From: Caulobacter segnis | GTDB taxonomy: Bacteria; Pseudomonadota; Alphaproteobacteria; Caulobacterales; Caulobacteraceae | Assembly (NCBI RefSeq): GCF_029543125.1 | Contig: NZ_JARQWW010000009.1 | Location: 1-64,000, forward strand | Direction of reading: 5' to 3' | Length of the DNA stretch: 64,000 nt | Part shown: piece by piece, positions 1-64,000 of the stretch | Position numbering within the stretch: the first letter of the stretch is position 1 | Layout: each line of letters opens with the position of its first letter | Program-made: the position numbers and the translations under genes | Notes under the pieces: generated by a model | Told to the model about the DNA's origin: nothing | Databases searched by the model: none | What the model saw: the letters and a program-made list of their open reading frames with translations, nothing else

Positions 1-77
1 CCGGAGCTAGGAGTTGGTGCTTCGCAACCCCAGCCTCTCAGCACCGCCCCGGGTGAACAACCTTCATAGCTTCGACA

Positions 78-97
78 CCTAGACCTTCGGGTCTAGG
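78..97. terminator. Short perfect hairpin with UUCG loop over the alkA stop codon
   Basis: An 8-bp perfect stem (CCTAGACC/GGTCTAGG) closes a TTCG tetraloop on the plus strand. It overlaps the stop codon of the minus-strand alkA-type gene. There is no clear U tract on either side, so it could be a weak terminator for either strand or just a stabilising 3' structure. Bases 1-77 hold no recognisable gene; frame 1 is open to a stop at 67-69, but its third-position GC is low for this genome. Confidence 0.35.
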
Positions 98-1553
98 CTG
101 CGTCCGCCGCCCACAGATGCTGGGCGGCGTAGGCGCGCCAGGGGCGCCAGGCCTCGGCGCGCGCCAGCAGCTCCTTCGGAGTCGGCCGCACGCCGGCCTC
201 ATCCGCCAGCGCGCGCATCAAGCCGATGTCGGCGGCCGGGAAAGCGTCCGGCTCCCGCATCTGGCGCATGGCGATGTACTGCGCCGTCCACTCGCCGATC
301 CCGGACAGACATTTCAGTTGCCCCACCGCCTCCTCCAGGCTGCGGCGGGTGCTGAAGATGTGCGGATCGGTCGCCACCGCCGCGGCCAAGGACGACAGGG
401 CAGCGCCCCGCGTCCTGGGCATGCCCAGCGCTGCAATGTCCGCCGCCGCCAGACACTCGGCCGTCGGGAAGACGTGGGTCAGGCCGGGGAAGTCCGGATC
501 GAGGCGCGTCAGCGGCTCGCCATAGGCCGCAACCATCTTTCCGGCCAGATTGATCGCCGCAACCACCGTGATCTGCTGACCCAGCACGGCCCGCACCGCC
601 AGCTCCAGCCCATCCCACGCGCCTGGCGTTCGCAGGCCCGGCCGCGCGGCGATCAGGGGCGCGAGCACGGGATCGGCGGAAAGATGACGCCCTACAGCGT
701 CCGGATCGACCGCCAGATCGAACACCCGCCGCAGCCGCGCGATGATCGCCGGCAGGGAAGACAGCTTCGGGAAGCGGATCGTCGCCTTCAGGGCGTTCGT
801 CTCGCCCGGCTCCACGGCGACCAGCCCCTGGGCGCCGTCCAGATCGATGGTTCGGATGTAGCGGCTGGCCTCCACCACCTCCACGCCCGGTATGGCGCGG
901 ACGCGCAGGAAATCCAGCATCGCGCTCCAGTCATAAGGCGGCCGGTAGCGCAGCAGGATGGTCACTTCGCCCAGCGGACCGGACGAGACGTCGCCCTGGG
1001 CCCTGCGCAGGCTGCTGGGCGGACGGCCGAACAGTTGCTGGAAGGTCTCGTTGAAACGCCGCACGCTGCCGAAGCCCGAGGCCAGGGCGATCTCGCTCAT
1101 AGGCAGGCGGGTCTCGTGGATCAGTTGCTTGGCCAGCAGCACACGCCGGGTCTGGGCCACGGCGATGGGCGACGCGCCGAGGTGGCTCTTGAACAGCCGG
1201 CGCAACTGCCGCTCGCCCATGCCGAGACGGCCGGCCAGGGTCTCCACATCCGCATTGTCCAGGGCCCCCGCCTCGATCAGGCCCAGGGCCCGCGACACGG
1301 TGCTGGACGATCCGCGCCAGGCGCCCAGGTCCGGCGCCGTCTCCGGACGGCAACGCAGACAGGGGCGGAACCCGGCCTCCTGCGCAGCGGCGGCGGACGG
1401 ATAGAAGATCATGTTCTCGCGCTTCGGCGTGCGCGCCGGGCAGATCGGGCGGCAGTAGATGCCGGTGGTCTTCACACCCCCGAAGATGCGCCCATCGAAG
1501 CGGACGTCGCGGGTGGAGACAGCGCGGTAGCAGGCGTCTTGATCGAGATCCAT
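93..1553 (-). CDS. alkA: Ada-AlkA fusion: alkylation-responsive regulator and DNA-3-methyladenine glycosylase
   Basis: This 486-residue protein joins an Ada metal-binding/methyl-acceptor domain to an AlkA glycosylase. Near the N terminus the four zinc cysteines are visible as C34 and C38 (GIYCRPICPAR) and C65 and C68 (CLRCRP). An AraC-type helix-turn-helix follows at about 85-185, then an AlkA N-terminal domain and a C-terminal HhH-GPD fold containing GIGEWTAQYIAMR and a catalytic-Asp motif FPAADIG. It should sense methyl phosphotriesters, activate the alkylation response and excise N3/N7-alkylpurines. It is divergent from ogt across about 108 bp, so the pair probably shares a regulatory region. 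This fused architecture is known from actinobacteria and some proteobacteria. Confidence 0.93.
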   Translation of the reverse strand: MDLDQDACYRAVSTRDVRFDGRIFGGVKTTGIYCRPICPARTPKRENMIFYPSAAAAQEAGFRPCLRCRPETAPDLGAWRGSSSTVSRALGLIEAGALDNADVETLAGRLGMGERQLRRLFKSHLGASPIAVAQTRRVLLAKQLIHETRLPMSEIALASGFGSVRRFNETFQQLFGRPPSSLRRAQGDVSSGPLGEVTILLRYRPPYDWSAMLDFLRVRAIPGVEVVEASRYIRTIDLDGAQGLVAVEPGETNALKATIRFPKLSSLPAIIARLRRVFDLAVDPDAVGRHLSADPVLAPLIAARPGLRTPGAWDGLELAVRAVLGQQITVVAAINLAGKMVAAYGEPLTRLDPDFPGLTHVFPTAECLAAADIAALGMPRTRGAALSSLAAAVATDPHIFSTRRSLEEAVGQLKCLSGIGEWTAQYIAMRQMREPDAFPAADIGLMRALADEAGVRPTPKELLARAEAWRPWRAYAAQHLWAADAA

Positions 1554-1673
1554 GGTTCAAGCCTGCGCCTTGTCAGCCCGCCTGTCTGGCGGCTTTCGGA
1601 CATGTCTGTACGTCTATCCTTCGCGTCCGAAAACCGCGAGCATCGTTGCGAGGCCTGCGCCATGATGCCGAGC

Positions 1674-2195
1674 ATGAGCACCCTGATCTTCCTCTCCGAG
1701 ACGCTTGAGACGCCCGTCGGGACCCTGATCCTGCTGACGGATGGTCAAGATCGTCTGCGCGCCCTGGATTGGGTCGACTACGAAGAGCGGATGCTTCGGC
1801 TGCTGAGATCCCAGTACCGCCAGCCGGCGGCGATCAAACCCCGGGCCGGCGCGCCCTCAGCCGCCAGCCACGCCATGCGCGCCTATTTCGCCGGCGACCT
1901 GTCGGCCATCGACGGTCTGGTCACCGAGACCGGCGGCACGGACTTCCAACGCGCGGTATGGAAGGCTCTGCGGGACATCCCGGCTGGGCAGACCGTCAGC
2001 TACGGCGCCCTCGCGGCCGCCATCGGCAAGCCCAAGGCCGTGCGGGCTGTCGGCGCCGCGAACGGAGCCAATCCGGTTGGCGTCGTTGTCCCCTGCCACC
2101 GGGTGATCGGCTCCAACGCCTCGCTCACCGGCTATGGCGGCGGGCTGGAGCGCAAGCGCTGGCTGCTGGCCCATGAGAGCGCGCCGCACCGCTGA
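1674..2195 (+). CDS. ogt: Methylated-DNA--protein-cysteine methyltransferase
   Basis: The product is an O6-alkylguanine-DNA alkyltransferase that transfers the alkyl group to its own cysteine. The active-site motif PCHRVIG lies near the C terminus, preceded by the helix-turn-helix region (IPAGQTVSYGALAAAIGKP) and followed by LTGYGGGLERKRWLL, as in Ogt/MGMT. The frame is open far upstream, but real starts cluster at 1662, 1665 and 1674; 1674 gives 173 residues, the usual size. It is divergent from the Ada-AlkA gene, forming an alkylation-repair pair. The choice among the three ATGs is uncertain. Confidence 0.93.
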   Translation: MSTLIFLSETLETPVGTLILLTDGQDRLRALDWVDYEERMLRLLRSQYRQPAAIKPRAGAPSAASHAMRAYFAGDLSAIDGLVTETGGTDFQRAVWKALRDIPAGQTVSYGALAAAIGKPKAVRAVGAANGANPVGVVVPCHRVIGSNASLTGYGGGLERKRWLLAHESAPHR

Positions 2196-2225
2196 CGCGC
2201 ACGACCGATTGTCGTCCGCCTCCGC

Positions 2226-3455
2226 GTGTGGGATGAACCGCTCGAGGGTGGGGCTCGGTGCAGTTCAGTGAAGCAGATCAAGGGCGGCGCGTCAGGGCGC
2301 TCTAATCCCGTCAAACGCAAGCGCCGCGTGGCGTTTCTCTACATCGCCCAATGGCACCAGATCCTGCACAGCATCACCATTGCGGTGGAGCTGGCGCGCG
2401 GCTGGCCCGAGATCGAAGTTCACGCCCTGGCGGTCACGCCTCGGCACCTGACCTACCTGCGCGAGGTCATCGCCAAGCTGGGCGGCGCACCGATCAAGCT
2501 GAAGCTCCTCGGGCCCGCGCCGTTGCGCAAGCTGCGCCGTCCCGGCGCCTCCACCCCGCCCAAGGCCTTGATGCTTGCGGCGAACCTGCGCGTGCTCGCC
2601 CGCTACGACGCCATCGTCACGCCCGAGCGGACGACGGCCATGGTCCGCCGCCTGGGCCTGACGCGGCCGCAGTTGATCTACACCCAGCATGGCGCCGGCG
2701 ACCGGGGCGGCCCGTTCGAGCCGCGCCTTGGCGTCTTCGACCTCGTCATGGCCTCTGGACCGAAGTACCGCGCCCGCATGGTCGACACCGGCCTCGTGGC
2801 GCCGGAACGATGCGCCGTGGTGGGTTATCCGAAGTTCGACCTGATCGACGCCGTGCCGCCCAGCGAGACCCGGCTGTTCGCGAACGACCGGCCGACCGTG
2901 GTTTACAATCCTCACTTCGATCCAGAAATCAGCTCCTGGCCGGCCTGGGGCATGCAGGTTCTGGAGCAGTTCGCCGCCCAGGACCGCTACAATCTGGTCT
3001 TCGCCCCGCACATCCGTCTTTTCGACGGGGCCAACATTCAAGACCGCGCAAGGCTGGCGAAGTTCAAGGGTCATCCCAATATCCGCATCGACTTGGGCGG
3101 GCCGGCGACCATCGACATGACCTACACCACCCTGGCGGACGCCTATCTGGGCGACGTCAGCAGCCAGATTTACGAGTTCCTCCGCAAGCCCCGGCCGGCG
3201 GCGTTCCTCAACGCCCATGGCGTGGCCTGGCGCGACAACCAGGACTACCGCCACTGGGCGTTCGGTCCGGTGGCGGAAAGCGTCGACGACGTGCTGTCCA
3301 CGGTCGATCGCGCCTTCGCCGAACGGGCGGCCTATGAACCTGAGCAGCAGGCTGGTCTCAGCGAAACCTTCGACCTGCGACCAGAACCCTCATCCCTGCG
3401 CGCGGCCCAGGCCGTTGCGAAATGCCTCGAGAAGGCGCAAACGCGGCCATCATGA
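2226..3455 (+). CDS. TagF-like (CDP-glycerol glycerophosphotransferase family) protein at the sphingolipid locus
   Basis: A 409-residue GT-B-like protein. Features resembling the CDP-glycerol glycerophosphotransferase family (PF04464) are YTQHGAGDRGG, DLVMASG, GYPKFD, YNPHFDPE, FAPHIRL and a C-terminal ADAYLGDVSSQIYEFL. That last motif is the equivalent of the DYSS motif of TagF. It is the first gene of a run that continues through the hydroxylase, flippase and ceramide genes, and its stop overlaps the hydroxylase start (ATGA). By context it may transfer a phosphoglycerol or phosphoglycerate unit onto ceramide or a surface glycolipid; this is inference. The N terminus is uncertain: the GTG at 2226 and a GTG at 2268 are both possible, and the conserved part begins near RRVAFLYIAQWHQ. 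Confidence 0.72.
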   Translation: MWDEPLEGGARCSSVKQIKGGASGRSNPVKRKRRVAFLYIAQWHQILHSITIAVELARGWPEIEVHALAVTPRHLTYLREVIAKLGGAPIKLKLLGPAPLRKLRRPGASTPPKALMLAANLRVLARYDAIVTPERTTAMVRRLGLTRPQLIYTQHGAGDRGGPFEPRLGVFDLVMASGPKYRARMVDTGLVAPERCAVVGYPKFDLIDAVPPSETRLFANDRPTVVYNPHFDPEISSWPAWGMQVLEQFAAQDRYNLVFAPHIRLFDGANIQDRARLAKFKGHPNIRIDLGGPATIDMTYTTLADAYLGDVSSQIYEFLRKPRPAAFLNAHGVAWRDNQDYRHWAFGPVAESVDDVLSTVDRAFAERAAYEPEQQAGLSETFDLRPEPSSLRAAQAVAKCLEKAQTRPS

Positions 3456-4210
3456 CCAAGGACACCTCCCCCGCCGCTCTCGAGCGGATCCGTGACGCCG
3501 CCCTGCGCTACGACCTCGGGCGCATGGATATGAAGCGCCTGACCATCGTCTATTTCACCTATCCGGCCGTGCTGGTTTACCTGGTGCTGTCGGCGGCGGC
3601 GATCTGGGGCGCGGTGGCGACCAGCGCCGGCGTGCAGCCGTGGCGCCTGCTGGCGGCCTTCGCCGCGGCGCAATTCCTGTATCCGGTCGTTTGGTACGGC
3701 CTGCACCGCTGGATCCTGCACGGCCGCTGGCTGTACCGCATGAAGTGGTCGGCCACCCTGTGGAAGCGCATCCACTACGATCACCACCAGCAGCCCAACC
3801 GCATGGACGTGCTGTTCGGTTCGCTGACCAATACCCTGCCGACCATCTCACTGGCCACGGTGCCGGTGGGCTATCTGATCGGCGGCTGGAGCGCGGCGTT
3901 CACGGCACTGGCCACCGGCCTGCTGATGACCTGCGTGTACGAGTTCTGCCACTGCATCCAACACCTGAACTACATCCCGAAGAACAAGTGGCTGGCCCGC
4001 ATCAAGATGCTGCACATGGCCCACCACTTCCACAACGAGAACGGCAACTACGGGATCATCACCTACTGGCCCGACGCCCTGCTCGGCACGCTGTATGGCG
4101 CCAAGGAGCGCCCGCGCAGCCCGACGGTGTTCAACCTGGGCTATGACGGCGAAGAGGCCGAGCGCTACCCCTGGGTCGCCGAGCTTTCCGGCGACACGCC
4201 CCGGCGCTAG
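3452..4210 (+). CDS. Sterol desaturase/fatty acid hydroxylase superfamily protein
   Basis: A 252-residue membrane-bound di-iron hydroxylase. The histidine clusters of the superfamily are visible in order: HRWILH, HYDHH, HCIQHLN and HMAHHFHNENGNYG, with hydrophobic segments before and between them. Sphinganine C4-hydroxylases and ceramide fatty-acyl 2-hydroxylases belong to this family, and the gene lies in a sphingolipid cluster. Hydroxylation of the ceramide long-chain base or N-acyl chain is therefore the leading inference. An ATG at 3422 is in frame, but the ATG at 3452 forms an ATGA overlap with the preceding stop and is preferred. Carotenoid hydroxylases share the fold, but no carotenoid gene is nearby. 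Confidence 0.85.
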   Translation: MTKDTSPAALERIRDAALRYDLGRMDMKRLTIVYFTYPAVLVYLVLSAAAIWGAVATSAGVQPWRLLAAFAAAQFLYPVVWYGLHRWILHGRWLYRMKWSATLWKRIHYDHHQQPNRMDVLFGSLTNTLPTISLATVPVGYLIGGWSAAFTALATGLLMTCVYEFCHCIQHLNYIPKNKWLARIKMLHMAHHFHNENGNYGIITYWPDALLGTLYGAKERPRSPTVFNLGYDGEEAERYPWVAELSGDTPRR

Positions 4211-4216
4211 GACAAG

Positions 4217-5545
4217 GTGCAGATCCCGACGACAGGCCTGCTGCGCCGCGTCCTGACCAATACGGGGGTCCTCCTCGGCGGTCGGGTCGTAAACGCAGTC
4301 ATCAGCCTCGCCTACATGGCGGTGGCCGCCCGCGCGCTCGGCGCGTCGGGCCTGGGCGTGCTCGTCCTGATCAACGCCTTCGCCCAACTCATGGGCGACG
4401 CGGTGAAGTTCCAGTCCTGGCAGACCGTGCTGAACTATGGCGCGGCCCCCTTCGCGGAGGGGCGCAAAGCCGACTTCCAGCGCGTGGTGCGCTTCACAGT
4501 GTTCCTCGACATCGTCAGCGGTCTGGTCGGCGTTGTGCTGGGCATCGCCGGCGCCATCGTGTTCGACGAGGAGCTGGGCTGGACCGTCGCCCAAGCGCCG
4601 GCCGCCGCGCTCTACGCCCTGTCGATCATCGCCATGGCGCCGGCGACGCCGCTTGGCCTGCTGCGCCTGTTCAACCGCTTCGACCTGATGTCGGCGCAGT
4701 TCGCCATCCAGTCCGCGGTCCGTCTGGCTGGCGGGCTGATCGCCTGGTGGATGAACGCCCCGCTGGAGGCCTTCCTGCTGGTCTGGGCCGCCGGCACGGT
4801 GGCCCAGTTCGTCTATCTCGCCATCGTCTCGGTGCGTGAGATGGCTCAACGCAACCTGCTGTCCGACTGGAGCTGGAAAGGCCCGCTGACCGCCGGCATG
4901 CCCGGCGCCTGGCGCTTCGCCTGGGCCACAAATTTCAGCGCCACCGTGGACGTCATGTTCACCCATGTGGTCACCCTGGTGATCGGCGCGGTCATGGGGC
5001 CGGCGCCCGCCGCCCTGTGGCGCGTGGGCCGGCAGGTGGCCGACGCCCTGGCCAAGCCCGCCAAGCTGCTGATCCCCGCCCTCTATCCGGAACTGGCCCG
5101 CCTGCGCGCCGCCAAGGGCGAGGCTGCCATGACCAAGCTGGCGGTCCAGGTCGGCCTGTTGGGCGGCGGCATCGCCACGTTGCTGCTGGTGGTCACCATC
5201 TTCGCGGGCGGACCGATCCTCACCATCGTCATGGGGCCGGCTTTCGCTGACGCCGAGGAGGTCATGGTCTGGCAGGTGGCCGCCGCCGTGGTCGCCATCT
5301 GGGCCCTGCCGTTGGAGCCGATGCTTGTCTCCCTGGGTCAAGCAGGCGCCGCCTTGCGCGTCCGTTTGGGCGTCTGCGTCCTTTATCTTGGCCTGCTGGT
5401 TCCGGTCGTCCGCGCCTGGGGGCCGAACGGCGCCGGCGCCGCACTTGTCGGCGCGGGGATACTTATGGGCCTGGGCATGCTATGGGCGCTGCGTCGCGGC
5501 CAACGCCTCAATCCCGAAATCAAACCACTTGATAGCGCTGTCTAA
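4217..5545 (+). CDS. Wzx/MATE-like lipid or oligosaccharide flippase
   Basis: A 442-residue polytopic membrane protein with about 12 predicted hydrophobic segments and an N terminus typical of polysaccharide transporters (LTNTGVLLGGRVVNAVISLAYMAVAARALGASGLGV). It lacks catalytic motifs. It starts at a GTG six bases after the hydroxylase stop and is followed 20 bp later by the acyl-ACP synthetase, so it is inside the sphingolipid transcription unit. Wzx/MurJ-like members of the MOP superfamily flip lipid-linked precursors across the inner membrane. Here the cargo could be a decorated ceramide or a precursor, which is inference. It could also serve an unrelated surface glycan. Confidence 0.8.
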   Translation: MQIPTTGLLRRVLTNTGVLLGGRVVNAVISLAYMAVAARALGASGLGVLVLINAFAQLMGDAVKFQSWQTVLNYGAAPFAEGRKADFQRVVRFTVFLDIVSGLVGVVLGIAGAIVFDEELGWTVAQAPAAALYALSIIAMAPATPLGLLRLFNRFDLMSAQFAIQSAVRLAGGLIAWWMNAPLEAFLLVWAAGTVAQFVYLAIVSVREMAQRNLLSDWSWKGPLTAGMPGAWRFAWATNFSATVDVMFTHVVTLVIGAVMGPAPAALWRVGRQVADALAKPAKLLIPALYPELARLRAAKGEAAMTKLAVQVGLLGGGIATLLLVVTIFAGGPILTIVMGPAFADAEEVMVWQVAAAVVAIWALPLEPMLVSLGQAGAALRVRLGVCVLYLGLLVPVVRAWGPNGAGAALVGAGILMGLGMLWALRRGQRLNPEIKPLDSAV

Positions 5546-5565
5546 AGCGCGCGAAACCCCGACTG

Positions 5566-7272
5566 ATGATCACGCCCACAGCTCCTGACCGCGCCCTGCG
5601 CCACGCCGACTTCGCCACCCTGACGGAGGCGCTCGACTACGCGGCCACCTGCACGACAGGCATGAACCTGTATTCGCTGCGTGGCGAGCTGGTCGAAGCC
5701 CTGCCCTATTCGACCCTGCGCACCGACGCCCTGGCCATGGCCCAGCGCCTGCTGGCCAGCGGCCTGAAGCCGGGCGACCGCGTGGGCCTGATCGCGGAGA
5801 CGGACGGCGACTTCGTGCGCGGCTTCTTCGCCTGCCAATATGCCGGCGTGATCCCGGCGCCCCTGCCGCTGCCCGCCGCGCTCGGCGGCCGCGCCCCCTA
5901 CATCGCGCAGATCGCCCGGCTGCTGCAGTCGGCGGACGCGGCGGCCGTGTTCGGCCCCGAGGCGATGCAGGAGTTCGTCAAGGAAGCGGCCGAGCAAGCC
6001 GGGGTGAAGACCTATGGCCTGATGCGGGATCTGCCCCAAGGCACGGCCGAGCTGCCCGCCATTACGCCGGACAGCCCCTGCTATCTGCAGTTCTCGTCGG
6101 GCAGCACGCGCTTCCCCACCGGGGTTCTGGTCATGCACCGCGCCATGATGGCCAACGCCGTGGCCATCACCCGCGACGGGCTGAAGGTGAAGGCTGAGGA
6201 CCGCGCGGTTTCGTGGCTGCCGCTCTATCACGACATGGGCATGGTCGGCTTCCTGCTCAGCCCGATGTCGAGCCAGATGTCGGTGGACCTGCTGCCCACC
6301 GGCGCCTTCGTCCGCCGCCCGCTGTTGTGGCTGGACCTGATCACCAAGAACGGCGGCACGATCACCTACAGCCCGAGCTTCGGGTTCGAGCTGTGCGCCC
6401 GCCGCGGCGAAAGCGCCGCCATCGACCATCTGAACCTGTCGGGCCTGCGCATCGCCGGCATCGGCGGCGACATGATCCGCATGAAGCCGCTGCAGGCCTT
6501 CGCCGAGACCTTCGCCAAGGTGGGCTTCGACAAGCGCGCCTATTTCGCCAGCTACGGCATGGCCGAGGCGACCCTGGCCCTCAGCATGGCCCCGCTGAAC
6601 GGCGGCCTGGTCGCCGAAGCGCTTGACCTTCACAAGCTGGAGCATGACGGCGTCGCCGTGGCGGCCGCCTCCGACGTTCCGGCCCGCGCCTTCGCCCGCT
6701 GCGGCCCGGCCTTGCCGCATCACGAACTGGAAGTTCGCGACATCGACGGTTCGGTTCTGCCCGAGCGCCGTGTCGGTCGCATCTACGCCCGCGGCCCGAG
6801 CCTGATGAAGGGCTACTTCCGCCAGCCCGAGGTCACGGCCGAGGTGCTGTCCGAAGACGGTTGGCTGGACACCGGCGACCTTGGCTACTTCGTCGAGGGC
6901 GAGATCGTCATCACCGGACGCGCCAAGGACCTGATCATCCTCAACGGCCGCAACATCTGGCCGCAGGACCTGGAATGGACCGCCGAGGCGGAGATCTCGA
7001 CCCTGCGCAGCGGCGACGTGGCCGCCTTCTCCGTGGCCGGCGAAGGCGAAGAGGCCATCGTGGTTCTCGCCCAGTGCCGCAGCTCCGATCCGCAGGTGCG
7101 CAGCGCCCTGACCGAAGAGATCGCCAACGTCCTGCGCGTGCGGCACAGCATTGAGGCGCGGGTGCAGTTGGTGGGTTCGCACGCCCTGCCGCAGACCTCT
7201 TCGGGCAAGCTGAGCCGCTCCAAGGCCAAGGCCAGCTACATCGCCGGAGCCTTCACGCCGGAAGCGGCCTGA
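5566..7272 (+). CDS. Fatty acyl-ACP synthetase of sphingolipid synthesis (AMP-binding, FadD/Acs-type)
   Basis: A 568-residue adenylate-forming enzyme. The ATP-binding P-loop FSSGSTRFPTGV is near residue 177, with SYGMAEATLAL and WLDTGDLGYF further on and a C-terminal catalytic Lys region ending SSGKLSRSKAKA. It resembles FadD32-like fatty acyl-AMP ligases. In Caulobacter crescentus the equivalent gene, next to spt, acp and cerR, is known to support sphingolipid synthesis by charging the dedicated ACP with a fatty acid. The cerR-type gene starts 2 bp after its stop, which indicates tight co-translation. The specific acyl chain cannot be read from sequence. Confidence 0.9.
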   Translation: MITPTAPDRALRHADFATLTEALDYAATCTTGMNLYSLRGELVEALPYSTLRTDALAMAQRLLASGLKPGDRVGLIAETDGDFVRGFFACQYAGVIPAPLPLPAALGGRAPYIAQIARLLQSADAAAVFGPEAMQEFVKEAAEQAGVKTYGLMRDLPQGTAELPAITPDSPCYLQFSSGSTRFPTGVLVMHRAMMANAVAITRDGLKVKAEDRAVSWLPLYHDMGMVGFLLSPMSSQMSVDLLPTGAFVRRPLLWLDLITKNGGTITYSPSFGFELCARRGESAAIDHLNLSGLRIAGIGGDMIRMKPLQAFAETFAKVGFDKRAYFASYGMAEATLALSMAPLNGGLVAEALDLHKLEHDGVAVAAASDVPARAFARCGPALPHHELEVRDIDGSVLPERRVGRIYARGPSLMKGYFRQPEVTAEVLSEDGWLDTGDLGYFVEGEIVITGRAKDLIILNGRNIWPQDLEWTAEAEISTLRSGDVAAFSVAGEGEEAIVVLAQCRSSDPQVRSALTEEIANVLRVRHSIEARVQLVGSHALPQTSSGKLSRSKAKASYIAGAFTPEAA

Positions 7273-7273
7273 C

Positions 7274-8215
7274 ATGGCCCTGGCGGCGGTCACCGGCGCC
7301 ACCGGGTTCCTCGGCCGCCATCTGGTCCGCGCCCTGACCAAGGCCGGGTTCGAGGTCCGCTGCCTGATGCGCCGCGACCCGGTGCATCCCCTGTGGCGGA
7401 ATATCGAACCTGAGCTGGTGCTAGGGTCGCTGTCCGATCAGGACGCCCTCGACCGCCTCTGTGACGGCGCCGATGTGGTCATCCACTGCGCCGGCCTCAT
7501 CAAGGCGCGCAGCCGGGCCGAATTCGACGCCGTGAACCTCGACGGCGCCGTGGCCGTGGCCCAGGCCGCGATCCGCAAGGTGCCAAAGGCCCGGTTCCTG
7601 CTGATCTCCAGCCTCGTCGCACGCGAGCCGCAGCTTTCCCACTACGCCGCCAGCAAGCGGGCCGGCGAAGAGGCCGTGGCCAAGCTTCTGGGCGAGCGGC
7701 TGACCGTGGTGCGCCCGCCGGCCATCTACGGCCCTGGCGACATCGAGACCTTCGCCCTGTTCAAGGCCGCCGCCACGGCGCCGCTCTTACCGGTGTTTGA
7801 TTCGCACGCCCGCATCGCCCTGGTGCATGTGGAGGACGCGGCGGCGCAGATCACCGCCGTGGCGAGTGATGAGAAACCAGGCGCCTTGGCGACCCTGTGC
7901 GACGAAAATCTCGCCGGCTACAGCTGGGTGGAATTGATGGAGGCCGCCTCGGCGGCGGTCGGCCGCAAGCCTATTCTGGTCAAGCTTCCCGGAGGCGTTG
8001 TGAAGCTGGTCGGCATGCTCGGAAGCCTTGCGGCCAAAGGAAGCAATGCCGCCATGCTGACCTCGGAGAAGGCCCGCGAAATCCTTCATCCCGACTGGTC
8101 AGTGTCGCTTAAAGAGCACAATGGGCGACTTCCCGCACCCCAATGGGGTCTGAAACCAGGTTTCGTGCAAACCGTGTCGTGGTATCGCAAGAACGGCTGG
8201 TTGCCCCCCCTTTAA
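7274..8215 (+). CDS. cerR: CerR-type ceramide (3-ketosphinganine/oxo-ceramide) reductase, NAD(P)-dependent epimerase fold
   Basis: A 313-residue extended SDR protein. GATGFLGRHL at residues 8-17 is the Rossmann nucleotide-binding motif; S112/S113, Y124 and K128 (YAASK) form the catalytic set. Its position between the acyl-ACP synthetase and acp-spt matches the Caulobacter gene cerR, whose product reduces the 3-keto group during ceramide synthesis. In bacteria, reduction is thought to follow N-acylation. It begins 2 bp after the acs-like stop. After its stop comes a 30-70 bp gap with promoter-like elements before the ACP gene. Confidence 0.9.
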   Translation: MALAAVTGATGFLGRHLVRALTKAGFEVRCLMRRDPVHPLWRNIEPELVLGSLSDQDALDRLCDGADVVIHCAGLIKARSRAEFDAVNLDGAVAVAQAAIRKVPKARFLLISSLVAREPQLSHYAASKRAGEEAVAKLLGERLTVVRPPAIYGPGDIETFALFKAAATAPLLPVFDSHARIALVHVEDAAAQITAVASDEKPGALATLCDENLAGYSWVELMEAASAAVGRKPILVKLPGGVVKLVGMLGSLAAKGSNAAMLTSEKAREILHPDWSVSLKEHNGRLPAPQWGLKPGFVQTVSWYRKNGWLPPL

Positions 8216-8217
8216 AT

Positions 8218-8250
8218 TTGACGTTCAACCGCCCACGTTTTTGTTACAAT
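8218..8250 (+). promoter_or_regulatory. Candidate promoter elements upstream of the ACP-spt pair
   Basis: TTGACG at 8218-8223 and TACAAT at 8245-8250 resemble sigma-70 -35 and -10 hexamers, but the 21-base spacer is longer than optimal. The -10 hexamer runs into the ATG at 8249. If the promoter is active, translation from 8249 is unlikely, and the ATG at 8288 becomes the better start of the carrier protein. Confidence 0.35.
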
Positions 8251-8287
8251 GGTGTCACGGCAGCGGGGGCTGTTGAACACCTTCACC

Positions 8288-8560
8288 ATGCACGGGCTGG
8301 CGTCACCGTTGGAAACAGTAACCGATCTTACCCTTCGCGAAATTGGCCGCGCGGCTGAAACCGTGCTCGGCCGCAGCGTCGAGGTGTCCGAGGACACCGA
8401 TATCATGCGCGATCTCGAAGTGGATTCCCTCGCTCTGATGAACATCGTCATGGAGCTTGAGGACGCGTTCGACCTTTCGATTCCGCTGGATCGTCTCGCC
8501 GACGTCCAGACCGCCGGCCAGCTCGCCGGCCTCATCAAAGACCTCAAGAAAAGAAACTAG
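8288..8560 (+). CDS. Dedicated acyl carrier protein for sphingolipid synthesis
   Basis: A 90-residue acyl carrier protein. The phosphopantetheine serine lies in DLEVDSLALMNIVMELED, and the helix after it is acidic as in other ACPs. It sits between the cerR-type gene and spt (3-bp gap to spt), as in C. crescentus, where the carrier supplies the fatty acyl donor to serine palmitoyltransferase. Two ATGs are possible. The one at 8249 overlaps a TACAAT promoter-like hexamer and would add 13 atypical residues, so 8288 is preferred, although its ribosome-binding site is weak. Confidence 0.9.
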   Translation: MHGLASPLETVTDLTLREIGRAAETVLGRSVEVSEDTDIMRDLEVDSLALMNIVMELEDAFDLSIPLDRLADVQTAGQLAGLIKDLKKRN

Positions 8561-8563
8561 GAC

Positions 8564-9784
8564 ATGGGCCTTTTCGACAAGCACCTGGCCTATGCCCAGG
8601 CCTACGAGGCTATCCGCAACGCCGGGGCTGATCCGTTCAACGTGAAGTTCGAACAGGTCCTGTCGCCGACCGAGGGGATCATCGACGGCCGCCGCACCAT
8701 CCTGCTGGGGTCGCACAACTATCTGGGCCTGACCTTCGACCGGTCGGTGATCGAGGCTGCCTCCGCCGCGCTGCATGACAGCGGCGCCGGCACCACCGGC
8801 TCGCGCATCGCCAACGGCAACTTCGACGGCCACCGCAAGCTGGAGCGCGAGCTCGCCCGCTTCTACGGCCGCAAGCACGCCATGGTCTTCACCACCGGCT
8901 ACCAGGCCAATCTGGGCATGCTGTCGACGCTGGTGGGCCGCGGCGACCACCTGATCCTGGACGCCGACAGCCACGCCTCGATCTACGACGCCTCGCGTCT
9001 GGGCATGGCCGAGGTCATCCGCTTCCGCCACAACGACCCGGAAGACCTCTACAAGCGCCTGAAGCGCCTGAAGGACGTCCCGGGCGAACGCCTGATCGTG
9101 GTCGAAGGCATCTACTCCATGCTGGGCGACGTCGCCCCGCTGAAGGAGATGGTCGCCATCAAGCGCGAGATGGGCGCTTACCTGCTCGTCGATGAAGCCC
9201 ACTCCATGGGCGTGCTCGGCGAAAAGGGCCGCGGCCTGGCCGAGGTGGTGGGCGTCGAGGAAGACGTCGACTTCGTGGTCGGCACCTTCTCCAAGAGCCT
9301 GGCGGGCATCGGCGGCTTCTGCGTGTCCAACCTCGACGGGTTCGAGGTCATGCGCGTGACCTGCCGTCCGTACATGTTCACCGCCTCCCTGCCCCCGGCC
9401 ACGGTCGCCTCGACCACCGCCGCCCTGCATCGCATGGAGTCGGATCCGGGCCTGCGCCAGCGCGTCATGAACAACGCCCAGCGCCTGTTCGACGGCCTGA
9501 ACGCCATGGGCTTCGTCACCGGCCCGACCTGCAACCCGATCGTCGCCATCGCCCTGCCGGACCAACCGGTCGCCATCGGCGTCTGGAACGCCCTGATGCA
9601 GGCCGGCGTCTACATGAACCTGGCCCTGCCGCCGGCCACGCCGGACGCTCGCCCGCTGCTGCGCGCCAGCGTCAGCGCCGCCCACAGCGACGAGCAGATC
9701 GACGCCGTGCTGGCCATGTTCAAGCAGGTGGGCGAAACCTTCGGCCTGATCGACAGCGACGTGAAGCGCGCCGCCACGGCCTAA
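8564..9784 (+). CDS. spt: Serine palmitoyltransferase
   Basis: A 406-residue PLP-dependent alpha-oxoamine synthase that condenses L-serine with an acyl thioester to form 3-ketosphinganine, the committed step of sphingolipid synthesis. Visible motifs are H137 in ILDADSHASI (PLP stacking), DEAH at 210-213 and the PLP lysine K244 in GTFSKSLAGIGGF. The related enzymes KBL, AONS and ALAS share these motifs. The call to SPT rests on the neighbouring ACP, acyl-ACP synthetase, CerR-type reductase and GNAT-like ceramide synthase. It ends the operon and is followed by a strong bidirectional terminator. Confidence 0.94.
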   Translation: MGLFDKHLAYAQAYEAIRNAGADPFNVKFEQVLSPTEGIIDGRRTILLGSHNYLGLTFDRSVIEAASAALHDSGAGTTGSRIANGNFDGHRKLERELARFYGRKHAMVFTTGYQANLGMLSTLVGRGDHLILDADSHASIYDASRLGMAEVIRFRHNDPEDLYKRLKRLKDVPGERLIVVEGIYSMLGDVAPLKEMVAIKREMGAYLLVDEAHSMGVLGEKGRGLAEVVGVEEDVDFVVGTFSKSLAGIGGFCVSNLDGFEVMRVTCRPYMFTASLPPATVASTTAALHRMESDPGLRQRVMNNAQRLFDGLNAMGFVTGPTCNPIVAIALPDQPVAIGVWNALMQAGVYMNLALPPATPDARPLLRASVSAAHSDEQIDAVLAMFKQVGETFGLIDSDVKRAATA

Positions 9785-9811
9785 GCGCTTCAGACAGTTT
9801 GAAAAACGCGG

Positions 9812-9845
9812 AACGCGCCCGTCCTCAGGACCGGGCGCGTTTTGC
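9812..9845. terminator. Bidirectional terminator between spt and the Mam41-like gene
   Basis: A hairpin with arms AACGCGCCCG and CGGGCGCGTT, extended inside by TCCT/AGGA. It is followed by a TTTT run on the plus strand and by a less perfect AT-containing run on the minus strand. It lies between convergent operons and spans the stop codon of the minus-strand gene, so that gene's last codons form one stem arm. Confidence 0.8.
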
Positions 9846-10742
9846 TTTCCAGAGCCTCAGGATCGCACCCGGCGCCGCCAGCACCGGATGCCGTTCGCGC
9901 CAGGGGGTCAGGGGTACGGGCAGGCCCGTGTGCCGCTCGATCTTCCAGGCGGCGTAGCGTGCGGCCCCCTCGAAGGTGAAGGCGGCCTTGATCAGGCGCG
10001 CCACGTTCAGCGGCTTGCCCATGGTCCGGCGCAGGGCCCAGGCGCGCAGGATGCGGCGGCGCTCCGCCTCGCTGAGCTGCGGCGACAGCTCTCCGCTTGT
10101 CTCGGTGAACGCCAGGGCGTCAGCTCGCCACGCGGCGGTCAGACGCTCCGCATAGCGCGCGGGGTCGACGTCGAGGATCGAGCGCTCACGCCCCGGCGCC
10201 TCGACCCGCAGTTCGGCGGCGTAGGTCTGACGGAACAGGGCGGCCCAGAAATCATCGGCGGAGCCCTTCTCCGGCCCCAGCGCGGCGGCGAAGCGGGCGG
10301 CGGTGACGGCGGCCGCCGCGACGGCGCCCTCCACCTGCGGCCCGGCCACGCCGACGGCCGTCCAGACCACCCGCGTCGGCTGGACGAAGCGGGCCCAGAT
10401 CGTGGTGTCCAGATGCCGCCCCTCGGCGGCGGCCCGAAACTGCTCCAGGCTCATGCTGGCGACCTTGGCCCGCAGGACGCATCCTTCAATCTCCAGCTCG
10501 TGATAGCTCACGTCCGGCCACAGCCAGCGGCTGGCCAGGCCGAACGGTCCGCGACGGCCCGGGCGGTCGTTGAGCAGGTAGTAGTCGAGCACCCCGTCCA
10601 GATCGCCGGTGCGCAGGATCGAGCCGTAGAACAGCACCGCCCGAACGCCGTCGCGCGTCGCCAGATGCTCGGCGAAGGCGCGGATCTGCGGCAGGACAGG
10701 CTGGCGAAGCTCTTCGCCGACGAGGGTGGACAGCTCGCTCAT
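9825..10742 (-). CDS. Mam41/Tam41-like nucleotidyltransferase (putative CDP-ceramide synthase)
   Basis: A 305-residue protein with a nucleotidyltransferase signature VLFYGSILRTGDLDGVLDYY at about residues 36-55, resembling the GS...D(Y/F) motif of the mitochondrial CDP-diacylglycerol synthase Tam41. It is the last gene of a three-gene operon with a lipid kinase and a CDP-alcohol transferase; its ATG overlaps the kinase stop by 4 bp. In C. crescentus the corresponding trio makes ceramide phosphoglycerate. The inferred reaction is CTP plus ceramide-1-phosphate giving CDP-ceramide. The C terminus is basic (LWKAKRARS), consistent with membrane association. The biochemical step is not proven by sequence. 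Confidence 0.75.
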   Translation of the reverse strand: MSELSTLVGEELRQPVLPQIRAFAEHLATRDGVRAVLFYGSILRTGDLDGVLDYYLLNDRPGRRGPFGLASRWLWPDVSYHELEIEGCVLRAKVASMSLEQFRAAAEGRHLDTTIWARFVQPTRVVWTAVGVAGPQVEGAVAAAAVTAARFAAALGPEKGSADDFWAALFRQTYAAELRVEAPGRERSILDVDPARYAERLTAAWRADALAFTETSGELSPQLSEAERRRILRAWALRRTMGKPLNVARLIKAAFTFEGAARYAAWKIERHTGLPVPLTPWRERHPVLAAPGAILRLWKAKRARS

Positions 10743-11656
10743 GGGGCGAGGAAGGTCACGGGAGCGGCCAGGCGGATTTCAACCGCACCGCCTGGATAAA
10801 TCTCGCCATCGACCACGAAGGGTTCGGGAATCCACAGGTTAAGGACCTCGGCGTCGCCGCGGCGATAACCGGCGGCGGCCAGCTCTTCCGTACCCGTGCC
10901 CTTCAGCAGCTTGGGGATCGCCTTGTGGAGGCGGTTCGGCGGGGCGTCCACGTCCAGGTACTTCAGGCCATAACGCGGCTCACCGAAGGGCTTCAGCCCG
11001 AACGGCATGCGTTTCAGCGCAGTGGCCAGGAACACGAAGCGCGAGCGCACGTAGCCGGCCTCGCCGTCAGCGGCCACGCGCATCGGCACGCCGCCGCGCC
11101 AGGCATAGCTTTCGTCCCCGGTCAGAGTGCGGAACACCGCGCCCATCAGGGTCACCGCCACGGCCAGGTTATGGAACGCGCCCCAGGCGTGGACCGTCTG
11201 GGCCATGTTGGTGGCCCGCACGAAAGCGGCGGCTCCCATGATGAACCCCTGCAGCGGCGGATGCCCGCCTTCCGGCCAGGTGATCAGCATGGGCGAGCGC
11301 TGCTTGGTGACCGGCGCCTTGGCCTCGGCCTTCTTTAGGGCGTCCTGCAGCGACCAGTCGCGCGGGGCCTCCAGATCCAGGGCCAGCATGTTGGTCTTGC
11401 CCGACGGCAGCACCGCCACCAGCGGCTGACGCTTGCCGAACGCCTCGGGCATGGCGGTCAGCACTTCGCGCACCGTGCCGTCGCCGCCGTCGATGACCAG
11501 CAGAGAGACGCCAGCCTTGGCGAAGCGGCGCAGGGTCTCGGCCAGATCCTCCGGCGTGGAGGGCTCCGCGAAAAGGCATGCGCCGTCGCCCGCGCCCAGC
11601 GGGCCGACGCCCCGGTTGCCGTGGCTCTTGGGATTACGAATGACGCCGGGGATCAT
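10739..11656 (-). CDS. cpgB: Ceramide kinase of the diacylglycerol-kinase family
   Basis: A 305-residue lipid kinase. The DAGK catalytic nucleotide loop is visible as LVIDGGDGTVREVL near residues 54-67, followed by LPSGKTNMLALD where diacylglycerol kinases normally have a G-T-x-N-D motif. The gene matches the position and family of the Caulobacter ceramide kinase CpgB. It would phosphorylate ceramide to ceramide-1-phosphate, the entry to the anionic head group. It starts one base after the CDP-alcohol transferase stop and overlaps the Mam41-like gene by 4 bp, so all three are translationally coupled. Diacylglycerol or a related lipid is the alternative substrate. Confidence 0.84.
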   Translation of the reverse strand: MIPGVIRNPKSHGNRGVGPLGAGDGACLFAEPSTPEDLAETLRRFAKAGVSLLVIDGGDGTVREVLTAMPEAFGKRQPLVAVLPSGKTNMLALDLEAPRDWSLQDALKKAEAKAPVTKQRSPMLITWPEGGHPPLQGFIMGAAAFVRATNMAQTVHAWGAFHNLAVAVTLMGAVFRTLTGDESYAWRGGVPMRVAADGEAGYVRSRFVFLATALKRMPFGLKPFGEPRYGLKYLDVDAPPNRLHKAIPKLLKGTGTEELAAAGYRRGDAEVLNLWIPEPFVVDGEIYPGGAVEIRLAAPVTFLAP

Positions 11657-11657
11657 C

Positions 11658-12779
11658 TCAGGCGGCCAGCCACGAGGTGATGGAGCCCTTGGGCGCGCGC
11701 TCAGCCTGGACGATCTGGGCGGCGTGGACCCCGAAGCAGATCACCGTCCAAAGGGCCACCGCGGCGAGGCCCAGGTCCGGACGGCCGACCAGCACCGACA
11801 GGGTCAGCAGGATCAGGTTCGGGTTCCGGCGAGCGGTGATCAGACGGAAGAAGCTGTCGAACGGACGCCAGGCGTGCATCTCCAGCTTGAAGCGGCCAAG
11901 GAAGATGCCCTCCTCGATGCGCTGGGCCACATAGCCGCCGGCGACGATGGCCAGGAACAGGCCCTCCCACGGCAGCGGATGCGGCCCGGCCTGCACCCCC
12001 ACCAGCCATGCCCACCACCAGAACGGCGGGTGGATCAGGTCGATGCCATGGTCGAAGACATTGCCGATCTTCGACGAGGTCAGGGTCACCCGGGCCAGCT
12101 TGCCGTCCACGGTGTCTAGGAAGGTCATGATCCAGGCGCAGATCAGACCCAGGGCGAAGTGGCCGGTCCAGAACAGGCCGAAGGCGGCGAGCACCAGGAT
12201 GAAGCCGATCATGGTCACCTGGTTCGGCGTCATGCCGGCCAGGGCGCACCAGCGGGTGACGACCCGCGCCGGCGCCGGCCAGACATACTTGGTCACCAGA
12301 TCCGTGACCCCCTTGTAGGAGCCCTGGAACAGGCGCTTCTCCACCGCCCGCACGCGCTCGGCGGTCAGGCGCTCCAGAACCGGGGCCTCACGCTTGCGCA
12401 GGGCGCTGTTGTAGGCGGAGCCCAGCTCCAGCGCGGTCAGGCGTTTCAACGGCAGGCTGGACGGATCCGCGGCCGCCGTCGGGGCATCGGCGGCGGTGAC
12501 GCAGACGGCGGTCACGGCGCCGGTGTCGTCGATCAGGGCCACGCCCGGCTGGCCGGCCAGGGCCTTGATCAGGGACTCGTCGAACACCCAGCCGGCGTTG
12601 GCCAGCACCACGACACGGTCGCGATCAGCGGGAACGGCGGTCGCGGGCTCGACGCCCACGCGGCGGAAGATGCGGTTCAGACGCTCGGTCGAAGTCATGC
12701 CCCAGATCCGAACACCCGCCTCGCCCACGACCAGCCCGACAGGCTGGCGGCCTTCCTCGGCGCCCGATACGGTCGTCAC
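11658..12779 (-). CDS. CDP-alcohol phosphatidyltransferase with N-terminal nucleotidyltransferase-like domain
   Basis: A 373-residue protein. The complete CDP-alcohol phosphotransferase signature D-x2-D-G-x2-A-R-x8-G-x3-D-x3-D lies at about residues 222-247, inside a region with several membrane segments. The first 110-150 residues form a soluble domain (RDRVVVLANAGWVFDESLI) like those fused to inositol- or glycerol-type CDP-alcohol transferases. The GTG start at 12779 is preferred because AAGGGGTGG precedes it by about 8 bases; the frame is open further upstream. With the kinase and Mam41-like gene it should attach a head group to activated ceramide, giving ceramide phosphoglycerate or a similar anionic lipid. 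Confidence 0.82.
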   Translation of the reverse strand: MTTVSGAEEGRQPVGLVVGEAGVRIWGMTSTERLNRIFRRVGVEPATAVPADRDRVVVLANAGWVFDESLIKALAGQPGVALIDDTGAVTAVCVTAADAPTAAADPSSLPLKRLTALELGSAYNSALRKREAPVLERLTAERVRAVEKRLFQGSYKGVTDLVTKYVWPAPARVVTRWCALAGMTPNQVTMIGFILVLAAFGLFWTGHFALGLICAWIMTFLDTVDGKLARVTLTSSKIGNVFDHGIDLIHPPFWWWAWLVGVQAGPHPLPWEGLFLAIVAGGYVAQRIEEGIFLGRFKLEMHAWRPFDSFFRLITARRNPNLILLTLSVLVGRPDLGLAAVALWTVICFGVHAAQIVQAERAPKGSITSWLAA

Positions 12780-12856
12780 CTGCAAACCACCCCTTGCAAT
12801 CAGGCCGCCTTGATACGCAGGTTCGGGCCGACTGACCAGAAACCGACCGGCCCGCT

Positions 12857-13732
12857 TTGTATCGCCTCGCACATTTTTCCGACCCGCATCTGCCGTCGCC
12901 CCCTGGGTCGATGACGATCAGCTACGCCATGACCAAGCGGCTGTTCAGCTGGTCCTCCTGGCGGCGCAAGCGAAGCAAGCACCACAAGAAGGCCGTGCTC
13001 GACGCGATCACCGCCGACGTGGCCGCTTGGAGCCCTGATCATCTGGTGATCACGGGCGACCTGATCAACTTCGCCGCCGACAAGGAGTTCGCCGCCGCCA
13101 GAGCCTGGCTTGAAAGCCTAGGCCCCGCGCACGACGTCACCGTGACGCCCGGCAACCATGACGCCCTGGCCGGCTGCGGCGAGTTCGGCCCTTGGGCCGA
13201 ATGGCTCGAAGACGAAACGACCGACAGCTTTCCCAAGGTGCGCATCCGCGGCGAGGTCGCCGTGATCTGCGTCAACACCGGCCTGCCCACCGCGCCTTTC
13301 CTGGCCACCGGGACGTGCGGCGAGGCGCAGTTGGCCCGCCTGGGTCCGATCCTGGACGATCTGAAGGCGCGCGGCCTGTTCCGCATCATCGCCCTGCATC
13401 ACCCGCCGACCCCCGGCGGCTCGGCGCGCAAGGCGCTGACCGACCAGAAAGCGCTGCGGGATATCCTCGGCCGGCATGGCGCGGAGTTGATCCTACACGG
13501 CCACACGCATGTGCCGCTGCTGGGTTCTGTGAAGGGTCCTGACGGCCAGATCGCGACGGTCTGCGCGCCATCGGCCTCTCAGCGGCCCGTCGGCAAGAAC
13601 AACGCCGCCCGCTGGCACGGGATCGAGATCGAGCGGGGCGGAAGCGGCTGGAAGGTTCGAGTGGAGGTCAGGGGCTTCGCGCCCGACGGCGATGCTGTCG
13701 AGCCGCTGGGCCAGTATCGCCTGGACGCCTGA
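12857..13732 (+). CDS. Calcineurin-like metallophosphoesterase (Icc/CpdA-like)
   Basis: A 291-residue two-metal phosphoesterase. All five motifs are visible: HFSDPHL near the N terminus, ITGDLIN, TPGNHD, LHHPP and HGHTHVPL. It starts at TTG (12857), which puts YRLAHFSDPHL at the N terminus as expected, and is divergent from the CDP-alcohol transferase across 77 bp. CpdA-like cAMP phosphodiesterases and LpxH-like UDP-diacylglucosamine hydrolases share the fold. LpxH-type lipid chemistry is tempting in this lipid cluster but unproven. It converges exactly with the DUF2141 gene, with no gap between the stops. Confidence 0.85.
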   Translation: MYRLAHFSDPHLPSPPGSMTISYAMTKRLFSWSSWRRKRSKHHKKAVLDAITADVAAWSPDHLVITGDLINFAADKEFAAARAWLESLGPAHDVTVTPGNHDALAGCGEFGPWAEWLEDETTDSFPKVRIRGEVAVICVNTGLPTAPFLATGTCGEAQLARLGPILDDLKARGLFRIIALHHPPTPGGSARKALTDQKALRDILGRHGAELILHGHTHVPLLGSVKGPDGQIATVCAPSASQRPVGKNNAARWHGIEIERGGSGWKVRVEVRGFAPDGDAVEPLGQYRLDA

Positions 13733-14197
13733 CTATTTCAGATAGCGCAGGGTCGAGCGGATGGTCAGGTCGTCCTTGACCACGAACCGCACGGCCTGGA
13801 ACGACGGCAGCCCCACCTTGGTGGGCGCGTCGTTGGAGAAGCCGAAGCCCTCGGTCGGCATGCCGATGACGCTGCGGTTGAAGTCCCGGTCGCCGTTCTC
13901 ATCGTGATAGATCGCCACGGCGTAGGCGCCCGGCGGCACGTTGAAACACACCGTGGTCATGGGCGCCGTGGTCGGGGCCCGCACGCGCAACAGCTTGCCC
14001 TTGGGGGCGAGGAAACGCTTCGGATTGTCCGGATAGATGGTGACGGCCATCTCGCCCTTGGCGGCGCGGACACCCAGGACCTGAACCGTCAGCGTGGCCG
14101 ATCCCGCGCCCTCGCATTTCTGGGCAAGCGCCGGCGAACCCATCGCCATGGCTGCGGCCACCCCGGCCGCGCCCACCAGCAAGGTTCGCGCTTTCAT
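13733..14197 (-). CDS. DUF2141-family exported protein
   Basis: A 154-residue protein with a clear signal peptide (MKARTLLVGAAGVAAAMAMG, cleavage after ALAQ). The mature part resembles DUF2141 proteins, a small beta-sandwich family of unknown function: AKGEMAVTIYPDNPKRFLAPKG, VPPGAYAVAIYHDENGDRDF and GMPTEGFGFSNDA are typical. The frame is open upstream, but the start at 14197 places the signal peptide at the N terminus. It lies between the metallophosphoesterase and HIT genes inside the sphingolipid locus, so a periplasmic role in lipid handling is possible. No function is established. Confidence 0.82.
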   Translation of the reverse strand: MKARTLLVGAAGVAAAMAMGSPALAQKCEGAGSATLTVQVLGVRAAKGEMAVTIYPDNPKRFLAPKGKLLRVRAPTTAPMTTVCFNVPPGAYAVAIYHDENGDRDFNRSVIGMPTEGFGFSNDAPTKVGLPSFQAVRFVVKDDLTIRSTLRYLK

Positions 14198-14258
14198 GAA
14201 AATCGGCGACTCCCTATGATGCCGAAGCGGCGGCGAAGGCCGCCCAGAAGGCAGGTCC

Positions 14259-14693
14259 GTGAGCAATCCCACAGCGTTGAATTTCGGCTTTCCTCGCACC
14301 AAGGTCGCCGAGACGGACCGTTGGCTTGTGCTTGTGCGGCCAAAGCAAGCCACATTTGGGTCTTTGGTTTTGATATGCAAGGAGCCGGCCCGCTCGCTCG
14401 CTGAACTCAGTGTCGAGGCCTACGCTGATCTGCAACAGGCTGTCCAGCGGATCGAGGCGATGCTGCGGACCGTGGTGGATCACCAGAAGATCAACTATCT
14501 GGCTCTGATGATGGTCGACCCCGACGTTCATTTCCACGTCATCCCGCGATATGAGGGCGTACGCGAGCACGAGGGCCGCGCATTCCGGGACGCCGGCTGG
14601 CCGGCCGTTCCCAATCTGGCCGAAACGGTGGAGCTGGACATGGACGCCGCATCGCGACTGGCCGAACACCTGCGCAGCGAATGGCGGGCCTAG
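14259..14693 (+). CDS. HIT-family protein with altered histidine triad
   Basis: A 144-residue histidine-triad-like protein. The motif reads D89-V-H91-F-H93-V-I-P-R, so the first His of the HxHxHxx triad is replaced by Asp while the central nucleophile His is kept. HIT proteins hydrolyse or transfer nucleotidyl groups. Here it sits immediately before the LptF-like permease (GTG start one base after its stop) in the ceramide locus, so it may act on a CDP- or AMP-linked intermediate; this is inference. It starts at GTG 14259 after AAGGCAGG. It is divergent from the DUF2141 gene. Confidence 0.85.
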   Translation: MSNPTALNFGFPRTKVAETDRWLVLVRPKQATFGSLVLICKEPARSLAELSVEAYADLQQAVQRIEAMLRTVVDHQKINYLALMMVDPDVHFHVIPRYEGVREHEGRAFRDAGWPAVPNLAETVELDMDAASRLAEHLRSEWRA

Positions 14694-14694
14694 G

Positions 14695-15909
14695 GTGGCG
14701 AAGATCAAGCTTCCCACCTTCGGCCTGAACCTGCTCGACCGCTACCTGCTGCGGCTGGTGGCGTGGCCGCTGATCGCCTGCCTGGGCGTGACCGTCGTCA
14801 CCCTGCTGCTGGAGCGGACCCTGCGCCTGCTCGACCTGCTGTCGCAGAGCAATGACCGCTTCGGTTTCGTGGTCGCCTTGGGCGGCAATCTCGTGCCGCA
14901 CTACATCGGCCTCGCCCTGCCCATCGCTTTCTTCGTCGCCCTGTTCGTGGTGGTGACCCGCCTGAACACCGACTCCGAAGTCGACAGCCTGTTGGCCAGC
15001 GGCGTCTCCCTGACCCGCCTCGCCGCGCCCTTTGTGGCCCTGGGCGTGGGCCTGACCCTCTTCAGCCTGATCGTGTTCGGCTACGTCCAGCCCTACAGCC
15101 GCTACGCCTATCGCGCGGTGATGCACTCGGCCCTGAACGCGGGCTGGAACGGACGGTTGCCCGCCGGCGCCTTCATCGACCAGGACGGCGTGCTGATCAC
15201 CGCCGACATCGCCGATCCCGCCGGCCAGAAGCTGGAGCGCGTCTTCATCCGCCGCAAGGCCAAGGACGGCGGCGAGGAGCTGGTCACCGCCCGGGTCGGC
15301 CGCCTGCAGCCGGAGTTCGGCGGCAAGGAGGTCATCGTCACCCTCACCGACGGCCGCCGGATCGGACAGGACGCGCGAGGGAACTACCAGATCCTCAGCT
15401 TCAACGACTGGACCATGCGCGCGCCCCTGGCCGGCGCCGCCCGCCTGCTGCGCGCCCGGGGTGGCGACGAGCGGGAGCTGACCCTTGATGAACTCTGGCG
15501 CCAGGCCACATCCGGCAAATCCATCCTGCCGGAGCAGACCCTGCTGGCCGAGCTTTACAGCCGCCTCGCACGGGCTTTCTTCCTTCCCTTCCTGCCGCTG
15601 ATGGCCTTCCCGCTGGGCCTCGCGGCCAAGCGCGCCCGCCGCGCGCCGGGACTGATCGTGGCGGGGCTTATCCTGTTCGCCTTCCAGCACAGCCTGCAGA
15701 CCGGCGCCGGTCTGGCCGAAAGCGGCCGGACCACCGCCCTGATCGGCACCGGCACGCCCTTCCTGATCTTCTGCGCCTTCTGCGTCTGGATGTTCGTCGG
15801 CAGCCGCAACCGGCCGGGCGAGACCCCGATCAGCAAGATCGCCGAGCACATCGCCGTCTTCCTCACCACCTGCGAGAAGGCCGTCCAGTCCAAGAAGAAG
15901 CCGGCATGA
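14695..15909 (+). CDS. LptF-like permease (YjgP/YjgQ family)
   Basis: A 404-residue inner-membrane permease of the LptF/LptG family. The N-terminal LLDRYLLRLVAWPLIACLGV and TLLLERTLRLLDLL segments, a large periplasmic domain (about residues 110-260) and three C-terminal membrane segments match the family. The GTG start is one base after the HIT stop, and the stop overlaps the LptG-like start (ATGA). Canonical LptFG extract lipopolysaccharide using the ATPase LptB, but no LptA, B or C gene lies here, and the next gene is ceramide synthase. Transport of ceramide lipids to the outer membrane is the favoured inference. It could instead be the cell's only LptF. Confidence 0.85.
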   Translation: MAKIKLPTFGLNLLDRYLLRLVAWPLIACLGVTVVTLLLERTLRLLDLLSQSNDRFGFVVALGGNLVPHYIGLALPIAFFVALFVVVTRLNTDSEVDSLLASGVSLTRLAAPFVALGVGLTLFSLIVFGYVQPYSRYAYRAVMHSALNAGWNGRLPAGAFIDQDGVLITADIADPAGQKLERVFIRRKAKDGGEELVTARVGRLQPEFGGKEVIVTLTDGRRIGQDARGNYQILSFNDWTMRAPLAGAARLLRARGGDERELTLDELWRQATSGKSILPEQTLLAELYSRLARAFFLPFLPLMAFPLGLAAKRARRAPGLIVAGLILFAFQHSLQTGAGLAESGRTTALIGTGTPFLIFCAFCVWMFVGSRNRPGETPISKIAEHIAVFLTTCEKAVQSKKKPA

Positions 15910-16967
15910 AGCTCGCCCTCTATGTCTCGAAACTGGCGGCGATGCGGGTCCTGGCGGCCCTCGTCGTGCTGCTGTCGGTGCTGCAGCTTCTGGACCTGCT
16001 GGACGTCACCAACGACATCCTGGATCGCGGTCTCGGCGCGGGCGGGCTGGCCTACTACGCGATCCTGCGTCTGCCCCGAATGATCGATCAGGCCATGCCG
16101 CTGGCGGTTCTGGCCGGCTGCCTGTTCGCCTTCGCCCAACTGGGCCGTGAAAGCGCGGCGGTGGCCATGCGCGCCGCCGGGGTCTCGGTCTACCGCATCG
16201 CCGGCATGGCGATCCCGGTGGCGATGGGGGCTTTCATTCTGCAACTGGCCGCCACAGAGGTCATCGGACCGCGGACCGACGCCATGCTGCGCGCCTGGTG
16301 GCGAGACACCGCGCCGGCCGCCGACCGCAAGGGGCCGGAGGTCCGCTCCTTCCGCATCGGCCCCGACCTCGTCACCGCCACCATGGGCGACGACCAGGGC
16401 CGGCGGCTGGACAAGGTGATCATCTATCGTCGTGACGCCTCGGGCGCGGTGACCGAGCGTGTCCAGGCGCCGCAGGCGACCTATGGCGCGGGCGGCTGGA
16501 CCCTGATCAGCCCGTCCTTCGAACGCTTCACCGACGCCGCGGCCCAGCCCGGCTCCGCCGCCCGCATGGCCTGGAACAACCCGCTGCATCCCGGCGACGT
16601 GCAGGTGCTGTTCGCCACGGACAACAACGGCTCCGCCTCCTCCGCCCGCCGTGCCTTGATGGGCGGGGGATCAGAGCGGCCGGAAAGCTACTATGTCGCG
16701 CGCTGGAACCGCGCCTTCGCCGCGCCGGCCGGCGCCTTTGTCATGCTGATCCTGGCCGCCCCCCTGATCGCCGCCAATTTCCGCAGCGGCCAGGGCGCGA
16801 CGATCATGACCGTCAGCCTGATGAGCGGCATGGCGTTCATGGTCATGGACGGCATGATCACGGCCTTGGGCGAGAGCGGGGTCATCTGGCCCTGGTTCGG
16901 GGCCTGGAGCGCGCCGCTGATGTTCTCCGCGCTCGGCGCGGCAGTCCTGCTCACCCTGGAGGGATGA
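15906..16967 (+). CDS. LptG-like permease (YjgP/YjgQ family)
   Basis: A 353-residue partner of the preceding permease. The N-terminal helix pair (LAALVVLLSVLQLLDLLDVTNDIL), RLPRMIDQAMPLAVLAGCLF, the periplasmic beta-jellyroll region and the C-terminal cluster FVMLILAAPLIAANF are typical of LptG. It overlaps both neighbours by 4 bp: LptF-like stop with ATG at 15906, and ceramide synthase ATG at 16964. Such coupling suggests fixed stoichiometry of the permease pair and the ceramide synthase. LptB presumably comes from elsewhere. Whether it moves LPS or sphingolipid needs genetic evidence. Confidence 0.85.
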   Translation: MKLALYVSKLAAMRVLAALVVLLSVLQLLDLLDVTNDILDRGLGAGGLAYYAILRLPRMIDQAMPLAVLAGCLFAFAQLGRESAAVAMRAAGVSVYRIAGMAIPVAMGAFILQLAATEVIGPRTDAMLRAWWRDTAPAADRKGPEVRSFRIGPDLVTATMGDDQGRRLDKVIIYRRDASGAVTERVQAPQATYGAGGWTLISPSFERFTDAAAQPGSAARMAWNNPLHPGDVQVLFATDNNGSASSARRALMGGGSERPESYYVARWNRAFAAPAGAFVMLILAAPLIAANFRSGQGATIMTVSLMSGMAFMVMDGMITALGESGVIWPWFGAWSAPLMFSALGAAVLLTLEG

Positions 16968-18124
16968 TGGCCTTCGACAGCCATGCGTCGGCGGGCGTCA
17001 CCGTCAAGGCGGTGCGCACGCGCGCCGAGCTCGACCGCTTCATCCGCGTGCCCATGCGCCTGAACAAGGGCGATCCGAACTGGATCGCCCCCTTGATCAG
17101 CGAACGGCAGGAAGCCCTGTCGGCCAAGTCCAACCCGTTCTTCGAGCACGCCCAGGTCGAGATGTGGCTGGCCGTGCGCGACGGCCAGGACGTGGGCCGC
17201 ATCAGCGCTCAGATCGACGAACTCGCTCCTGCCGATCCGAGTCGCAAGATCGGCCATTTCGGCATGATCGCGGGCGAAGACGATCCGGCCGTGTTCGCGG
17301 CCCTGTTCGCCACCGCCGAGGCCTGGCTGAAGGACCGCGGCCGCGACACCGCCATGGGCCCCTTCAACCTGTCGGTGAACGAAGAAGTCGGCCTGCTGGT
17401 CGACGGCTTCGACACGCCGCCCATGCTGCTAATGGGCCACGACGCGCCCTATGCGGGCGGGCGGATCGAGCAGCAGGGCTACGCCAAGGCCAAGGACCTC
17501 TACGCCTACCTCGCCAACCTGACCCAGGACCTGCCCGACGCGGTGCTCAAACGCGTGCGGCGCGGCGCGGCCGACGGCGTGGTCCTGCGCAAGCTGGACA
17601 TGAAGCGGTTCGAGGATGAGGTGCACACCCTCACCGACATCGCCAACGACGCCTGGTCGGGCAACTGGGGCTACACCCCCTCGACGGCGGCCGAGACCAA
17701 GCAAATGGCCAAGGGCCTGAAGGCGGTGATTGACCCGGATTTGGTGTGGTTCGCGCAGATCGACGGCGAAGAAGCGGGCTTCATCGTCCTGCTGCCCAAC
17801 GTCAACGAGGCCATCGCAGACCTGGACGGAAAGCTGCTGCCCTTTGGCTGGGCCAAGCTGCTTTGGCGGCTGAAGGTCGCTCGCGTGAAGACCGTCCGCG
17901 TCCCCCTGATGGGCGTGCGCCGCAAGTTCGCGGGCAGCCGGCGCGGCATGATCCTGCCGTTCCACCTCATCGACCTGGCCGCCACCGAGGCGCGCCGCAA
18001 GGGCTATGAGCGGGTGGAGCTGTCCTGGATCCTCGACGACAACCTGCCCATGCGGAACATCTGCGAGCGGGTCGGCGCGGTCGCCTACAAGACCTATCGC
18101 CTCTACGAGAAGGCGCTGAAGTGA
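16964..18124 (+). CDS. bcerS: Bacterial ceramide synthase, GNAT-like N-acyltransferase
   Basis: A 386-residue protein with a C-terminal acetyltransferase-like fold (RRGMILPFHLIDLAATEARR, VELSWILDDNLPMRNICERV) and a family-specific N-terminal half (RVPMRLNKGDPNWIAPL, GPFNLSVNEEVGLLVDGF). Its family and neighbourhood match the C. crescentus ceramide synthase, which N-acylates the sphingoid base with an acyl-CoA or acyl thioester and is unrelated to eukaryotic ceramide synthases. It overlaps the LptG-like gene (ATGA) and the MobA-like gene (GTGA), so it is part of a four-gene coupled operon. The alternative is a generic GNAT-family acyltransferase, but the context makes ceramide synthase likely. 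Confidence 0.87.
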   Translation: MMAFDSHASAGVTVKAVRTRAELDRFIRVPMRLNKGDPNWIAPLISERQEALSAKSNPFFEHAQVEMWLAVRDGQDVGRISAQIDELAPADPSRKIGHFGMIAGEDDPAVFAALFATAEAWLKDRGRDTAMGPFNLSVNEEVGLLVDGFDTPPMLLMGHDAPYAGGRIEQQGYAKAKDLYAYLANLTQDLPDAVLKRVRRGAADGVVLRKLDMKRFEDEVHTLTDIANDAWSGNWGYTPSTAAETKQMAKGLKAVIDPDLVWFAQIDGEEAGFIVLLPNVNEAIADLDGKLLPFGWAKLLWRLKVARVKTVRVPLMGVRRKFAGSRRGMILPFHLIDLAATEARRKGYERVELSWILDDNLPMRNICERVGAVAYKTYRLYEKALK

Positions 18125-18891
18125 CCGCCTTCACCGCCCTCGTCTTGGCCGGTGATCGGGGCGAGCCCGACGCCGTCTCCGCCTATGCCGGCGTCGCCCA
18201 CAAGGGGCTGATCAAGCTTCAGGGTGAAATCCTGCTGGCGCGGGTTCTGAGAGCCCTGGCCGAGGCTGGTGCAACCCGCATCGGCGTCTGCGCCAACAAC
18301 GCCGAACTGCTGGCCGCCCTGCCCGCCGCCAGGCCCGTCGGCGTCGCCGTGGAGGTGATCGCGCCGGAGGCGGGGCCCAGCCTCAGTGTCCTGCGCTCGG
18401 CCCAGGCCCTGGGCACGCCGCTGCTGGTCACCACGGTGGATCACGCCCTGCTGAAGCCGGAATGGGTGAAGCAGTTCATCGCCGACGCGCCCGCCAGCTG
18501 CGACATCGCCGCCTTCCTGGCGCCAGAGGCCGCCGTGCGCCATGATGCGCCCGAGACTAAGCGCACCTGGCTGACCTTCCGCGACGGCCGCTACAGCGGC
18601 TGCAACCTGTTCCTGCTGAGGACGCCGTACGCCCTGAAGGCCATCGAGCTGTGGCGGACGGTGGAGGCGCACCGCAAGAAGCCCTGGCGGATCGCCCTGA
18701 TCCTGGGGCTCGGCACCTTGGCGCGCTTCGCTCTGGGCCGCCTGACCCTGGACCAGGCCATCGCCGACATCGGCAAGCGCGCGGGCGTGAAAGCGGCCGC
18801 CGTTCGTTCGAACTACGGCCTGGCGGCGGTTGATGTGGACAAGCCGGCGGACCTTGACCTGGTCCGCCAGATCACCGGCGAGCAGCCTTAG
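18121..18891 (+). CDS. MobA-like NTP transferase domain protein
   Basis: A 256-residue nucleotidyltransferase-fold protein beginning FTALVLAGDRGEPDAVSAYA, with LLVTTVDHALLKPEWV (the metal-binding Asp of the fold) and NYGLAAVDVDKPADLDLV at the C terminus, as in MobA/CobY/IspD relatives. The N-terminal loop lacks the usual GGxSxRMG signature, so the substrate is unclear. Its GTG overlaps the ceramide synthase stop by 4 bp. This suggests activation of a head-group precursor with CTP or another nucleotide for sphingolipid decoration. It converges with the LicC-like gene, overlapping it by 4 bp. Confidence 0.75.
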   Translation: MTAFTALVLAGDRGEPDAVSAYAGVAHKGLIKLQGEILLARVLRALAEAGATRIGVCANNAELLAALPAARPVGVAVEVIAPEAGPSLSVLRSAQALGTPLLVTTVDHALLKPEWVKQFIADAPASCDIAAFLAPEAAVRHDAPETKRTWLTFRDGRYSGCNLFLLRTPYALKAIELWRTVEAHRKKPWRIALILGLGTLARFALGRLTLDQAIADIGKRAGVKAAAVRSNYGLAAVDVDKPADLDLVRQITGEQP

Positions 18892-19649
18892 GCCGCGACG
18901 CTTTCCTTCGACATCCAGCGGGCCGTCAGCTCACGGTTGGGCTGCAGGTCGTGCGGGAAGTCCATCTCGGCCCATTCCAGGCCTTCGATGCTCTGGACGG
19001 CGACGCCGCCCTGCTCCTGGGCGATCTGGTTGATCACCGATAGGTACCAGCGCTTCAGGCCTTCGGCCGGATCACGCAGGATCTGGTCGATGACCGTGAT
19101 GAAGCGGCGGGCGCCTTCCGAAGAGAAGCGCAGGAAGCCGATCGACTCGGCATCGTACTCGGTGATCGTCTTGCCGATGGCCAGCAGTTCGTCGCCGTCG
19201 GTCAGGACCTTCATGTCGTCGGCGTCGTAGCGCGCCTTGCGGTCCACGGTGACGGTGATGTCGGCGGCGGGGGCGTCCAGCAGGCGACGGCCGATCTCCG
19301 GCTCCCACAGGGTGTCGCCGTTCAGGATCAGGGCGCCGCCGGCCAGCTCCTCACGGACCAGCCAGCAGGTCGCGAGGTTGTCGGACACCGTATAGAACGG
19401 GTTGTACAGGCAACGGACCGTCATGCCCGGCAGCGGCGTGCGGGCGACCTCGGCCTCCACGGCGTGCGAATTGAACCCGGTGACCACCACCACCTCGGTC
19501 AGGCCGATGGCGTGCAGGTGCGCCAGCTGCCACGAAAGCACGGTGCGGCCGGACAGATCGATCAGGCACTTGGGCAGGTTGTCGGTCAACGGCGACAAAC
19601 GCTTACCCTGTCCTGCAGCCAGGACGACGGCCTTGTGCACACGAGGCAT
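18888..19649 (-). CDS. Sugar/choline-phosphate nucleotidylyltransferase-like protein (LicC type)
   Basis: A 253-residue nucleotidylyltransferase. The signature AVVLAAGQGKRLSPLTDNLP leads the protein after the ATG at 19649, followed by PKCLIDLSGRTVLSWQL, LILNGDTLWEP (metal-binding GD) and EWAEMDFPHDL near the C terminus. It is closest in look to LicC/phosphocholine cytidylyltransferase-like and sugar-1-phosphate nucleotidylyltransferases. It converges with the MobA-like gene (4-bp overlap), placing two nucleotidyltransferases at the distal end of the sphingolipid locus. A role in making an activated head group or sugar is inferred only. The frame extends 27 codons upstream, but the signature favours 19649. 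Confidence 0.78.
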   Translation of the reverse strand: MPRVHKAVVLAAGQGKRLSPLTDNLPKCLIDLSGRTVLSWQLAHLHAIGLTEVVVVTGFNSHAVEAEVARTPLPGMTVRCLYNPFYTVSDNLATCWLVREELAGGALILNGDTLWEPEIGRRLLDAPAADITVTVDRKARYDADDMKVLTDGDELLAIGKTITEYDAESIGFLRFSSEGARRFITVIDQILRDPAEGLKRWYLSVINQIAQEQGGVAVQSIEGLEWAEMDFPHDLQPNRELTARWMSKESVAA

Positions 19650-19832
19650 GAATCTATCCGCTCCGAAAGCCCACCCCGACAGGAAGGCGAATAAGTTCGT
19701 ACAGGTGGGACGCCCAGACTGTTTTGTCAAAGCGACATGTTAAACAGCGCCTTAACCCGCCATGGTTTCTTGCAATACCGTGGACGGAAACTGCACTTCC
19801 CGAGTGTTTTTGCCCTCACTGAACCCTTCGGC

Positions 19833-20645
19833 TCAGCTTTGGGCGAAGTCGATGGCCCCTGAAAGGATCTTGGTCAGGACGGCGCGCATGGGCGCAGCGC
19901 GATCCGGATCATAGGCGGTCGGCCAGTTCTCCGGCGTGAAGGCGGCGGGTTCATCCATATAACCCCGGATCGCCAGCTCCATCTGGATGGCGTGGACACC
20001 TTCGCTTGGCCGGCCGTAGTGGCGGGTCGTCCAGCCGCCCTTGAAGCGGCCGTTGGTGACACAGGTGAAGCCCTCGACGTCGCACGCCGACTCCACCGCC
20101 GCGCGCAGGGCCGGATCGCAGGTGCGCCCGTCATTGTCGCCGATGTTGAAGTTGGGCAAGTCGCCCTCGAACAGCCGCGGCACGCGCGAGCGGATCGAGT
20201 GGGCCTCATAGACCACGACCTTGCCATGCAGGCCGCGCAGACGCGCCACCTCGGCCGCAAGGGCCTCGTGATAGGGCGTGAACCACCCATCCCGCCGCCG
20301 GGCGATCTCCGCCTCGTCCGGCGCGCGGCCGGCCTTGTAGAGCGGCTCGCCGTCAAAGGTGGTGGTGGGGCAAAGCTCCGTCGTCGCCTGGCCCGGATAG
20401 AGAGACGCGCCCGAGGGATCGCGGTTCACGTCGATCACGGTGCGCGAGATGGCGGTGCGGATCGTGGTCGCGCCCAACCCCTCGGCCATGTCGTACAAAC
20501 GATGCACCCACCAGTCGGCGTCCTGCCGCGCCAGCCAGGGCGAGACCAGGGCGTCTTCGACGTCGGCAGGGATGTCCGTTCCCGTATGCGGGAAGCTGAC
20601 GATCAGCGGCGCGTCGCCGCGCGTCACCTGCAGCCAGTCGGTCAT
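19833..20645 (-). CDS. hutG: N-formylglutamate deformylase
   Basis: A 270-residue member of the N-formylglutamate amidohydrolase family. Motifs include LIVSFPHTGTDIP, DWWVHRLYDMAEGLGATTI, VIDVNRDPSG, VVVYEAHSIRSRVPRLF and TRHYGRPSEGVHAIQMELA. It releases formate and glutamate from N-formylglutamate, the last step of one branch of histidine utilisation. No hutH, hutU, hutI or hutF gene is nearby, so it stands alone here. A related role on another N-formyl amino acid cannot be excluded. It is followed on the plus strand by the tRNA-Arg region about 70 bp away. Confidence 0.9.
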   Translation of the reverse strand: MTDWLQVTRGDAPLIVSFPHTGTDIPADVEDALVSPWLARQDADWWVHRLYDMAEGLGATTIRTAISRTVIDVNRDPSGASLYPGQATTELCPTTTFDGEPLYKAGRAPDEAEIARRRDGWFTPYHEALAAEVARLRGLHGKVVVYEAHSIRSRVPRLFEGDLPNFNIGDNDGRTCDPALRAAVESACDVEGFTCVTNGRFKGGWTTRHYGRPSEGVHAIQMELAIRGYMDEPAAFTPENWPTAYDPDRAAPMRAVLTKILSGAIDFAQS

Positions 20646-20714
20646 GAGGACAACTCCAGAACGACGACGGGCGCCTTACGGCGCCCACGGATGATCGAAA
20701 CATGAAGAAGTAGA

Positions 20715-20791
20715 TGGCGCGCCCGGAACGATTCGAACGTCCGACCCTCAGATTCGTAGTCTGATGCTCTATCCAGCTGAGCTACGGGCGC
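20715..20791 (-). tRNA. tRNA-Arg (anticodon ACG)
   Basis: Read on the minus strand, a full cloverleaf is visible. There is a 7-bp acceptor stem GCGCCCG/CGGGCGC, a D arm GCTCAGCTGGATAGAGC, an anticodon stem TCAGA/TCTGA around loop CTACGAA (anticodon ACG), a T arm with loop TTCGAAT and an encoded CCA at 20715-20717. ACG is read as ICG and decodes CGU, CGC and CGA. Confidence 0.97.
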
Positions 20792-20894
20792 GCATCTCGT
20801 TGACCCAGGGGGTCCGTCGAGAGGCGCGGAACCTAGTCTGGGCTTTTGCGAAGCGCAAGCCGCTTTCCAGGTTTTTTTCGCGCCTCTCTTTTCG

Positions 20895-22178
20895 TCAGTT
20901 CCCGAGCAGTCCGCCGAGGCCCTTTTTCATGGCCCGACGCGCCGCTTCCTGCGGGGACATGGGCTGTTGCGGACGGCCGCGCTGCTGCGTCGGACGGGCG
21001 GCGGGCGCGGCGTCATCCTCGTCGCCGGCCATGTCCATGCCGCCCATATCGCCCATGTCCATGCCCAGGACCGCGCCCGTGGCGGAGCGGTAGCGGACCT
21101 TGGTCGTCCATTCGATGTTCCAGGGAACCTTCGGGTCGGTCGGACGCGGCGGGTGGCTGAAATTGGCCTCGCCGCCATAGGCGACCAAGCTGACCATGGC
21201 GTTGGGCGCGGCGTCCACGAAGCCCTTGGGCAGGGCGCAGGTCGTGGTCTGCGGGCCCATCAGTTGTTTGGCCTCCACCAGCCGGGCGAGATCGCCCTGG
21301 CTCAGATAGTCCGGCGCGATGAAGGCGGCGGCCTGCGCCTCACTGGAAATCCACAGGGCGACCGTGTCCCGCTCCCCGCCGCCGACGGCCGAGGCCAGGA
21401 AGCCCTTGGCGCCCACGACAGCGTTCCAGTTGAGGCTGGCGCCCGCCGGGGTCTCGCGCGCCTGCAGGGTGATCGGCGCCAGGAAGTCCTGGTTCTGGTT
21501 CAGGGTGAAGCGGATGTCCGGGATGTAGTTGCCGCTGACCACATGCTCCCCGACCAGAGAGCCACGCGGCGGCACGCTCATGGGCGAGCGGTCGTTCGGC
21601 CAGACGCCGTAGGTCGCGTGGCGCTGCGGCGACGGCGGCTTCATGGCCGTGTAGTTCAGGGGCCGGAACGCCGAGGCGAAGGCGGCCGAGTTGGTCGCGC
21701 CCAGCTTCGACATGTCCAACACCGCCGGCTGGCCCTGGCGGGTCTGGGCGCCGCAGCCCCAGAACAGCAGGATCTTGCCGCGCGGCTTCTCGAACTGCTG
21801 CGGCACGTCAGGCCCCTCGCCCCGCTCGGGGGGAATGACCGTCGGCGTAATCAGCGGCAGCGCGCCGCGCGTGCCAAGCGCCGCCGTCGGCGTGTGCTGC
21901 GCCGACGGGCCGGCCGCCTTGCGAGAGGAGCCAAGCTGAAGGGTCAGGTTGTGATTGGCCGAGGCCTTCGGCCCGCCGTTCATCATCATGCTCATCATGG
22001 CCTGAGGCGAGGGCTTGCCGCCGCTCATCATGCCCGCCATGCCGCTGATGGTTTCGGCGCTGACCCAATATTCGGCGACCGGGCCGGTCACCACCTGCTT
22101 CACCGGCGCCTGCGCCCCGGCCCCGCCCGCGGTGGCGGCCGTAACGACGAGTGCGATTCCCGCCCTGTTCAGTTTCAT
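20895..22178 (-). CDS. Secreted protein of unknown function with Met-rich segments
   Basis: A 427-residue protein with a signal peptide (MKLNRAGIALVVTAATAGGA, cleavage near GAQA). I do not recognise the family. Two unusual segments stand out: a Met-rich stretch at about 47-67 (MAGMMSGGKPSPQAMMSMMM) and a Met/Asp-rich run near residue 370 (GMDMGDMGGMDMAGDEDD), followed by a Pro/Gln/Arg tail. Repeated M-x-M spacing resembles periplasmic copper-binding stretches, but there is no His cluster and no copper gene nearby. It is a single gene, divergent from gamma-glutamyltransferase. It appears conserved-type rather than recently acquired, as its base use matches its neighbours. Confidence 0.8.
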   Translation of the reverse strand: MKLNRAGIALVVTAATAGGAGAQAPVKQVVTGPVAEYWVSAETISGMAGMMSGGKPSPQAMMSMMMNGGPKASANHNLTLQLGSSRKAAGPSAQHTPTAALGTRGALPLITPTVIPPERGEGPDVPQQFEKPRGKILLFWGCGAQTRQGQPAVLDMSKLGATNSAAFASAFRPLNYTAMKPPSPQRHATYGVWPNDRSPMSVPPRGSLVGEHVVSGNYIPDIRFTLNQNQDFLAPITLQARETPAGASLNWNAVVGAKGFLASAVGGGERDTVALWISSEAQAAAFIAPDYLSQGDLARLVEAKQLMGPQTTTCALPKGFVDAAPNAMVSLVAYGGEANFSHPPRPTDPKVPWNIEWTTKVRYRSATGAVLGMDMGDMGGMDMAGDEDDAAPAARPTQQRGRPQQPMSPQEAARRAMKKGLGGLLGN

Positions 22179-22357
22179 CTGCTAACCCCGAGAAAAATGG
22201 CGGCCGCCGTAGCACGGGTCACCGACCAACGGCATGCGTAATGTGCGATCAATAACACACCGCTCGCCCGAAACCGCCGATCGTCGAGGTGGTTGGGGGT
22301 TCCAAGCCTCGCCACAGGGGGCCTATTGTGCTCGCCGTCCGCACGCCAAGGAACGCC

Positions 22358-24052
22358 ATGCGCCGTCTGCTCAGCCTCGCCGCCGCCCTCGCTCTCTCCA
22401 TCAGCACCTTCAGCGCCGCCTCGGCGGCTCCGGCCTCGACCACGCCGCGCGGCATGGTGGCGGCCGCTAATCCGCTGGCGGTGGAGGCGGGCCTGAGGGT
22501 CCTGCGCGATGGCGGCTCGGCGGTGGACGCGGCGGTGGCCGTACAGGCGGTCCTGGGCCTGGTGGAGCCGCAGAGCTCCGGCCTCGGCGGTGGGGCGTTC
22601 ATGACCTATTACGACGCCAAGACCGGCAAGCTGACCGCTTATAACGGCCGTGAGACCGCACCGGCCGGGGCCAGCGCCGACATGTTCATCGGCGCCGACG
22701 GCAAGCCCCTGCCCTATATCGACGCCATCCTGTCCGGCCGCTCCACCGGCGCCCCTGGCGCCGTGGCCATGCTGGCCCTGGCCCAGAAGCAGCATGGCGC
22801 GGTGGCCTGGTCGACCCTGTTCAAGGACGCTGAAAAGCTCGCCGCCGACGGCTTCGTCGTCAGCCCTCGCCTGGCCCAGCTCGCCAACCTGAACCGCGGC
22901 CAGGCCGCCGCGCCGGACGCCATCGCCTATTTCACCAAGGCCGACGGCACGAAGATCAAGGGCGGCGACGTCCTGAAGAACCCCGCCTACGCCGAGACGG
23001 TCCGCCGCTTGGCCAAGGAAGGCCCTCGCGCGATGTACGAGGGCGCGATCCCCGCCGCCATCGCCGCCAAGGTCCGCCAGGAGCCGGTCCCGGGAACCCT
23101 GACCGCCGCCGACATCAAGGCGTATCAGCCCAAGGTCAGCGAAGCGCTCTGCCAGCCCTACCGCGTCTATGTGGTCTGCGTGCCGCCGCCGCCGTCCAGC
23201 GGCGTGGGCCTGCTGCAGGCCCTGGCCATGCTGGAGAGGACCGACATCGCCACGCGCGGCCCCAACGACGCCATCGCCTGGGTTCAGTTGGCTGAGGCCG
23301 AGCGCGTCATGTACGCCGACCGCGACCGCTATGTGGGTGATCCTGACTTCGTTCAGGTGCCGGTGAAGGGCCTGCTCGACCCGGCCTACGTGGCCGAGCG
23401 CGCCAAGCTGATCGGCGACCGCGCCGGCCCGGTTCCGACCCACGGCACGCCCCCCGGCTTCGAGCCGCGCGGCGCCGACAAGACACAGGAGCCCGGCGGC
23501 ACCACCCACTTCGTGGTGGTCGACCCCAAGGGCAACGTCGTCTCAATGACCACCACGGTGGAGAGCCTGTTCGGCTCCGGCCGCATGGTCGCGGGCTTCT
23601 TCCTCAACAATCAGCTCACCGACTTCAGCCGGTATCCGGAAGACCTGCGCGGCGGCCCGCTGGCCAACACCCCGGCGCCGTTCAAGCGCCCGCGTTCGTC
23701 CATGGCCCCAGCCGTCATCCTCAAGGACGGCAAGTTCTACGCCGCCGTTGGCTCGCCGGGCGGCAACGCCATCCTGTCCTACAACCTGAAAGCCATCGTC
23801 GGCCTGATCGACTGGAACCTGTCCATGCAGCAGGCCATCGACCTGCCCAACATGGTGGCGCGCGGCGACGCCTTCTCCAGCGAGGTGGACCGCTACGCCC
23901 CCGGCGTGGCCGATCAGGTCATCGCCCGCGGCCTGGCCATCAAGGCCGGTCAGAACGAGACCTCGGGTCTCCATGGCGTGGTTGTGCGTCCGGGCGGCGT
24001 CCTGGAAGGCGGCGCCGATCCGCGCCGCGAAGGCGTGGCGAAGGGGCTTTAA
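22358..24052 (+). CDS. ggt: Gamma-glutamyltransferase
   Basis: A 564-residue periplasmic Ntn-hydrolase that autocleaves into two subunits and transfers or hydrolyses gamma-glutamyl groups such as that of glutathione. The N terminus is a signal peptide (MRRLLSLAAALALSISTFSA). The catalytic threonine is T382 in PGGTTHFVVVDPKGN, where cleavage yields the small subunit. Further GGT motifs are SSGLGGGAFMTYYD, PPPPSSGVGLLQAL and AAVGSPGGNAIL. The frame runs 23 codons further upstream, but the ATG at 22358 starts the signal peptide. It is followed by a REP-like palindrome. Confidence 0.96.
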   Translation: MRRLLSLAAALALSISTFSAASAAPASTTPRGMVAAANPLAVEAGLRVLRDGGSAVDAAVAVQAVLGLVEPQSSGLGGGAFMTYYDAKTGKLTAYNGRETAPAGASADMFIGADGKPLPYIDAILSGRSTGAPGAVAMLALAQKQHGAVAWSTLFKDAEKLAADGFVVSPRLAQLANLNRGQAAAPDAIAYFTKADGTKIKGGDVLKNPAYAETVRRLAKEGPRAMYEGAIPAAIAAKVRQEPVPGTLTAADIKAYQPKVSEALCQPYRVYVVCVPPPPSSGVGLLQALAMLERTDIATRGPNDAIAWVQLAEAERVMYADRDRYVGDPDFVQVPVKGLLDPAYVAERAKLIGDRAGPVPTHGTPPGFEPRGADKTQEPGGTTHFVVVDPKGNVVSMTTTVESLFGSGRMVAGFFLNNQLTDFSRYPEDLRGGPLANTPAPFKRPRSSMAPAVILKDGKFYAAVGSPGGNAILSYNLKAIVGLIDWNLSMQQAIDLPNMVARGDAFSSEVDRYAPGVADQVIARGLAIKAGQNETSGLHGVVVRPGGVLEGGADPRREGVAKGL

Positions 24053-24057
24053 CAGCT

Positions 24058-24130
24058 CCGCTCATCCCCGCGAAGGCGGGGACCCAAGCTGAGTCTCAAT
24101 ATGGGCTTCCGCCTTCGCGGGAGTGAGCGG
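24058..24130. repeat. REP-like inverted repeat, copy 1
   Basis: Two inverted arms, CTCATCCCCGCGAAGGCGGG and CTTCCGCCTTCGCGGGAGTG, enclose a spacer with ACCCAAGCTGAG. The same arms and spacer word recur in opposite orientation at 59560-59633. The element fills the gap between ggt and the minus-strand kinase gene. It is a non-coding intergenic palindrome that could also act as a bidirectional terminator. Confidence 0.85.
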
Positions 24131-24140
24131 CTAAAATTCT

Positions 24141-25598
24141 TCACCGCCCCTTGGCGGGCTCCGGCGCGCCGGGCAGGCGAAGTTCGAACACCGTGCCCTC
24201 GCCGCTCGAGCGCACCAGGGTCAGCTCGCCGCCGTGGCCCTGGGCCAACTCACGAGCGATCACCAGGCCGAGCCCCGTGCCGCCGCGCCGCGCGGAGCCG
24301 GCGAACGGCAGGAACAGATTCTCCTGGGCCTTGTCCGGCAAGCCGGGGCCGTCGTCCGAGATGCGGACAATGGAGACACCGTCCTCGACGATCAGGGCCG
24401 CCTGGATTTTTCCCTTCCGTCCCGCCTGCCCTTCAATCGCCTGACGGGCGTTGCGCAACAGGTTGGTCAGGATGCGGTGCAGTTGGTCCGGGTCGGCCAG
24501 CACCCGCACCTTGGTGTCGACGCCGGTGGCGAAGCGCACTTGCGGCGTCGGCAGACCCGCCTCCTCCGCCGCCGACTTCAGCGCGGCCTTCAACGGCAGC
24601 GGCCGCACGTCGGGCGCGGCTTCATCCGTCTTGCCGTAGGTCAGCACGTTGGTCGCCAGGGTCACGGCGCGGTCCAGGGCCCGCTCCAGACGCGGCAGGG
24701 CGGCGGCCACCTTGGGATCGCCGATGGCCGCCAGACGGTCGGAGGCGATCTGCGCGCTGGTCAGCATGTTGCGCAGGTCGTGGTTGATCTTGGCCACCGC
24801 CTCGCCCAGGGCGGCCAGGCGTGCACGGGAGTTCAGGGCGGCCACGAGGTCGGCCTGCATCCGATCCAGCTCCGCCTCGGCGCGGCCGATCTCGTCCAGG
24901 CGGCCGGACAACTCGATGCGCGCCTTGGGGTCTTCCGGATTGGCGCGGAAGCGCTCCATGGCCCGGGTGATCCGCTGCATCGGCGCCACCAGGAAGCGGT
25001 TGAGCGACAGATAGACCAGAGCCCCGGCCAGGATCGCCACGAAGGCTGTCACCACCGCCAGACGAACCAAGTACCCCAGCAGGTCAGCCTTCAGCGGAGC
25101 ATCTGGGGTCAGGATCTCGACGAACTCCGCCTCACGGAATTGCGGCTCGGCCACCACGCGGACCAGGCTGCCCTCGCGGCTGGTCAGGGTGAAGAACGGC
25201 GCCGCCAGCCAGGAGCCCGGGTTCTGGCTACGCAGGTCCACCAGATAGGGCGTGCGGATTTCACGAGGCGCGGCCAGCACCAGGCGGCGGACGCCCTCGC
25301 TCTGGATCGCCACGGAGACGACTCCAGCCCCGTCCAGAAGCTGGGCAGAGATGCGGTCGCTGATCCTCAGACTGGGATCAGCCTCAGCCACGGTGGAGGC
25401 CAGTTCCGCCGCCCTAACCCGCTCCAGCAGCCACTGCTCCTCGAACGCGGCCAGGGCCGGCGGCAGGACCAGCAGGGCCGAAAGGGCGACGAAAAGCGTG
25501 GTGAGCAGCAGCAGACGCGCCGACAGGCCGCCGCGCCACGAAAAGCGGCGCTCGACCGGTGCTTCCGGCACAGAAGACGGCGCGGCGTCCATGGCCAT
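24141..25598 (-). CDS. Membrane sensor histidine kinase
   Basis: A 485-residue orphan kinase. There are transmembrane segments at about 29-51 and 176-198 with a periplasmic sensor between them, then HAMP (about 200-255) and a HisKA region with H273 in INHDLRNMLTSAQ. The HATPase shows LTNLLRNARQAIEG (N box), RISDDGPGLPD (G1) and GGTGLGLVIARELAQGHGG (G2). The H box is a variant (NHDLRN rather than SHELRT), a form found in alphaproteobacterial HWE-unlike kinases. No response regulator is adjacent; the next gene, 37 bp downstream on the transcription map, is upstream of pyrD and unrelated. The signal is unknown. Confidence 0.92.
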   Translation of the reverse strand: MAMDAAPSSVPEAPVERRFSWRGGLSARLLLLTTLFVALSALLVLPPALAAFEEQWLLERVRAAELASTVAEADPSLRISDRISAQLLDGAGVVSVAIQSEGVRRLVLAAPREIRTPYLVDLRSQNPGSWLAAPFFTLTSREGSLVRVVAEPQFREAEFVEILTPDAPLKADLLGYLVRLAVVTAFVAILAGALVYLSLNRFLVAPMQRITRAMERFRANPEDPKARIELSGRLDEIGRAEAELDRMQADLVAALNSRARLAALGEAVAKINHDLRNMLTSAQIASDRLAAIGDPKVAAALPRLERALDRAVTLATNVLTYGKTDEAAPDVRPLPLKAALKSAAEEAGLPTPQVRFATGVDTKVRVLADPDQLHRILTNLLRNARQAIEGQAGRKGKIQAALIVEDGVSIVRISDDGPGLPDKAQENLFLPFAGSARRGGTGLGLVIARELAQGHGGELTLVRSSGEGTVFELRLPGAPEPAKGR

Positions 25599-25635
25599 CC
25601 GTTACTTCACAAGCCCGCGCCGGGCAACGCGGCTG

Positions 25636-26364
25636 TTAGACGTCACGGCGCGGCCTCAGATGGCGGTACAGCATGGACAGGCCCGCCAGAGCGCCCAACC
25701 CGATCAGCGGCAGGACCACGCGCGGCTCGATCAGCAGGCTCAGGCTCACCGGCCGTCCCTGCAGGAACAAGTGACCGAGGCCCGCCCCCATGCTGGCATA
25801 GACCAGCGAGCTCGGGGCCATGCCTAGGAAAGAGGCCGACAGGAATGTGCGCAGACGAATGCCCACCAGCCCCGCCGCCAGATTGATCACCAGCAGCGGA
25901 AAGGCCGGGATCAGGCGCAGGGTCAGCAGGTAGTGGAAGGCGTCCTTCTTGATGCCCTCCTCGATGCGCAGCAGGGTCGGCCCGGCGCGCTTCTGCATCA
26001 TGCCGCCGAAGGCCGTGCGGCAGGCGGCGTAGATCACCGTCGACCCCACCGTCGCCCCTGTCACCGCCAGCAGCCCGCCCAGCCAGGTGCCGAACAGGAA
26101 CCCGCCTGAAAGGGTCAGCAACAACGCCGCCGGCAGGGATAGGGAGACCACAATGATATAGGCCGACAGATAGATCGCGATGGCCGCCCCCGGACGCTGA
26201 TCCACGAAGGCCGACAGATAGGCATGCCGCGCCTGAAGCTCCTCGATGGTCAGGTGCTTCCACAGGCCGCTGAAGTACACCGCCGCCGCCAGGACGGCGA
26301 GCAGGAGCGCCGGCGCGATCTTGGCCGCGACGAGCCAGGCGTTGTCGCGGCCAGCGGGTGTCAT
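25636..26364 (-). CDS. TVP38/TMEM64 (DedA-like, VTT domain) membrane protein
   Basis: A 242-residue inner-membrane protein with a central VTT/SNARE-associated domain: SLSLPAALLLTLSGGFLFGTW and GATVGSTVIYAACRTAFGGM, then LRLIPAFPLLVINLAAGLVG and FLGMAPSSLVYASMGAGLG. DedA-superfamily members are implicated in lipid scrambling and membrane homeostasis. It is the last gene of a coupled chain (SixA-DUF952-PyrD-this) with 4-bp overlaps; its ATG at 26364 overlaps the pyrD stop. No specific substrate can be assigned. Confidence 0.9.
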   Translation of the reverse strand: MTPAGRDNAWLVAAKIAPALLLAVLAAAVYFSGLWKHLTIEELQARHAYLSAFVDQRPGAAIAIYLSAYIIVVSLSLPAALLLTLSGGFLFGTWLGGLLAVTGATVGSTVIYAACRTAFGGMMQKRAGPTLLRIEEGIKKDAFHYLLTLRLIPAFPLLVINLAAGLVGIRLRTFLSASFLGMAPSSLVYASMGAGLGHLFLQGRPVSLSLLIEPRVVLPLIGLGALAGLSMLYRHLRPRRDV

Positions 26365-27407
26365 CGCGCGCCGACCGCCTCGGACACGGATGCGAAACCG
26401 TCAGCCCTCAGCCGCGCCGCCAGGTCATGGGCGATACGCACCACCAGCCCGGGCCCGGCATAGACCAGCGCCGAATAGAGCTGCACCGCCTGGGCGCCCG
26501 CGCGGATCTTGGCGTAGGCGTCGGCCCCTCCGCTGACGCCGCCGGCCCCGAGCAGGGCGATGCGGCCGCCGGCGGCCTGAAAGAACTCGCCCAGAACGGC
26601 GGTGGACTTCTGGGTCAGCGGCGCCCCGGACAGGCCGCCAGTCTCCGACGCCAGGGCGGACTTCAGCGTATCGGGCCGTGCGATGGTGGTGTTGGAGACG
26701 ATGATCCCGTCCAGGCCGCTCGCCACGGCGGTCTCGACGATGGCCTCAACCTCGCCCTCCTCCAGATCGGGGGCGACCTTCAGGAAGACCGGAACATCGC
26801 CCTCCGGCGCCAGCGCCGCGCGACGCTCGGCCAGGCGGCCCAGCAATTCCTCCAGCGCCGCCTTGGTCTGCAGGGCGCGCAGGCCCGGCGTGTTGGGCGA
26901 GGAGATGTTGACTGTGAAATAGTCCGCCAGACCCCACAGGTGGGACAGGCCGGCCACATAGTCGGCGACCCGGTCCTCGGCGTCCTTGTTGGCCCCGATG
27001 TTGGCCCCGACCACGCCCCGGCGGCGGCGGTGCGACAGCCGCGCGGCGAAGGGCTCCAGCCCTTCGTTGTTGAAGCCCATGCGGTTGATCACCGCCTGGT
27101 CCTCGGTCAGGCGGAACAGGCGCGGGCGCGGGTTGCCGGCCTGGGCCAGAGGCGTGACCGTCCCCGCCTCCACGAAGCCGAAACCGGCGGCCAGCATGGC
27201 GTCCGGCACCTCGGCGTTCTTGTCGAAGCCAGCGGCCAAGCCGATGCAGTTAGGCAGCTCAAGGCCCGCCACGGTCGTCGCCAGGATCGGCAGGTTGATG
27301 CGGTTGCGCGGCCCAAGGCCCGCCTTCAGCCCCTTGATGGCGAGCCCATGCGCGTCCTCCGGATCGAAGAGGTGCATGGCGCGGGCGGCGAGGTCGTGAA
27401 AGTTCAT
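26361..27407 (-). CDS. pyrD: Dihydroorotate dehydrogenase (quinone), class 2
   Basis: A 348-residue membrane-associated flavoprotein that oxidises dihydroorotate to orotate with quinone in pyrimidine synthesis. Class 2 features are the N-terminal amphipathic extension (FHDLAARAMHLFDPEDAHGL), GLAAGFDKNAEVPDAML, NRMGFNNEGLEPF, FTVNISSPNTPGLR and the FMN site near GIIVSNTTIARP and LLGAGGVSGGADAYAKI. It overlaps the DUF952 and TVP38-like genes by 4 bp each, so it is in the middle of a coupled operon. Confidence 0.96.
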   Translation of the reverse strand: MNFHDLAARAMHLFDPEDAHGLAIKGLKAGLGPRNRINLPILATTVAGLELPNCIGLAAGFDKNAEVPDAMLAAGFGFVEAGTVTPLAQAGNPRPRLFRLTEDQAVINRMGFNNEGLEPFAARLSHRRRRGVVGANIGANKDAEDRVADYVAGLSHLWGLADYFTVNISSPNTPGLRALQTKAALEELLGRLAERRAALAPEGDVPVFLKVAPDLEEGEVEAIVETAVASGLDGIIVSNTTIARPDTLKSALASETGGLSGAPLTQKSTAVLGEFFQAAGGRIALLGAGGVSGGADAYAKIRAGAQAVQLYSALVYAGPGLVVRIAHDLAARLRADGFASVSEAVGAR

Positions 27408-27748
27408 ACGGAAAGATCACCCAGTTGGGGGACGCCGTCGACGCCGAGAGGCGCGTCTCGCGACGCGGCCACCTCGTTCAACGCCAAGGCGCGGTAAAGG
27501 TGCGGGAACAGCGCGCCGCCCCGCGACGGCTCCCAGATCAATTGGTCGCCCAAGGCGTCGCCGTCGAGAGCCAGCAGGACCAGATCATCGCGGCCGGCGA
27601 AGTGCTTGGCCGCCGTCTCCTGCGCCTGATCTGCGGCGGAGAAGTGGATGTAGCCGTCGGCCAGATCGACCGCCGACCCCTTGAATTCGCCCGACGCCTG
27701 GAAAGCCGCCCATTCGTCGCGGCTCATGATCTTGAAGATCGGCGTCAT
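27404..27748 (-). CDS. DUF952 family protein
   Basis: A 114-residue cytoplasmic protein of the DUF952 family (IFKIMSRDEWAAFQASGEFKGS, DGYIHFSAADQAQETAAKHFAG, LIWEPSRGGALFPHLYRALAL). The family fold is related to ADP-ribosyltransferase-like domains, but the biochemical role is unknown. In alphaproteobacteria it is very often next to pyrD, as here, with 4-bp overlaps to both pyrD and the SixA-type gene. Confidence 0.92.
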   Translation of the reverse strand: MTPIFKIMSRDEWAAFQASGEFKGSAVDLADGYIHFSAADQAQETAAKHFAGRDDLVLLALDGDALGDQLIWEPSRGGALFPHLYRALALNEVAASRDAPLGVDGVPQLGDLSV

Positions 27749-28251
27749 TCAGCGCCCCGGCCGCCATGGTCGGCGGCGTAGAACAGGCCGTCCAGCTGCG
27801 GACGCCCCGCATCGTCGAAGCTGAAGGCGACGGCGGTGGCGGGGGGAAAGCGCATCTCCATCCGAGCGATCAGGGCGGGCGAAGCCGATCCGGCCTTCAG
27901 CAGGCCCACCGCCAGGTCCTGAAGGGTGGGATTGTGGCCGACCACCATCACCGTGTCGACGGACTGGTCCTCGGCGGCGGCGAGGACCGTCTGGCTGCTG
28001 GCGGCGTAGAAGTCCGAGCGGTTCTCGGTCCGCGCCGTGGTCAGGGATTCCCCGGCGGCGCTCCACGTCTCTTGCGCCCGGCGGGCCTCGGAGACCAGCG
28101 CCAAGTCCGGCGAAAAGCCCGCCTTGGCCAAGGCGTCGCCAATCAGAGCGGCGTCAACGCGGCCTTGCGGGGTGAGCGCGCGGTCAAAGTCGCCGCCGGT
28201 CGGACCGCGCCGTTCGGCCGCGCCGTGACGCATCAGAATAAGCCGTTCCAT
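27745..28251 (-). CDS. sixA: SixA-type phosphohistidine phosphatase (histidine phosphatase superfamily)
   Basis: A 168-residue protein beginning with the RHG signature LILMRHGAAE; the partner motifs SEARRAQETW and VMVVGHNPTLQDLAVGL are also visible. SixA proteins dephosphorylate phosphohistidines such as those on phosphorelay or PTS proteins. It is the first gene of the operon leading to DUF952, pyrD and the TVP38-like gene, and lies divergent from metX across about 77 bp. Confidence 0.92.
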   Translation of the reverse strand: MERLILMRHGAAERRGPTGGDFDRALTPQGRVDAALIGDALAKAGFSPDLALVSEARRAQETWSAAGESLTTARTENRSDFYAASSQTVLAAAEDQSVDTVMVVGHNPTLQDLAVGLLKAGSASPALIARMEMRFPPATAVAFSFDDAGRPQLDGLFYAADHGGRGAE

Positions 28252-28328
28252 GCCGCCCCTCTTAGCCTTGCTCGCGACCCGCTCAAAGCGCCGGTTGACA
28301 GGCGTAGCGCCAAAAGGTCCAAGACCTC

Positions 28329-29489
28329 ATGACGGCGGCGACGGCGACCATGAAAGAGGCGTTCTGCGGCGACGGCGGGACCTGGCGCTTCCCGGCCAGC
28401 CAGCCCTTGCAGCTCGATTCCGGCGGCCAGTTGGCCCCGCTGGAGGTCGCCTATCGCACCTACGGGAAACTGAACACCGATAAGTCGAACGCGGTCCTGG
28501 TCTGCCACGCCCTGACCGGCGACCAGCATTGCGCGGGCGAGCACCCGGTGTCGGGCAAGCCCGGCTGGTGGAACCGCCTCATCGGCCCCGGCCTGCCGCT
28601 CGATCCGGCGCGGCATTTCATCATCTGCTCGAACGTCATCGGCGGTTGCATGGGCTCAACAGGCCCGGCCTCGATCAATCCCGAGACCGGTCAGGCCTAT
28701 GGCCTGTCGTTCCCTGTGATCACCATCGCCGACATGGTCCGCGCCCAGGCCATGCTGGTCGAGGCGCTGGGGGTCGAGACCCTGTTCGCCGTAGTCGGCG
28801 GCTCCATGGGCGGCATGCAGGTGCTGCAATGGGCGGCCGATTATCCGGAGAAGATCTTCTCCGCCGTGATCATCGCCTCGGCGGCTCGTCACTCGGCTCA
28901 GAATATCGCCTTCCACGAAGTCGGCCGCCAGGCGGTCATGGCCGATCCCGACTGGCGCGGCGGCTCCTACGCCCTGCACGGCGTGCGGCCGGAAAAGGGG
29001 CTGGCCGTGGCCCGCATGGCCGCGCACATCACCTATCTGTCCGAGCCGGCCCTGCAGCGGAAGTTCGGGCGGGAGCTGCAACGCGACGGCCTGTCCTGGG
29101 GCTTCGACGCCGACTTCCAGGTGGAGAGCTATCTGCGCCACCAGGGCGCCAGCTTCGTCGACCGCTTCGACGCCAACTCCTACCTCTACATCACCCGGGC
29201 CATGGACTATTTCGACCTGGCCCAGGGCCACGGCGGCATCCTGGCGGAGGCTTTCAAGCGCGCGCGCAACGTGCGCTTCTGCGTGCTGTCCTTCACCACC
29301 GACTGGCTCTACCCCACCGCCGAGAACCGCCACATCGTCCGGGCGCTGAACGCCGCCGGGGCGCGAGCCAGCTTCGTCGAAATCGAGAGCGACAAGGGTC
29401 ATGACGCCTTCCTGCTGGACGAGCCGGTGATGAACGCGGCCCTGTCCGGCTTCATGGCGTCGGCCGACCAGGCGCGGGGGATTTCGTGA
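28329..29489 (+). CDS. metX: Homoserine O-acetyltransferase
   Basis: A 386-residue alpha/beta hydrolase-fold enzyme that activates homoserine for methionine synthesis. It shows the oxyanion/early motif [20 protein letters not shown], the nucleophile elbow [13 protein letters not shown], the late [16 protein letters not shown] (Asp) and [10 protein letters not shown] (His). It overlaps metW by 4 bp (GTGA), the usual arrangement in proteobacteria. A weak AAGG lies 13 bases before the ATG; a second in-frame ATG at 28350 is an alternative. I saw no convincing SAM-responsive riboswitch in the 77-bp leader. In some lineages MetX-type enzymes use succinyl-CoA. Confidence 0.95.
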
Positions 29490-30154
29490 GGCCGGTGATC
29501 CGCGAGGACTTCAAGGAAATCCTGCGCCTGGTGCGCCCGGGCTCGCGCGTGCTCGACGTGGGCTGCGGCGAGGGCGAGTTGCTGGAGATCCTGGCCCAGG
29601 AAAAGCAGGTGGACGGCCGCGGGGTCGAGATCAGCCCCGAAGGCGTGGCCGCCGGCCTGTCGCGCGGCCTGGCCGTGGTGCAGGGCGACGCCGACCGCGA
29701 CCTCGATCATTTCGCCGCCAAGGCCTTCGACTACGCGGTCCTGTCCCAGACCCTGCAGGCCGTGCGCAACCCGCGCCATGTGCTGAGCGAGCTGCTGCGG
29801 ATCGCTGACCGGGCCATCGTGTCCTTCCCGAACTTCGGCCACTGGCGCGTGCGCTGGTCGCTGGTCAGCCGCGGGCGGATGCCGGAGACCCGCGCCCTGC
29901 CCGAGCCGTGGTGGTCGACGCCGAACATCCACCTTTGCACCCTGGCCGACTTCCTGACCCTGTGCGAGGACCTGGATCTGCGCATCGACGCCTGCGCCGC
30001 CCTCACCGAGGGGCGGCCTGCGCGCGCCATCGACCCGACCAGGCCGCTGGAGAACTGGCGGTCCGAAGCGGCGCTCTTTCTGCTCAGCCGGCGCGGAGAA
30101 GGCGCCGGCTCCACGGAACCTCAAGCGCCCAGGAACGATCTCTTCGGCGGATGA
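29486..30154 (+). CDS. metW: MetW, methionine biosynthesis protein
   Basis: A 222-residue SAM-dependent methyltransferase-like protein with [15 protein letters not shown] (SAM-binding), [18 protein letters not shown] and [21 protein letters not shown], all typical of MetW, which partners with MetX in homoserine acylation. It starts at GTG overlapping the metX stop, and its own stop overlaps the next ATG (ATGA). Its C-terminal extension (about 25 residues) is encoded in part by an 8-bp perfect inverted repeat at 30087-30109. Confidence 0.95.
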
Positions 30155-30891
30155 AACTTCGCCTTGTCACCTACAACGTCCACCGCTGCGTGGGCGTCGA
30201 CCGCCGTCTCGACGTGGAGCGTGTCGCCGAGGTGATCGCCGCCCTGCGTCCCGACGTGGTGGCGTTGCAGGAGCTCGACGTCGGCCGCGCCCGCACGCGC
30301 GGCGTCGACCAGGCCCACAAGCTGGCTGAACTGCTGAAGATGAAGTCGCGCTTCCACCCGGCTATGAAGGTCGAGGAGGAGTTGTACGGCGACGCCATCC
30401 TCACCGCCCTGCCCGAACGCCTGATCCGCGCCGACTCCCTGCCCCAGTACAAGCGGGTGCCGGGGCTGGAGCCGCGCGGCGCGGTGTGGGTCGCCATCGA
30501 CATCGGCGGCGGCCGCGAGCTGCAGGTGATCAACACCCACCTCGGCCTCATCCCCCGCGAGCAGCAGCGTCAGGCCGCCGCCCTCATCGACCACTGGCTG
30601 GCGGACGAACAGTTCACCGCCCCGGCCGTGCTGCTGGGCGATTTCAACGCCACGCCCTATTCCAAGACCTACCGCATGCTGCGCGCCGCCATGCGCGACG
30701 CCCAGGTGGGCCGCCCGCGCCCGCCGACGGCGACCTTCCCTTCGAACTTCCCGTTCATGCGGATCGACCACGTCTTCCTGGCCGGGGACATCAAGGTCTG
30801 CGCGATCGAGAGCCCCTATGACGCCCGCGCCCGCCAAGCCTCGGACCACCTGCCTCTGCTGGTGGAGCTGGAGCTGCCCTCGGCGGCCTAG
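30151..30891 (+). CDS. Endonuclease/exonuclease/phosphatase family protein
   Basis: A 246-residue metal-dependent hydrolase. Family motifs are [15 protein letters not shown] at the N terminus, [57 protein letters not shown] and [13 protein letters not shown]. Substrates of such proteins range from DNA to phospholipids and inositol phosphates, so the role is open. The ATG at 30151 overlaps the metW stop by 4 bp; the frame is open upstream, but this start aligns with the family N terminus. Its end overlaps the dnaE2 stop in convergent orientation. Confidence 0.9.
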
Positions 30892-33800
30892 TGGAAGTCC
30901 CGGCTGCGGACCATGCGGCCTGGGACACGGGGGCAGATCGTCTGTTCGCCCGGCTCGACCTTCAGCTCCGCCAGCCAGTCGGACAGATCGACGAAGCGTT
31001 CGGCCACCACATGGATGACGTTGCTCTCCTTCTGAATCTTGCCGTGGATGACCAGGAAGCCCGAGGTCATCACCGTGCGCCGGTTCTCCACGAACAGGCG
31101 CTGCCAGACCACCGCGTTCATGGGCCCGGTCTCGTCCTCCAGGGTCAGGAACGTGACGTTCTTGGCCGTGCCTGGGCGCTGGCGGATCAGGACCAGTCCG
31201 GCCACCATCACCCGCGCCCCGTCCCTCAAGTCATCCAGCCGCCCTGCCGGGGTGCAACCCATCCGCCGCAACCGTTCGCGGAAGAAGGCCAGGGGGTGAT
31301 CCTTCAGGGACAGGCTGGTGGTGCGGTAGTCCTCCGCCACATGCTGGGTGTCGCTCATGGCCGGCAGGGCGGCCGCCGTCTCGAACAGCGGCAGGCCGGC
31401 CAGCAGCGGCGTCTCTCGCGGCGCGCGGATTTCCGGCGCCAGTCCCTTCACCGCCCATAGGGCCTGTCGCCGGTCCAGGCCGATAGAGCGGCAGGCGTCG
31501 GCTTCCGCGAGAAGTTCGAGCGACCGCCGCGATAGTCCGGCTTGGGCGAAGTGGGCGAGTTCGCTGGCGCCGCCCTTCACCCGCGCCTGCATCAGCAGCT
31601 CGGCCTCCGGCTTCTTGAACCCTCGAATCTGACGCAGGCCCAGCCGCACCGCCTTCAGGCGTGACCCCGGCTGGCTGGCGGTCTCCAGGGTGCAGTCCCA
31701 GTCGCTGGACAGGATGTCGGGCGGCCGCACCTCGACCTTGCCGTTGTCCCTGGCGTCCCGGACCAATTGCGCCGGTTGGTAGAAGCCCATGGGTTGGCTG
31801 TTGATCATCGCCGCGCAGAACACGTCCGGCCACCAGCATTTCAGCCAGGCCGAGGCGTAGACCAGGATCGCGAAACTGATCGCGTGGCTTTCAGGAAAGC
31901 CATACGAGCCGAAACCCTCGATCTGCTTGAAGCAACGCTCGGCGAACTCCCGCTCATACCCCCGATCCGTCATGCCGCCGATGAAGCGGTCACGGTGCTC
32001 GGCCAGGTCTCCGAGGTTCTTGAAGGTCGCCATGCAACGGCGAAGCTTGTTGGCTTCCACGTCCGTGAACTTGGCCGCCGTGATCGCCAGACGCATCGCC
32101 TGCTCCTGGAAGAGCGGCACGCCGAGCGTCTTCCCGAGTATGCTTTCGAGCTCGTCCTGAGGATGCTCCGGTCCAGGCTTTGGGTAGCTGACAGCTTCGA
32201 TCTTCTGCCTGCGCTTCAGGTAGGGATGGACCATGTCCCCCTGGATCGGGCCAGGCCTTACGATCGCTACTTGGATGGCCAAGTCATAGAAATTTTCTGG
32301 CCGCAGGCGGGGCAGCATCGACATCTGCGCCCGGCTCTCCACCTGGAAGACGCCGATGGAGTCCGCCTTCTGCAGCATGGCGTAGACAGCCGGATCCGCT
32401 GAAGGAATCTGGGCGTGGTTCTCGATCAGCTGGCCGTACATCCGCAGGCAGTTCTCACGATGGTCTCGCGCCAACATGTCCAGCCCCCGCTTGATGGCGC
32501 TGAGCATGCCCAGAGCCAGGATATCGACCTTCATCAGCTTCAGGCTGTCGATGTCGTCCTTGTCCCATTCGATGAAGGTGCGGTCCTTCATAGCCGCCTT
32601 GCCGATCGGAACGATCTCGTCGAGGCGGCGCTGGGTCAGCACATACCCACCCACATGCTGCGACAGGTGGCGAGGGAACTTCAGTAACTGGGTCGCCAGA
32701 CCGACGGCCCGCTGAATCTCTTCGTTTTCGGGATCAAGACCAGCCTGACGAATATGCGCTTCCGGCAGGCCGTCGCCCCAGCTGCCCCAGACGGTGTTGG
32801 CCAAGGCGGCGGTGATGTCCTCGGTCAGGCCGAGCGCCTTGCCCACCTGTCGGATCGCGCTGCGAGGGCGGTAGTGGATGACCGTGGCGCAGATGGCCGC
32901 CCGATGCCGCCCATAGCGCTCATAGACGTACTGCATGACCTGTTCGCGCCGCTCATGCTCGAAGTCGACGTCGATATCCGGCGGATCTCCACGCTCTTCC
33001 GACAGAAAGCGGGCGAACAATAGGTCCTGGTTCTCGATGGTGGGGTCCACCGCCGTGACACCGAGGCAGAAGCAGACAGACGAATTGGCCGCCGAACCTC
33101 GTCCCTGGCAGAGGATCGGATCGGGCCTCGTCCGCGCCCAGTTCACGATGTCATGGACGGTGAGGAAATAGTCCGGAACATCCATCTTCCGGATCAGCTT
33201 CAGTTCGTGTCGGAGGTTCTTCGCCACCTTGGTAGGCACGCCATTTGGGTAGCGCTTACGCGCGCCTTCGCAGGACAACTTGGTCAGGTGTCGGATCGCG
33301 GTGCTGCCGGGAGGGACAGGTTCGTCCGGATACTGGTAGCTGAGCTGGCTGAGATCGAACTCGACACGCTCGACCACCTCCTGGGTTCGCTCCACCGCCA
33401 CCGGCCAGCGCTTGAACAAACGCTCCATTTCAGCGGGCGGCTTGAGGTGGCGTTCGGCGTTGGCTTCCAGACGAAACCCCGCCTCCTGGATCGTCGTCTT
33501 CTCGCGGATGCAGGTCATGACGTCGTGCAACGGACGCCGTTCCGGGCCGTGATACAGGACATCGCCAGTGGCGAGCAGCGGAGCGCGGAACGTCTGGGCC
33601 ATCTCTGACAGGCGGGTGAGCCGCTTTACGTCCTGGGCCGCATAACCTCGCGACCCAGCCAGCCAGATGCTTCCACGAAAATCGCCCGCTGCGCGGGCCA
33701 GGTCGCGCTCAAAGGCTTCATCCAGATTCGAGGGCGGCACGACGATGACCAACTGTCCTTCGCCGTACTTCGTCAGGTCTGCCCAATCGAGGAAACACTC

Positions 33801-34124
33801 GCCCTTCTCGCCCCTCAACTGGCCTTCGGTCAGCAGGCGCGTGAGGCGACCATAGGCCTCGCGGTCACTCGGATAGATAAGCACGCTTGGCGAGCCGTCC
33901 CTGAAGTCGAGACGGCATCCGGTCAAAGCCCGGATCTTGTAGGCTTTCTCCTTGTCAGTAGCCTCGGTCCAGGCACGCACCACGCCGGCCAGGGTGTTGC
34001 GGTCAGTGATGCCCACAGCCGTCATGCCAAGAGCCTCGGCGCCGATCACCAACTCCTGAGGATGTGACGCCCCTCTCAAGAACGAGAAAGCGGTCGTCGT
34101 CTGCAGCTCCGCGTACCGGGTCAT
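30888..34124 (-). CDS. dnaE2: Error-prone DNA polymerase DnaE2 (ImuC)
   Basis: A 1078-residue C-family polymerase alpha subunit, the catalytic partner of ImuA and ImuB in SOS translesion synthesis. The N-terminal PHP domain starts at [19 protein letters not shown]. The palm motifs [15 protein letters not shown] and [20 protein letters not shown] are visible, and the C-terminal OB region contains [20 protein letters not shown]. The frame is open upstream, but the ATG at 34124 overlaps the imuB stop by 4 bp. Base composition is uneven: hand counts give 53-62% GC for lines in the 5' two-thirds versus 77% near the 3' end, suggesting a mosaic gene or uneven constraint. Confidence 0.95.
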
Positions 34125-35680
34125 GCGAACAGCCCGTGCAGCCACCAGCGGGGCTTGGTCTCGCCGCCATAGAGACCGGCGCGGAAGATCCAGAACCGCG
34201 CGCCGGCTGTGTCCTCCACCCGGTAGTAATCGCGCACCCAGTCGCTGCCGACCTGATCCAGGGGCCGCCGCCACCACTCGTCCCCGATGCGCTCCGGTCC
34301 TTCGGCGCGGGTGACCGTGTGCATCCGTCCCCGCCACTGGAAACGGGAGGGCGGATTGTCGGGAAGCAGGGCCATGGCCTCGATCGGCTCGGGCTGGCGG
34401 AACAGGCGCACCGGGCGCGGCTTGTCGGGGTCCCAGCCCTCGGTCAGGTCGGACAGGGCCTCGCCCCGGCGCACGGCGCGTTCGGGCACATGACTCTGCA
34501 CGGGGATGGCGCGGAACACCCGCCCCTCGCCCAGGCGCGCGGTCAGGCGGTCGACCAGGGCGGCGACGCCTTCCTGGGCCAGGGCCTCGGCGTCATCGTC
34601 CAGGCGCGACTGCCGCTCGGACAGGGTCTCCACCTCTTCGGCGCACAGGGTCGCCACCTCGATGCCGAAGCCGGGATCAACCTCGCCCAGCTTGGGCTTC
34701 AGCAGGCGGGCGACGGGCGCCGCCGCCCGGCCGAGGCGCGACAGGCCGGCGCTGACGGTGAAGGCCCGGCCATCCAGCCGATGGAAGGTCAGGATGAACC
34801 GCCGCGCGCCCTGCCCCCGCGCCGCCAGCCGCTGGGCCATGGCGGCCAGGATGTCGTCCGTGACCCGCTCCAGATCTTCCAGCGCGCTGATCGGCTCGGC
34901 GAAGGCCAGCCGCTCGAACCACGGCGTGGGCGGACGACGGAAAGCGAGGGCCTCCTCTAGTCCGCCCAGCGCCTGATCCAAACGCAGCATCAGCCCCATG
35001 CCGAACCGGCGGGCCAGGGCGGCGCGCGGCTGGTCCATGATCTTGCCGACCCTGGTCAGACCCAGGCGGGGAAGCTGGGCGGCGGCGGCTTCATCCAGGC
35101 GCAGGGCGGCGATGGGCAGGGGGCGCAGGGCGTCAGCCTGCTTTCCGGGCGGGACCGTCACGACCCGCGCGCGCCCGAACCGCGCCAGAGCCCAGGCCGC
35201 TCCGGCCGTGTCCGCAACGGCGGCGCGGGCGGGAATGGCGTTGGCCGCCAGGCGCGCGATGAGGTCAGAGGCCATGGCCGCCTCCCCGTCCCAAAGATGA
35301 GAGACCCCAGTGATGTCCAGAAACAGCCCGTCCAGTCCATCGACCGCCACCGCCGGCGAGAACCGCACGCACCAGTCGCACAGCGCCTCCAGCGCCGCCG
35401 CGTCACCGTCCGGATCGTAGTCGACGCTGTCCAACTCCGGCACGAGCGCCGCGGCGTCGGCGGCCTTCTGTCCGGCGAAAAGACCAAGGGACACGGCCGT
35501 TCGATCGACCGCCGCCAGCTTACGCGTGCCCGCCTCCGACTGGATAAGAACCAGGGGACGAGGCTTCTCCTCCCCCCGCCCCCGCTTCGCAGGGGAGGAG
35601 AGATCAAGCCCGGCGGCGTTCTTCCGGCGCCAGGTGGTGATCGGCCAGTTCGGACACCACAGCGAAAGGATGCGCGGCAT
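34121..35680 (-). CDS. imuB: ImuB, Y-family polymerase-like SOS protein
   Basis: A 519-residue catalytically inactive Y-family relative that brings DnaE2 and the beta clamp together in damage-induced mutagenesis. Its N terminus [19 protein letters not shown] and the downstream [20 protein letters not shown] match ImuB. Between them, residues 25-39 ([15 protein letters not shown]) are encoded by a GC-rich palindrome at 35566-35601, which looks like a small repeat inserted in the linker. It overlaps imuA by 77 bp and dnaE2 by 4 bp. The N-terminal conservation supports the long overlap with imuA. Confidence 0.92.
35566..35601. repeat. GC-rich palindrome inside imuB, just 3' of the imuA stop
   Basis: Arms TCTCCTCCCC and GGGGAGGAGA (10 bp, perfect) enclose a 16-base loop containing GCTTCGCA. 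It is coding in imuB (residues about 27-38) and begins three bases after the imuA stop. The words CTCCCC, GCGAAGCG and GGGGAG recur in the intergenic hairpin cluster at 39224-39322, so it may be a member of a related palindrome family. Confidence 0.7.
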
Positions 35681-36371
35681 CTTCGTCCTCCCTCTGCTGC
35701 AGAAGCCATTCGCCGGGCCGCCCGCCCCGGCTGCGTTCGAGCGCCACCCGCCATCGCGCGGGGCCCAAGCCCCAGGCCGCCGCCTCGGTCGGCGCCGGGC
35801 CTATCCGCCAGCGGGTGGCCGAGGCCGAGCCTGACGGCTCCGCCTTGCCCCGCGCCGGACCGCCGAAAGGCTTGCGGCGAATGACGAAGCCCGTCGCCCC
35901 GCGCCGCTCGCAGGCCAGCTGCAGCCGCCGCCCGGCCCGCAGATCCGGCGCCTCCACCTCTCCCACCGCCGCGACGACGCCGACGGAGCCAAGGGCGTCT
36001 TCCAAGGCGGCGAGAGCCTCAGCCTCGTCACGGACGCAGACCTGGATCAGGCGGTCGACAGGAAAGCCCAGGTTGGACAGGCCCGGCGCGTGCAGGTCGT
36101 CGCGCCGCAGGACCCAGACCACCTCCCCCTTCCTGGCCAAAGCCCCGACCATCAGGGCCGTGAAGCCGGCCGCGCAGGCGGCGGTCTCTGTCTCCAGCCC
36201 CTCGCCCCCCACCTCATGCCAGCGGCCCAGCGGCAGGCCGCCATGAGGGAAGCAGCCGTCGATGCGCGCATCCCCGAACGGCAGGACGGGACTCAGAGTC
36301 CGAGTCCCCGCCTCCAGGGCGGCGATCTGGCCCTTCAAGGCCGAAAGCCGCGCGGCGCGCGAACCGGACAT
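35604..36371 (-). CDS. imuA: ImuA, RecA/SulA-like SOS mutagenesis protein
   Basis: A 255-residue RecA-like protein that heads the imuA-imuB-dnaE2 cassette. Visible family features are LKGQIAALEAGTRTLSPVLPFGDARIDGCFPHGGLPLGRWHEV, here split as LPFGDARIDGCFPHGG and LPLGRWHEV, then VWVLRRDDLHAPGLSNLGF and FVIRRKPF. A GTTC-N7-GTTC LexA box is 21-35 bases upstream of the ATG, so the cassette should be derepressed by DNA damage. Its 3' end overlaps imuB by 77 bp. Confidence 0.88.
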   Translation of the reverse strand: MSGSRAARLSALKGQIAALEAGTRTLSPVLPFGDARIDGCFPHGGLPLGRWHEVGGEGLETETAACAAGFTALMVGALARKGEVVWVLRRDDLHAPGLSNLGFPVDRLIQVCVRDEAEALAALEDALGSVGVVAAVGEVEAPDLRAGRRLQLACERRGATGFVIRRKPFGGPARGKAEPSGSASATRWRIGPAPTEAAAWGLGPARWRVALERSRGGRPGEWLLQQREDEDAAHPFAVVSELADHHLAPEERRRA

Positions 36372-36391
36372 GTGGTCGATCCCGTGCTTAT

Positions 36392-36406
36392 GTTCTTATT
36401 TTGTTC
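36392..36406. promoter_or_regulatory. LexA-binding SOS box upstream of imuA
   Basis: The sequence GTTCTTATTTTGTTC is a perfect GTTC-N7-GTTC direct repeat, the alphaproteobacterial LexA operator. It lies 21 bases upstream of the imuA ATG on the minus strand and 90 bases upstream of the divergent GT-B-like gene, so it may also affect that gene. Confidence 0.93.
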
Positions 36407-36495
36407 TAACTCTATCGAGACCCGGAGTCCAGCCTGATCGCACACGGCTCAGGTGTGTAAGACTGGCCGCAGATTCTGATTCTCCGAGCCCCGTC

Positions 36496-37233
36496 ATGAA
36501 GCCCGCGATCATCTTCCAGCCTGGCATGGTGGGCGACATCTTCTTCATCCAGAAGATCGCCAAGGCCTACGCCGCCGAGGGTCGGCGCGTGATCATGCCG
36601 GTGCTGCAGAAGCACGCCTGGGTCTATGACGCCCTGGTCATGCCGGACAACATAGAGACCCCTATCCTGGAGGAGGCGTTCGACTTCCGGGACGAGGTCA
36701 TGTTCCTGTCGGACAAGATCGCCCTGACCCCGATCGAAGGACCGAACTACACCTACCTGTCGCTGTTCTTCAGCTGGCGATACGCCCCCAAGCTGACCAT
36801 GGAGCTGAAGTACAAGGTCGCCGGGATCGAGTTCGACGACTGGGCCGATCATGTGGAGCTCAAGCGCGACCTGGCGAAGGAAGAGGCGCTATTCCGCCAC
36901 CTGGGCCTGGACGACGGCGTCCCCTACGCCCTGATCAACGAGAACTGCTCCACCCGCACCATACCCTTCCCGCACCGCGCGCCGGAGAAGGAGGTCCGGC
37001 TCCAGCAGGTCGAGGGCTACACCCTGTTCGACTGGTGTACGGTGATCGAACGGGCCGCGCGCATCGCCTCGGTCGACACCTCGCTGGTGCTGCTGGTCGA
37101 GGTGCTGAAGATCCGCGACAAGCCCCTGCACGTGGTGTCGCGCTACGAGCCGCCCAGCTTCCGCGAGCTGGAGAACATCCTGAAGCTCGACTGGCGCTTC
37201 TACTTCCTGGCCGAGCATCTGGCCTACGCTTAA
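36496..37233 (+). CDS. Glycosyltransferase-like (GT-B, heptosyltransferase-type) protein of unknown function
   Basis: A 245-residue protein I do not recognise as a named family. The N terminus AIIFQPGMVGDIFFIQKIAKAYAAEGRRVIMPVLQ resembles the first Rossmann strand of family 9 glycosyltransferases. The C-terminal IASVDTSLVLLVEVLKIRDKP resembles their acceptor/nucleotide end (VDTGLMH). It is short for a complete GT9 enzyme (about 320-350). The start at 36496 is chosen because the homologous part begins there; the open frame upstream covers the SOS box. It is divergent from imuA and converges with the VanZ-like gene. Confidence 0.75.
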   Translation: MKPAIIFQPGMVGDIFFIQKIAKAYAAEGRRVIMPVLQKHAWVYDALVMPDNIETPILEEAFDFRDEVMFLSDKIALTPIEGPNYTYLSLFFSWRYAPKLTMELKYKVAGIEFDDWADHVELKRDLAKEEALFRHLGLDDGVPYALINENCSTRTIPFPHRAPEKEVRLQQVEGYTLFDWCTVIERAARIASVDTSLVLLVEVLKIRDKPLHVVSRYEPPSFRELENILKLDWRFYFLAEHLAYA

Positions 37234-37245
37234 AGGAGCCTACGC

Positions 37246-37605
37246 CTAGGCCGGAAGCTTCCTGCGCAGGGCGACGGCGATCGCCACGCCGATGACGGCG
37301 CCGATGCCCACCACGTCGGCCAGCAGGTCAGCCCATTCCGCGTCCCGGTCGAAGAGCGGGATAGACTGCAAGATCTCGATCAGCCCGCCGAAGGCCAGCA
37401 TCAGCACGGCCACCCGCCACAGCTTCATCTTCGGGAAGGCCAGCAGGGCCATGCCCGTCAGGACGAAGAAGGTCAGGCCGTGCAGGGCCTTGTCCCACGG
37501 GATGAGCGAGCCGGGGCCGTCCGGCGGGCCGAGGGCCTGCCAGACGACCACGACGCAGGCGGCCGCGAACAGCCCCTTGAACAGGATCGCCGCCGCCTTC
37601 CACAT
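37246..37605 (-). CDS. VanZ-like family membrane protein
   Basis: A 119-residue membrane protein with about four hydrophobic segments. The family motifs DKALHGLTFFVLTGMALLAFP and LIEILQSIPLFDRDAEWAD...DVVG are present, the conserved H being in the first and E in the second. VanZ domains are linked to teicoplanin resistance in Gram-positives, but most proteobacterial members have no known role. It follows serA by 5 bp and is probably co-transcribed with it. Confidence 0.85.
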   Translation of the reverse strand: MWKAAAILFKGLFAAACVVVVWQALGPPDGPGSLIPWDKALHGLTFFVLTGMALLAFPKMKLWRVAVLMLAFGGLIEILQSIPLFDRDAEWADLLADVVGIGAVIGVAIAVALRRKLPA

Positions 37606-37610
37606 CGCGC

Positions 37611-39191
37611 TTAGAACCGCAGGGCCCGGGCTTCCTTCACGTGCGGAAGGGCCTGGATCTTGGTCAGCAGCGCGTCGTCGGGAGCCTGATCGACACCGAC
37701 CAGGGCGATGGCGTCGTCGCCCGCGCCCACGCGGCCCAGGTTGAAGGTGGCGATGTTGACGCCCGCCTCGCCCAGCAGACCGCCCAGCGCCCCAATGAAG
37801 CCCGGCTTGTCCAGGTTGTTGACGTAGAGCATGGCCGGCGAGAAGGCCGCGTCCAGCTCCATGCCCTTGACCTCGACGATGCGCGGGGCGCCGCCGACCA
37901 CGATGCCGGCGAAGCTGCGCTTGCCCTTCTCGGTGGTGATGGTCACGCGCATCAGGCTGTCATAGGTCGGGCTGACTTCCTGGCGGCTTTCGGAGACGGT
38001 GATGCCGCGCTCCTTGGCCACGGCCGGCGCGGAGACCATGTTGATCTCGGCCAGCATCGGCTTGAGGATTCCCGACAGGGCGGCCGAGGTCATGGGCTTC
38101 ACGTTCAGGGCCGCCACGTCGCCCTCATAGGCGATGTCGATGGCCTTGATGCCGAAGTCGACCATCTGGCCGGCCAGGGCGCCGATCTTCTCCGCCAGGG
38201 CCACGTACGGCTTCAGCTTCGGCGCTTCCTCGGCGGTGATCGACGGGCTGTTCAGGGCGTTGGTGACGGCGCCGGTGAGCAGGTAATCGCTCATCTGCTC
38301 GGCCACCTGCAGGGCGACGTTCTCCTGCGCCTCGTTGGTGCTGGCGCCCAGGTGCGGGGTGGCCACGACCTTGTCCGACCCGAACAGCGGGTTTTCCTTG
38401 GCCGGCTCGGTGACGAACACGTCGAAGGCGGCGCCGCCCACATGGCCATCGTCCAGCAGCTTGCGCAGGGCGACCTCGTCAACCAGGCCGCCGCGGGCGC
38501 AGTTGACGATCAGCACGCCCTTCTTGGTCTTGGCCAGAGCTTCCGCCGAAAGGATGTTGCGGGTCTTGTCGGTCAGCGGCGTGTGCAGGGTGATGACATC
38601 GGCGCGCGCCAGCAGGTCTTCCAGTTCCACCTTCTCGACGCCGATCTCCACGGCGCGTTCCGGCGACAGGAACGGGTCATAGGCGATGACCTTCATCTTC
38701 AGGCCCAGGGCGCGGTCGGCGACGATGCCGCCGATGTTGCCGGCGCCGATCAGGCCGAGCGTCTTGGCGTAAAGCTCCACGCCCATGAAGCGGTTCTTCT
38801 CCCACTTGCCGGCCTGGGTGCTGGCGTCGGCGGCGGGAAGCTGGCGGGCCAGGGCGAACATCATGGCGATGGCGTGCTCGGCCGTGGTGATCGAGTTGCC
38901 AAACGGGGTGTTCATCACCACCACGCCCTTTGCGGTGGCGGCCGGGATGTCGACGTTGTCGACGCCGATCCCGGCGCGGGCGATGACCTGCAGCTTGTTG
39001 GCGGCGGCGATGACGTCCTTGTCGAGCTTGGCGCCCGAGCGGATGGCGATGCCGTCATAGTCGCCGATCACGGCGATCAGCTCGTCTTTCGACAGGCCGG
39101 TCTTGATGTCGAAATCGACGCCGCGGTTCTTGAAGATGTCGACGGCGGCGGGGCTCAGCTTGTCAGCGATGAGGACGCGGGGAGCGGTCAT
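37611..39191 (-). CDS. serA: D-3-phosphoglycerate dehydrogenase
   Basis: A 526-residue enzyme that oxidises 3-phosphoglycerate in serine synthesis. The NAD-binding Rossmann motif GLIGAGNIGGIVADRALGL, the catalytic Arg/Glu/His region (VNCARGGLVDEVAL, PHLGASTNEAQENVA) and a C-terminal ASB plus ACT domain (ALVGVDQAPDDALL) make it the long type. The frame is open upstream, but the ATG at 39191 starts the conserved PRVLIADKLSPAAVDIF. It follows serC in the same direction, separated by a hairpin cluster. Serine made here is also the substrate of the spt enzyme in this window. Confidence 0.96.
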   Translation of the reverse strand: MTAPRVLIADKLSPAAVDIFKNRGVDFDIKTGLSKDELIAVIGDYDGIAIRSGAKLDKDVIAAANKLQVIARAGIGVDNVDIPAATAKGVVVMNTPFGNSITTAEHAIAMMFALARQLPAADASTQAGKWEKNRFMGVELYAKTLGLIGAGNIGGIVADRALGLKMKVIAYDPFLSPERAVEIGVEKVELEDLLARADVITLHTPLTDKTRNILSAEALAKTKKGVLIVNCARGGLVDEVALRKLLDDGHVGGAAFDVFVTEPAKENPLFGSDKVVATPHLGASTNEAQENVALQVAEQMSDYLLTGAVTNALNSPSITAEEAPKLKPYVALAEKIGALAGQMVDFGIKAIDIAYEGDVAALNVKPMTSAALSGILKPMLAEINMVSAPAVAKERGITVSESRQEVSPTYDSLMRVTITTEKGKRSFAGIVVGGAPRIVEVKGMELDAAFSPAMLYVNNLDKPGFIGALGGLLGEAGVNIATFNLGRVGAGDDAIALVGVDQAPDDALLTKIQALPHVKEARALRF

Positions 39192-39223
39192 GGTTCGGAT
39201 TCCTTGCGGAGAATGGTGAGAAG

Positions 39224-39322
39224 CCCCCTCCGGCCCTCCGGGCCACCTCCCCCAAGAGGGGAGGATCGTTCGGGCGAGATGCTCCCCCACTGGGGGGAGC
39301 TGTCGCGAAGCGACTGAGGGGG
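39224..39322. repeat. Cluster of GC-rich hairpins between serC and serA
   Basis: Outer arms CCCCCTC (39224-39230) and GAGGGGG (39316-39322) enclose four smaller palindromes: GGCC/GGGCC, CCTCCCC/GGGGAGG, GCTCCCCC/GGGGGAGC and GTCGC/GCGAC. The arrangement resembles the repeated intergenic palindromes of Caulobacter-type genomes. On the serC-serA transcript it could limit read-through or stabilise the upstream message. Confidence 0.8.
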
Positions 39323-39337
39323 TTCGAGGTTCTGTGC

Positions 39338-40522
39338 TTAGGCGGCGGCCAGTTCGGCCGAGACCGTGGCGAAGGCCCAGTCGAGCCAGGGCGTGAGCGC
39401 CTCCACGTCGGAGGTCTCAACCGTGGCGCCGCACCAGATGCGCAGGCCGGCCGGCGCATCGCGATAGCCGCCGATGTCCAGGGCCGCGCCTTCCTTCTCC
39501 AGGACGGAGGCCAGCTTCTTGGCGAAGTCGGCCTGGGCGTCGTCGGACAGGGCGGCGATCTTGGGATCGACCACCTTCAGGCACACCGAAGTGTTGGAGC
39601 GGATCGAGGCGTCCTCCGCCAGGAAGTCCACCCACGGGGTCTTGGCCACCCAGCGGGTCAGGGCCGCCAGGTTTTCGTCGGCGCGGCGCTGCATCTCTTC
39701 CAGGCCGCCGATGGACGAGGCCCATTTCAGGGCGTCCACCGCGTCCTCGACGCAGAGCATCGACGGCGTGTTGATGGTCGCGCCCTCGAAAATGTCGAGG
39801 CTGACCTTTCCGCCCTTGGTCATGCGGAACAGCTTCGGCATCGGCCAGGCGGGAACGTAGCTCTCAAGCCGGGCGACGGCGCGCGGACCGAGGATCAGGA
39901 CGCCGTGCGCGCCCTCCCCGCCCAGAGCCTTCTGCCAGGAGAAGGTGACCACATCGAGCTTCGTCCAGTCCAACTTCTGGGCGAAGGCGGCGCTGGTGGC
40001 GTCGCAGATGGTGATGCCTTCACGATCGGCCGAGATAAAATCGGCGTTCGGCACGCGCACGCCAGAGGTCGTGCCGTTCCAGGTGAAGACGAGATCGGCG
40101 TCGGGGCGGACCTTCGAGGTGTCCGGCAGCTTGCCGTACGGGGCGTCCAACACCTCCACGTTCGGCAGCTTCAGTTGCTTGGTGACGTCCGTGACCCAGT
40201 CCTTGCCGAAGGATTCGAAGGCCATCAGTTGCACCGGGCGAGCGCCCAGCATCGACCACATCGCCATCTCGACGGCGCCGGTGTCCGAACCGGGGACGAT
40301 GCCGATCAGGAAGTCCGCCGGGACCTCCAGCACCTCGCGGGTGCGGTCGATGGCTTCCTTCAGACGCGCCTTGCCCAGCTTCGAGCGGTGCGAGCGGCCG
40401 AGGACGGCGTTTGCGAGATTTTCGGAGTTCCAGCCGGGGCGCTTGGCGCAGGGGCCGGAAGAGAATTCGGGGCGCGCGGGGCGCACAGCCGGTTTCGCCG
40501 CGGGTGCGGTCGTGGTCGTCAT
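39338..40522 (-). CDS. serC: Phosphoserine aminotransferase
   Basis: A 394-residue class V PLP aminotransferase that converts 3-phosphohydroxypyruvate to phosphoserine. It begins [20 protein letters not shown], a typical long-form alphaproteobacterial SerC. The PLP lysine is in [19 protein letters not shown], with [14 protein letters not shown] and [11 protein letters not shown] also visible. The ATG at 40522 is chosen because GGAG precedes it by 8 bases; an ATG at 40537 is less well placed. A structured leader precedes it. Confidence 0.95.
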
Positions 40523-40600
40523 AGCGATGTCTCCCATCCTTACAGATGAGCAGCGCTCCGTTGGGAGAGCGTGGCCCGTCGCCGAAGAACCGCATATCGG
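40523..40600 (-). promoter_or_regulatory. Structured serC leader (possible serC-motif RNA)
   Basis: On the minus strand, the 5' leader holds a hairpin CGCTC/GAGCG (loop TCCCAACG) followed by a small CATC/GATG hairpin around TGTAAG, just before the GGAG ribosome-binding site. A serC RNA motif of two hairpins is known upstream of serC in alphaproteobacteria. I cannot confirm the match without a covariance model. Confidence 0.4.
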
Positions 40601-40634
40601 CCTGGCGCGCAAGGAGAGATTTTCTGGAGAGGCG

Positions 40635-41051
40635 TTACGCCGCTCTGCGGCGCATGGCGTCGATGGTGCCGATGACGATGGCGGCCAGGATGCCGATGGT
40701 GACGAGATTGTTGACCAGCGAGTAGGTCATGTCATGGCCCAGATCGCCGACGAAGTAATAGGCGTGCAAGCTGAACTGAACGCCTTGCAGCAGCATGGCG
40801 ACGCCTAGCCAGGCTCTTCCGTAGCACACGGCGAGGAACAGGAAGGCCGCCGCCAGGACGCCATCCAGGACCAGCAGCGTGGTCGGCACCGCCCCCGCGG
40901 GCGACACAACATGGACCAGCACAGCCAGCAGGCCGCCAACAATGACGGATAAGCTTCCGAGGCGCTCAGGCATCTGCCCCTTCACCCATGCGAAAGCCAC
41001 GACCACAAGAAGACCGGCCCATAGCAAGGTTATGGAAAGAACAGGCGACAT
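40635..41051 (-). CDS. Small multi-pass membrane protein of unknown function
   Basis: A 138-residue protein with about four hydrophobic segments ([69 protein letters not shown]). No family is recognised. An 11-bp imperfect hairpin ends one base before the ATG at 41051, leaving no room for a normal Shine-Dalgarno sequence outside the stem. It follows the 111-residue small protein in the same direction. Confidence 0.8.
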
Positions 41052-41083
41052 GCCCGGACCCTAGCTCAAGTCTAGAGTCCGGG
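41052..41083 (-). promoter_or_regulatory. Hairpin abutting the start codon of the 138-aa membrane protein
   Basis: Minus-strand arms CCCGGACTCTAG and CTAGGGTCCGGG (one mismatch) form a stem separated from the ATG by one base. It could terminate the upstream gene or block initiation, but no U run is present. Confidence 0.45.
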
Positions 41084-41110
41084 AAGTTAAAGTCACGCAA
41101 TGTTGGCTTT

Positions 41111-41446
41111 TCAGCTCGCTTGACGGCGCGCCTCGCGCACGGACGCGGCCGAGGCTTCTTTCATCTCAAAGCCCGCCAGCTTGGTGCGGATGCCCAGGCG
41201 CAGCTTCGTCTCGCCGAGCACGCCGTGCGCCTCGACCATGGCGGTCCGGGCCGCGCCGAGTGCGGCGATGGCTTCCACCAGCTTGGCGCTGGCCTGATCG
41301 CCGACCACCGCCGAAACACCCAGTTCTTTCCGAGCCTTAAGCATCTCGGACATCATTTCGGACGCTTCCACCATCGCCGCGTCGATGGCGTTTTCCGTCG
41401 CGAAAAGCTTGTTCGCCACGCGTTGAGCCACGAATGCTTTTTCCAC
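41111..41446 (-). CDS. Small Ala-rich helical protein of unknown function
   Basis: A 111-residue soluble protein rich in Ala, Glu and Met, predicted all-helical (EKAFVAQRVANKLFATENAI, DAAMVEASEMMSEMLKARKE). The pattern resembles phasin-like or coiled-coil proteins, but no family is recognised. The open frame runs further upstream, but a GTG at 41446 is preceded by a strong GGAGG 5 bases before it and gives a sensible protein. It is divergent from the hybrid histidine kinase, with 189 bp between them. Confidence 0.75.
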   Translation of the reverse strand: MEKAFVAQRVANKLFATENAIDAAMVEASEMMSEMLKARKELGVSAVVGDQASAKLVEAIAALGAARTAMVEAHGVLGETKLRLGIRTKLAGFEMKEASAASVREARRQAS

Positions 41447-41635
41447 AGTCGCCTCCGTTGTTAAGGACGAAGCAGAAGGTAAATGAAATCTTAACGCACA
41501 GCCAAGCTTAATAACGCCTGTAGACGTTTTATTAACCATGCTCGCGCGCGGATTGAGCGAGCGCACGCTGGAAGCGAAGCGTTAGGGAAGATCAGCCATG
41601 CTGATTTCAAGTCTTCTCATGCGTGTGCGAGTTCT

Positions 41636-43492
41636 ATGAGCAGCGACGGCCGGTCCAACTCCCGTTCGACCCATGCGACCCTGCAAGGCCGGATCGCGGC
41701 GGCGGCGCTCGTCACCACGGTGTGCGTGCTCGCGGCTGCCTGCCTGACCTTCCTGTTCCAGAAGACTGCCTCCACCAACGAGGCCCGGCGCCGCAATCAC
41801 GAAATCCTGGCGCAGATCATCGCCTCGGACGCCGCGCCCGCGATCCTCGGCGGCGACCGCGCCGCCGCCCGACACACGCTCGGCATCGTCTCGAACGCCC
41901 CCAAGGTGACCGTGGCCCTCCTTCGCGACGCCCAGGGCCGGATCATCGCCTCGCACGGCGACCTTATGACCGGCGAGACCATGTCGGTCTCCGCGCCGGT
42001 GAAATCAAACGGCCGCACGGTCGGCCGGGTTGAGCTGCATCGCGCCAAGCCGCCCGTGCTGGAGGCCACGCCCCAGGACATCGCCCTGATCGGCGCGTTG
42101 TTCTTCGGCTCCGCGGGCTTCGCCCTGTTGCTCGCCAACGGCTTGGCCCGCCGCATCAGCGCCCCCATGGAGCGGCTGTCGCACGCCATGCGCGCCATCG
42201 CCGCCAGCGGCCGCTTCGAACCGGTGAACGAGACGGCCCGCGACGACGTGGTCCACAACCTGACGCGCAGCTTCAACGATCTGCTCGGCCAGCTCGGCGC
42301 CAACGACCGCACGCTTCGCCGCACCATGCGCGAACTGGTCCAGGCCCGCGACGACGCCGAAGCCGCCAACCGCATGAAGTCGCACTTCCTGTCCAATATG
42401 AGCCACGAGATCCGCACGCCTCTGAACGGCGTTCTGGCCATGGCTGAAGTGATGGCCATGGGCGAGCTGAGCCCGATCCAGCAGGAGCGTCTGACGGTGA
42501 TCCGGCGCTCGGGCGAGATGCTGCTGTCCGTGCTGAACGACGTGCTCGACCTGTCGAAGATCGAGGCTGGCCGCCTGAAGCTGGCCAATGAGGCGTTCGA
42601 CCTGCGCGATCTGGTCTGGACCGCCGCCGATCCCTACGCCATCGCCGCCGCCGACAAGGGCCTGGCCTTCGACGTTCACGTGGAGGAGCCGGCGATGGGC
42701 CGCTGGATGGGCGATCCCGCCCGGGTCGGCCAGATCGTCGCCGCCCTGCTGTCCAACGCCGTGAAGTTCACCGACGCCGGCGCCGTGCGCACGCGCCTGT
42801 CGATCTGCGAGGACGGCGCGCTCGAGCTGTCCGTCACCGACACCGGCGTGGGCATTTCCGAAGCCCAGCGCCTGCGGCTGTTCGAGCGCTTCGTGCAGGC
42901 CGACGATTCGACAACCCGCCAGTTCGGCGGTCTGGGCCTGGGCCTGACCCTGGCGCGCGAGCTGGCCGAGGCCATGAAGGGCGCCATTCGCGTGGAAAGC
43001 CGCCTCGGTGAAGGCGCGTGTTTTATCGTTCGCCTGCCGTTGGAGCGCGCCCAGGCCGAAACGCCGGGTGACAGCAAGGTGGTCGTTCCGACCCGCGCCC
43101 TGCGCGTGCTGGCCGCCGACGACAACACCACCAACCAGAAGGTCATCACCGCCATCCTGGCTCCGCTCGGGGTGACGCTCGACATCGTCAACGACGGCAA
43201 GGCCGCCATCGAGGCCTGCGAACAGGTGGACTACGACCTCGTCCTGCTCGACATCCACATGCCGGTGCTGGACGGGCTGGACGCCGCCCGCGCCATCCGC
43301 GAGGCCGAAACCCGCGCCGGCCGCGGCCGCACTCCGATCCTGGCCGTGACCGCCGACGCCTCCGACCAGCAGCGCCAGGCCTATCTGGCCGCCGGCATGG
43401 ACGGGCACGTGGCCAAGCCGATCGAAGTGGCCAAGCTGTACGAAGCCATCGACCGCGCCGCCTCCGGCGAGCTGACCGTCAAGGCCGCCTGA
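41636..43492 (+). CDS. Hybrid sensor histidine kinase/response regulator
   Basis: A 618-residue membrane kinase. Transmembrane segments lie at about 19-41 and 148-168, with a periplasmic sensor (about 45-145) between them, followed by HAMP (about 170-230). The HisKA domain contains H257 in NMSHEIRTPLNGVLAMAEV. The HATPase contains RLFERFVQADDSTTRQFGG and GLGLGLTLARELAEAMKG. The receiver domain carries D539 in DLVLLDIHMPVLDGLDAA. The architecture suits a phosphorelay to an Hpt protein. A hybrid kinase occurs near serC in Caulobacter too. The signal and target are unknown. Confidence 0.95.
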   Translation: MSSDGRSNSRSTHATLQGRIAAAALVTTVCVLAAACLTFLFQKTASTNEARRRNHEILAQIIASDAAPAILGGDRAAARHTLGIVSNAPKVTVALLRDAQGRIIASHGDLMTGETMSVSAPVKSNGRTVGRVELHRAKPPVLEATPQDIALIGALFFGSAGFALLLANGLARRISAPMERLSHAMRAIAASGRFEPVNETARDDVVHNLTRSFNDLLGQLGANDRTLRRTMRELVQARDDAEAANRMKSHFLSNMSHEIRTPLNGVLAMAEVMAMGELSPIQQERLTVIRRSGEMLLSVLNDVLDLSKIEAGRLKLANEAFDLRDLVWTAADPYAIAAADKGLAFDVHVEEPAMGRWMGDPARVGQIVAALLSNAVKFTDAGAVRTRLSICEDGALELSVTDTGVGISEAQRLRLFERFVQADDSTTRQFGGLGLGLTLARELAEAMKGAIRVESRLGEGACFIVRLPLERAQAETPGDSKVVVPTRALRVLAADDNTTNQKVITAILAPLGVTLDIVNDGKAAIEACEQVDYDLVLLDIHMPVLDGLDAARAIREAETRAGRGRTPILAVTADASDQQRQAYLAAGMDGHVAKPIEVAKLYEAIDRAASGELTVKAA

Positions 43493-43622
43493 GGCGCATC
43501 GCGCCGTTCACCAACCTGAACACAACACAACGAGCGGCTCAGAACCGTTTCAGGCTCCGCGTGTTTTCCTCTCCCCAACGTCGTCATTCCCGACGACGCG
43601 AAGTTTCGAGAGGAACCGAGCC

Positions 43623-43967
43623 ATGAAGAAGATCCTGATTCCGATCGTCGCGGTGTCGGCCCTGGCCGCCACGACCGCTCCTGCCCTGGCCCAAGGCTGG
43701 CAGTCGATCAACCATCGTCAGGCCAACATTGACCGCCGCATCGACCAAGGCGTCCGCAACGGCCAGATCACCCGCAACGAGGCCTATCGCCTGCGCGCGG
43801 AGTTCCGCGACCTGAACCGTCTGGAGGACCGCTATCGCCGCAACGGCCTGAGCAATTGGGAGCGCGCCGATCTTGACCGCCGCTTCGACCGCCTGGCCGC
43901 CGCCGTCCGCTATGAGCGCCGCGACGGCGACCGTTACGGCTACGGCTACGGCGACCGCCGCTGGTAA
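43623..43967 (+). CDS. Small exported Arg/Tyr/Gly-rich protein
   Basis: A 114-residue protein with a signal peptide (MKKILIPIVAVSALAATTAP, cleavage after ALAQ). The mature part is very basic and charged, with repeated helical pieces (NIDRRIDQGVRNGQITRNEA, LSNWERADLDRRFDRLAAAV) and a Tyr/Gly tail (GDRYGYGYGDRRW). It resembles small periplasmic proteins of unknown function common in Caulobacterales. It is a single gene, followed by two hairpins that serve as terminators. Confidence 0.85.
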   Translation: MKKILIPIVAVSALAATTAPALAQGWQSINHRQANIDRRIDQGVRNGQITRNEAYRLRAEFRDLNRLEDRYRRNGLSNWERADLDRRFDRLAAAVRYERRDGDRYGYGYGDRRW

Positions 43968-43979
43968 GTCCTGAGGTCG

Positions 43980-44007
43980 GCCGGCCGCTGCTCCTCCAGC
44001 GGCCGGC
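43980..44007 (+). terminator. First hairpin downstream of the 114-aa exported protein
   Basis: A perfect 11-bp stem, GCCGGCCGCTG/CAGCGGCCGGC, with a 6-base loop. It has no U run, so it may protect the 3' end rather than terminate. Confidence 0.5.
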
Positions 44008-44023
44008 ATGATCTTCACAACGA

Positions 44024-44056
44024 CCCCGGTCGGCGCTTTCGCCGGCCGGGGTTTTG
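44024..44056 (+). terminator. Rho-independent terminator
   Basis: A stem CCCCGGTCGGCG/CGCCGGCCGGGG with a CTTT loop is followed by TTTTGTCGTTT. It ends the transcription unit of the small exported protein and lies 14 bases before the GNAT gene start. Confidence 0.85.
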
Positions 44057-44070
44057 TCGTTTAAGGCCGC

Positions 44071-44520
44071 ATGACCTACGAACGGCACCACGGCGGCTAT
44101 GTCGTCAGCGACGATCAGGCCCGCTTCGATCTCGACCGCGCCCAACAGTGGATCGGCGGGGAAAGCTACTGGGCGCAGGGCATCCCCCGCTCCACGCTGG
44201 AGAAGGCGGTCCGCAACAGCCTGACCTTCGGCGTCTTCGCCGCGTCAGGCCAGATGGCGGCCATGGCGCGAGTGGTGACCGACCGCGCCACATTCGCCTG
44301 GCTGTGCGACGTGTTCGTGGATGAGCGGCACCGGGGACATGGCTTGGGGAAGGCGATCATGCAGGCCTTCACCGAACACCCGGATCTGCAGGGCCTGCGC
44401 CGCAAGCACCTGGCCACCGCCGACGCCCATGGCCTCTACGCCCAATACGGCTTCAAGCCGCTGGACGGCGTCGATCGCTGGATGGAGATCGTCGACAAGG
44501 ACGTCTACCGCCGCGGTTAG
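44071..44520 (+). CDS. GNAT family N-acetyltransferase
   Basis: A 149-residue acetyltransferase with the GNAT acetyl-CoA motif VFVDERHRGHGLGKAIMQAF and the later GLYAQYGFKPLDGVDRWMEI. The N-terminal part SDDQARFDLDRAQQWIGGESYW resembles the YiiD/YjhQ-like subgroup. The substrate is unknown. It starts right after a terminator, so it must have its own promoter. Homologous small GNATs acetylate amino groups of small molecules or proteins. Confidence 0.88.
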   Translation: MTYERHHGGYVVSDDQARFDLDRAQQWIGGESYWAQGIPRSTLEKAVRNSLTFGVFAASGQMAAMARVVTDRATFAWLCDVFVDERHRGHGLGKAIMQAFTEHPDLQGLRRKHLATADAHGLYAQYGFKPLDGVDRWMEIVDKDVYRRG

Positions 44521-44578
44521 AGCTCTTTGGTGGACGCGCGTTACGCGGCGAAACCGCTCACACTTTCGCCCAAGGCGC

Positions 44579-45166
44579 TTAGTCCTCGTTCTCGATCACC
44601 TTCAACTCGGGCCAACGGACGACGGCGGAGCGCACGGCCTTGGCCCAGCCCGCCGCCTTGGGGCGTGAGGGGTTGGGGCGCAGGACCATGTCGAACATGT
44701 CCTCCAGGCCGAAGGGAGCGATTATCGTCATCGACCCGTCCGACTCCAGCCGCGCGCCGACGGCGAAGGCTGGGGCCACGAAGCGGGTCAGGGCCTCGGC
44801 CGCATTCGGCAGGGGCGTGAAGGGCTCCTTGAACCGCCCCTCGAACCACAGATGCACGCGCGCCTGGTTGCGCACCTCGACCATGCTGCGGAGCGGTTCG
44901 TCGAAGGCCGAAGCCGCCAGACGGATCACCGCGTCCTCCGCCTCGTAGGACAGGTCCGTGGGGTCGAAATAGCCCAGGTCGTAGTCCTTGATCCCGTAGT
45001 CGGCCGCGCGGCCGGTCAGGTGGTTCCAGACCGGCTGATAGATCGCGCCGGAGAAGACCAGCCAGTCAGGCAGGTCCAGGGTGCGAGCAGTCTCCATCAC
45101 CTGCATCAGTTGCGGCGCGGCGCGTAGGATGGTCTCCAGCCGAGCCTTGAGTTCGTTGTTGCTCAT
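44579..45166 (-). CDS. Nucleotidyltransferase family protein (NTP_transf_6/DUF925)
   Basis: A 195-residue protein with the characteristic motifs LPDWLVFSGAIYQPVWNHLT, GIKDYDLGYFDPTDLSYEAE and VHLWFEGRFKEPFTPLPNA. These proteins form a nucleotidyltransferase-fold family of unknown substrate. The ATG at 45166 overlaps the thiD stop by 4 bp, so it is coupled to thiD; an ATG five codons upstream is also in frame. No link to thiamine is established beyond that position. Confidence 0.88.
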   Translation of the reverse strand: MSNNELKARLETILRAAPQLMQVMETARTLDLPDWLVFSGAIYQPVWNHLTGRAADYGIKDYDLGYFDPTDLSYEAEDAVIRLAASAFDEPLRSMVEVRNQARVHLWFEGRFKEPFTPLPNAAEALTRFVAPAFAVGARLESDGSMTIIAPFGLEDMFDMVLRPNPSRPKAAGWAKAVRSAVVRWPELKVIENED

Positions 45167-45984
45167 CGCCGCACCGTCCATCCGTGATCCAGGGGCCCAT
45201 GGCCGGCGCCGAAGCCGGGCGCGCGCAGCATGGCTTCGTGGACGTAGTTCCAGGCGCGGGCCACCGACTCCACCAAGGTCATCCCCTGGGCCAGCCCGGT
45301 CGCGCAGGCGGAGGCGAGCGTGCAGCCCGTGCCGTGGGTGTGGCGGGTCTCGATCCGCTCGCCCTCGAACACCGTCTCGGCGTCGCGTGTGATCAGCAGG
45401 TCCACCACCCGCTCGCCGTCGATATGGCCGCCCTTCATCAGCACCGCCTGGGCGCCCATCTCCAGCAGCGCCTCGCCCGCCCGGCGGAGGTCGTCGGTGG
45501 TCTCCACCGTCAGGCCGGTGAGAGTCGCCGCCTCCGGCGCGTTGGGCGTCAACAGGGCAGCGCGCGGGACCAGCAGATGGCGCACCGCCTCCACCGCCTC
45601 CATGGGCAGTAAGGCCGCCCCGCCCTTGGCGATCATCACCGGATCGACCACGGCGGGCGCGCCGCCGGCGGTCAGGATTAGGCGGGTCACCGCCTGCACC
45701 GTCTCCACATCACCCAGCATGCCGGTCTTCAGGGCGTCGGCGCCGATGTCATCCAGCACGGCGCGGCCCTGAGCCTCGATCACCTCCACCGGGACCGGAT
45801 GCACGCCGCTGACGCCCAAGGTGTTCTGCACGGTGATGGCGGTGATCGCCGTGGCCGCGTAGCCGCCCAGGGCCGTGACCGTCTTGATGTCGGCCTGGAT
45901 GCCCGCCCCGCCGCCGGAATCGGATCCGGCGATGATCAGGACGCGGCCCTTATTGGGGTTCGCGGGGGTGTCGGAAGTGCTCAT
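45163..45984 (-). CDS. thiD: Hydroxymethylpyrimidine/phosphomethylpyrimidine kinase
   Basis: A 273-residue ribokinase-family enzyme that phosphorylates hydroxymethylpyrimidine in thiamine synthesis. Key motifs are VLIIAGSDSGGGAGIQADIK, VVDPVMIAKGGAALL, LLTPNAPEAATLTGL, KGGHIDGERVVDLL and the anion-hole/catalytic THGTGCTLASACATGLAQGM. No other thi gene is in the window. It is divergent from the alpha/beta hydrolase gene across about 108 bp. Confidence 0.95.
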   Translation of the reverse strand: MSTSDTPANPNKGRVLIIAGSDSGGGAGIQADIKTVTALGGYAATAITAITVQNTLGVSGVHPVPVEVIEAQGRAVLDDIGADALKTGMLGDVETVQAVTRLILTAGGAPAVVDPVMIAKGGAALLPMEAVEAVRHLLVPRAALLTPNAPEAATLTGLTVETTDDLRRAGEALLEMGAQAVLMKGGHIDGERVVDLLITRDAETVFEGERIETRHTHGTGCTLASACATGLAQGMTLVESVARAWNYVHEAMLRAPGFGAGHGPLDHGWTVRR

Positions 45985-46092
45985 GCCCGTTTTCTAGCCG
46001 CAGGCGGCCAAGCTGTCTTCCTTGCTGGGCCAAGCCTCGACAAGACCCGCGAGTCCATCAGAACCTCCGGCTGCATTTCTAGGGGACCTGCA

Positions 46093-46941
46093 ATGACCAT
46101 CTTCACCACCAGCCGCCGCGGCCTGCTGGCCGGCGCGCTTGGCCTCGCCCTGACGCAACCCGCCTTCGCCGCCGAGGCCGCAGCCGACGCCACCGTGACC
46201 ATCCCTGTCCAGGGCCGCGAGGTCAGCATCAGCCTGTGGAAGCCGGCCGCGCCCAAGGGGGTGATCCTGTTCTCGCACGGCGCCGGCTCCTGGCCCTGGC
46301 GCTACCAAGAATTGCTCAGCCAGTGGCGCGACGCCGGCTTCCTGGTGGTCGCGCCCCTGCACATGGATTCCCAGAAACACCCCAACCGCCAGACTGATCT
46401 GAAGGCGGCCCTGGGTCTGCGCGTGGCCGACATGGTGGTGGCCGGCACCCTGGCCGACAAGTTCGCTCCTGGCCTGCCGCGCGGGGCGGCGGGACATTCC
46501 TACGGCGCCCTGGGCGCCATGATCGCCGGCGGCGCGCTGGAGCCCATGATTCCGGCCCGGGACAAGCAGGTGAAGGCGGTGGTCGCCATCTCCTCCCCCG
46601 GGGTCATTCCCGGCCTGATCGCGCCCAATGCCTATCAGAGCCTGGCCGTCCCATCGCTGACCATCACCGGCGACGCCGATGTGGTGCCGCACTTCGTCAC
46701 CGATCCCAAGGACCACCTGCGCGCCTTCGAGACGGCTCCGGCTGGCGCCCGCTACGCCATGGTGGTCAAGGGCGGGACCCACGACCTGATCGGCCTCGAC
46801 TTCGCCACCCATCCCGGCGCGGCCGAGGCGGCGGCGGTCAGCACCGAATTCCTGAAGGCCGAAATTCTCGGCGACGCGACGGCCGCGGCGGCGCTGAAAG
46901 CCCGCAAGTCGAGCGATCTGGCGGAGTTTCTAACGCGCTAG
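46093..46941 (+). CDS. Exported alpha/beta hydrolase (dienelactone hydrolase-like) with Tat-type signal
   Basis: A 282-residue hydrolase with an N-terminal twin-arginine signal (TSRRGLLAGALGLALTQPAF). It shows VILFSHGAGSWPWRY (oxyanion region), AAGHSYGALGAMIAG (nucleophile elbow G-H-S-Y-G), ITGDADVVPHFVTDPKDH (acid) and KGGTHDLIGLD (His). The frame is open upstream, but 46093 begins the signal. It may be folded in the cytoplasm with a cofactor or for quality reasons before export. Substrate unknown; the shape resembles plant chlorophyllase-like and DLH esterases. Confidence 0.88.
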   Translation: MTIFTTSRRGLLAGALGLALTQPAFAAEAAADATVTIPVQGREVSISLWKPAAPKGVILFSHGAGSWPWRYQELLSQWRDAGFLVVAPLHMDSQKHPNRQTDLKAALGLRVADMVVAGTLADKFAPGLPRGAAGHSYGALGAMIAGGALEPMIPARDKQVKAVVAISSPGVIPGLIAPNAYQSLAVPSLTITGDADVVPHFVTDPKDHLRAFETAPAGARYAMVVKGGTHDLIGLDFATHPGAAEAAAVSTEFLKAEILGDATAAAALKARKSSDLAEFLTR

Positions 46942-46948
46942 AGTGGAC

Positions 46949-46977
46949 GGGCGGCGCTGCCTCGATCAGCGCTGCCC
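46949..46977. terminator. Imperfect hairpin between convergent genes
   Basis: An 11-bp stem (GGGCGGCGCTG/CAGCGCTGCCC, one mismatch) with a CCTCGAT loop follows the hydrolase stop by 7 bases. There is no U run, so it is at best a weak or Rho-dependent 3' end. Confidence 0.4.
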
Positions 46978-46982
46978 CAAGC

Positions 46983-47354
46983 TTAAGACGTCCTCTTTCG
47001 AGAAGGCGCGAGGTCGATGGCGATGTGCGCCAGCACGGCGGCCAGTCCGATCATAGCGCCAAGACTCACAATCGTGGAAACTTCAAAAATGCCCGGTGCG
47101 ATCTGCTTGAGCGTCGGATCGAAGGGCAGCCTCTGGATCGTGTCCGCCATATGGAAGCTGTTCAGGCCGCCGATGAGCAGGCCGACCACCGGCCCCGCAA
47201 TGCGGAGGTTGGCGATCAGGCTTCGCCAGGGACGGCCTGCCTCCTCTCTGAGAGAAAACGGGATGGCGACGAAGATCAGCGGAAACGTCGCCAGCAGAGC
47301 GATCAAGGCGACTTTCTGGGGCGCAGCTGCATTCGTGAAAATGGCGAAAAGCAT
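46983..47354 (-). CDS. Small membrane protein of unknown function with BlaI/CopY-type operator
   Basis: A 123-residue protein with three to four hydrophobic segments (KVALIALLATFPLIFVAI, IAGPVVGLLIGGLNSFHM, VSTIVSLGAMIGLAAVLAHIAI). No family is recognised. Its upstream region carries a perfect TTACA-N2-TGTAA box at 47385-47396, the sequence bound by MecI/BlaI/CopY-type repressors, 31 bases before the start. No such repressor gene is in the window. Confidence 0.8.
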   Translation of the reverse strand: MLFAIFTNAAAPQKVALIALLATFPLIFVAIPFSLREEAGRPWRSLIANLRIAGPVVGLLIGGLNSFHMADTIQRLPFDPTLKQIAPGIFEVSTIVSLGAMIGLAAVLAHIAIDLAPSRKRTS

Positions 47355-47384
47355 CTAGCTCACCGTCCAACTCGATGAGCCAGG

Positions 47385-47396
47385 TTACACTTGTAA
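47385..47396. promoter_or_regulatory. Candidate TACA-N2-TGTA operator
   Basis: TTACACTTGTAA is a perfect 12-bp inverted repeat of the TACA-N2-TGTA type used by MecI/BlaI/CopY repressors. It lies 31 bases upstream of the 123-residue membrane protein. Confidence 0.5.
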
Positions 47397-47450
47397 TCCT
47401 CGCCGTCAATTCATGCGTATCAGCTCAGCCGCTTCGATGAAACTCGAGCC

Positions 47451-47837
47451 TCAGACCTCGCCCTTCGCCCTTCCCCGCAGCATCAGGCAGTAGCCGAGGG
47501 TCGTGGCGACGCCGATCAGGATGGCGGCGGATCCCAGGGCCACCGCCACGGGGATCGGGGCGAAGGCCCACAGGCCGGCATAGACAAGGCCGCTGAGGGC
47601 CATGGCCCAGCCGCCGACACGGGTCACCTTTCGGGCGCAGTCGCTGGGGGCGACGACCTTGGGCATGCGGTTGCCGTACCAGGCGATCATCAGGCCGTTC
47701 AGACCGATGACCAGCCGGGTGACCGTGTCATTGTCCAGATAGCCCATCTTGCGCGCATAGCTGCCAGCCAGCGCCACGGCCAGAATGGTCCCACCCCAGG
47801 CGAGGCTCCCCGTCAGGTCCTTGTTCATGGTGATCAT
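47451..47837 (-). CDS. Small membrane protein paired with an ArsR-type regulator (SdpI-like position)
   Basis: A 128-residue membrane protein with about four hydrophobic segments (GSLAWGGTILAVALAGSYAR, MALSGLVYAGLWAFAPIPVA, ALGSAAILIGVATTLGYCLM). The short motif RLVIGLNGLMIAWYGNRMPK resembles the SdpI/YhfL immunity-type family. The ATG at 47837 overlaps the regulator stop by 4 bp, as in SdpR-SdpI pairs. Function is inferred only from this pairing. Confidence 0.82.
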   Translation of the reverse strand: MITMNKDLTGSLAWGGTILAVALAGSYARKMGYLDNDTVTRLVIGLNGLMIAWYGNRMPKVVAPSDCARKVTRVGGWAMALSGLVYAGLWAFAPIPVAVALGSAAILIGVATTLGYCLMLRGRAKGEV

Positions 47838-48139
47838 CGTGCGGTCTCCGCCTTGGTTTTCGCGGCCTCGGGCGCTTCCTCGCCCAGGCCGAATGAGTGG
47901 ACGAAGCCCAGCAGCGCTTCTTCGAGCACCGAAAGCTTCAGGTGATAGATGATCGACTTCCCCGCCTTCTCGGCGTGGATCAGGTCGGCCTCCTTCAGCA
48001 CCGCGAAGTGGGCCGACATGGTCGGTTTGGAGACGTCGAACTGATCGCTCAGTTCGCCCGCGCTCATGGGGCCGCCGCGCAGCAGCAGCAGCACGCGCCT
48101 GCGGGTGGGATCGGAAAGGGCTTTGAACACCTGACTCAT
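47834..48139 (-). CDS. ArsR/SdpR-family winged-helix autorepressor
   Basis: A 101-residue DNA-binding protein. FKALSDPTRRRVLLLLRGGP and MSAGELSDQFDVSKPTMSAHFAVLKEADL form the winged helix-turn-helix, and HAEKAGKSIIYHL the wing. There is no Cys metal-binding site, so it is an SdpR-type rather than a metal-responsive ArsR. It likely represses its own operon through the perfect palindrome at 48145-48162, 5 bases upstream of its ATG. Confidence 0.92.
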   Translation of the reverse strand: MSQVFKALSDPTRRRVLLLLRGGPMSAGELSDQFDVSKPTMSAHFAVLKEADLIHAEKAGKSIIYHLKLSVLEEALLGFVHSFGLGEEAPEAAKTKAETAR

Positions 48140-48144
48140 ATTGT

Positions 48145-48162
48145 GATGATTAGCTAATCATC
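48145..48162. promoter_or_regulatory. 18-bp perfect palindrome, candidate operator of the SdpR-like regulator
   Basis: GATGATTAGCTAATCATC is a perfect palindrome, flanked by a second inverted pair, TGACTCAT (48132-48139) and ATGAGTCA (48166-48173). The inner pair lies 5 bases before the regulator ATG, as expected of an autorepressor. Confidence 0.75.
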
Positions 48163-48247
48163 GAAATGAGTCAACAGGGCGTCGCCGCGCGCCCCGCGAA
48201 CCGTGCTAGAGAGCCGGCTTCTGCCTCGCCGAAAGAGCCGCCGTTCC

Positions 48248-48994
48248 GTGCCCATCACCCTTTCCCGCAACGGGTTCATCCTGATCGGCCTGTTCCTGGC
48301 TTTCGGCGCGGCGCTCGCGGCCGCACCGTCGGGGCCGCTGGTCTTCGCCTTTGTCCTGGCGGGATGGATGATCAGCGTCGGGGTGCATGAGTTCGGCCAC
48401 GCCTTCGTGGCCTGGCGGGCCGGCGACACCGAGGTGGTGGGCAAGGGCTATCTCAGCTTCGATCCGTTGAAGTACGCGGACCTGTCCACCAGCCTGATCC
48501 TGCCGGTGATCGCCCTGGCCTTGGGCGGCATCGGGTTTCCGGGCGGCGCGGTCTATCTGCGGGAGGATCTGATGCGCAGCCGCATGGGGCGCTCGATGTC
48601 GTCCCTGGCGGGACCGCTGGGGACGCTGCTGGTGCTGATCGTCCTGGCCGTGGTCATCGCGGCGGGCTGGCGCGAGCAGGACACCTCGCCGGTGATCGTG
48701 GCCCTGGCCTTCCTCGCCTTCCTGCAAGCGACGGCGTTGATCCTGAACCTGCTGCCGATCCCGGGGCTGGACGGGTACGGCGTGCTGCGCCCGTGGCTGC
48801 CGGTGCGGGTGCAACGGGCGGTGCGGAAGTTCGAGGCGCTGGGGATTCTGGCGCTGCTGGCCCTGCTGTTCCTGGTTCCGGGAGCGTCAGGCCTGCTGAT
48901 CGGAACGGCCGTTCTGGTCACTGACCTGCTGGGCGTGCCGCGCGAGGCGATCGTCGGCGGCTGGGACGCCTTCACGTTCTGGAAGCAGGACTGA
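48248..48994 (+). CDS. M50-like zinc metalloprotease membrane protein (site-2 protease family)
   Basis: A 248-residue membrane protein with the zinc motif HEFGH in SVGVHEFGHAFVAWRAGD and the second conserved motif NLLPIPGLDGYGVLRPWL (LDG), which hold the active site of intramembrane zinc proteases. About six hydrophobic segments surround them. There is no PDZ domain, so it belongs to the short SREBP/S2P-like type. A GTG at 48248 gives a start before the first helix, but an ATG at 48203 is also in frame. It is divergent from the SdpR-like regulator. The substrate is unknown. Confidence 0.85.
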   Translation: MPITLSRNGFILIGLFLAFGAALAAAPSGPLVFAFVLAGWMISVGVHEFGHAFVAWRAGDTEVVGKGYLSFDPLKYADLSTSLILPVIALALGGIGFPGGAVYLREDLMRSRMGRSMSSLAGPLGTLLVLIVLAVVIAAGWREQDTSPVIVALAFLAFLQATALILNLLPIPGLDGYGVLRPWLPVRVQRAVRKFEALGILALLALLFLVPGASGLLIGTAVLVTDLLGVPREAIVGGWDAFTFWKQD

Positions 48995-48996
48995 TG

Positions 48997-49032
48997 ACGA
49001 AAACGCCTCCCCGGACGATGTCCGGGGAGGCG
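48997..49032 (-). terminator. Strong terminator of the cold-shock gene
   Basis: A 13-bp perfect stem (CGCCTCCCCGGAC/GTCCGGGGAGGCG, loop GAT) is followed on the minus strand by TTTTCGT. It sits between the convergent protease and cspA genes. Confidence 0.9.
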
Positions 49033-49067
49033 CTTCCAATCTTCGCCTGGAGGGGCGAAAAGCCGTC

Positions 49068-49277
49068 TTAGAGGGCTTGCAGTTGGCCAGCCGACATCTT
49101 GCCGCTGCGCTTGTCCTGCTCGAGCTCGTAACCGATCTTCTGGCCCTCATCGAGGCTGCGCATGCCGGCGCGTTCCACCGCCGAGATATGCACGAAGACG
49201 TCGGCGCCGCCTTCATCAGGCTGGATGAAGCCGAAGCCCTTGGTGCCGTTGAACCACTTTACAGTGCCGCTTTGCAT
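49068..49277 (-). CDS. cspA: Cold-shock domain protein
   Basis: A 69-residue CspA-type RNA chaperone. The RNP1 and RNP2 motifs KGFGFIQPD and [13 protein letters not shown] are intact. It has an AT-rich leader of more than 100 bases, as cold-shock messages often do, and a strong terminator downstream. It is transcribed alone. Number of paralogues in the genome is unknown, so symbol cspA is generic. Confidence 0.96.
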
Positions 49278-49502
49278 TTACTGTCCCTTCCGGACATGAG
49301 TTCTCGCGCCCACGATGGATGACGAGATCAAATTTTCGGAGAGGGCCGGAAAAACGTCGAAGGCTGAAACACTAGGATTTCGGCGGACAGAGAGACGAGC
49401 CAAACGAGATTTGATTACTCGATAATCGGTGTTTTTCTATGGCTTGGCAAGAAATATCTGAAAGTTCTGAGATTTTTGGCCGAAACATGCTATAAGGCGG
49501 CC

Positions 49503-49712
49503 ATGCGCAACGAAACTGTAAGGGCGGTCCTGACCGTCGCACGGCAAGACGGCCAGTGGGCTGTCGAGCTGGAAGGCAACTATTTCGGCCACTCCGTGAA
49601 CAAGGAGGAGGCCAAGGCCGCCGCCAACAAGCACGCCCGCCAGATGCAGGACGAAGGCCGCCCCTGCCAGGTGCGCGTCAGCGGCGAGCACGGCTTTTTC
49701 GCCAACGCCTAG
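49503..49712 (+). CDS. Small conserved hypothetical protein
   Basis: A 69-residue protein (NETVRAVLTVARQDGQWAVE at the N terminus, HGFFANA at the end) whose beta-alpha pattern and KEEAKAAANKHARQMQDEGR helix resemble DUF2188-type proteins. The ATG at 49503 is preferred over one nine codons upstream; a TATAAG hexamer lies just before it. It is divergent from cspA across an AT-rich 225-bp stretch. Confidence 0.75.
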   Translation: MRNETVRAVLTVARQDGQWAVELEGNYFGHSVNKEEAKAAANKHARQMQDEGRPCQVRVSGEHGFFANA

Positions 49713-49844
49713 GTCGGATAGCCGACAGACCGTCAGGCTGGGTCGTGGGAAGGTGAAACATCGCTGGCCGACTGTTGGGCGTCAGCGGCTGAGAGACCAG
49801 ACCCCTGGGTCCACATGCTCCCGCCTGAAGCGCTGGAGCTCCAG

Positions 49845-50042
49845 ATGACAGTCTATACCTTTCTTGTCTGTCGACCCGACGGCGCATCCACCACCATGGA
49901 TGTGACCGAACTCCCCGACGACCATCTGGCCGCCCAGCGTGCCGGCGCTCTGTTGCGCGGTCATCCCAGCAGTTCGCATGTGGTGGTATGGGACGGCGAG
50001 CGTGAGGTCTGCACCGCCCGCCGCGAGGCGCTCGCAAGCTAG
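49845..50042 (+). CDS. Small hypothetical protein
   Basis: A 65-residue protein (TVYTFLVCRPDGASTTMDVT at the N terminus, ending CTARREALAS). The ATG at 49845 has GGAG six bases upstream, so it is preferred over an ATG at 49815. I do not recognise a family, but its codon use fits the genome and it is followed by another short gene in the same direction. Confidence 0.7.
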   Translation: MTVYTFLVCRPDGASTTMDVTELPDDHLAAQRAGALLRGHPSSSHVVVWDGEREVCTARREALAS

Positions 50043-50102
50043 TATCGTCGTTCGCCGATCCGTGTCACGCTGCCTCCCAATCAAGCAGGGAGGGCTTGAA
50101 CA

Positions 50103-50552
50103 ATGACAGACGCAACGATGAGCGCCGTGCGCGCAAAGGCGCCGTGGCACCTGTGGGTGGTCGGGGTGCTGAGCCTATGCTGGAATGCATTCGGCGGCTT
50201 TGACTACATCATGACCCAGATCGGCGACGATCAGTACCTTGCGGCTCTGACAGCGGAGCAGCGCGCCTACGTGGCCGGCCTGCCGGTGGTGATGGAGGCC
50301 GCCTGGACGATCGGCGTGTGGGGCGGGGTGGCGGGTTCGCTGCTGCTGCTGATGCGGACCCGTTGGGCGGTGCATGCCTTCGCCATCAGCCTGGCGGCCA
50401 TGATCGTCAGCTTCGCCTACGGCAACCTGGTGCTGCACTCGGCCGACATCATGGGCCCCTCGGCGATCTACATGCCGGCGGTGATCACGCTTATCGGCGT
50501 CCTGTTGGCTTGGTACGCCTGGGCCATGCGAAAGCGTGGCGTTCTGGGGTGA
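50103..50552 (+). CDS. Small multi-pass membrane protein
   Basis: A 149-residue protein with four hydrophobic segments (HLWVVGVLSLCWNAFGGFDY, EAAWTIGVWGGVAGSLLLLM, AFAISLAAMIVSFAYGNLVL, YMPAVITLIGVLLAWYAWAM). Such proteins are often annotated as sugar transporters, but I see no basis for that. The ATG at 50103 has AGGGAGG 9 bases upstream. Function unknown. Confidence 0.82.
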   Translation: MTDATMSAVRAKAPWHLWVVGVLSLCWNAFGGFDYIMTQIGDDQYLAALTAEQRAYVAGLPVVMEAAWTIGVWGGVAGSLLLLMRTRWAVHAFAISLAAMIVSFAYGNLVLHSADIMGPSAIYMPAVITLIGVLLAWYAWAMRKRGVLG

Positions 50553-50611
50553 ACCTTGGCGACGGCCAAACATTTTAGCTTCTTGTCGCGTTTGTAACGA
50601 ATGATTGCTCG

Positions 50612-50628
50612 TTGCGAATTATTCGCAA
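50612..50628. promoter_or_regulatory. Candidate Fur box upstream of the TonB receptor
   Basis: TTGCGAATTATTCGCAA is a 7-3-7 inverted repeat, close to the alphaproteobacterial Fur motif (TGC-AAT-ATT-GCA type). It lies 66 bases upstream of the receptor start, where a repressor would overlap the promoter. Confidence 0.72.
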
Positions 50629-50693
50629 AAATTGTTGGCCGCGTAAGGGTCGTGTTGATAATGCGAGGCCCTCGCAAGAACTCGGGGGCTTTT

Positions 50694-52841
50694 ATGTCAC
50701 GCACTTTCACCGCCCGCGCCCTCGTGGGCGGCGCGGCGTCCGCCGTCCTGTTGCTGGCTTCCAGCGCGGCCATCGCCGCTGAAGCCGCCGCTGACGGCGT
50801 CGCCGATCTGGACCAACTGGTCGTCACCGCCTCCGGCTTCGAACAGAAGATCGTCGATGCACCCGCCAGCATCACCGTCCTGTCCCGCGAAGAGCTGGAA
50901 GAGACGCGCTACTCCAGCCTGGCCGAAGTGCTGGCCAATGTGGAAGGCGTCGATGTGGGTGGTTCGGTCGGCAAGACCGGCGGCCTGAACATCAACATCC
51001 GCGGCATGGGCAGCGACTACACGCTGATCCTGATCGACGGCCGCCGCCAGAACACCGCCGGCAGCGTGACTCCGAACGGCTTCGGCGAAACCTCCACCAG
51101 CTTCATGCCGCCGATGAGCTCCATCGAGCGCATCGAGGTCGTGCGCGGCCCGGTCTCCACCCTCTACGGGTCGGACGCCATGGGCGGCGTAGTCAACATC
51201 CTGACCCGCAAGGTCGGTGAGACCTGGACCGGCTCCGTCACCATGGACGGCACCCTGCAGGGCGACGACGAGTTCGGCAACATCTACGGCGGCAACGCCT
51301 ATCTGTCGGGTCCGATCGTGCGCGATCTGCTGGGCCTGCAGCTGCGCGGCAGCTTCCAGAACCGCGAAGCTTCCGCCCTCACCTTCGAGAACGTGGCCGG
51401 CGTCGACGCGCCGATCACCGGCTTCGGCCGCAGCGCCACCAAGGCCGAGATCCGCACCTGGGGCGGCCGCCTGAGCCTGACCCCGCACGAAGACCACGAC
51501 CTGTGGCTGGACGCCGACTGGTCGGAGCAGTGGTACGACAACTCCAAGGGCCAGATGGGCACCAACACCCTGGCCGGCGGCTACGGCGACGCCCTGGAGT
51601 TCAAGCGCGAGCAGTTCGCCCTGGCGCACGACTGGCGCACGGTGATCGGCACGATCTCCAGCAACCTGTCGCGCAACAAGACCGAGACCCTCGGCCGCAT
51701 CGTGCCTCCGGGCGTGGCCGGCGCCGGCGGCCCCCGTGCGTTGGAATCGGTGAACACCATCTTCGACAGCAAGCTGCAGTCGCGCTGGGGAAAGCATGCC
51801 TTCACCGTCGGCGGCCAGTACTGGGACGCCGAGATGACCGACGGCGTCGCCCCGTCGCAGTTCACCCATGAGCAGTGGGCCCTGTTCGCCGAGGACGAGT
51901 GGCGCTTCGCTCCGGGCTTGGCCCTGACGGTCGGCGCCCGCCATGACGACCACAGCGTCTTCGGCAGCCAGTTCAGCCCGCGCGGCTATCTGGTGTGGAC
52001 CGCCAGCGACAAGCTGACCGTGAAGGGCGGCGTGGCCAAGGGCTTCAAGACCCCGCGCCTGGAGCAGCTGACCGCCGGCATCAACGGCTTCGGCCAGCAA
52101 GGCCGCCTGCCGCTGATCGGCACCCCGACCCTGACGCCGGAAACCAGCACCAGCAGCGAACTGGGCGTCTACTTCGACAACCTGAACGGCTTCGACTTCA
52201 ACGTCACGGTCTTCAACAACGAGTTCAAGGACAAGATCGCCTCGGGCGTGCCGGTGGCCAACTGCGCCTTCGGCCTGACCCAGGCGCAGTACAACGCCGG
52301 CCAGAGCGGTCCGGCCGGTTGCGTGGACGTGGGTTTCTTCCCGAACTCGGCGACCTTCGGCCAGTCCGTGAACATCGACGAGGCGGTCACCCGCGGCGTC
52401 GAAGCGGCCGCGCGTTGGGACTTCGCCGCGGATTGGTCGCTGCGGGTGAACTACACCTACACCGACAGTGAGCAGAAGAGCGGCGCCGGCAAGGGCCAGC
52501 CCCTGACCGACACGCCGGAGCACATGCTCAACGGCAACCTGCGCTGGACGATCAACGACAAGCTGAACGCCTGGGTGCGCGGCGAATACCGCAGCCCGCG
52601 CTATCGCGGCGCCGGCGCGGCCCAGGACGCCCTGGGCGACTACAAGGAATACGCCCTGTTCCACCTGGGCGGTTCGTACAAGGTGCGTGAGAACCTGACG
52701 CTCAACGCCACGGTCTACAACCTGCTGAACACCGACTTCGTGCAGCAGCTGCCGTACGGCACGCCGCTCAGCTACGCGCCGGAGTACACCAACAATCAGG
52801 AGCCCCGCCGTCTGTGGGTCTCCATCAAGTACGACTTCTAG
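50694..52841 (+). CDS. TonB-dependent outer-membrane receptor (FepA/CirA-like)
   Basis: A 715-residue protein with a signal peptide (MSRTFTARALVGGAASAVLL, cleavage near AIAA). A TonB box/plug region follows (DQLVVTASGFEQKIVDAPAS, LNINIRGMGSDYTLILIDGR, STLYGSDAMGGVVNILTRKV), then a beta-barrel ending with the C-terminal aromatic RLWVSIKYDF. The plug is typical of siderophore/colicin receptors. A ribosome-binding site GGGGG lies 6 bases before the ATG at 50694. A near-perfect Fur-type palindrome lies upstream, so it is probably iron-repressed. The ligand (likely a catecholate) is not determined. Confidence 0.93.
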   Translation: MSRTFTARALVGGAASAVLLLASSAAIAAEAAADGVADLDQLVVTASGFEQKIVDAPASITVLSREELEETRYSSLAEVLANVEGVDVGGSVGKTGGLNINIRGMGSDYTLILIDGRRQNTAGSVTPNGFGETSTSFMPPMSSIERIEVVRGPVSTLYGSDAMGGVVNILTRKVGETWTGSVTMDGTLQGDDEFGNIYGGNAYLSGPIVRDLLGLQLRGSFQNREASALTFENVAGVDAPITGFGRSATKAEIRTWGGRLSLTPHEDHDLWLDADWSEQWYDNSKGQMGTNTLAGGYGDALEFKREQFALAHDWRTVIGTISSNLSRNKTETLGRIVPPGVAGAGGPRALESVNTIFDSKLQSRWGKHAFTVGGQYWDAEMTDGVAPSQFTHEQWALFAEDEWRFAPGLALTVGARHDDHSVFGSQFSPRGYLVWTASDKLTVKGGVAKGFKTPRLEQLTAGINGFGQQGRLPLIGTPTLTPETSTSSELGVYFDNLNGFDFNVTVFNNEFKDKIASGVPVANCAFGLTQAQYNAGQSGPAGCVDVGFFPNSATFGQSVNIDEAVTRGVEAAARWDFAADWSLRVNYTYTDSEQKSGAGKGQPLTDTPEHMLNGNLRWTINDKLNAWVRGEYRSPRYRGAGAAQDALGDYKEYALFHLGGSYKVRENLTLNATVYNLLNTDFVQQLPYGTPLSYAPEYTNNQEPRRLWVSIKYDF

Positions 52842-52866
52842 ACGAGGAGAGACGTCTGGATGTTTA

Positions 52867-52907
52867 GACGCCGGCGGGAACCCGATCCCCGCCGGCGTCG
52901 CCTTTTG
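52867..52907 (+). terminator. Rho-independent terminator of the TonB receptor gene
   Basis: A 12-bp perfect stem, GACGCCGGCGGG/CCCGCCGGCGTC, with a 9-base loop is followed by GCCTTTTG. It separates the receptor from the convergent clpB gene. Confidence 0.88.
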
Positions 52908-52913
52908 TAGCGG

Positions 52914-55496
<2,583 letters not shown>

Positions 55497-55650
55497 TGTT
55501 ACGGGTTCCCCTCAATAGGCGGATCTGACCGGCCGCCTTGCAGGAAGCACGACCGGTACGAAGGGCAAGATGGGTGTGGCGAGGCGGCCACACAAGGTCC
55601 CGCGAACCCGGTCTGGCGAACCTTCGCAGAAGATCGTGCGTTCGGGGTTT

Positions 55651-56613
55651 ATGGAACCGACGAAGACTGGCGGGCTGGGCTTGAAGCGGCGTCCCAAGGG
55701 GGTGCTGGAACTGGGCTGGGCCTGTTTCGAGAGCGCCGCCTCCGGCCGCACCGAGCACGTGCCGACGGCGCTTTGCTATCCCGACACCCTGGTGCGCCGC
55801 ACGACCTTCGAGGCCGGCGGCGGACACGGCTGGCGCATCAGCGCCCTGACCACACCGCGCGACCGTCCCGCGCCGATCAAGTATGTTGTCGTCACCGGCG
55901 CGCCGTCCTGGGCCGAATACTGGGCGCCGGTCCTGGCCGCCCTGCCCCAGGACCGCGAGATGGTGGTGGTCGACCGCCCCGGCTTCGCCGGCAGCGAGCC
56001 CGTTGAATATGTGGGCGACATCCGCACCCAGGCCGAGGCCCTGGCCCCGCTGATGGCCTCGCAGAAAGGTCAGAAGGTGCTGGTGATCGGCCAGTCCTAC
56101 GGCGCGGCGATCGCCACCCTGATGGCGGAGGCCGCCGACCAGAATCGCCTCGCTGGCTTGGTCCTGCTGTCCGGCTACTTCGGCGAGCCGGGACCCACCG
56201 CGCGTGTGCTGGTCAAGCTGGGCTCCAAGGTGCTGAAGCTGATCCCCCGCGACCTGCGCAACGCGGTGCTGGAGGTGATGGGCCAGGCGGGCCAGCTGGA
56301 GCGGATGCGCATCGCCCTCGCCCGCCTGCGCGCGCCGGTCCACGTGATCCACGGCGACGCCGACGACTTCGCCCCGCTGGAGACGGCGGAGCGGCTGGCC
56401 GCCAATGCGAAGACCCGTACGCCGGCTCGATTCGTATCGGTGCCTGGCGCGGATCATTTCCTGAACGACGGCCCGCCGGAGGCGCTGCTGCGCCTGCTGG
56501 AGGACTGCCTGCCGGTGGAGCGGCCGCTGTTCCAGCTGCCGAAACTGACCTGGCCGACGTTTGCCTGGCCCCTGAAAGCAAAGGCCGCCGCCGGCGGAGC
56601 CGTGGCGGCCTAG
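55651..56613 (+). CDS. Alpha/beta hydrolase family protein
   Basis: A 320-residue alpha/beta hydrolase. Motifs are VVTGAPSWAEYWAPV (oxyanion), VVVDRPGFAGSEPVEYVGD, the nucleophile elbow VIGQSYGAAIATLM, VIHGDADDFAPLETAERL (acid) and VPGADHFLNDGPPEAL (His). No signal peptide is visible from 55651. An ATG at 55570 is also in frame. It could be a lipase, esterase or haloalkane-like hydrolase; context gives no help. It is divergent from clpB. Confidence 0.85.
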   Translation: MEPTKTGGLGLKRRPKGVLELGWACFESAASGRTEHVPTALCYPDTLVRRTTFEAGGGHGWRISALTTPRDRPAPIKYVVVTGAPSWAEYWAPVLAALPQDREMVVVDRPGFAGSEPVEYVGDIRTQAEALAPLMASQKGQKVLVIGQSYGAAIATLMAEAADQNRLAGLVLLSGYFGEPGPTARVLVKLGSKVLKLIPRDLRNAVLEVMGQAGQLERMRIALARLRAPVHVIHGDADDFAPLETAERLAANAKTRTPARFVSVPGADHFLNDGPPEALLRLLEDCLPVERPLFQLPKLTWPTFAWPLKAKAAAGGAVAA

Positions 56614-56622
56614 CTTTTCAGA

Positions 56623-58029
56623 TCACTTCGCCGCGTAGAGCTTGGTGACTTCGTAGAGGAAGTCCCGGCCCTCATAGAGCGACTTCACGCGGATGCGTTC
56701 GTTCAGGCCGTGGGCGTTGGAGCCGGCGGCGTCGCTGAACATGCCCGACAGGCCATAGGTCTTGATGCCGGCGGCGTTGGTGAAGCGGCCGTCGGTGGCG
56801 CCGGTGGACATGGACGGCACCAGGGGCGTGCCCGGCCACAGCTTGGCGGCGACCGCCTTGGCCGGGCCGGTGATGCGGGCGTCCAGCGGCGGCGGCACGT
56901 TCACCGGGCTCGGCTTGGCGGCCAGAGTGATGCTGATGCGCGGATCACCCATGACGTCCTGCAGGGTCTTCAGCACATCATTGGGGTTCACGCCCGGCAG
57001 GATGCGGCAGTTCACATTGGCCCGGGCGCGCTGCGGCAGGGCGTTCGGCGCATGGCCGGCGTTGACCGTGGTGGCCACGCAGGTGGTGCGCATCATGCTG
57101 TTGCGGGCGCGGTTCTTGGCCACGGCCGCGACCTTGGCCGGATCGTTCGGGTCAGCCACCACCGCCGCCAGGACCGCGCCAGTCTCGCCCGGCTCGATCT
57201 TCGACAGCTCGGTGAAGTTCATCCGCACCGCTTCGTTCAGCGCTACGGGGAAGTCATAGGCCCCGATCTTCGAGATCGCCGCCGACAGGTTGTAGATGGC
57301 GTTGTCCTTGATCGGTGTCGAGGAGTGGCCGCCGGGGTTCGTCGTCTCCAGCGTATAGTCCTGATAGACCTTCTCGCCCGCCTGAATGCCCAGGAACACC
57401 GGCTTGCCGTTGGCGTCCAGCAGGCCGCCGGCCCCCTCGTTCAGGGCGAATTCGGAATCGAGCGCGGCGGGGTGGGTCTTCAGCAGCCACTCGACGCCGT
57501 TGAAGGTGTCGGGCGTCTCCTCGCCGCAGGTCAGGGCCAGCTTCAGGCCGCGGGCGGGTTTGAAGCCCTCCTGCTTGTAGCGGATCATGTTGTCGGTGAA
57601 GGCCGCCGCCATGGCTTTGTCGTCGGACGAGCCCCGCGCGTAGAAGAAGCCGTTCTCCTCCACCAGGGTGAAGGGATCGCGCTCCCAGTCGGCGCGGTTG
57701 GCCTCGACCACGTCGATGTGGGCCAGCAGCAGGATCGGCTTCAGCTTGGGGTTCTTGCCCGCCAGGGTGACGATCAGGTTGCCGTCCTTGGGCCGGTCGG
57801 CCGGATGCAAGATCTGGATGTCCGCGTCGGCATAGCCGGCGGCCTTCAGGCGGGCCGCCATTCGCTCCGAGGCCAGGGTGCAGCTGCCCGAGGACAGGGT
57901 GGTGTTGGTCTCCACCAGCTCTTTGTAGAGGGCCTTGAAGGCGGTCTGGTCCGGACGTTCCTGTGCCAGGGCCGAGCCGGCCGTGGAGAGTGCTGCGACG
58001 GCTGCGGCCGCGACGGCGATCTTGTTCAT
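56623..58029 (-). CDS. Exported M20-family metallopeptidase
   Basis: A 468-residue zinc peptidase with a signal peptide (MNKIAVAAAAVAALSTAGSA, cleavage after LAQ). M20 motifs include LLLAHIDVVEANRADWERDP and ARGSSDDKAMAAAF around the metal site, the TCGEETPDTF glutamates and GHAPNALPQRARANVNCRI in the dimerisation domain. The frame is open further upstream, but 58029 begins the signal. It probably degrades periplasmic peptides; carboxypeptidase Ss1- or DapE-type specificity cannot be told apart here. It converges with the alpha/beta hydrolase. Confidence 0.93.
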   Translation of the reverse strand: MNKIAVAAAAVAALSTAGSALAQERPDQTAFKALYKELVETNTTLSSGSCTLASERMAARLKAAGYADADIQILHPADRPKDGNLIVTLAGKNPKLKPILLLAHIDVVEANRADWERDPFTLVEENGFFYARGSSDDKAMAAAFTDNMIRYKQEGFKPARGLKLALTCGEETPDTFNGVEWLLKTHPAALDSEFALNEGAGGLLDANGKPVFLGIQAGEKVYQDYTLETTNPGGHSSTPIKDNAIYNLSAAISKIGAYDFPVALNEAVRMNFTELSKIEPGETGAVLAAVVADPNDPAKVAAVAKNRARNSMMRTTCVATTVNAGHAPNALPQRARANVNCRILPGVNPNDVLKTLQDVMGDPRISITLAAKPSPVNVPPPLDARITGPAKAVAAKLWPGTPLVPSMSTGATDGRFTNAAGIKTYGLSGMFSDAAGSNAHGLNERIRVKSLYEGRDFLYEVTKLYAAK

Positions 58030-58085
58030 ACGCTTCCCCCGAAATGGAAGCGGGAGCCTATGGGCGGAGTCGGGGCCAGGCAAAG

Positions 58086-58115
58086 AAAAACCCCGTTCGC
58101 GCGGGGCGAACGGGG
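58086..58115 (-). terminator. Rho-independent terminator of the glycine-zipper gene
   Basis: On the minus strand, a 10-bp stem CCCCGTTCGC/GCGAACGGGG with a 5-base loop is followed by TTTTTCTTTG. It lies 28 bases after the glycine-zipper stop. Confidence 0.9.
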
Positions 58116-58142
58116 CTTGGGTATGCAGACCGTGCTGTTGGC

Positions 58143-58514
58143 TTAGCGATAGTAGCCGTAACGGTCGTAGTCGCGTTGGGCCTGGCGGTAGCCGGCGTTG
58201 TAATAGCCACGATCGCGACGGTCGTTGTTGCGATAGGCGTAGCTGTTATAGGCCGGGCGGCTGTTGTAGCTGCGGTTGTAGCGACGCTTGTCCTTGGTGG
58301 TCGCCGCGCCGATGGCGGCGCCGGCGACAGCGCCCAGAGCCACCGACGAACCCTTGCCGTCACCGATGACGCCGCCGGCGACGCCGCCGATCACGGCGCC
58401 CAGCAGGGCGTTCTCGGTCTTGCGGCTGGCCGCAAAGGCGCCCGAGGCGGGCAGGGCCACCGCACCGGCAAGCGTGGCGGCGAGAGCGATCTTGGTGAAC
58501 TTGGTCGGCTTCAT
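58143..58514 (-). CDS. Exported glycine-zipper protein with Tyr/Arg/Asn-rich tail
   Basis: A 123-residue protein with a signal peptide (MKPTKFTKIALAATLAGAVA, cleavage near AFAAS). A glycine-zipper helix pair (LLGAVIGGVAGGVIGDGKGS, VALGAVAGAAIGAATTKDKR) follows, and then a low-complexity tail rich in Tyr, Arg and Asn. Glycine-zipper proteins insert in membranes, often as outer-membrane or envelope-stress components. Function unknown. A perfect terminator follows. No start alternatives. Confidence 0.88.
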   Translation of the reverse strand: MKPTKFTKIALAATLAGAVALPASGAFAASRKTENALLGAVIGGVAGGVIGDGKGSSVALGAVAGAAIGAATTKDKRRYNRSYNSRPAYNSYAYRNNDRRDRGYYNAGYRQAQRDYDRYGYYR

Positions 58515-58609
58515 AGCGGTCCTCCTTCAGTGTGGCCCCAGCCTAAAAGAGCCGGCCTGAACCCGATCTGAACCCGCAAGTTCAGGTGTGGTTCATCTTT
58601 GGAAGGAAG

Positions 58610-59545
58610 TCAGTGCGCAGCCTGCGGCACGGTCCGGTGCTTGTCCGCCGACCACAGGATGCCCGCCATGAGCAGGGCGATGGCGGCCCATTCGAAGGCG
58701 CGCGGCGTGCGGTGCTCCAGGATGAAACCGTAGAGCAAGGCGAACAGGGTCTCGAACACGATCAGCTGGCCCGACAAGCTCATGGGCAGCATGCGCGAGG
58801 CGCCGTTCCACAGGCCGTTGCCGACTACCGATGCCCCGATGGCGACGATGATCGAGACGCCCCAGAACATGGGATAGGCGTCCATGCCATGGCTGGCCCC
58901 GATGAAGAAGGCTGGCGCCAGCAGCAGCGCCTGGCCGCCGGTGACGAGGCCGGTCAGCAGGGACCATTCATTACTGGTGAAGTGCGGATGCGCCTTCAGA
59001 TGACGGGCGTTGTAGACAGCATAGGCCGTCCACGACAGCAGCGCCGCCACGGCGCAGGCGACGCCGACGACCAGATCAAGGGTCGAGGCGTCTGGTCCGC
59101 CGCCATGGCTGAACAGGTCGACATTGATGGCCGCCACCCCGGCCAGGATCACCAGCAGGGGGCCGGCCATGTCGCGCAGCTTCAGGGAGTCGTGCCCGCG
59201 GCCGAACAAACTTGCGCTCACCGGCACCAGGCCGACGATCAGGCTGGCTACGGCGATGCCGGCCTTCTGGATCGCCACCACCAGGAACAGGAAATAGACG
59301 ATGTTGCCGGCCAGGCTGAGCCAGAACAGGGCCTTCCAGTCGGCCCGGGTGACGCGCGGCGCCAGCCGCCGCCACAGGGGCGCGATGAGCAGCAGGGAGG
59401 CCAGGCCATAGGCCAGGTAGCGGCCGGCCGACAGCTCCACCGGGGAGAAGCCGGTCAGCATCTTCGGGCCGAGGAAGACCAGGCCCCAGAGCGCCCCGGC
59501 GCCGACGCCGCAAGCGATACCCAGGGCCTGACGATTGGAGGCCAT
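58610..59545 (-). CDS. EamA/DMT-family transporter
   Basis: A 311-residue member of the drug/metabolite transporter superfamily, with ten hydrophobic segments and two EamA repeats (IACGVGAGALWGLVFLGPKM, VACAVAALLSWTAYAVYNAR). ATGs at 59557 and 59545 are both in frame; 59545 is slightly preferred. Substrates of the family include amino acids, nucleobases and drugs, and cannot be guessed here. Confidence 0.88.
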   Translation of the reverse strand: MASNRQALGIACGVGAGALWGLVFLGPKMLTGFSPVELSAGRYLAYGLASLLLIAPLWRRLAPRVTRADWKALFWLSLAGNIVYFLFLVVAIQKAGIAVASLIVGLVPVSASLFGRGHDSLKLRDMAGPLLVILAGVAAINVDLFSHGGGPDASTLDLVVGVACAVAALLSWTAYAVYNARHLKAHPHFTSNEWSLLTGLVTGGQALLLAPAFFIGASHGMDAYPMFWGVSIIVAIGASVVGNGLWNGASRMLPMSLSGQLIVFETLFALLYGFILEHRTPRAFEWAAIALLMAGILWSADKHRTVPQAAH

Positions 59546-59559
59546 TGTCATCCCCACGA

Positions 59560-59633
59560 CCGCTCATCCCCGCGAAGGCGGGGATCCATTCGGACGCTCA
59601 GCTTGGGTCCCCGCCTTCGCGGGGATTAAGCGG
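59560..59633. repeat. REP-like inverted repeat, copy 2
   Basis: Arms CTCATCCCCGCGAAGGCGGG and TCCCCGCCTTCGCGGGGATT enclose a spacer with GCTCAGCTTGGG, which is the reverse complement of the spacer word in copy 1 (24058-24130). The copies are therefore in opposite orientation. It lies between the EamA gene and the lysC stop. Confidence 0.87.
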
Positions 59634-59637
59634 AAAC

Positions 59638-60885
59638 CTAGAGTTGGTCCAGGCCGTAGGCGGCGTGCAGGGCGCGCACCGCCAGTTCGGTATAGGCGGC
59701 GTCGATCAGCACGCTGATCTTGATCTCCGAGGTGGAGATCACCTGGATGTTCACGCCCTTGGCGGCCAGCGCCTCGAACATGCTCTTGGCGACGCCGGTG
59801 TGCGAACGCATGCCCACGCCGATGACCGAGACCTTCGAGACGTCTTCGTCGACGGCCACATCCTCGAAGCCGATCTCCGGCTGGTGGCTGCGGACGATCT
59901 CGACCGCGCGCTGGGCGTCACGCTTGCCGACGGTGAACTCCATGTTCGCCGTGTCGGCGGTGCGGGCCCGCGACTGGACGATCATGTCCACGTTGACGTT
60001 GGCGTCCGCCAGGGCGCCGAAGATCTTCGACGACACACCCGGATGATCGGGCAGGCCCAGCAGGGTGATCTTGGCTTCGTCGCGGCTGTAGGCGACGCCG
60101 GAAACGATGCGCTTTTCCATGATCTCTTCCTCGTCGCACACGATGGTGCCCTGGCCGGGGGCTTCGCCCGGCTCGACAAAGCTTGAAAGGACGCGGACGG
60201 GCACGCGCTGGGCCATGGCCAGCTCGACCGAACGGGTCTGCAGGACCTTCGCCCCGAGGGAGGCCATCTCCAGCATCTCCTCATAGGAGATCTTGGCGAG
60301 CTTCTTGGCCTTGCTCTCGATGCGCGGGTCGGTGGTGTAGACGCCGTCGACGTCCGTATAGATGTCGCAGGCCCCGCCCACGGCCGCGGCGATGGCCACG
60401 GCGCTGGTGTCGGAGCCGCCACGGCCCAGCGTGGCGATGCGGTTGTCGCGGGTCACGCCCTGGAAGCCGGCGATGACGGCGATCTCGCCGGCTTCGAACG
60501 CCTTCACCAGGTTATCGGCGGGAATGTCGTCGATGCGGGCCTTGCCGTGCGCGTCGTCGGTGATGATCGGCACCTGCCAACCCATCCACGAGCGCGCCCG
60601 ATGGCCCATGTTGCGCAGGGTCATGGCCAGCAGGCCGGCCGTGACCTGTTCGCCGCTGGCGACCACCGCGTCATACTCCGCGTCCGAGGCGGGAATGCCC
60701 TGGGCGGCAGGGCCGGCGCCGTCGGTCCACGCGACCAGTTCGTTGGTCTTGCCGCTCATGGCCGAGACCACGACGGCCACCTGTTTGCCGGTCGCCACCT
60801 CGGCCGCCACGAGGCGCGCGACGCGCCGGATGCGTTCGAGGTCGGCCACCGAGGTGCCGCCGAATTTCATCACCAGCCGGGACAT
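59638..60885 (-). CDS. lysC: Aspartate kinase
   Basis: A 415-residue aspartokinase that starts the lysine, threonine and methionine pathways. The N terminus carries IVMKFGGTS-type sequence (LVMKFGGTSVADLERIRRVA), GRGGSDTSAVAIAAAVGG is the ATP/aspartate site and two ACT domains follow (LLGLPDHPGVSSKIFGALAD, VIGVGMRSHTGVAKSMFEAL). The length is typical of a lysine- or threonine-inhibited enzyme. It is a monocistronic gene here; ubiG, divergent nearby, keeps the Caulobacter-like neighbourhood. Confidence 0.96.
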   Translation of the reverse strand: MSRLVMKFGGTSVADLERIRRVARLVAAEVATGKQVAVVVSAMSGKTNELVAWTDGAGPAAQGIPASDAEYDAVVASGEQVTAGLLAMTLRNMGHRARSWMGWQVPIITDDAHGKARIDDIPADNLVKAFEAGEIAVIAGFQGVTRDNRIATLGRGGSDTSAVAIAAAVGGACDIYTDVDGVYTTDPRIESKAKKLAKISYEEMLEMASLGAKVLQTRSVELAMAQRVPVRVLSSFVEPGEAPGQGTIVCDEEEIMEKRIVSGVAYSRDEAKITLLGLPDHPGVSSKIFGALADANVNVDMIVQSRARTADTANMEFTVGKRDAQRAVEIVRSHQPEIGFEDVAVDEDVSKVSVIGVGMRSHTGVAKSMFEALAAKGVNIQVISTSEIKISVLIDAAYTELAVRALHAAYGLDQL

Positions 60886-61012
60886 GAGACCGGTCGTTCC
60901 TTGATGCGGTTATTTATTGCGCGCTCAGCGCCGAGGGCCCAATCCCGACGCAAGCCGCCGCCTTCTAGACGCCAAAATGCGGCGCCGCAATGCGCGAAGG
61001 CGTAAAAATCGC

Positions 61013-62137
61013 TCAGTTTCGTTTCGGCGCGCCCGGCTCCGCCCGCTCGGCGATCGGCCGCACCTTGTCGAGCAAGGCGTAGAGGAAGCGGCCCGGCTCC
61101 TCGATCATCATCAGGTGCGCCGAATGGTCGAACCAGACGATCTGCTTCTTCGGGGCGCGCAGGTTGTTCATCCACGCTTCCGTCACTTCTGCCGGGGTGG
61201 TGTAGTCGTGGCGCCCCAGGAACATGAAGGTCGGCGCCTCCAGGCGACGGACGTGGTCGAAGCTCACGTACGCCAACTTGGGCAGCAAAACCTCCACCGC
61301 CATGTCGCTGCCCCTCGACCAGCCCTTCAGATCATCGGGCCCGTAGTCGGGCGACAGGCGTGACGACAGGAAGTAATGGCGGGCGTTGTCGCGGCCGGCG
61401 CTGAGATAGCCGTAGCGGATCGACCACTTGCGCTGGGTCTCGATCTTCTTGGTGTCGAAATCACCAGGACCGGGATAGGGCTGCAGGGCTTCCAGCTCAG
61501 CGACGGCTTCGTCGTTTCCCGCCTTCCTGGCGGCGGCGAGGACGGCGTTGAACCCGACCCGCTCGTTCTCACGGAAGTTGATCACCTGCCCCGCGCCTAC
61601 ATAGGCGTGCAGCAGGTCCGGGCGCTTGGCGGCCACCGACAGGCCGACGATTGTTCCCCAGCTGTGGCCCACCAGAATGACCTTGCGCTTGCCCAGCTTC
61701 TTGGTGACCTGCTCGATCAGGTCGATGGCGTCGTCCCGATATTGATCGACCGTCATGGTCGCCGCGATAGCCTTGGGATCGTTGAGAGCGTAGGACTTGC
61801 CCGCCCCGCGCTGGTCCCACTGAACCACGGTGAAGTAGTCCTCCCAGGGACGCTGGAACGTCCAGGCCATGGGCAGCTCCGGCGCCGCGGGTCCGCCGTG
61901 GATGAAGATCACGATGGGGTTGGCCCGGTCAGAGCCTCGGATCGACACCCATTGCCGCGCGCCGCCCAGGGTCATAGGCCCGTTCTCGTTGACGCCGTTC
62001 GGGGTCACGATCTTCTGCACATCGGCGACGATCGCCTTTGCTGGAGCATAGGGATCAGCGGCCGGAGCTGTCGGCGCCTGGGCGTGGGCCGCGGCGGCGA
62101 AGGCGGCGAACAAGGCGGCGACGGCGACTACGCGCAT
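61013..62137 (-). CDS. Exported alpha/beta hydrolase, proline iminopeptidase-like
   Basis: A 374-residue hydrolase with a signal peptide (MRVVAVAALFAAFAAAAHAQ). The S33 family pattern is visible: VIFIHGGPAAPELPMAW, VVQWDQRGAGKSYALNDP, the nucleophile elbow ILVGHSWGTIVGLSVA, FMFLGRHDYTTP (acid) and DHSAHLMMIEEPGRF (His). It may cleave N-terminal prolines or esters in the periplasm. The frame is open upstream, but 62137 starts the signal. An ATGTGT/ACACAT inverted repeat lies 14-30 bases before the start. Confidence 0.9.
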   Translation of the reverse strand: MRVVAVAALFAAFAAAAHAQAPTAPAADPYAPAKAIVADVQKIVTPNGVNENGPMTLGGARQWVSIRGSDRANPIVIFIHGGPAAPELPMAWTFQRPWEDYFTVVQWDQRGAGKSYALNDPKAIAATMTVDQYRDDAIDLIEQVTKKLGKRKVILVGHSWGTIVGLSVAAKRPDLLHAYVGAGQVINFRENERVGFNAVLAAARKAGNDEAVAELEALQPYPGPGDFDTKKIETQRKWSIRYGYLSAGRDNARHYFLSSRLSPDYGPDDLKGWSRGSDMAVEVLLPKLAYVSFDHVRRLEAPTFMFLGRHDYTTPAEVTEAWMNNLRAPKKQIVWFDHSAHLMMIEEPGRFLYALLDKVRPIAERAEPGAPKRN

Positions 62138-62151
62138 GGGAACCTCAAACA

Positions 62152-62167
62152 ATGTGTATCGACACAT
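62152..62167. promoter_or_regulatory. Candidate operator, inverted repeat ATGTGT-N4-ACACAT
   Basis: Six-base perfect arms, ATGTGT and ACACAT, with an ATCG spacer lie 14 bases upstream of the proline iminopeptidase-like start. The spacing suits a TetR- or MarR-type repressor, but no regulator gene is adjacent. Confidence 0.35.
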
Positions 62168-62254
62168 AGAGGAGACATCGAGCACCTCGGACGGATGCGT
62201 GTTCTGGCATTAAACCTTCGTCACTTGCCGAGGCCCCCGCTAGAATAGCTGTCG

Positions 62255-63001
62255 ATGAGTCAGCCCTACACCTCCATCGACCCGGAAGAGGTCGAGCGTT
62301 TCTCCCGCATCGCCGCCGAATGGTGGGATCCGCACGGCAAGTTCGCGCCGCTGCACGTGTTCAATCCCGTGCGGCTGAACTTCATCCGTGATCAGGCCTG
62401 CGCCCATTTCGGCCGCGATCCGAAGGCGCGCCGGCCGTTCGAGGGGCTGAAGCTGCTGGATATCGGCTGCGGCGGGGGACTGCTGTCGGAGCCCATGGCC
62501 CGGTTGGGCTTCGAGGTGACGGCCGTCGACGCGTCGGAGCGCAACATCAAGACCGCCTCCACCCATGCCGCCGAGCAGGGGCTGGAGATCGACTTCCGCG
62601 CCAGCACCGCCGAGGCCCTGCTGGCTGATGGCGTGGGTCCGTTCGACATCGTCCTGAACATGGAGGTGATCGAGCACGTGACCGATCCGGGCGAGTTCGC
62701 CCGCACCTGCTCGCGCCTGCTGAAGCCCGGCGGCCTGATGATCGTCGCGACCCTGAACCGCACGCTCAAGGCTTTGGCCCTGGCCAAGGTCGGCGCCGAG
62801 TACGTCCTGCGCTGGGTTCCGGCTGGCACGCACGACTGGCGCAAGTTCCTGAAACCCGAGGAGGTGCGCGGCTTCCTGGCGGGCGAACCGGTGGAGATCG
62901 CGGGACCGTTCGGCGTGTCCTACAGCCCCCTGACCGGGCGCTGGAGCCAGTCGAACGACAGCGACGTCAACTACATGATGACGGTGAAGCGGTCGGCCTG
63001 A
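62255..63001 (+). CDS. ubiG: Ubiquinone biosynthesis O-methyltransferase
   Basis: A 248-residue SAM-dependent methyltransferase that performs both O-methylations of ubiquinone synthesis. The hallmark N terminus ([32 protein letters not shown]), the SAM site [19 protein letters not shown] and [16 protein letters not shown] are present, and [18 protein letters not shown] closes the protein. It is a single gene, divergent from the proline iminopeptidase-like gene. Confidence 0.96.
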
Positions 63002-63063
63002 GGAAACCCTCAGCTTGAGCATGCGTTTCCGAGGCTGACCTTTTCAGCCGAGGAGACGCCGCC

Positions 63064-63357
63064 ATGCGCCTTTCGATGATCACCCTCGCCGCCTTTGCCG
63101 CCATCGGCGTGGCGGCCGCTCCCCTCGCCCAGGCCGAAGCCGCGCCGGAGAAGCGCGTCTATGTCTGCGACTACAAGAAGTCCAAGGCCAACAAGGGCAC
63201 TCTGATCGGCGGCGCCAGCGGCGCCCTGCTGGGCAGCGCGGTGGCCGGCAACGGCGCCAAGACCGAAGGCGCGGTGCTGGGCGGCGTGGTCGGCGCGGTG
63301 GCGGGCCACGAGATCGCCAAGAAGGACGCCAAGCGCTGCCGGTACGTGTACCGCTAG
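63064..63357 (+). CDS. Exported glycine-zipper (Rick_17kDa-like) protein
   Basis: A 97-residue protein with a signal peptide (MRLSMITLAAFAAIGVAAAP, cleavage after QAEA). The mature part has two Cys residues (CDYKKSKANK and CRYVYR) and a glycine-zipper helix pair (LIGGASGALLGSAVAGNGAK, VLGGVVGAVAGHEIAKKDAK). GAGGAG precedes the ATG. It probably lies in the envelope. It is unrelated by position to the glycine-zipper gene at 58143, but is of the same type. Confidence 0.88.
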   Translation: MRLSMITLAAFAAIGVAAAPLAQAEAAPEKRVYVCDYKKSKANKGTLIGGASGALLGSAVAGNGAKTEGAVLGGVVGAVAGHEIAKKDAKRCRYVYR

Positions 63358-63426
63358 GAGAGAATTCGAAGACTCCCGGCGGTGACTAAGGATGACACGA
63401 TCAGAGCAAAGGAAGACTGACGGAGA

Positions 63427-63864
63427 CTAGTTCACATCCGTCTTCTTGGGCGGCGGCGGCGGCAGCGGCGCGACCTGGATGCCGTCGGCGACGAGGTCCT
63501 TGACCTCCTTCGGCGTGGCCGAGCCATAGATGCCGCGCTCTTCGGACTTGCCGTCGTGGATGTCGCGCGCCTCCTTGGCGAAGCGGTCGCCCACGTCGTC
63601 GAAGTTCTCCTCCACATGCGCGCGGACGCGGCCCATGGCCTCCATCATCATTTCGCGCATCTTCGGATCGCCGTCGGACGGCGCCGTCTTCTGCGCCTTC
63701 GTCCCGGCCACGGCGGGGGCCATGATCTGCTTGCGCACGCAGGCGCTGCCGCACACTGGGCATTCCAGCAGCCCACGGGCCGACTGGTCGTCATAGTCGG
63801 CAGAGGAGCCGAACCACCCTTCGAAGCCGTGGTCGTGCTCGCAGGAAAGCGCGTACTTGATCAT
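63427..63864 (-). CDS. DUF1178 family protein
   Basis: A 145-residue protein of the DUF1178 family: IKYALSCEHDHGFEGWFGSS at the N terminus, then LLECPVCGSACVRKQIMAPA with a CxxC-type pair and a variable acidic tail ending in Pro/Lys (PPPPPPKKTDVN). The two Cys may bind zinc. The family occurs with carbon-nitrogen hydrolase and ubiG in alphaproteobacteria, as here. Function unknown. Confidence 0.9.
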   Translation of the reverse strand: MIKYALSCEHDHGFEGWFGSSADYDDQSARGLLECPVCGSACVRKQIMAPAVAGTKAQKTAPSDGDPKMREMMMEAMGRVRAHVEENFDDVGDRFAKEARDIHDGKSEERGIYGSATPKEVKDLVADGIQVAPLPPPPPKKTDVN

Positions 63865-63873
63865 GAGCTGTAT

Positions 63874-64000
63874 TTAGGGACCGACGAAGGCGCGCGCATT
63901 CTTTAAGGCGGGGATGGCGGCGCGGGCCTTGTCGGCCGCCGCCAGATCGAGGTCAGCGATCAACACGCCCGGCTCGTCGTGGTCAAGTTTTCCGATCACC
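63874..64000 (-). CDS. Carbon-nitrogen hydrolase family protein, C-terminal part (cut by window end)
   Basis: The last 41 codons of a minus-strand gene. The encoded GKLDHDEPGVLIADLDLAAA and the following KARAAIPALKNARAF match the C terminus of Nit-type carbon-nitrogen hydrolases, with the typical GEPG-V-L-x-A-D-L-D motif. It stops 9 bases before the DUF1178 start and so is in the same operon. Its 5' end is outside the window. Confidence 0.85.
   Translation of the reverse strand, partial: VIGKLDHDEPGVLIADLDLAAADKARAAIPALKNARAFVGP

What the first reader, a model, noticed from the sequence alone, without database searches (positions are those of the whole stretch)
2226..19649. Extended sphingolipid (ceramide) synthesis, tailoring and transport island
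The core genes (acyl-ACP synthetase, CerR, ACP, Spt, GNAT-like ceramide synthase, ceramide kinase) are those known from Caulobacter. Here they sit in one 17-kb block with a hydroxylase, a TagF-like transferase, a flippase, two LptFG-like permeases, a HIT protein, a phosphoesterase and two nucleotidyltransferases. Much of the block is translationally coupled or opposing operons. Together they suggest a complete pathway for a hydroxylated, anionic outer-membrane sphingolipid, with several steps not yet assigned.
Basis: partly seen in the sequence, partly recalled or inferred. Interest (0 to 1): 0.85.

Follow-up and report, generated by a model that had tools for sequence, protein, structure and literature searches.

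The report
Bacterial sphingolipid gene cluster with hydroxylase
This stretch is a relative of the known Caulobacter gene cluster that makes and exports a negatively charged sphingolipid, differing by an extra ceramide-hydroxylase-like gene and a missing transport gene; comparing it with relatives gives testable ideas for steps that are still unassigned.

Summary
Window 2226-19730 holds 17 genes. Sixteen correspond to the published C. crescentus ceramide-diphosphoglycerate (CPG2) cluster CC_1168-CC_1152 (CCNA_01226-01210), in the order and orientation of fetched Caulobacter loci. So the "island" is a known kind, not a new pathway. No HIT family was listed.

What differs or is informative:
(1) An Scs7/FA2H-type hydroxylase (3422-4210) is inserted; no fetched Caulobacter or Phenylobacterium locus has it. 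Strong homologues occur in 24 of 32 spt-positive and 0 of 208 other sampled genomes of the class, 16 of 23 within 20 kb of spt.
(2) lptC2 is missing from cluster and genome although lptF2/lptG2 are present. One Phenylobacterium cluster instead has a second LptB and LptC.
(3) CpgC (9825-10742), its mechanism called unidentified in print, is predicted to fold like the CDP-diacylglycerol synthase Tam41, suggesting a CDP-ceramide intermediate.
(4) CpgA and CpgD match, weakly, the two halves of the inositol-phosphate enzyme IPCT-DIPPS.
(5) 2307-3455 (CC_1167, called probably unrelated in print) has a predicted GT-B, weakly TagF-like fold; in the sample it occurs only with cpgA, though Zymomonas is reported as an exception.

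Verdict: new variant of a known kind. No activity was shown here.

The parts
2226..3455 (+). g02, CC_1167-like; predicted GT-B fold, weakly TagF-like (CDP-glycerol glycerophosphotransferase family); start probably GTG 2307
   Evidence: AF2 pLDDT 90.0; Foldseek GT-B proteins; TagF first at rank 15, TM 0.61-0.63 by query length; PF04464 sub-threshold in 18 of 23 members; orthologues in Caulobacter loci
3422..4210 (+). g03, PF04116 fatty-acid/ceramide hydroxylase of Scs7/FA2H type; not in the fetched Caulobacter clusters
   Evidence: Pfam 67 bits vs 31; only PDB sequence relatives up to E 1 are Scs7 4zr1/4zr0, E 7e-7 and 2e-6; ten histidines invariant in 36 of 36 rows; co-occurrence with spt
4217..5545 (+). 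g04, Wzx-like flippase (CC_1166)
   Evidence: PF01943 and WZX_like sub-threshold; conserved in cluster
5566..7272 (+). g05 aasR acyl-ACP synthetase / acyl-AMP ligase (CC_1165)
   Evidence: NF006624 858.6 bits vs 600
7274..8215 (+). g06 cerR reductase (CC_1164)
   Evidence: PF01370; position
8249..8560 (+). g07 acpR acyl carrier protein (CC_1163)
   Evidence: PF00550
8564..9784 (+). g08 spt serine palmitoyltransferase (CC_1162)
   Evidence: NF047599 665.5 bits vs 500; 60-75% identity to the 80 kept loci
9825..10742 (-). g09 cpgC (CC_1161); predicted Tam41-like nucleotidyltransferase, proposed CTP:ceramide-1-phosphate cytidylyltransferase
   Evidence: AF2 pLDDT 93.1; Foldseek top five hits are all Tam41, E 2e-9 to 5e-8; invariant Y39-G40-S41...D53 in 34 of 34 rows
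10739..11656 (-). g10 cpgB ceramide kinase (CC_1160)
   Evidence: PF00781; the C. crescentus orthologue was shown to be a ceramide kinase (PMC10331486, passages)
11658..12872 (-). g11 cpgA CDP-alcohol phosphotransferase (CC_1159), DIPPS-like C-terminal half; true start probably about 12779
   Evidence: PF01066; NF041135 residues 170-378 on model 206-407; PDB matches incl. 4mnd, E 3e-5
12857..13732 (+). g12 metallophosphoesterase (CC_1158)
   Evidence: PF00149 60.2 bits
13733..14380 (-). g13 DUF2141 protein with signal-peptide-like start (CC_1157 position); role unknown
   Evidence: PF09912 102.5 bits
14551..15909 (+). g14 lptF2-like permease (CC_1156); start probably about 14695
   Evidence: PF03739 208.8 bits
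15906..16967 (+). g15 lptG2-like permease (CC_1155)
   Evidence: PF03739 200.1 bits
16964..18124 (+). g16 cerS GNAT-like ceramide synthase (CC_1154)
   Evidence: PF00583 sub-threshold; 48-70% identity in cluster loci
18121..18891 (+). g17 MobA/KdsB-like nucleotidyltransferase (CC_1153)
   Evidence: PF12804; profile matches 2dpw E 3e-35 and CMP-KDO synthetases from E 1.5e-6
18888..19730 (-). g18 cpgD CTP:phosphoglycerate cytidylyltransferase (CC_1152); ATG start at 19649
   Evidence: PF12804/PF00483; NF041135 IPCT half; PDB CTP:phosphocholine cytidylyltransferase 1jyk E 3e-12 and 4jd0 E 4e-4; orthologue characterised in PMC12275187

Best explanation
This is an orthologue of the C. crescentus CPG2 (ceramide diphosphoglycerate) cluster, in a small Caulobacteraceae clade that carries an added ceramide hydroxylase and presumably shares its single LptC between the LPS and sphingolipid exporters. 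Proposed flow: AasR loads AcpR; Spt makes 3-oxo-sphinganine; CerS and CerR give dihydroceramide; g03 hydroxylates it, most likely at C-2 of the N-acyl chain (inferred, about 0.6). CpgB makes ceramide-1-phosphate (shown in Caulobacter). CpgC, by its Tam41-like fold, activates it to CDP-ceramide (inferred, about 0.5), which is then joined to glycerate or phosphoglycerate to give CPG. CpgD makes CDP-glycerate (shown in Caulobacter), and the DIPPS-like CpgA transfers phosphoglycerate to give CPG2 (published proposal; it fits that CpgA and CpgD weakly match the two halves of IPCT-DIPPS). g17 and the phosphoesterase g12 assist at unknown steps. g02 with flippase g04 is an accessory module acting after the headgroup is begun (about 0.4). 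LptF2/LptG2 carry the lipid towards the outer membrane using shared LptB and LptC (inferred). The confidence given is for the locus and pathway identity; the single steps carry their own odds.
For: Gene content and order. Published Caulobacter genetics and biochemistry. Hydroxylase. Tam41-like fold of CpgC. IPCT/DIPPS halves. One LptC over the cut-off beside four LptF/LptG. Three same-genus genomes have the same arrangement with the hydroxylase, and no lptC hit in the fetched stretches, which reach 1.5-2.2 kb beyond g02.
Against: No lipid data exist for this organism and no activity was tested. CpgC members gave no hit to a Tam41 Pfam family at E up to 1 and no PDB sequence match up to E 5; the Tam41 TM-scores are moderate (0.50-0.58), with 11-13% identity. 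The hydroxylase could act on the long-chain base instead (some PF04116 enzymes do; recalled). Eight of 32 spt-positive genomes lack a g03 homologue, so it is not obligatory. The genome also has a 73% homologue of one C. vibrioides PF00487 protein that may be the CC_0202-type hydroxylase, so g03 may be additional rather than replacing. CpgA is not needed for CPG in Caulobacter, so the enzyme joining CDP-ceramide to glycerate would be unknown.
Confidence: 0.85

Rival explanations
1. The cluster makes a sphingolipid with a different or longer headgroup than CPG2: g02 is a TagF-like phosphoglycerate (or glycerol-phosphate) transferase that extends CPG or CPG2, and g04 flips the product.
For: Predicted GT-B fold with TagF among the matches; PF04464 weak hits in 18 of 23 members; g02 present in 5 of 17 cpgA-positive and 0 of 15 cpgA-negative spt-positive genomes; the cluster supplies CDP-glycerate; CC_1167 mutants have cofitness 0.57 with spt and 0.54 with CC_1159 mutants.
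Against: TagF first appears at rank 15 by E-value, and some non-hydrolysing UDP-GlcNAc 2-epimerases match as well or better (TM 0.51-0.65 by query length, TagF 0.61-0.63); PF04464 cut-off not met; 12 of 17 cpgA-positive genomes lack g02; PMC11324152 reports Zymomonas as lacking CC_1159 (cpgA) but not CC_1167, against a strict tie to CPG2, and its beta- and gamma-proteobacterial clusters lack CC_1167; it reports only CPG and CPG2, and no CC_1167 mutant was lipid-profiled in the sections I read.
Confidence: 0.3
2. g03 is a sphinganine C4-hydroxylase (phytoceramide-forming, Sur2-like) rather than an N-acyl 2-hydroxylase.
For: PF04116 includes such enzymes (recalled). Homologues sit in Niveispirillum and Rhizomicrobium clusters whose lipid structures I did not look up.
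Against: The only PDB sequence relative is Scs7, a ceramide fatty-acid hydroxylase; few other enzymes of this family may be in the PDB, so this is weak. Myxobacterial FA2H homologues are fatty acid 2-hydroxylases (PMC10002949, passages).
Confidence: 0.25
3. The locus is degenerate or only partly active: without LptC2 the lipid stays in the inner membrane.
For: Only one LptC over the cut-off in the genome and no lptC hit in the fetched stretches of three same-genus relatives (their whole genomes were not searched for LptC).
Against: All 17 frames are open in the window and match the three relatives at 81-99% (one 46-residue piece of g14's N-terminus 67%). Of 14 genomes searched, 7 have one LptC over the cut-off (own and six with a cluster holding lptF2/lptG2-like genes) and 7 have two; the completeness of those six is not known to me.
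Confidence: 0.07

Closest known systems
C. crescentus CC_1168-CC_1152 / CCNA_01226-01210 CPG2 cluster (PMC11324152, PMC12275187, PMC10331486, PMC13228409)
   Same: Sixteen of 17 genes, order and orientation (compared through C. vibrioides DSM 9893 and other Caulobacter loci).
   Different: Extra PF04116 hydroxylase between the CC_1167 and CC_1166 homologues; lptC2 (CC_1168) absent from cluster and genome.
Scs7/FA2H ceramide fatty-acid 2-hydroxylases
   Same: PF04116 domain, conserved histidines, only PDB sequence match (residues 79-237).
   Different: Found here in a bacterial spt cluster; activity untested.
Tam41 CDP-diacylglycerol synthase
   Same: Predicted fold of CpgC; top five PDB matches, one of them a bacterial Tam41 (7ecd).
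   Different: 11-13% identity, no Pfam hit; presumed substrate ceramide-1-phosphate.
IPCT-DIPPS (inositol-1-phosphate cytidylyltransferase / di-myo-inositol-phosphate-phosphate synthase), NF041135
   Same: CpgD matches the first half, CpgA the second.
   Different: Two separate genes, glycerate chemistry, far below the family cut-off.
LptB2FGC LPS exporter
   Same: LptF- and LptG-like permeases side by side.
   Different: Paralogues below the NCBIfam equivalog cut-offs; no LptB or LptC in this cluster.

Membership tests
CPG2 sphingolipid cluster | five ceramide genes aasR, cerR, acpR, spt, cerS | tested here: met
CPG2 sphingolipid cluster | six headgroup genes CC_1161, 1160, 1159, 1158, 1153, 1152 | tested here: met
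   orthologues in order in Caulobacter loci
CPG2 sphingolipid cluster | transport genes flippase, lptF2, lptG2 and lptC2 | tested here: not met
   three present, lptC2 absent
CPG2 sphingolipid cluster | CPG/CPG2 lipid produced | not testable with these tools
   needs mass spectrometry
FA2H/Scs7 hydroxylase (PF04116) | family cut-off | tested here: met
   67 vs 31 bits
FA2H/Scs7 hydroxylase (PF04116) | conserved di-iron histidine boxes | tested here: met
   H95, H100, H118, H121, H122, H177, H181, H198, H201, H202 invariant in 36 of 36 rows; that such boxes bind iron is recalled
FA2H/Scs7 hydroxylase (PF04116) | hydroxylates ceramide acyl chain | not testable with these tools
   no assay
Tam41 CDP-DAG synthase | Tam41 Pfam family match | tested here: not met
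   no Tam41 family among the matches of 34 members up to E 1
Tam41 CDP-DAG synthase | same fold | tested here: met
   five best of 619 Foldseek matches, TM 0.50-0.58, on a predicted model
TagF (PF04464) | family cut-off | tested here: not met
   13.2 vs 22.1 bits
TagF (PF04464) | GT-B fold with TagF as closest structure | tested here: inconclusive
   TagF TM 0.61-0.63 from rank 15 on; epimerases 0.51-0.65 by query length
IPCT-DIPPS (NF041135) | family cut-off 580 bits | tested here: not met
   36.3 bits (CpgA) and 59.6 bits (CpgD)
LptF / LptG | PF03739 cut-off | tested here: met
   208.8 and 200.1 vs 27.9 bits
LptF / LptG | NCBIfam equivalog cut-offs of the LPS permeases | tested here: not met
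   194.4 vs 230 and 195.7 vs 240

The most novel reading that the evidence does not exclude
Alphaproteobacterial sphingolipid clusters ancestrally include an FA2H/Scs7-type ceramide hydroxylase. Their phosphoglycerate headgroup is built through a CDP-ceramide intermediate made by a Tam41-like enzyme (CpgC) plus a split IPCT-DIPPS pair (CpgD/CpgA), and in some lineages is extended by a TagF-like transferase (g02), a Gram-negative analogue of teichoic-acid chemistry on a ceramide anchor. The product is exported by an Lpt-type machine with interchangeable parts: own LptB, C, F and G in one Phenylobacterium, own C, F and G in Caulobacter, and only F and G here.
Probability: 0.25. Interest if true: 0.72.

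Novelty: new variant of a known kind. Interest (0 to 1): 0.5.

Why it matters
Survival of Caulobacter without LPS partly depends on CPG2 (PMC12275187 abstract), and the parts I saw of the 2025 and 2026 papers give no mechanism for the CpgC step. The fold and the split IPCT-DIPPS reading turn two open steps into single-enzyme assays. The spt-linked hydroxylase gives a candidate gene for hydroxylated sphingolipids in many Alphaproteobacteria. The natural absence of lptC2 here, and a second LptB in one Phenylobacterium, form a ready comparison for asking how Lpt-type exporters tell sphingolipid from LPS.

Tried and rejected
Rejected: that the block is a novel island (published). A HIT protein (no family listed). 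That g02 is LptC2: in Caulobacter loci an LptC-like ORF lies just before the g02 orthologue, and g02 has a predicted GT-B fold. That g02 is a proven TagF member (cut-off not met). That g03 is a clear horizontal gain: the Spt tree nests the window's clade of 4 inside a starred set of 21 Caulobacteraceae rows whose other 17 loci show no g03, but the next outgroups include Niveispirillum rows that have it (fork support 87, not starred), so loss and gain cannot be told apart (quick tree, many weak forks).

Led nowhere: which C. vibrioides PF00487 protein is CC_0202 was not settled (one search read minus-strand loci on the wrong strand and was redone). PDB sequence search with CpgC gave nothing; that with g02 gave only a weak TarL stretch, E 0.43, among unrelated hits. 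The weak profile match between CpgA's N-terminus and an AF2299 fusion was too low-scoring to use. A plasmid search found g03 homologues in 11 Roseomonas, 1 Sphingomonas and 1 Bacillus record, not followed. Promoters and terminators were not examined.

Selections: A1 used 21 of 24 extracted g02 ORFs plus L022; A2 33 of 63; A3 22 of 26; A4 23 of 41 (ORFs; each alignment plus the window). The trees: g03, 36 rows (duplicate own and shorter copies of the same loci dropped; no row fell under the length rule); Spt, 60 rows, namely the 35 with g03 and 25 hand-picked loci without it, of 112 loci with an Spt match.


Full report
What is there. The window (contig C11 of a 4.08-Mb genome, 99.99% complete) holds 17 genes between 2226 and 19730, followed by an N-formylglutamate amidohydrolase and a tRNA-Arg. 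Families. Same-strand neighbours overlap or lie 1-33 bases apart. No HIT family was listed for any of them.

It is a known cluster. What I saw of the papers: PMC11324152, outline, sections 4, 8 (first of two parts), 9, 13 and passages; PMC12275187, first of four parts and passages; PMC10331486, passages; PMC13228409, passages. They describe 17 C. crescentus genes, CC_1168-CC_1152: five for ceramide, six for the CPG/CPG2 headgroup, CC_1168/1156/1155 as second LptC/F/G, a flippase CC_1166, and CC_1167 and CC_1157 as probably unrelated. A scan of named genomes with the window's Spt gave 305 confirmed relatives, of which the best 80 loci were kept (NA1000 not among them). In C. vibrioides DSM 9893 (L022) the order is an LptC-like ORF, g02 homologue, flippase, aasR, cerR, acpR, spt, then cpgC, cpgB, cpgA on the other strand, phosphoesterase, DUF2141 (other strand), lptF2, lptG2, cerS, CC_1153, cpgD (other strand). 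By position and sequence g02 is therefore CC_1167. Many of the 80 loci are cut by contig ends or the 10-kb flank, so a gene missing from them is not proof of absence.

Difference 1, the hydroxylase. g03 (PF04116, 67 bits vs 31) lies between g02 and the flippase. It is found in 4 of the 80 loci, none of them Caulobacter or Phenylobacterium, and in 9 of 101 whole genomes, own included, at E <= 1e-10: own, three of the same genus at 92-98%, and five of two other families at 45-51%. In three of those five the hydroxylase stands divergently beside the aasR-spt operon with cerS a few kb away, in one the same beside aasR at a contig end, and in one beside spt and cerS. In a draw of 240 genomes of the class, 32 have Spt at E <= 1e-100. 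Strong g03 homologues (E <= 2.1e-75) occur in 24 of these 32 and in 0 of the other 208; three weak matches (E 3e-19 to 4e-17) occur among the 208. I take to be the same draw, as the handles listed agree; a genome with a more divergent Spt, or an incomplete one, would count as negative. Fisher p is 1e-25 without the own genome, or 3e-22 counting the weak ones; genomes are related, so this is a guide only, but by my count the 24 fall in 18 family codes. Of the 23 other than own, 17 have both genes on one contig and 16 within 20 kb. Eight spt-positive genomes lack it. Its only PDB sequence relatives up to E 1 are yeast Scs7, and ten histidines are invariant in 36 of 36 rows. Precedents: myxobacterial FA2H-like enzymes and P450 hydroxylases of Sphingomonas (PMC10002949, passages), CC_0202 of DesA type in Caulobacter, and a sphingolipid/fatty acid hydroxylase noted together with spt in the Rhodothalassium genome description (PMC11762602, one passage). 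Searches (listings) and term searches in PMC9386255, PMC11334938 and PMC13318209 showed me no paper describing this gene as part of alphaproteobacterial spt clusters; most subscription papers are not held, so I do not claim it is unpublished.

Difference 2, transport. PF06835 finds one LptC over the cut-off in the window's genome, in an lptC-lptA-lptB run on another contig. It is closer to the C. vibrioides copy outside the cluster (48%) than to the one in it (38%). Of 14 genomes searched, 7 have one LptC over the cut-off (own, G008-G013 except none other) and 7 have two (G001-G007). Four LptF/LptG proteins are present, as in seven of the other eight genomes examined; the eighth has five. The three same-genus relatives show no lptC hit in the fetched stretches. 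Phenylobacterium deserti has, beside cpgD, an LptC and an LptB-like ATPase (74-75% to the window's LptB), in addition to an LptC with an LptB elsewhere. Parts of the second Lpt system thus come and go.

Unassigned enzymes. CpgC: AF2 mean pLDDT 93.1. The five best of 619 Foldseek matches are all Tam41 (E 2e-9 to 5e-8, TM 0.50-0.58); the next is an aminoglycoside nucleotidyltransferase at E 8e-5. No Pfam or PDB sequence match supports it. PMC11324152 notes an InterPro CDP-DAG-synthase hint and NDP-activated ceramide as a possibility, and PMC13228409 calls the mechanism unidentified, so a CDP-ceramide step is a sharper form of an existing suggestion. A search for CDP-ceramide, CpgC, CCNA_01219 or Tam41 gave 135 papers; none of the 25 listed holds the term CDP-ceramide. 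CpgA and CpgD match the second and first parts of NF041135, both far below its cut-off; this fits the published proposal that CpgA uses the CDP-glycerate made by CpgD. g17 resembles 2dpw and CMP-KDO synthetases. g02: AF2 90.0, GT-B, weak TagF/TarL signals. It occurs in 5 of 32 spt-positive genomes, all five among the 17 with cpgA (one-sided chance about 0.03, worked out by hand). Against a strict tie, PMC11324152 lists Zymomonas as lacking CC_1159 but not CC_1167. Its reported cofitness of CC_1167 with spt (0.57) and with CC_1159 (0.54) speaks against the label unrelated.

Shown and inferred. Shown in Caulobacter by others: ceramide genes, CpgB kinase, CpgD product, need for CpgA, CpgC, CC_1153 and CC_1152, a contribution of CC_1158. 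Shown here: gene content, order, co-occurrence, predicted folds. Inferred: all activities in this organism, the hydroxylation site, CDP-ceramide, the g02 reaction, and LptC sharing.

Verdict. An orthologue of a described cluster with two informative differences; interest 0.5.

Noticed in passing
L192 (Phenylobacterium deserti genome G007) 2461-3917, minus strand: A second LptB-like ATPase and an LptC stand beside cpgD, although an LptC with an LptB exists elsewhere in that genome; the published Caulobacter cluster description names no second LptB.
   Followed up: partly
genomes G150, G276, G278, G298, G206: These five spt-positive genomes carry a second (two of them a third) more distant CpgA homologue (E 2e-63 to 5e-50); in four of the five one copy lies within 0.2 kb of the hydroxylase homologue, which might mark a further headgroup step.
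   Followed up: no
window 13733-14380, minus strand: DUF2141 protein with a signal-peptide-like start is kept in the cluster in many relatives, and related sequences (32-34%) lie beside spt in another family (L129-L131), although it was called probably unrelated in print.
   Followed up: no
L049, L066, L069, L070: Some Caulobacteraceae loci have aasR, acpR, spt, cerS and lptF2/G2-like genes but no detected cpgA, cpgB or cpgC in the stretch held, suggesting a different headgroup with the same exporter; contig ends limit this.
   Followed up: no
window 2226-3455 and 11658-12872: Longest-ORF starts look too early: g11 and g12 overlap at their 5' ends by 16 bases unless g11 starts near 12779.
   Followed up: partly
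window 37611-39290, minus strand: D-3-phosphoglycerate dehydrogenase (PF02826, PF19304), an enzyme of phosphoglycerate use, lies about 18 kb from the CPG2 cluster; probably ordinary serine synthesis.
   Followed up: no
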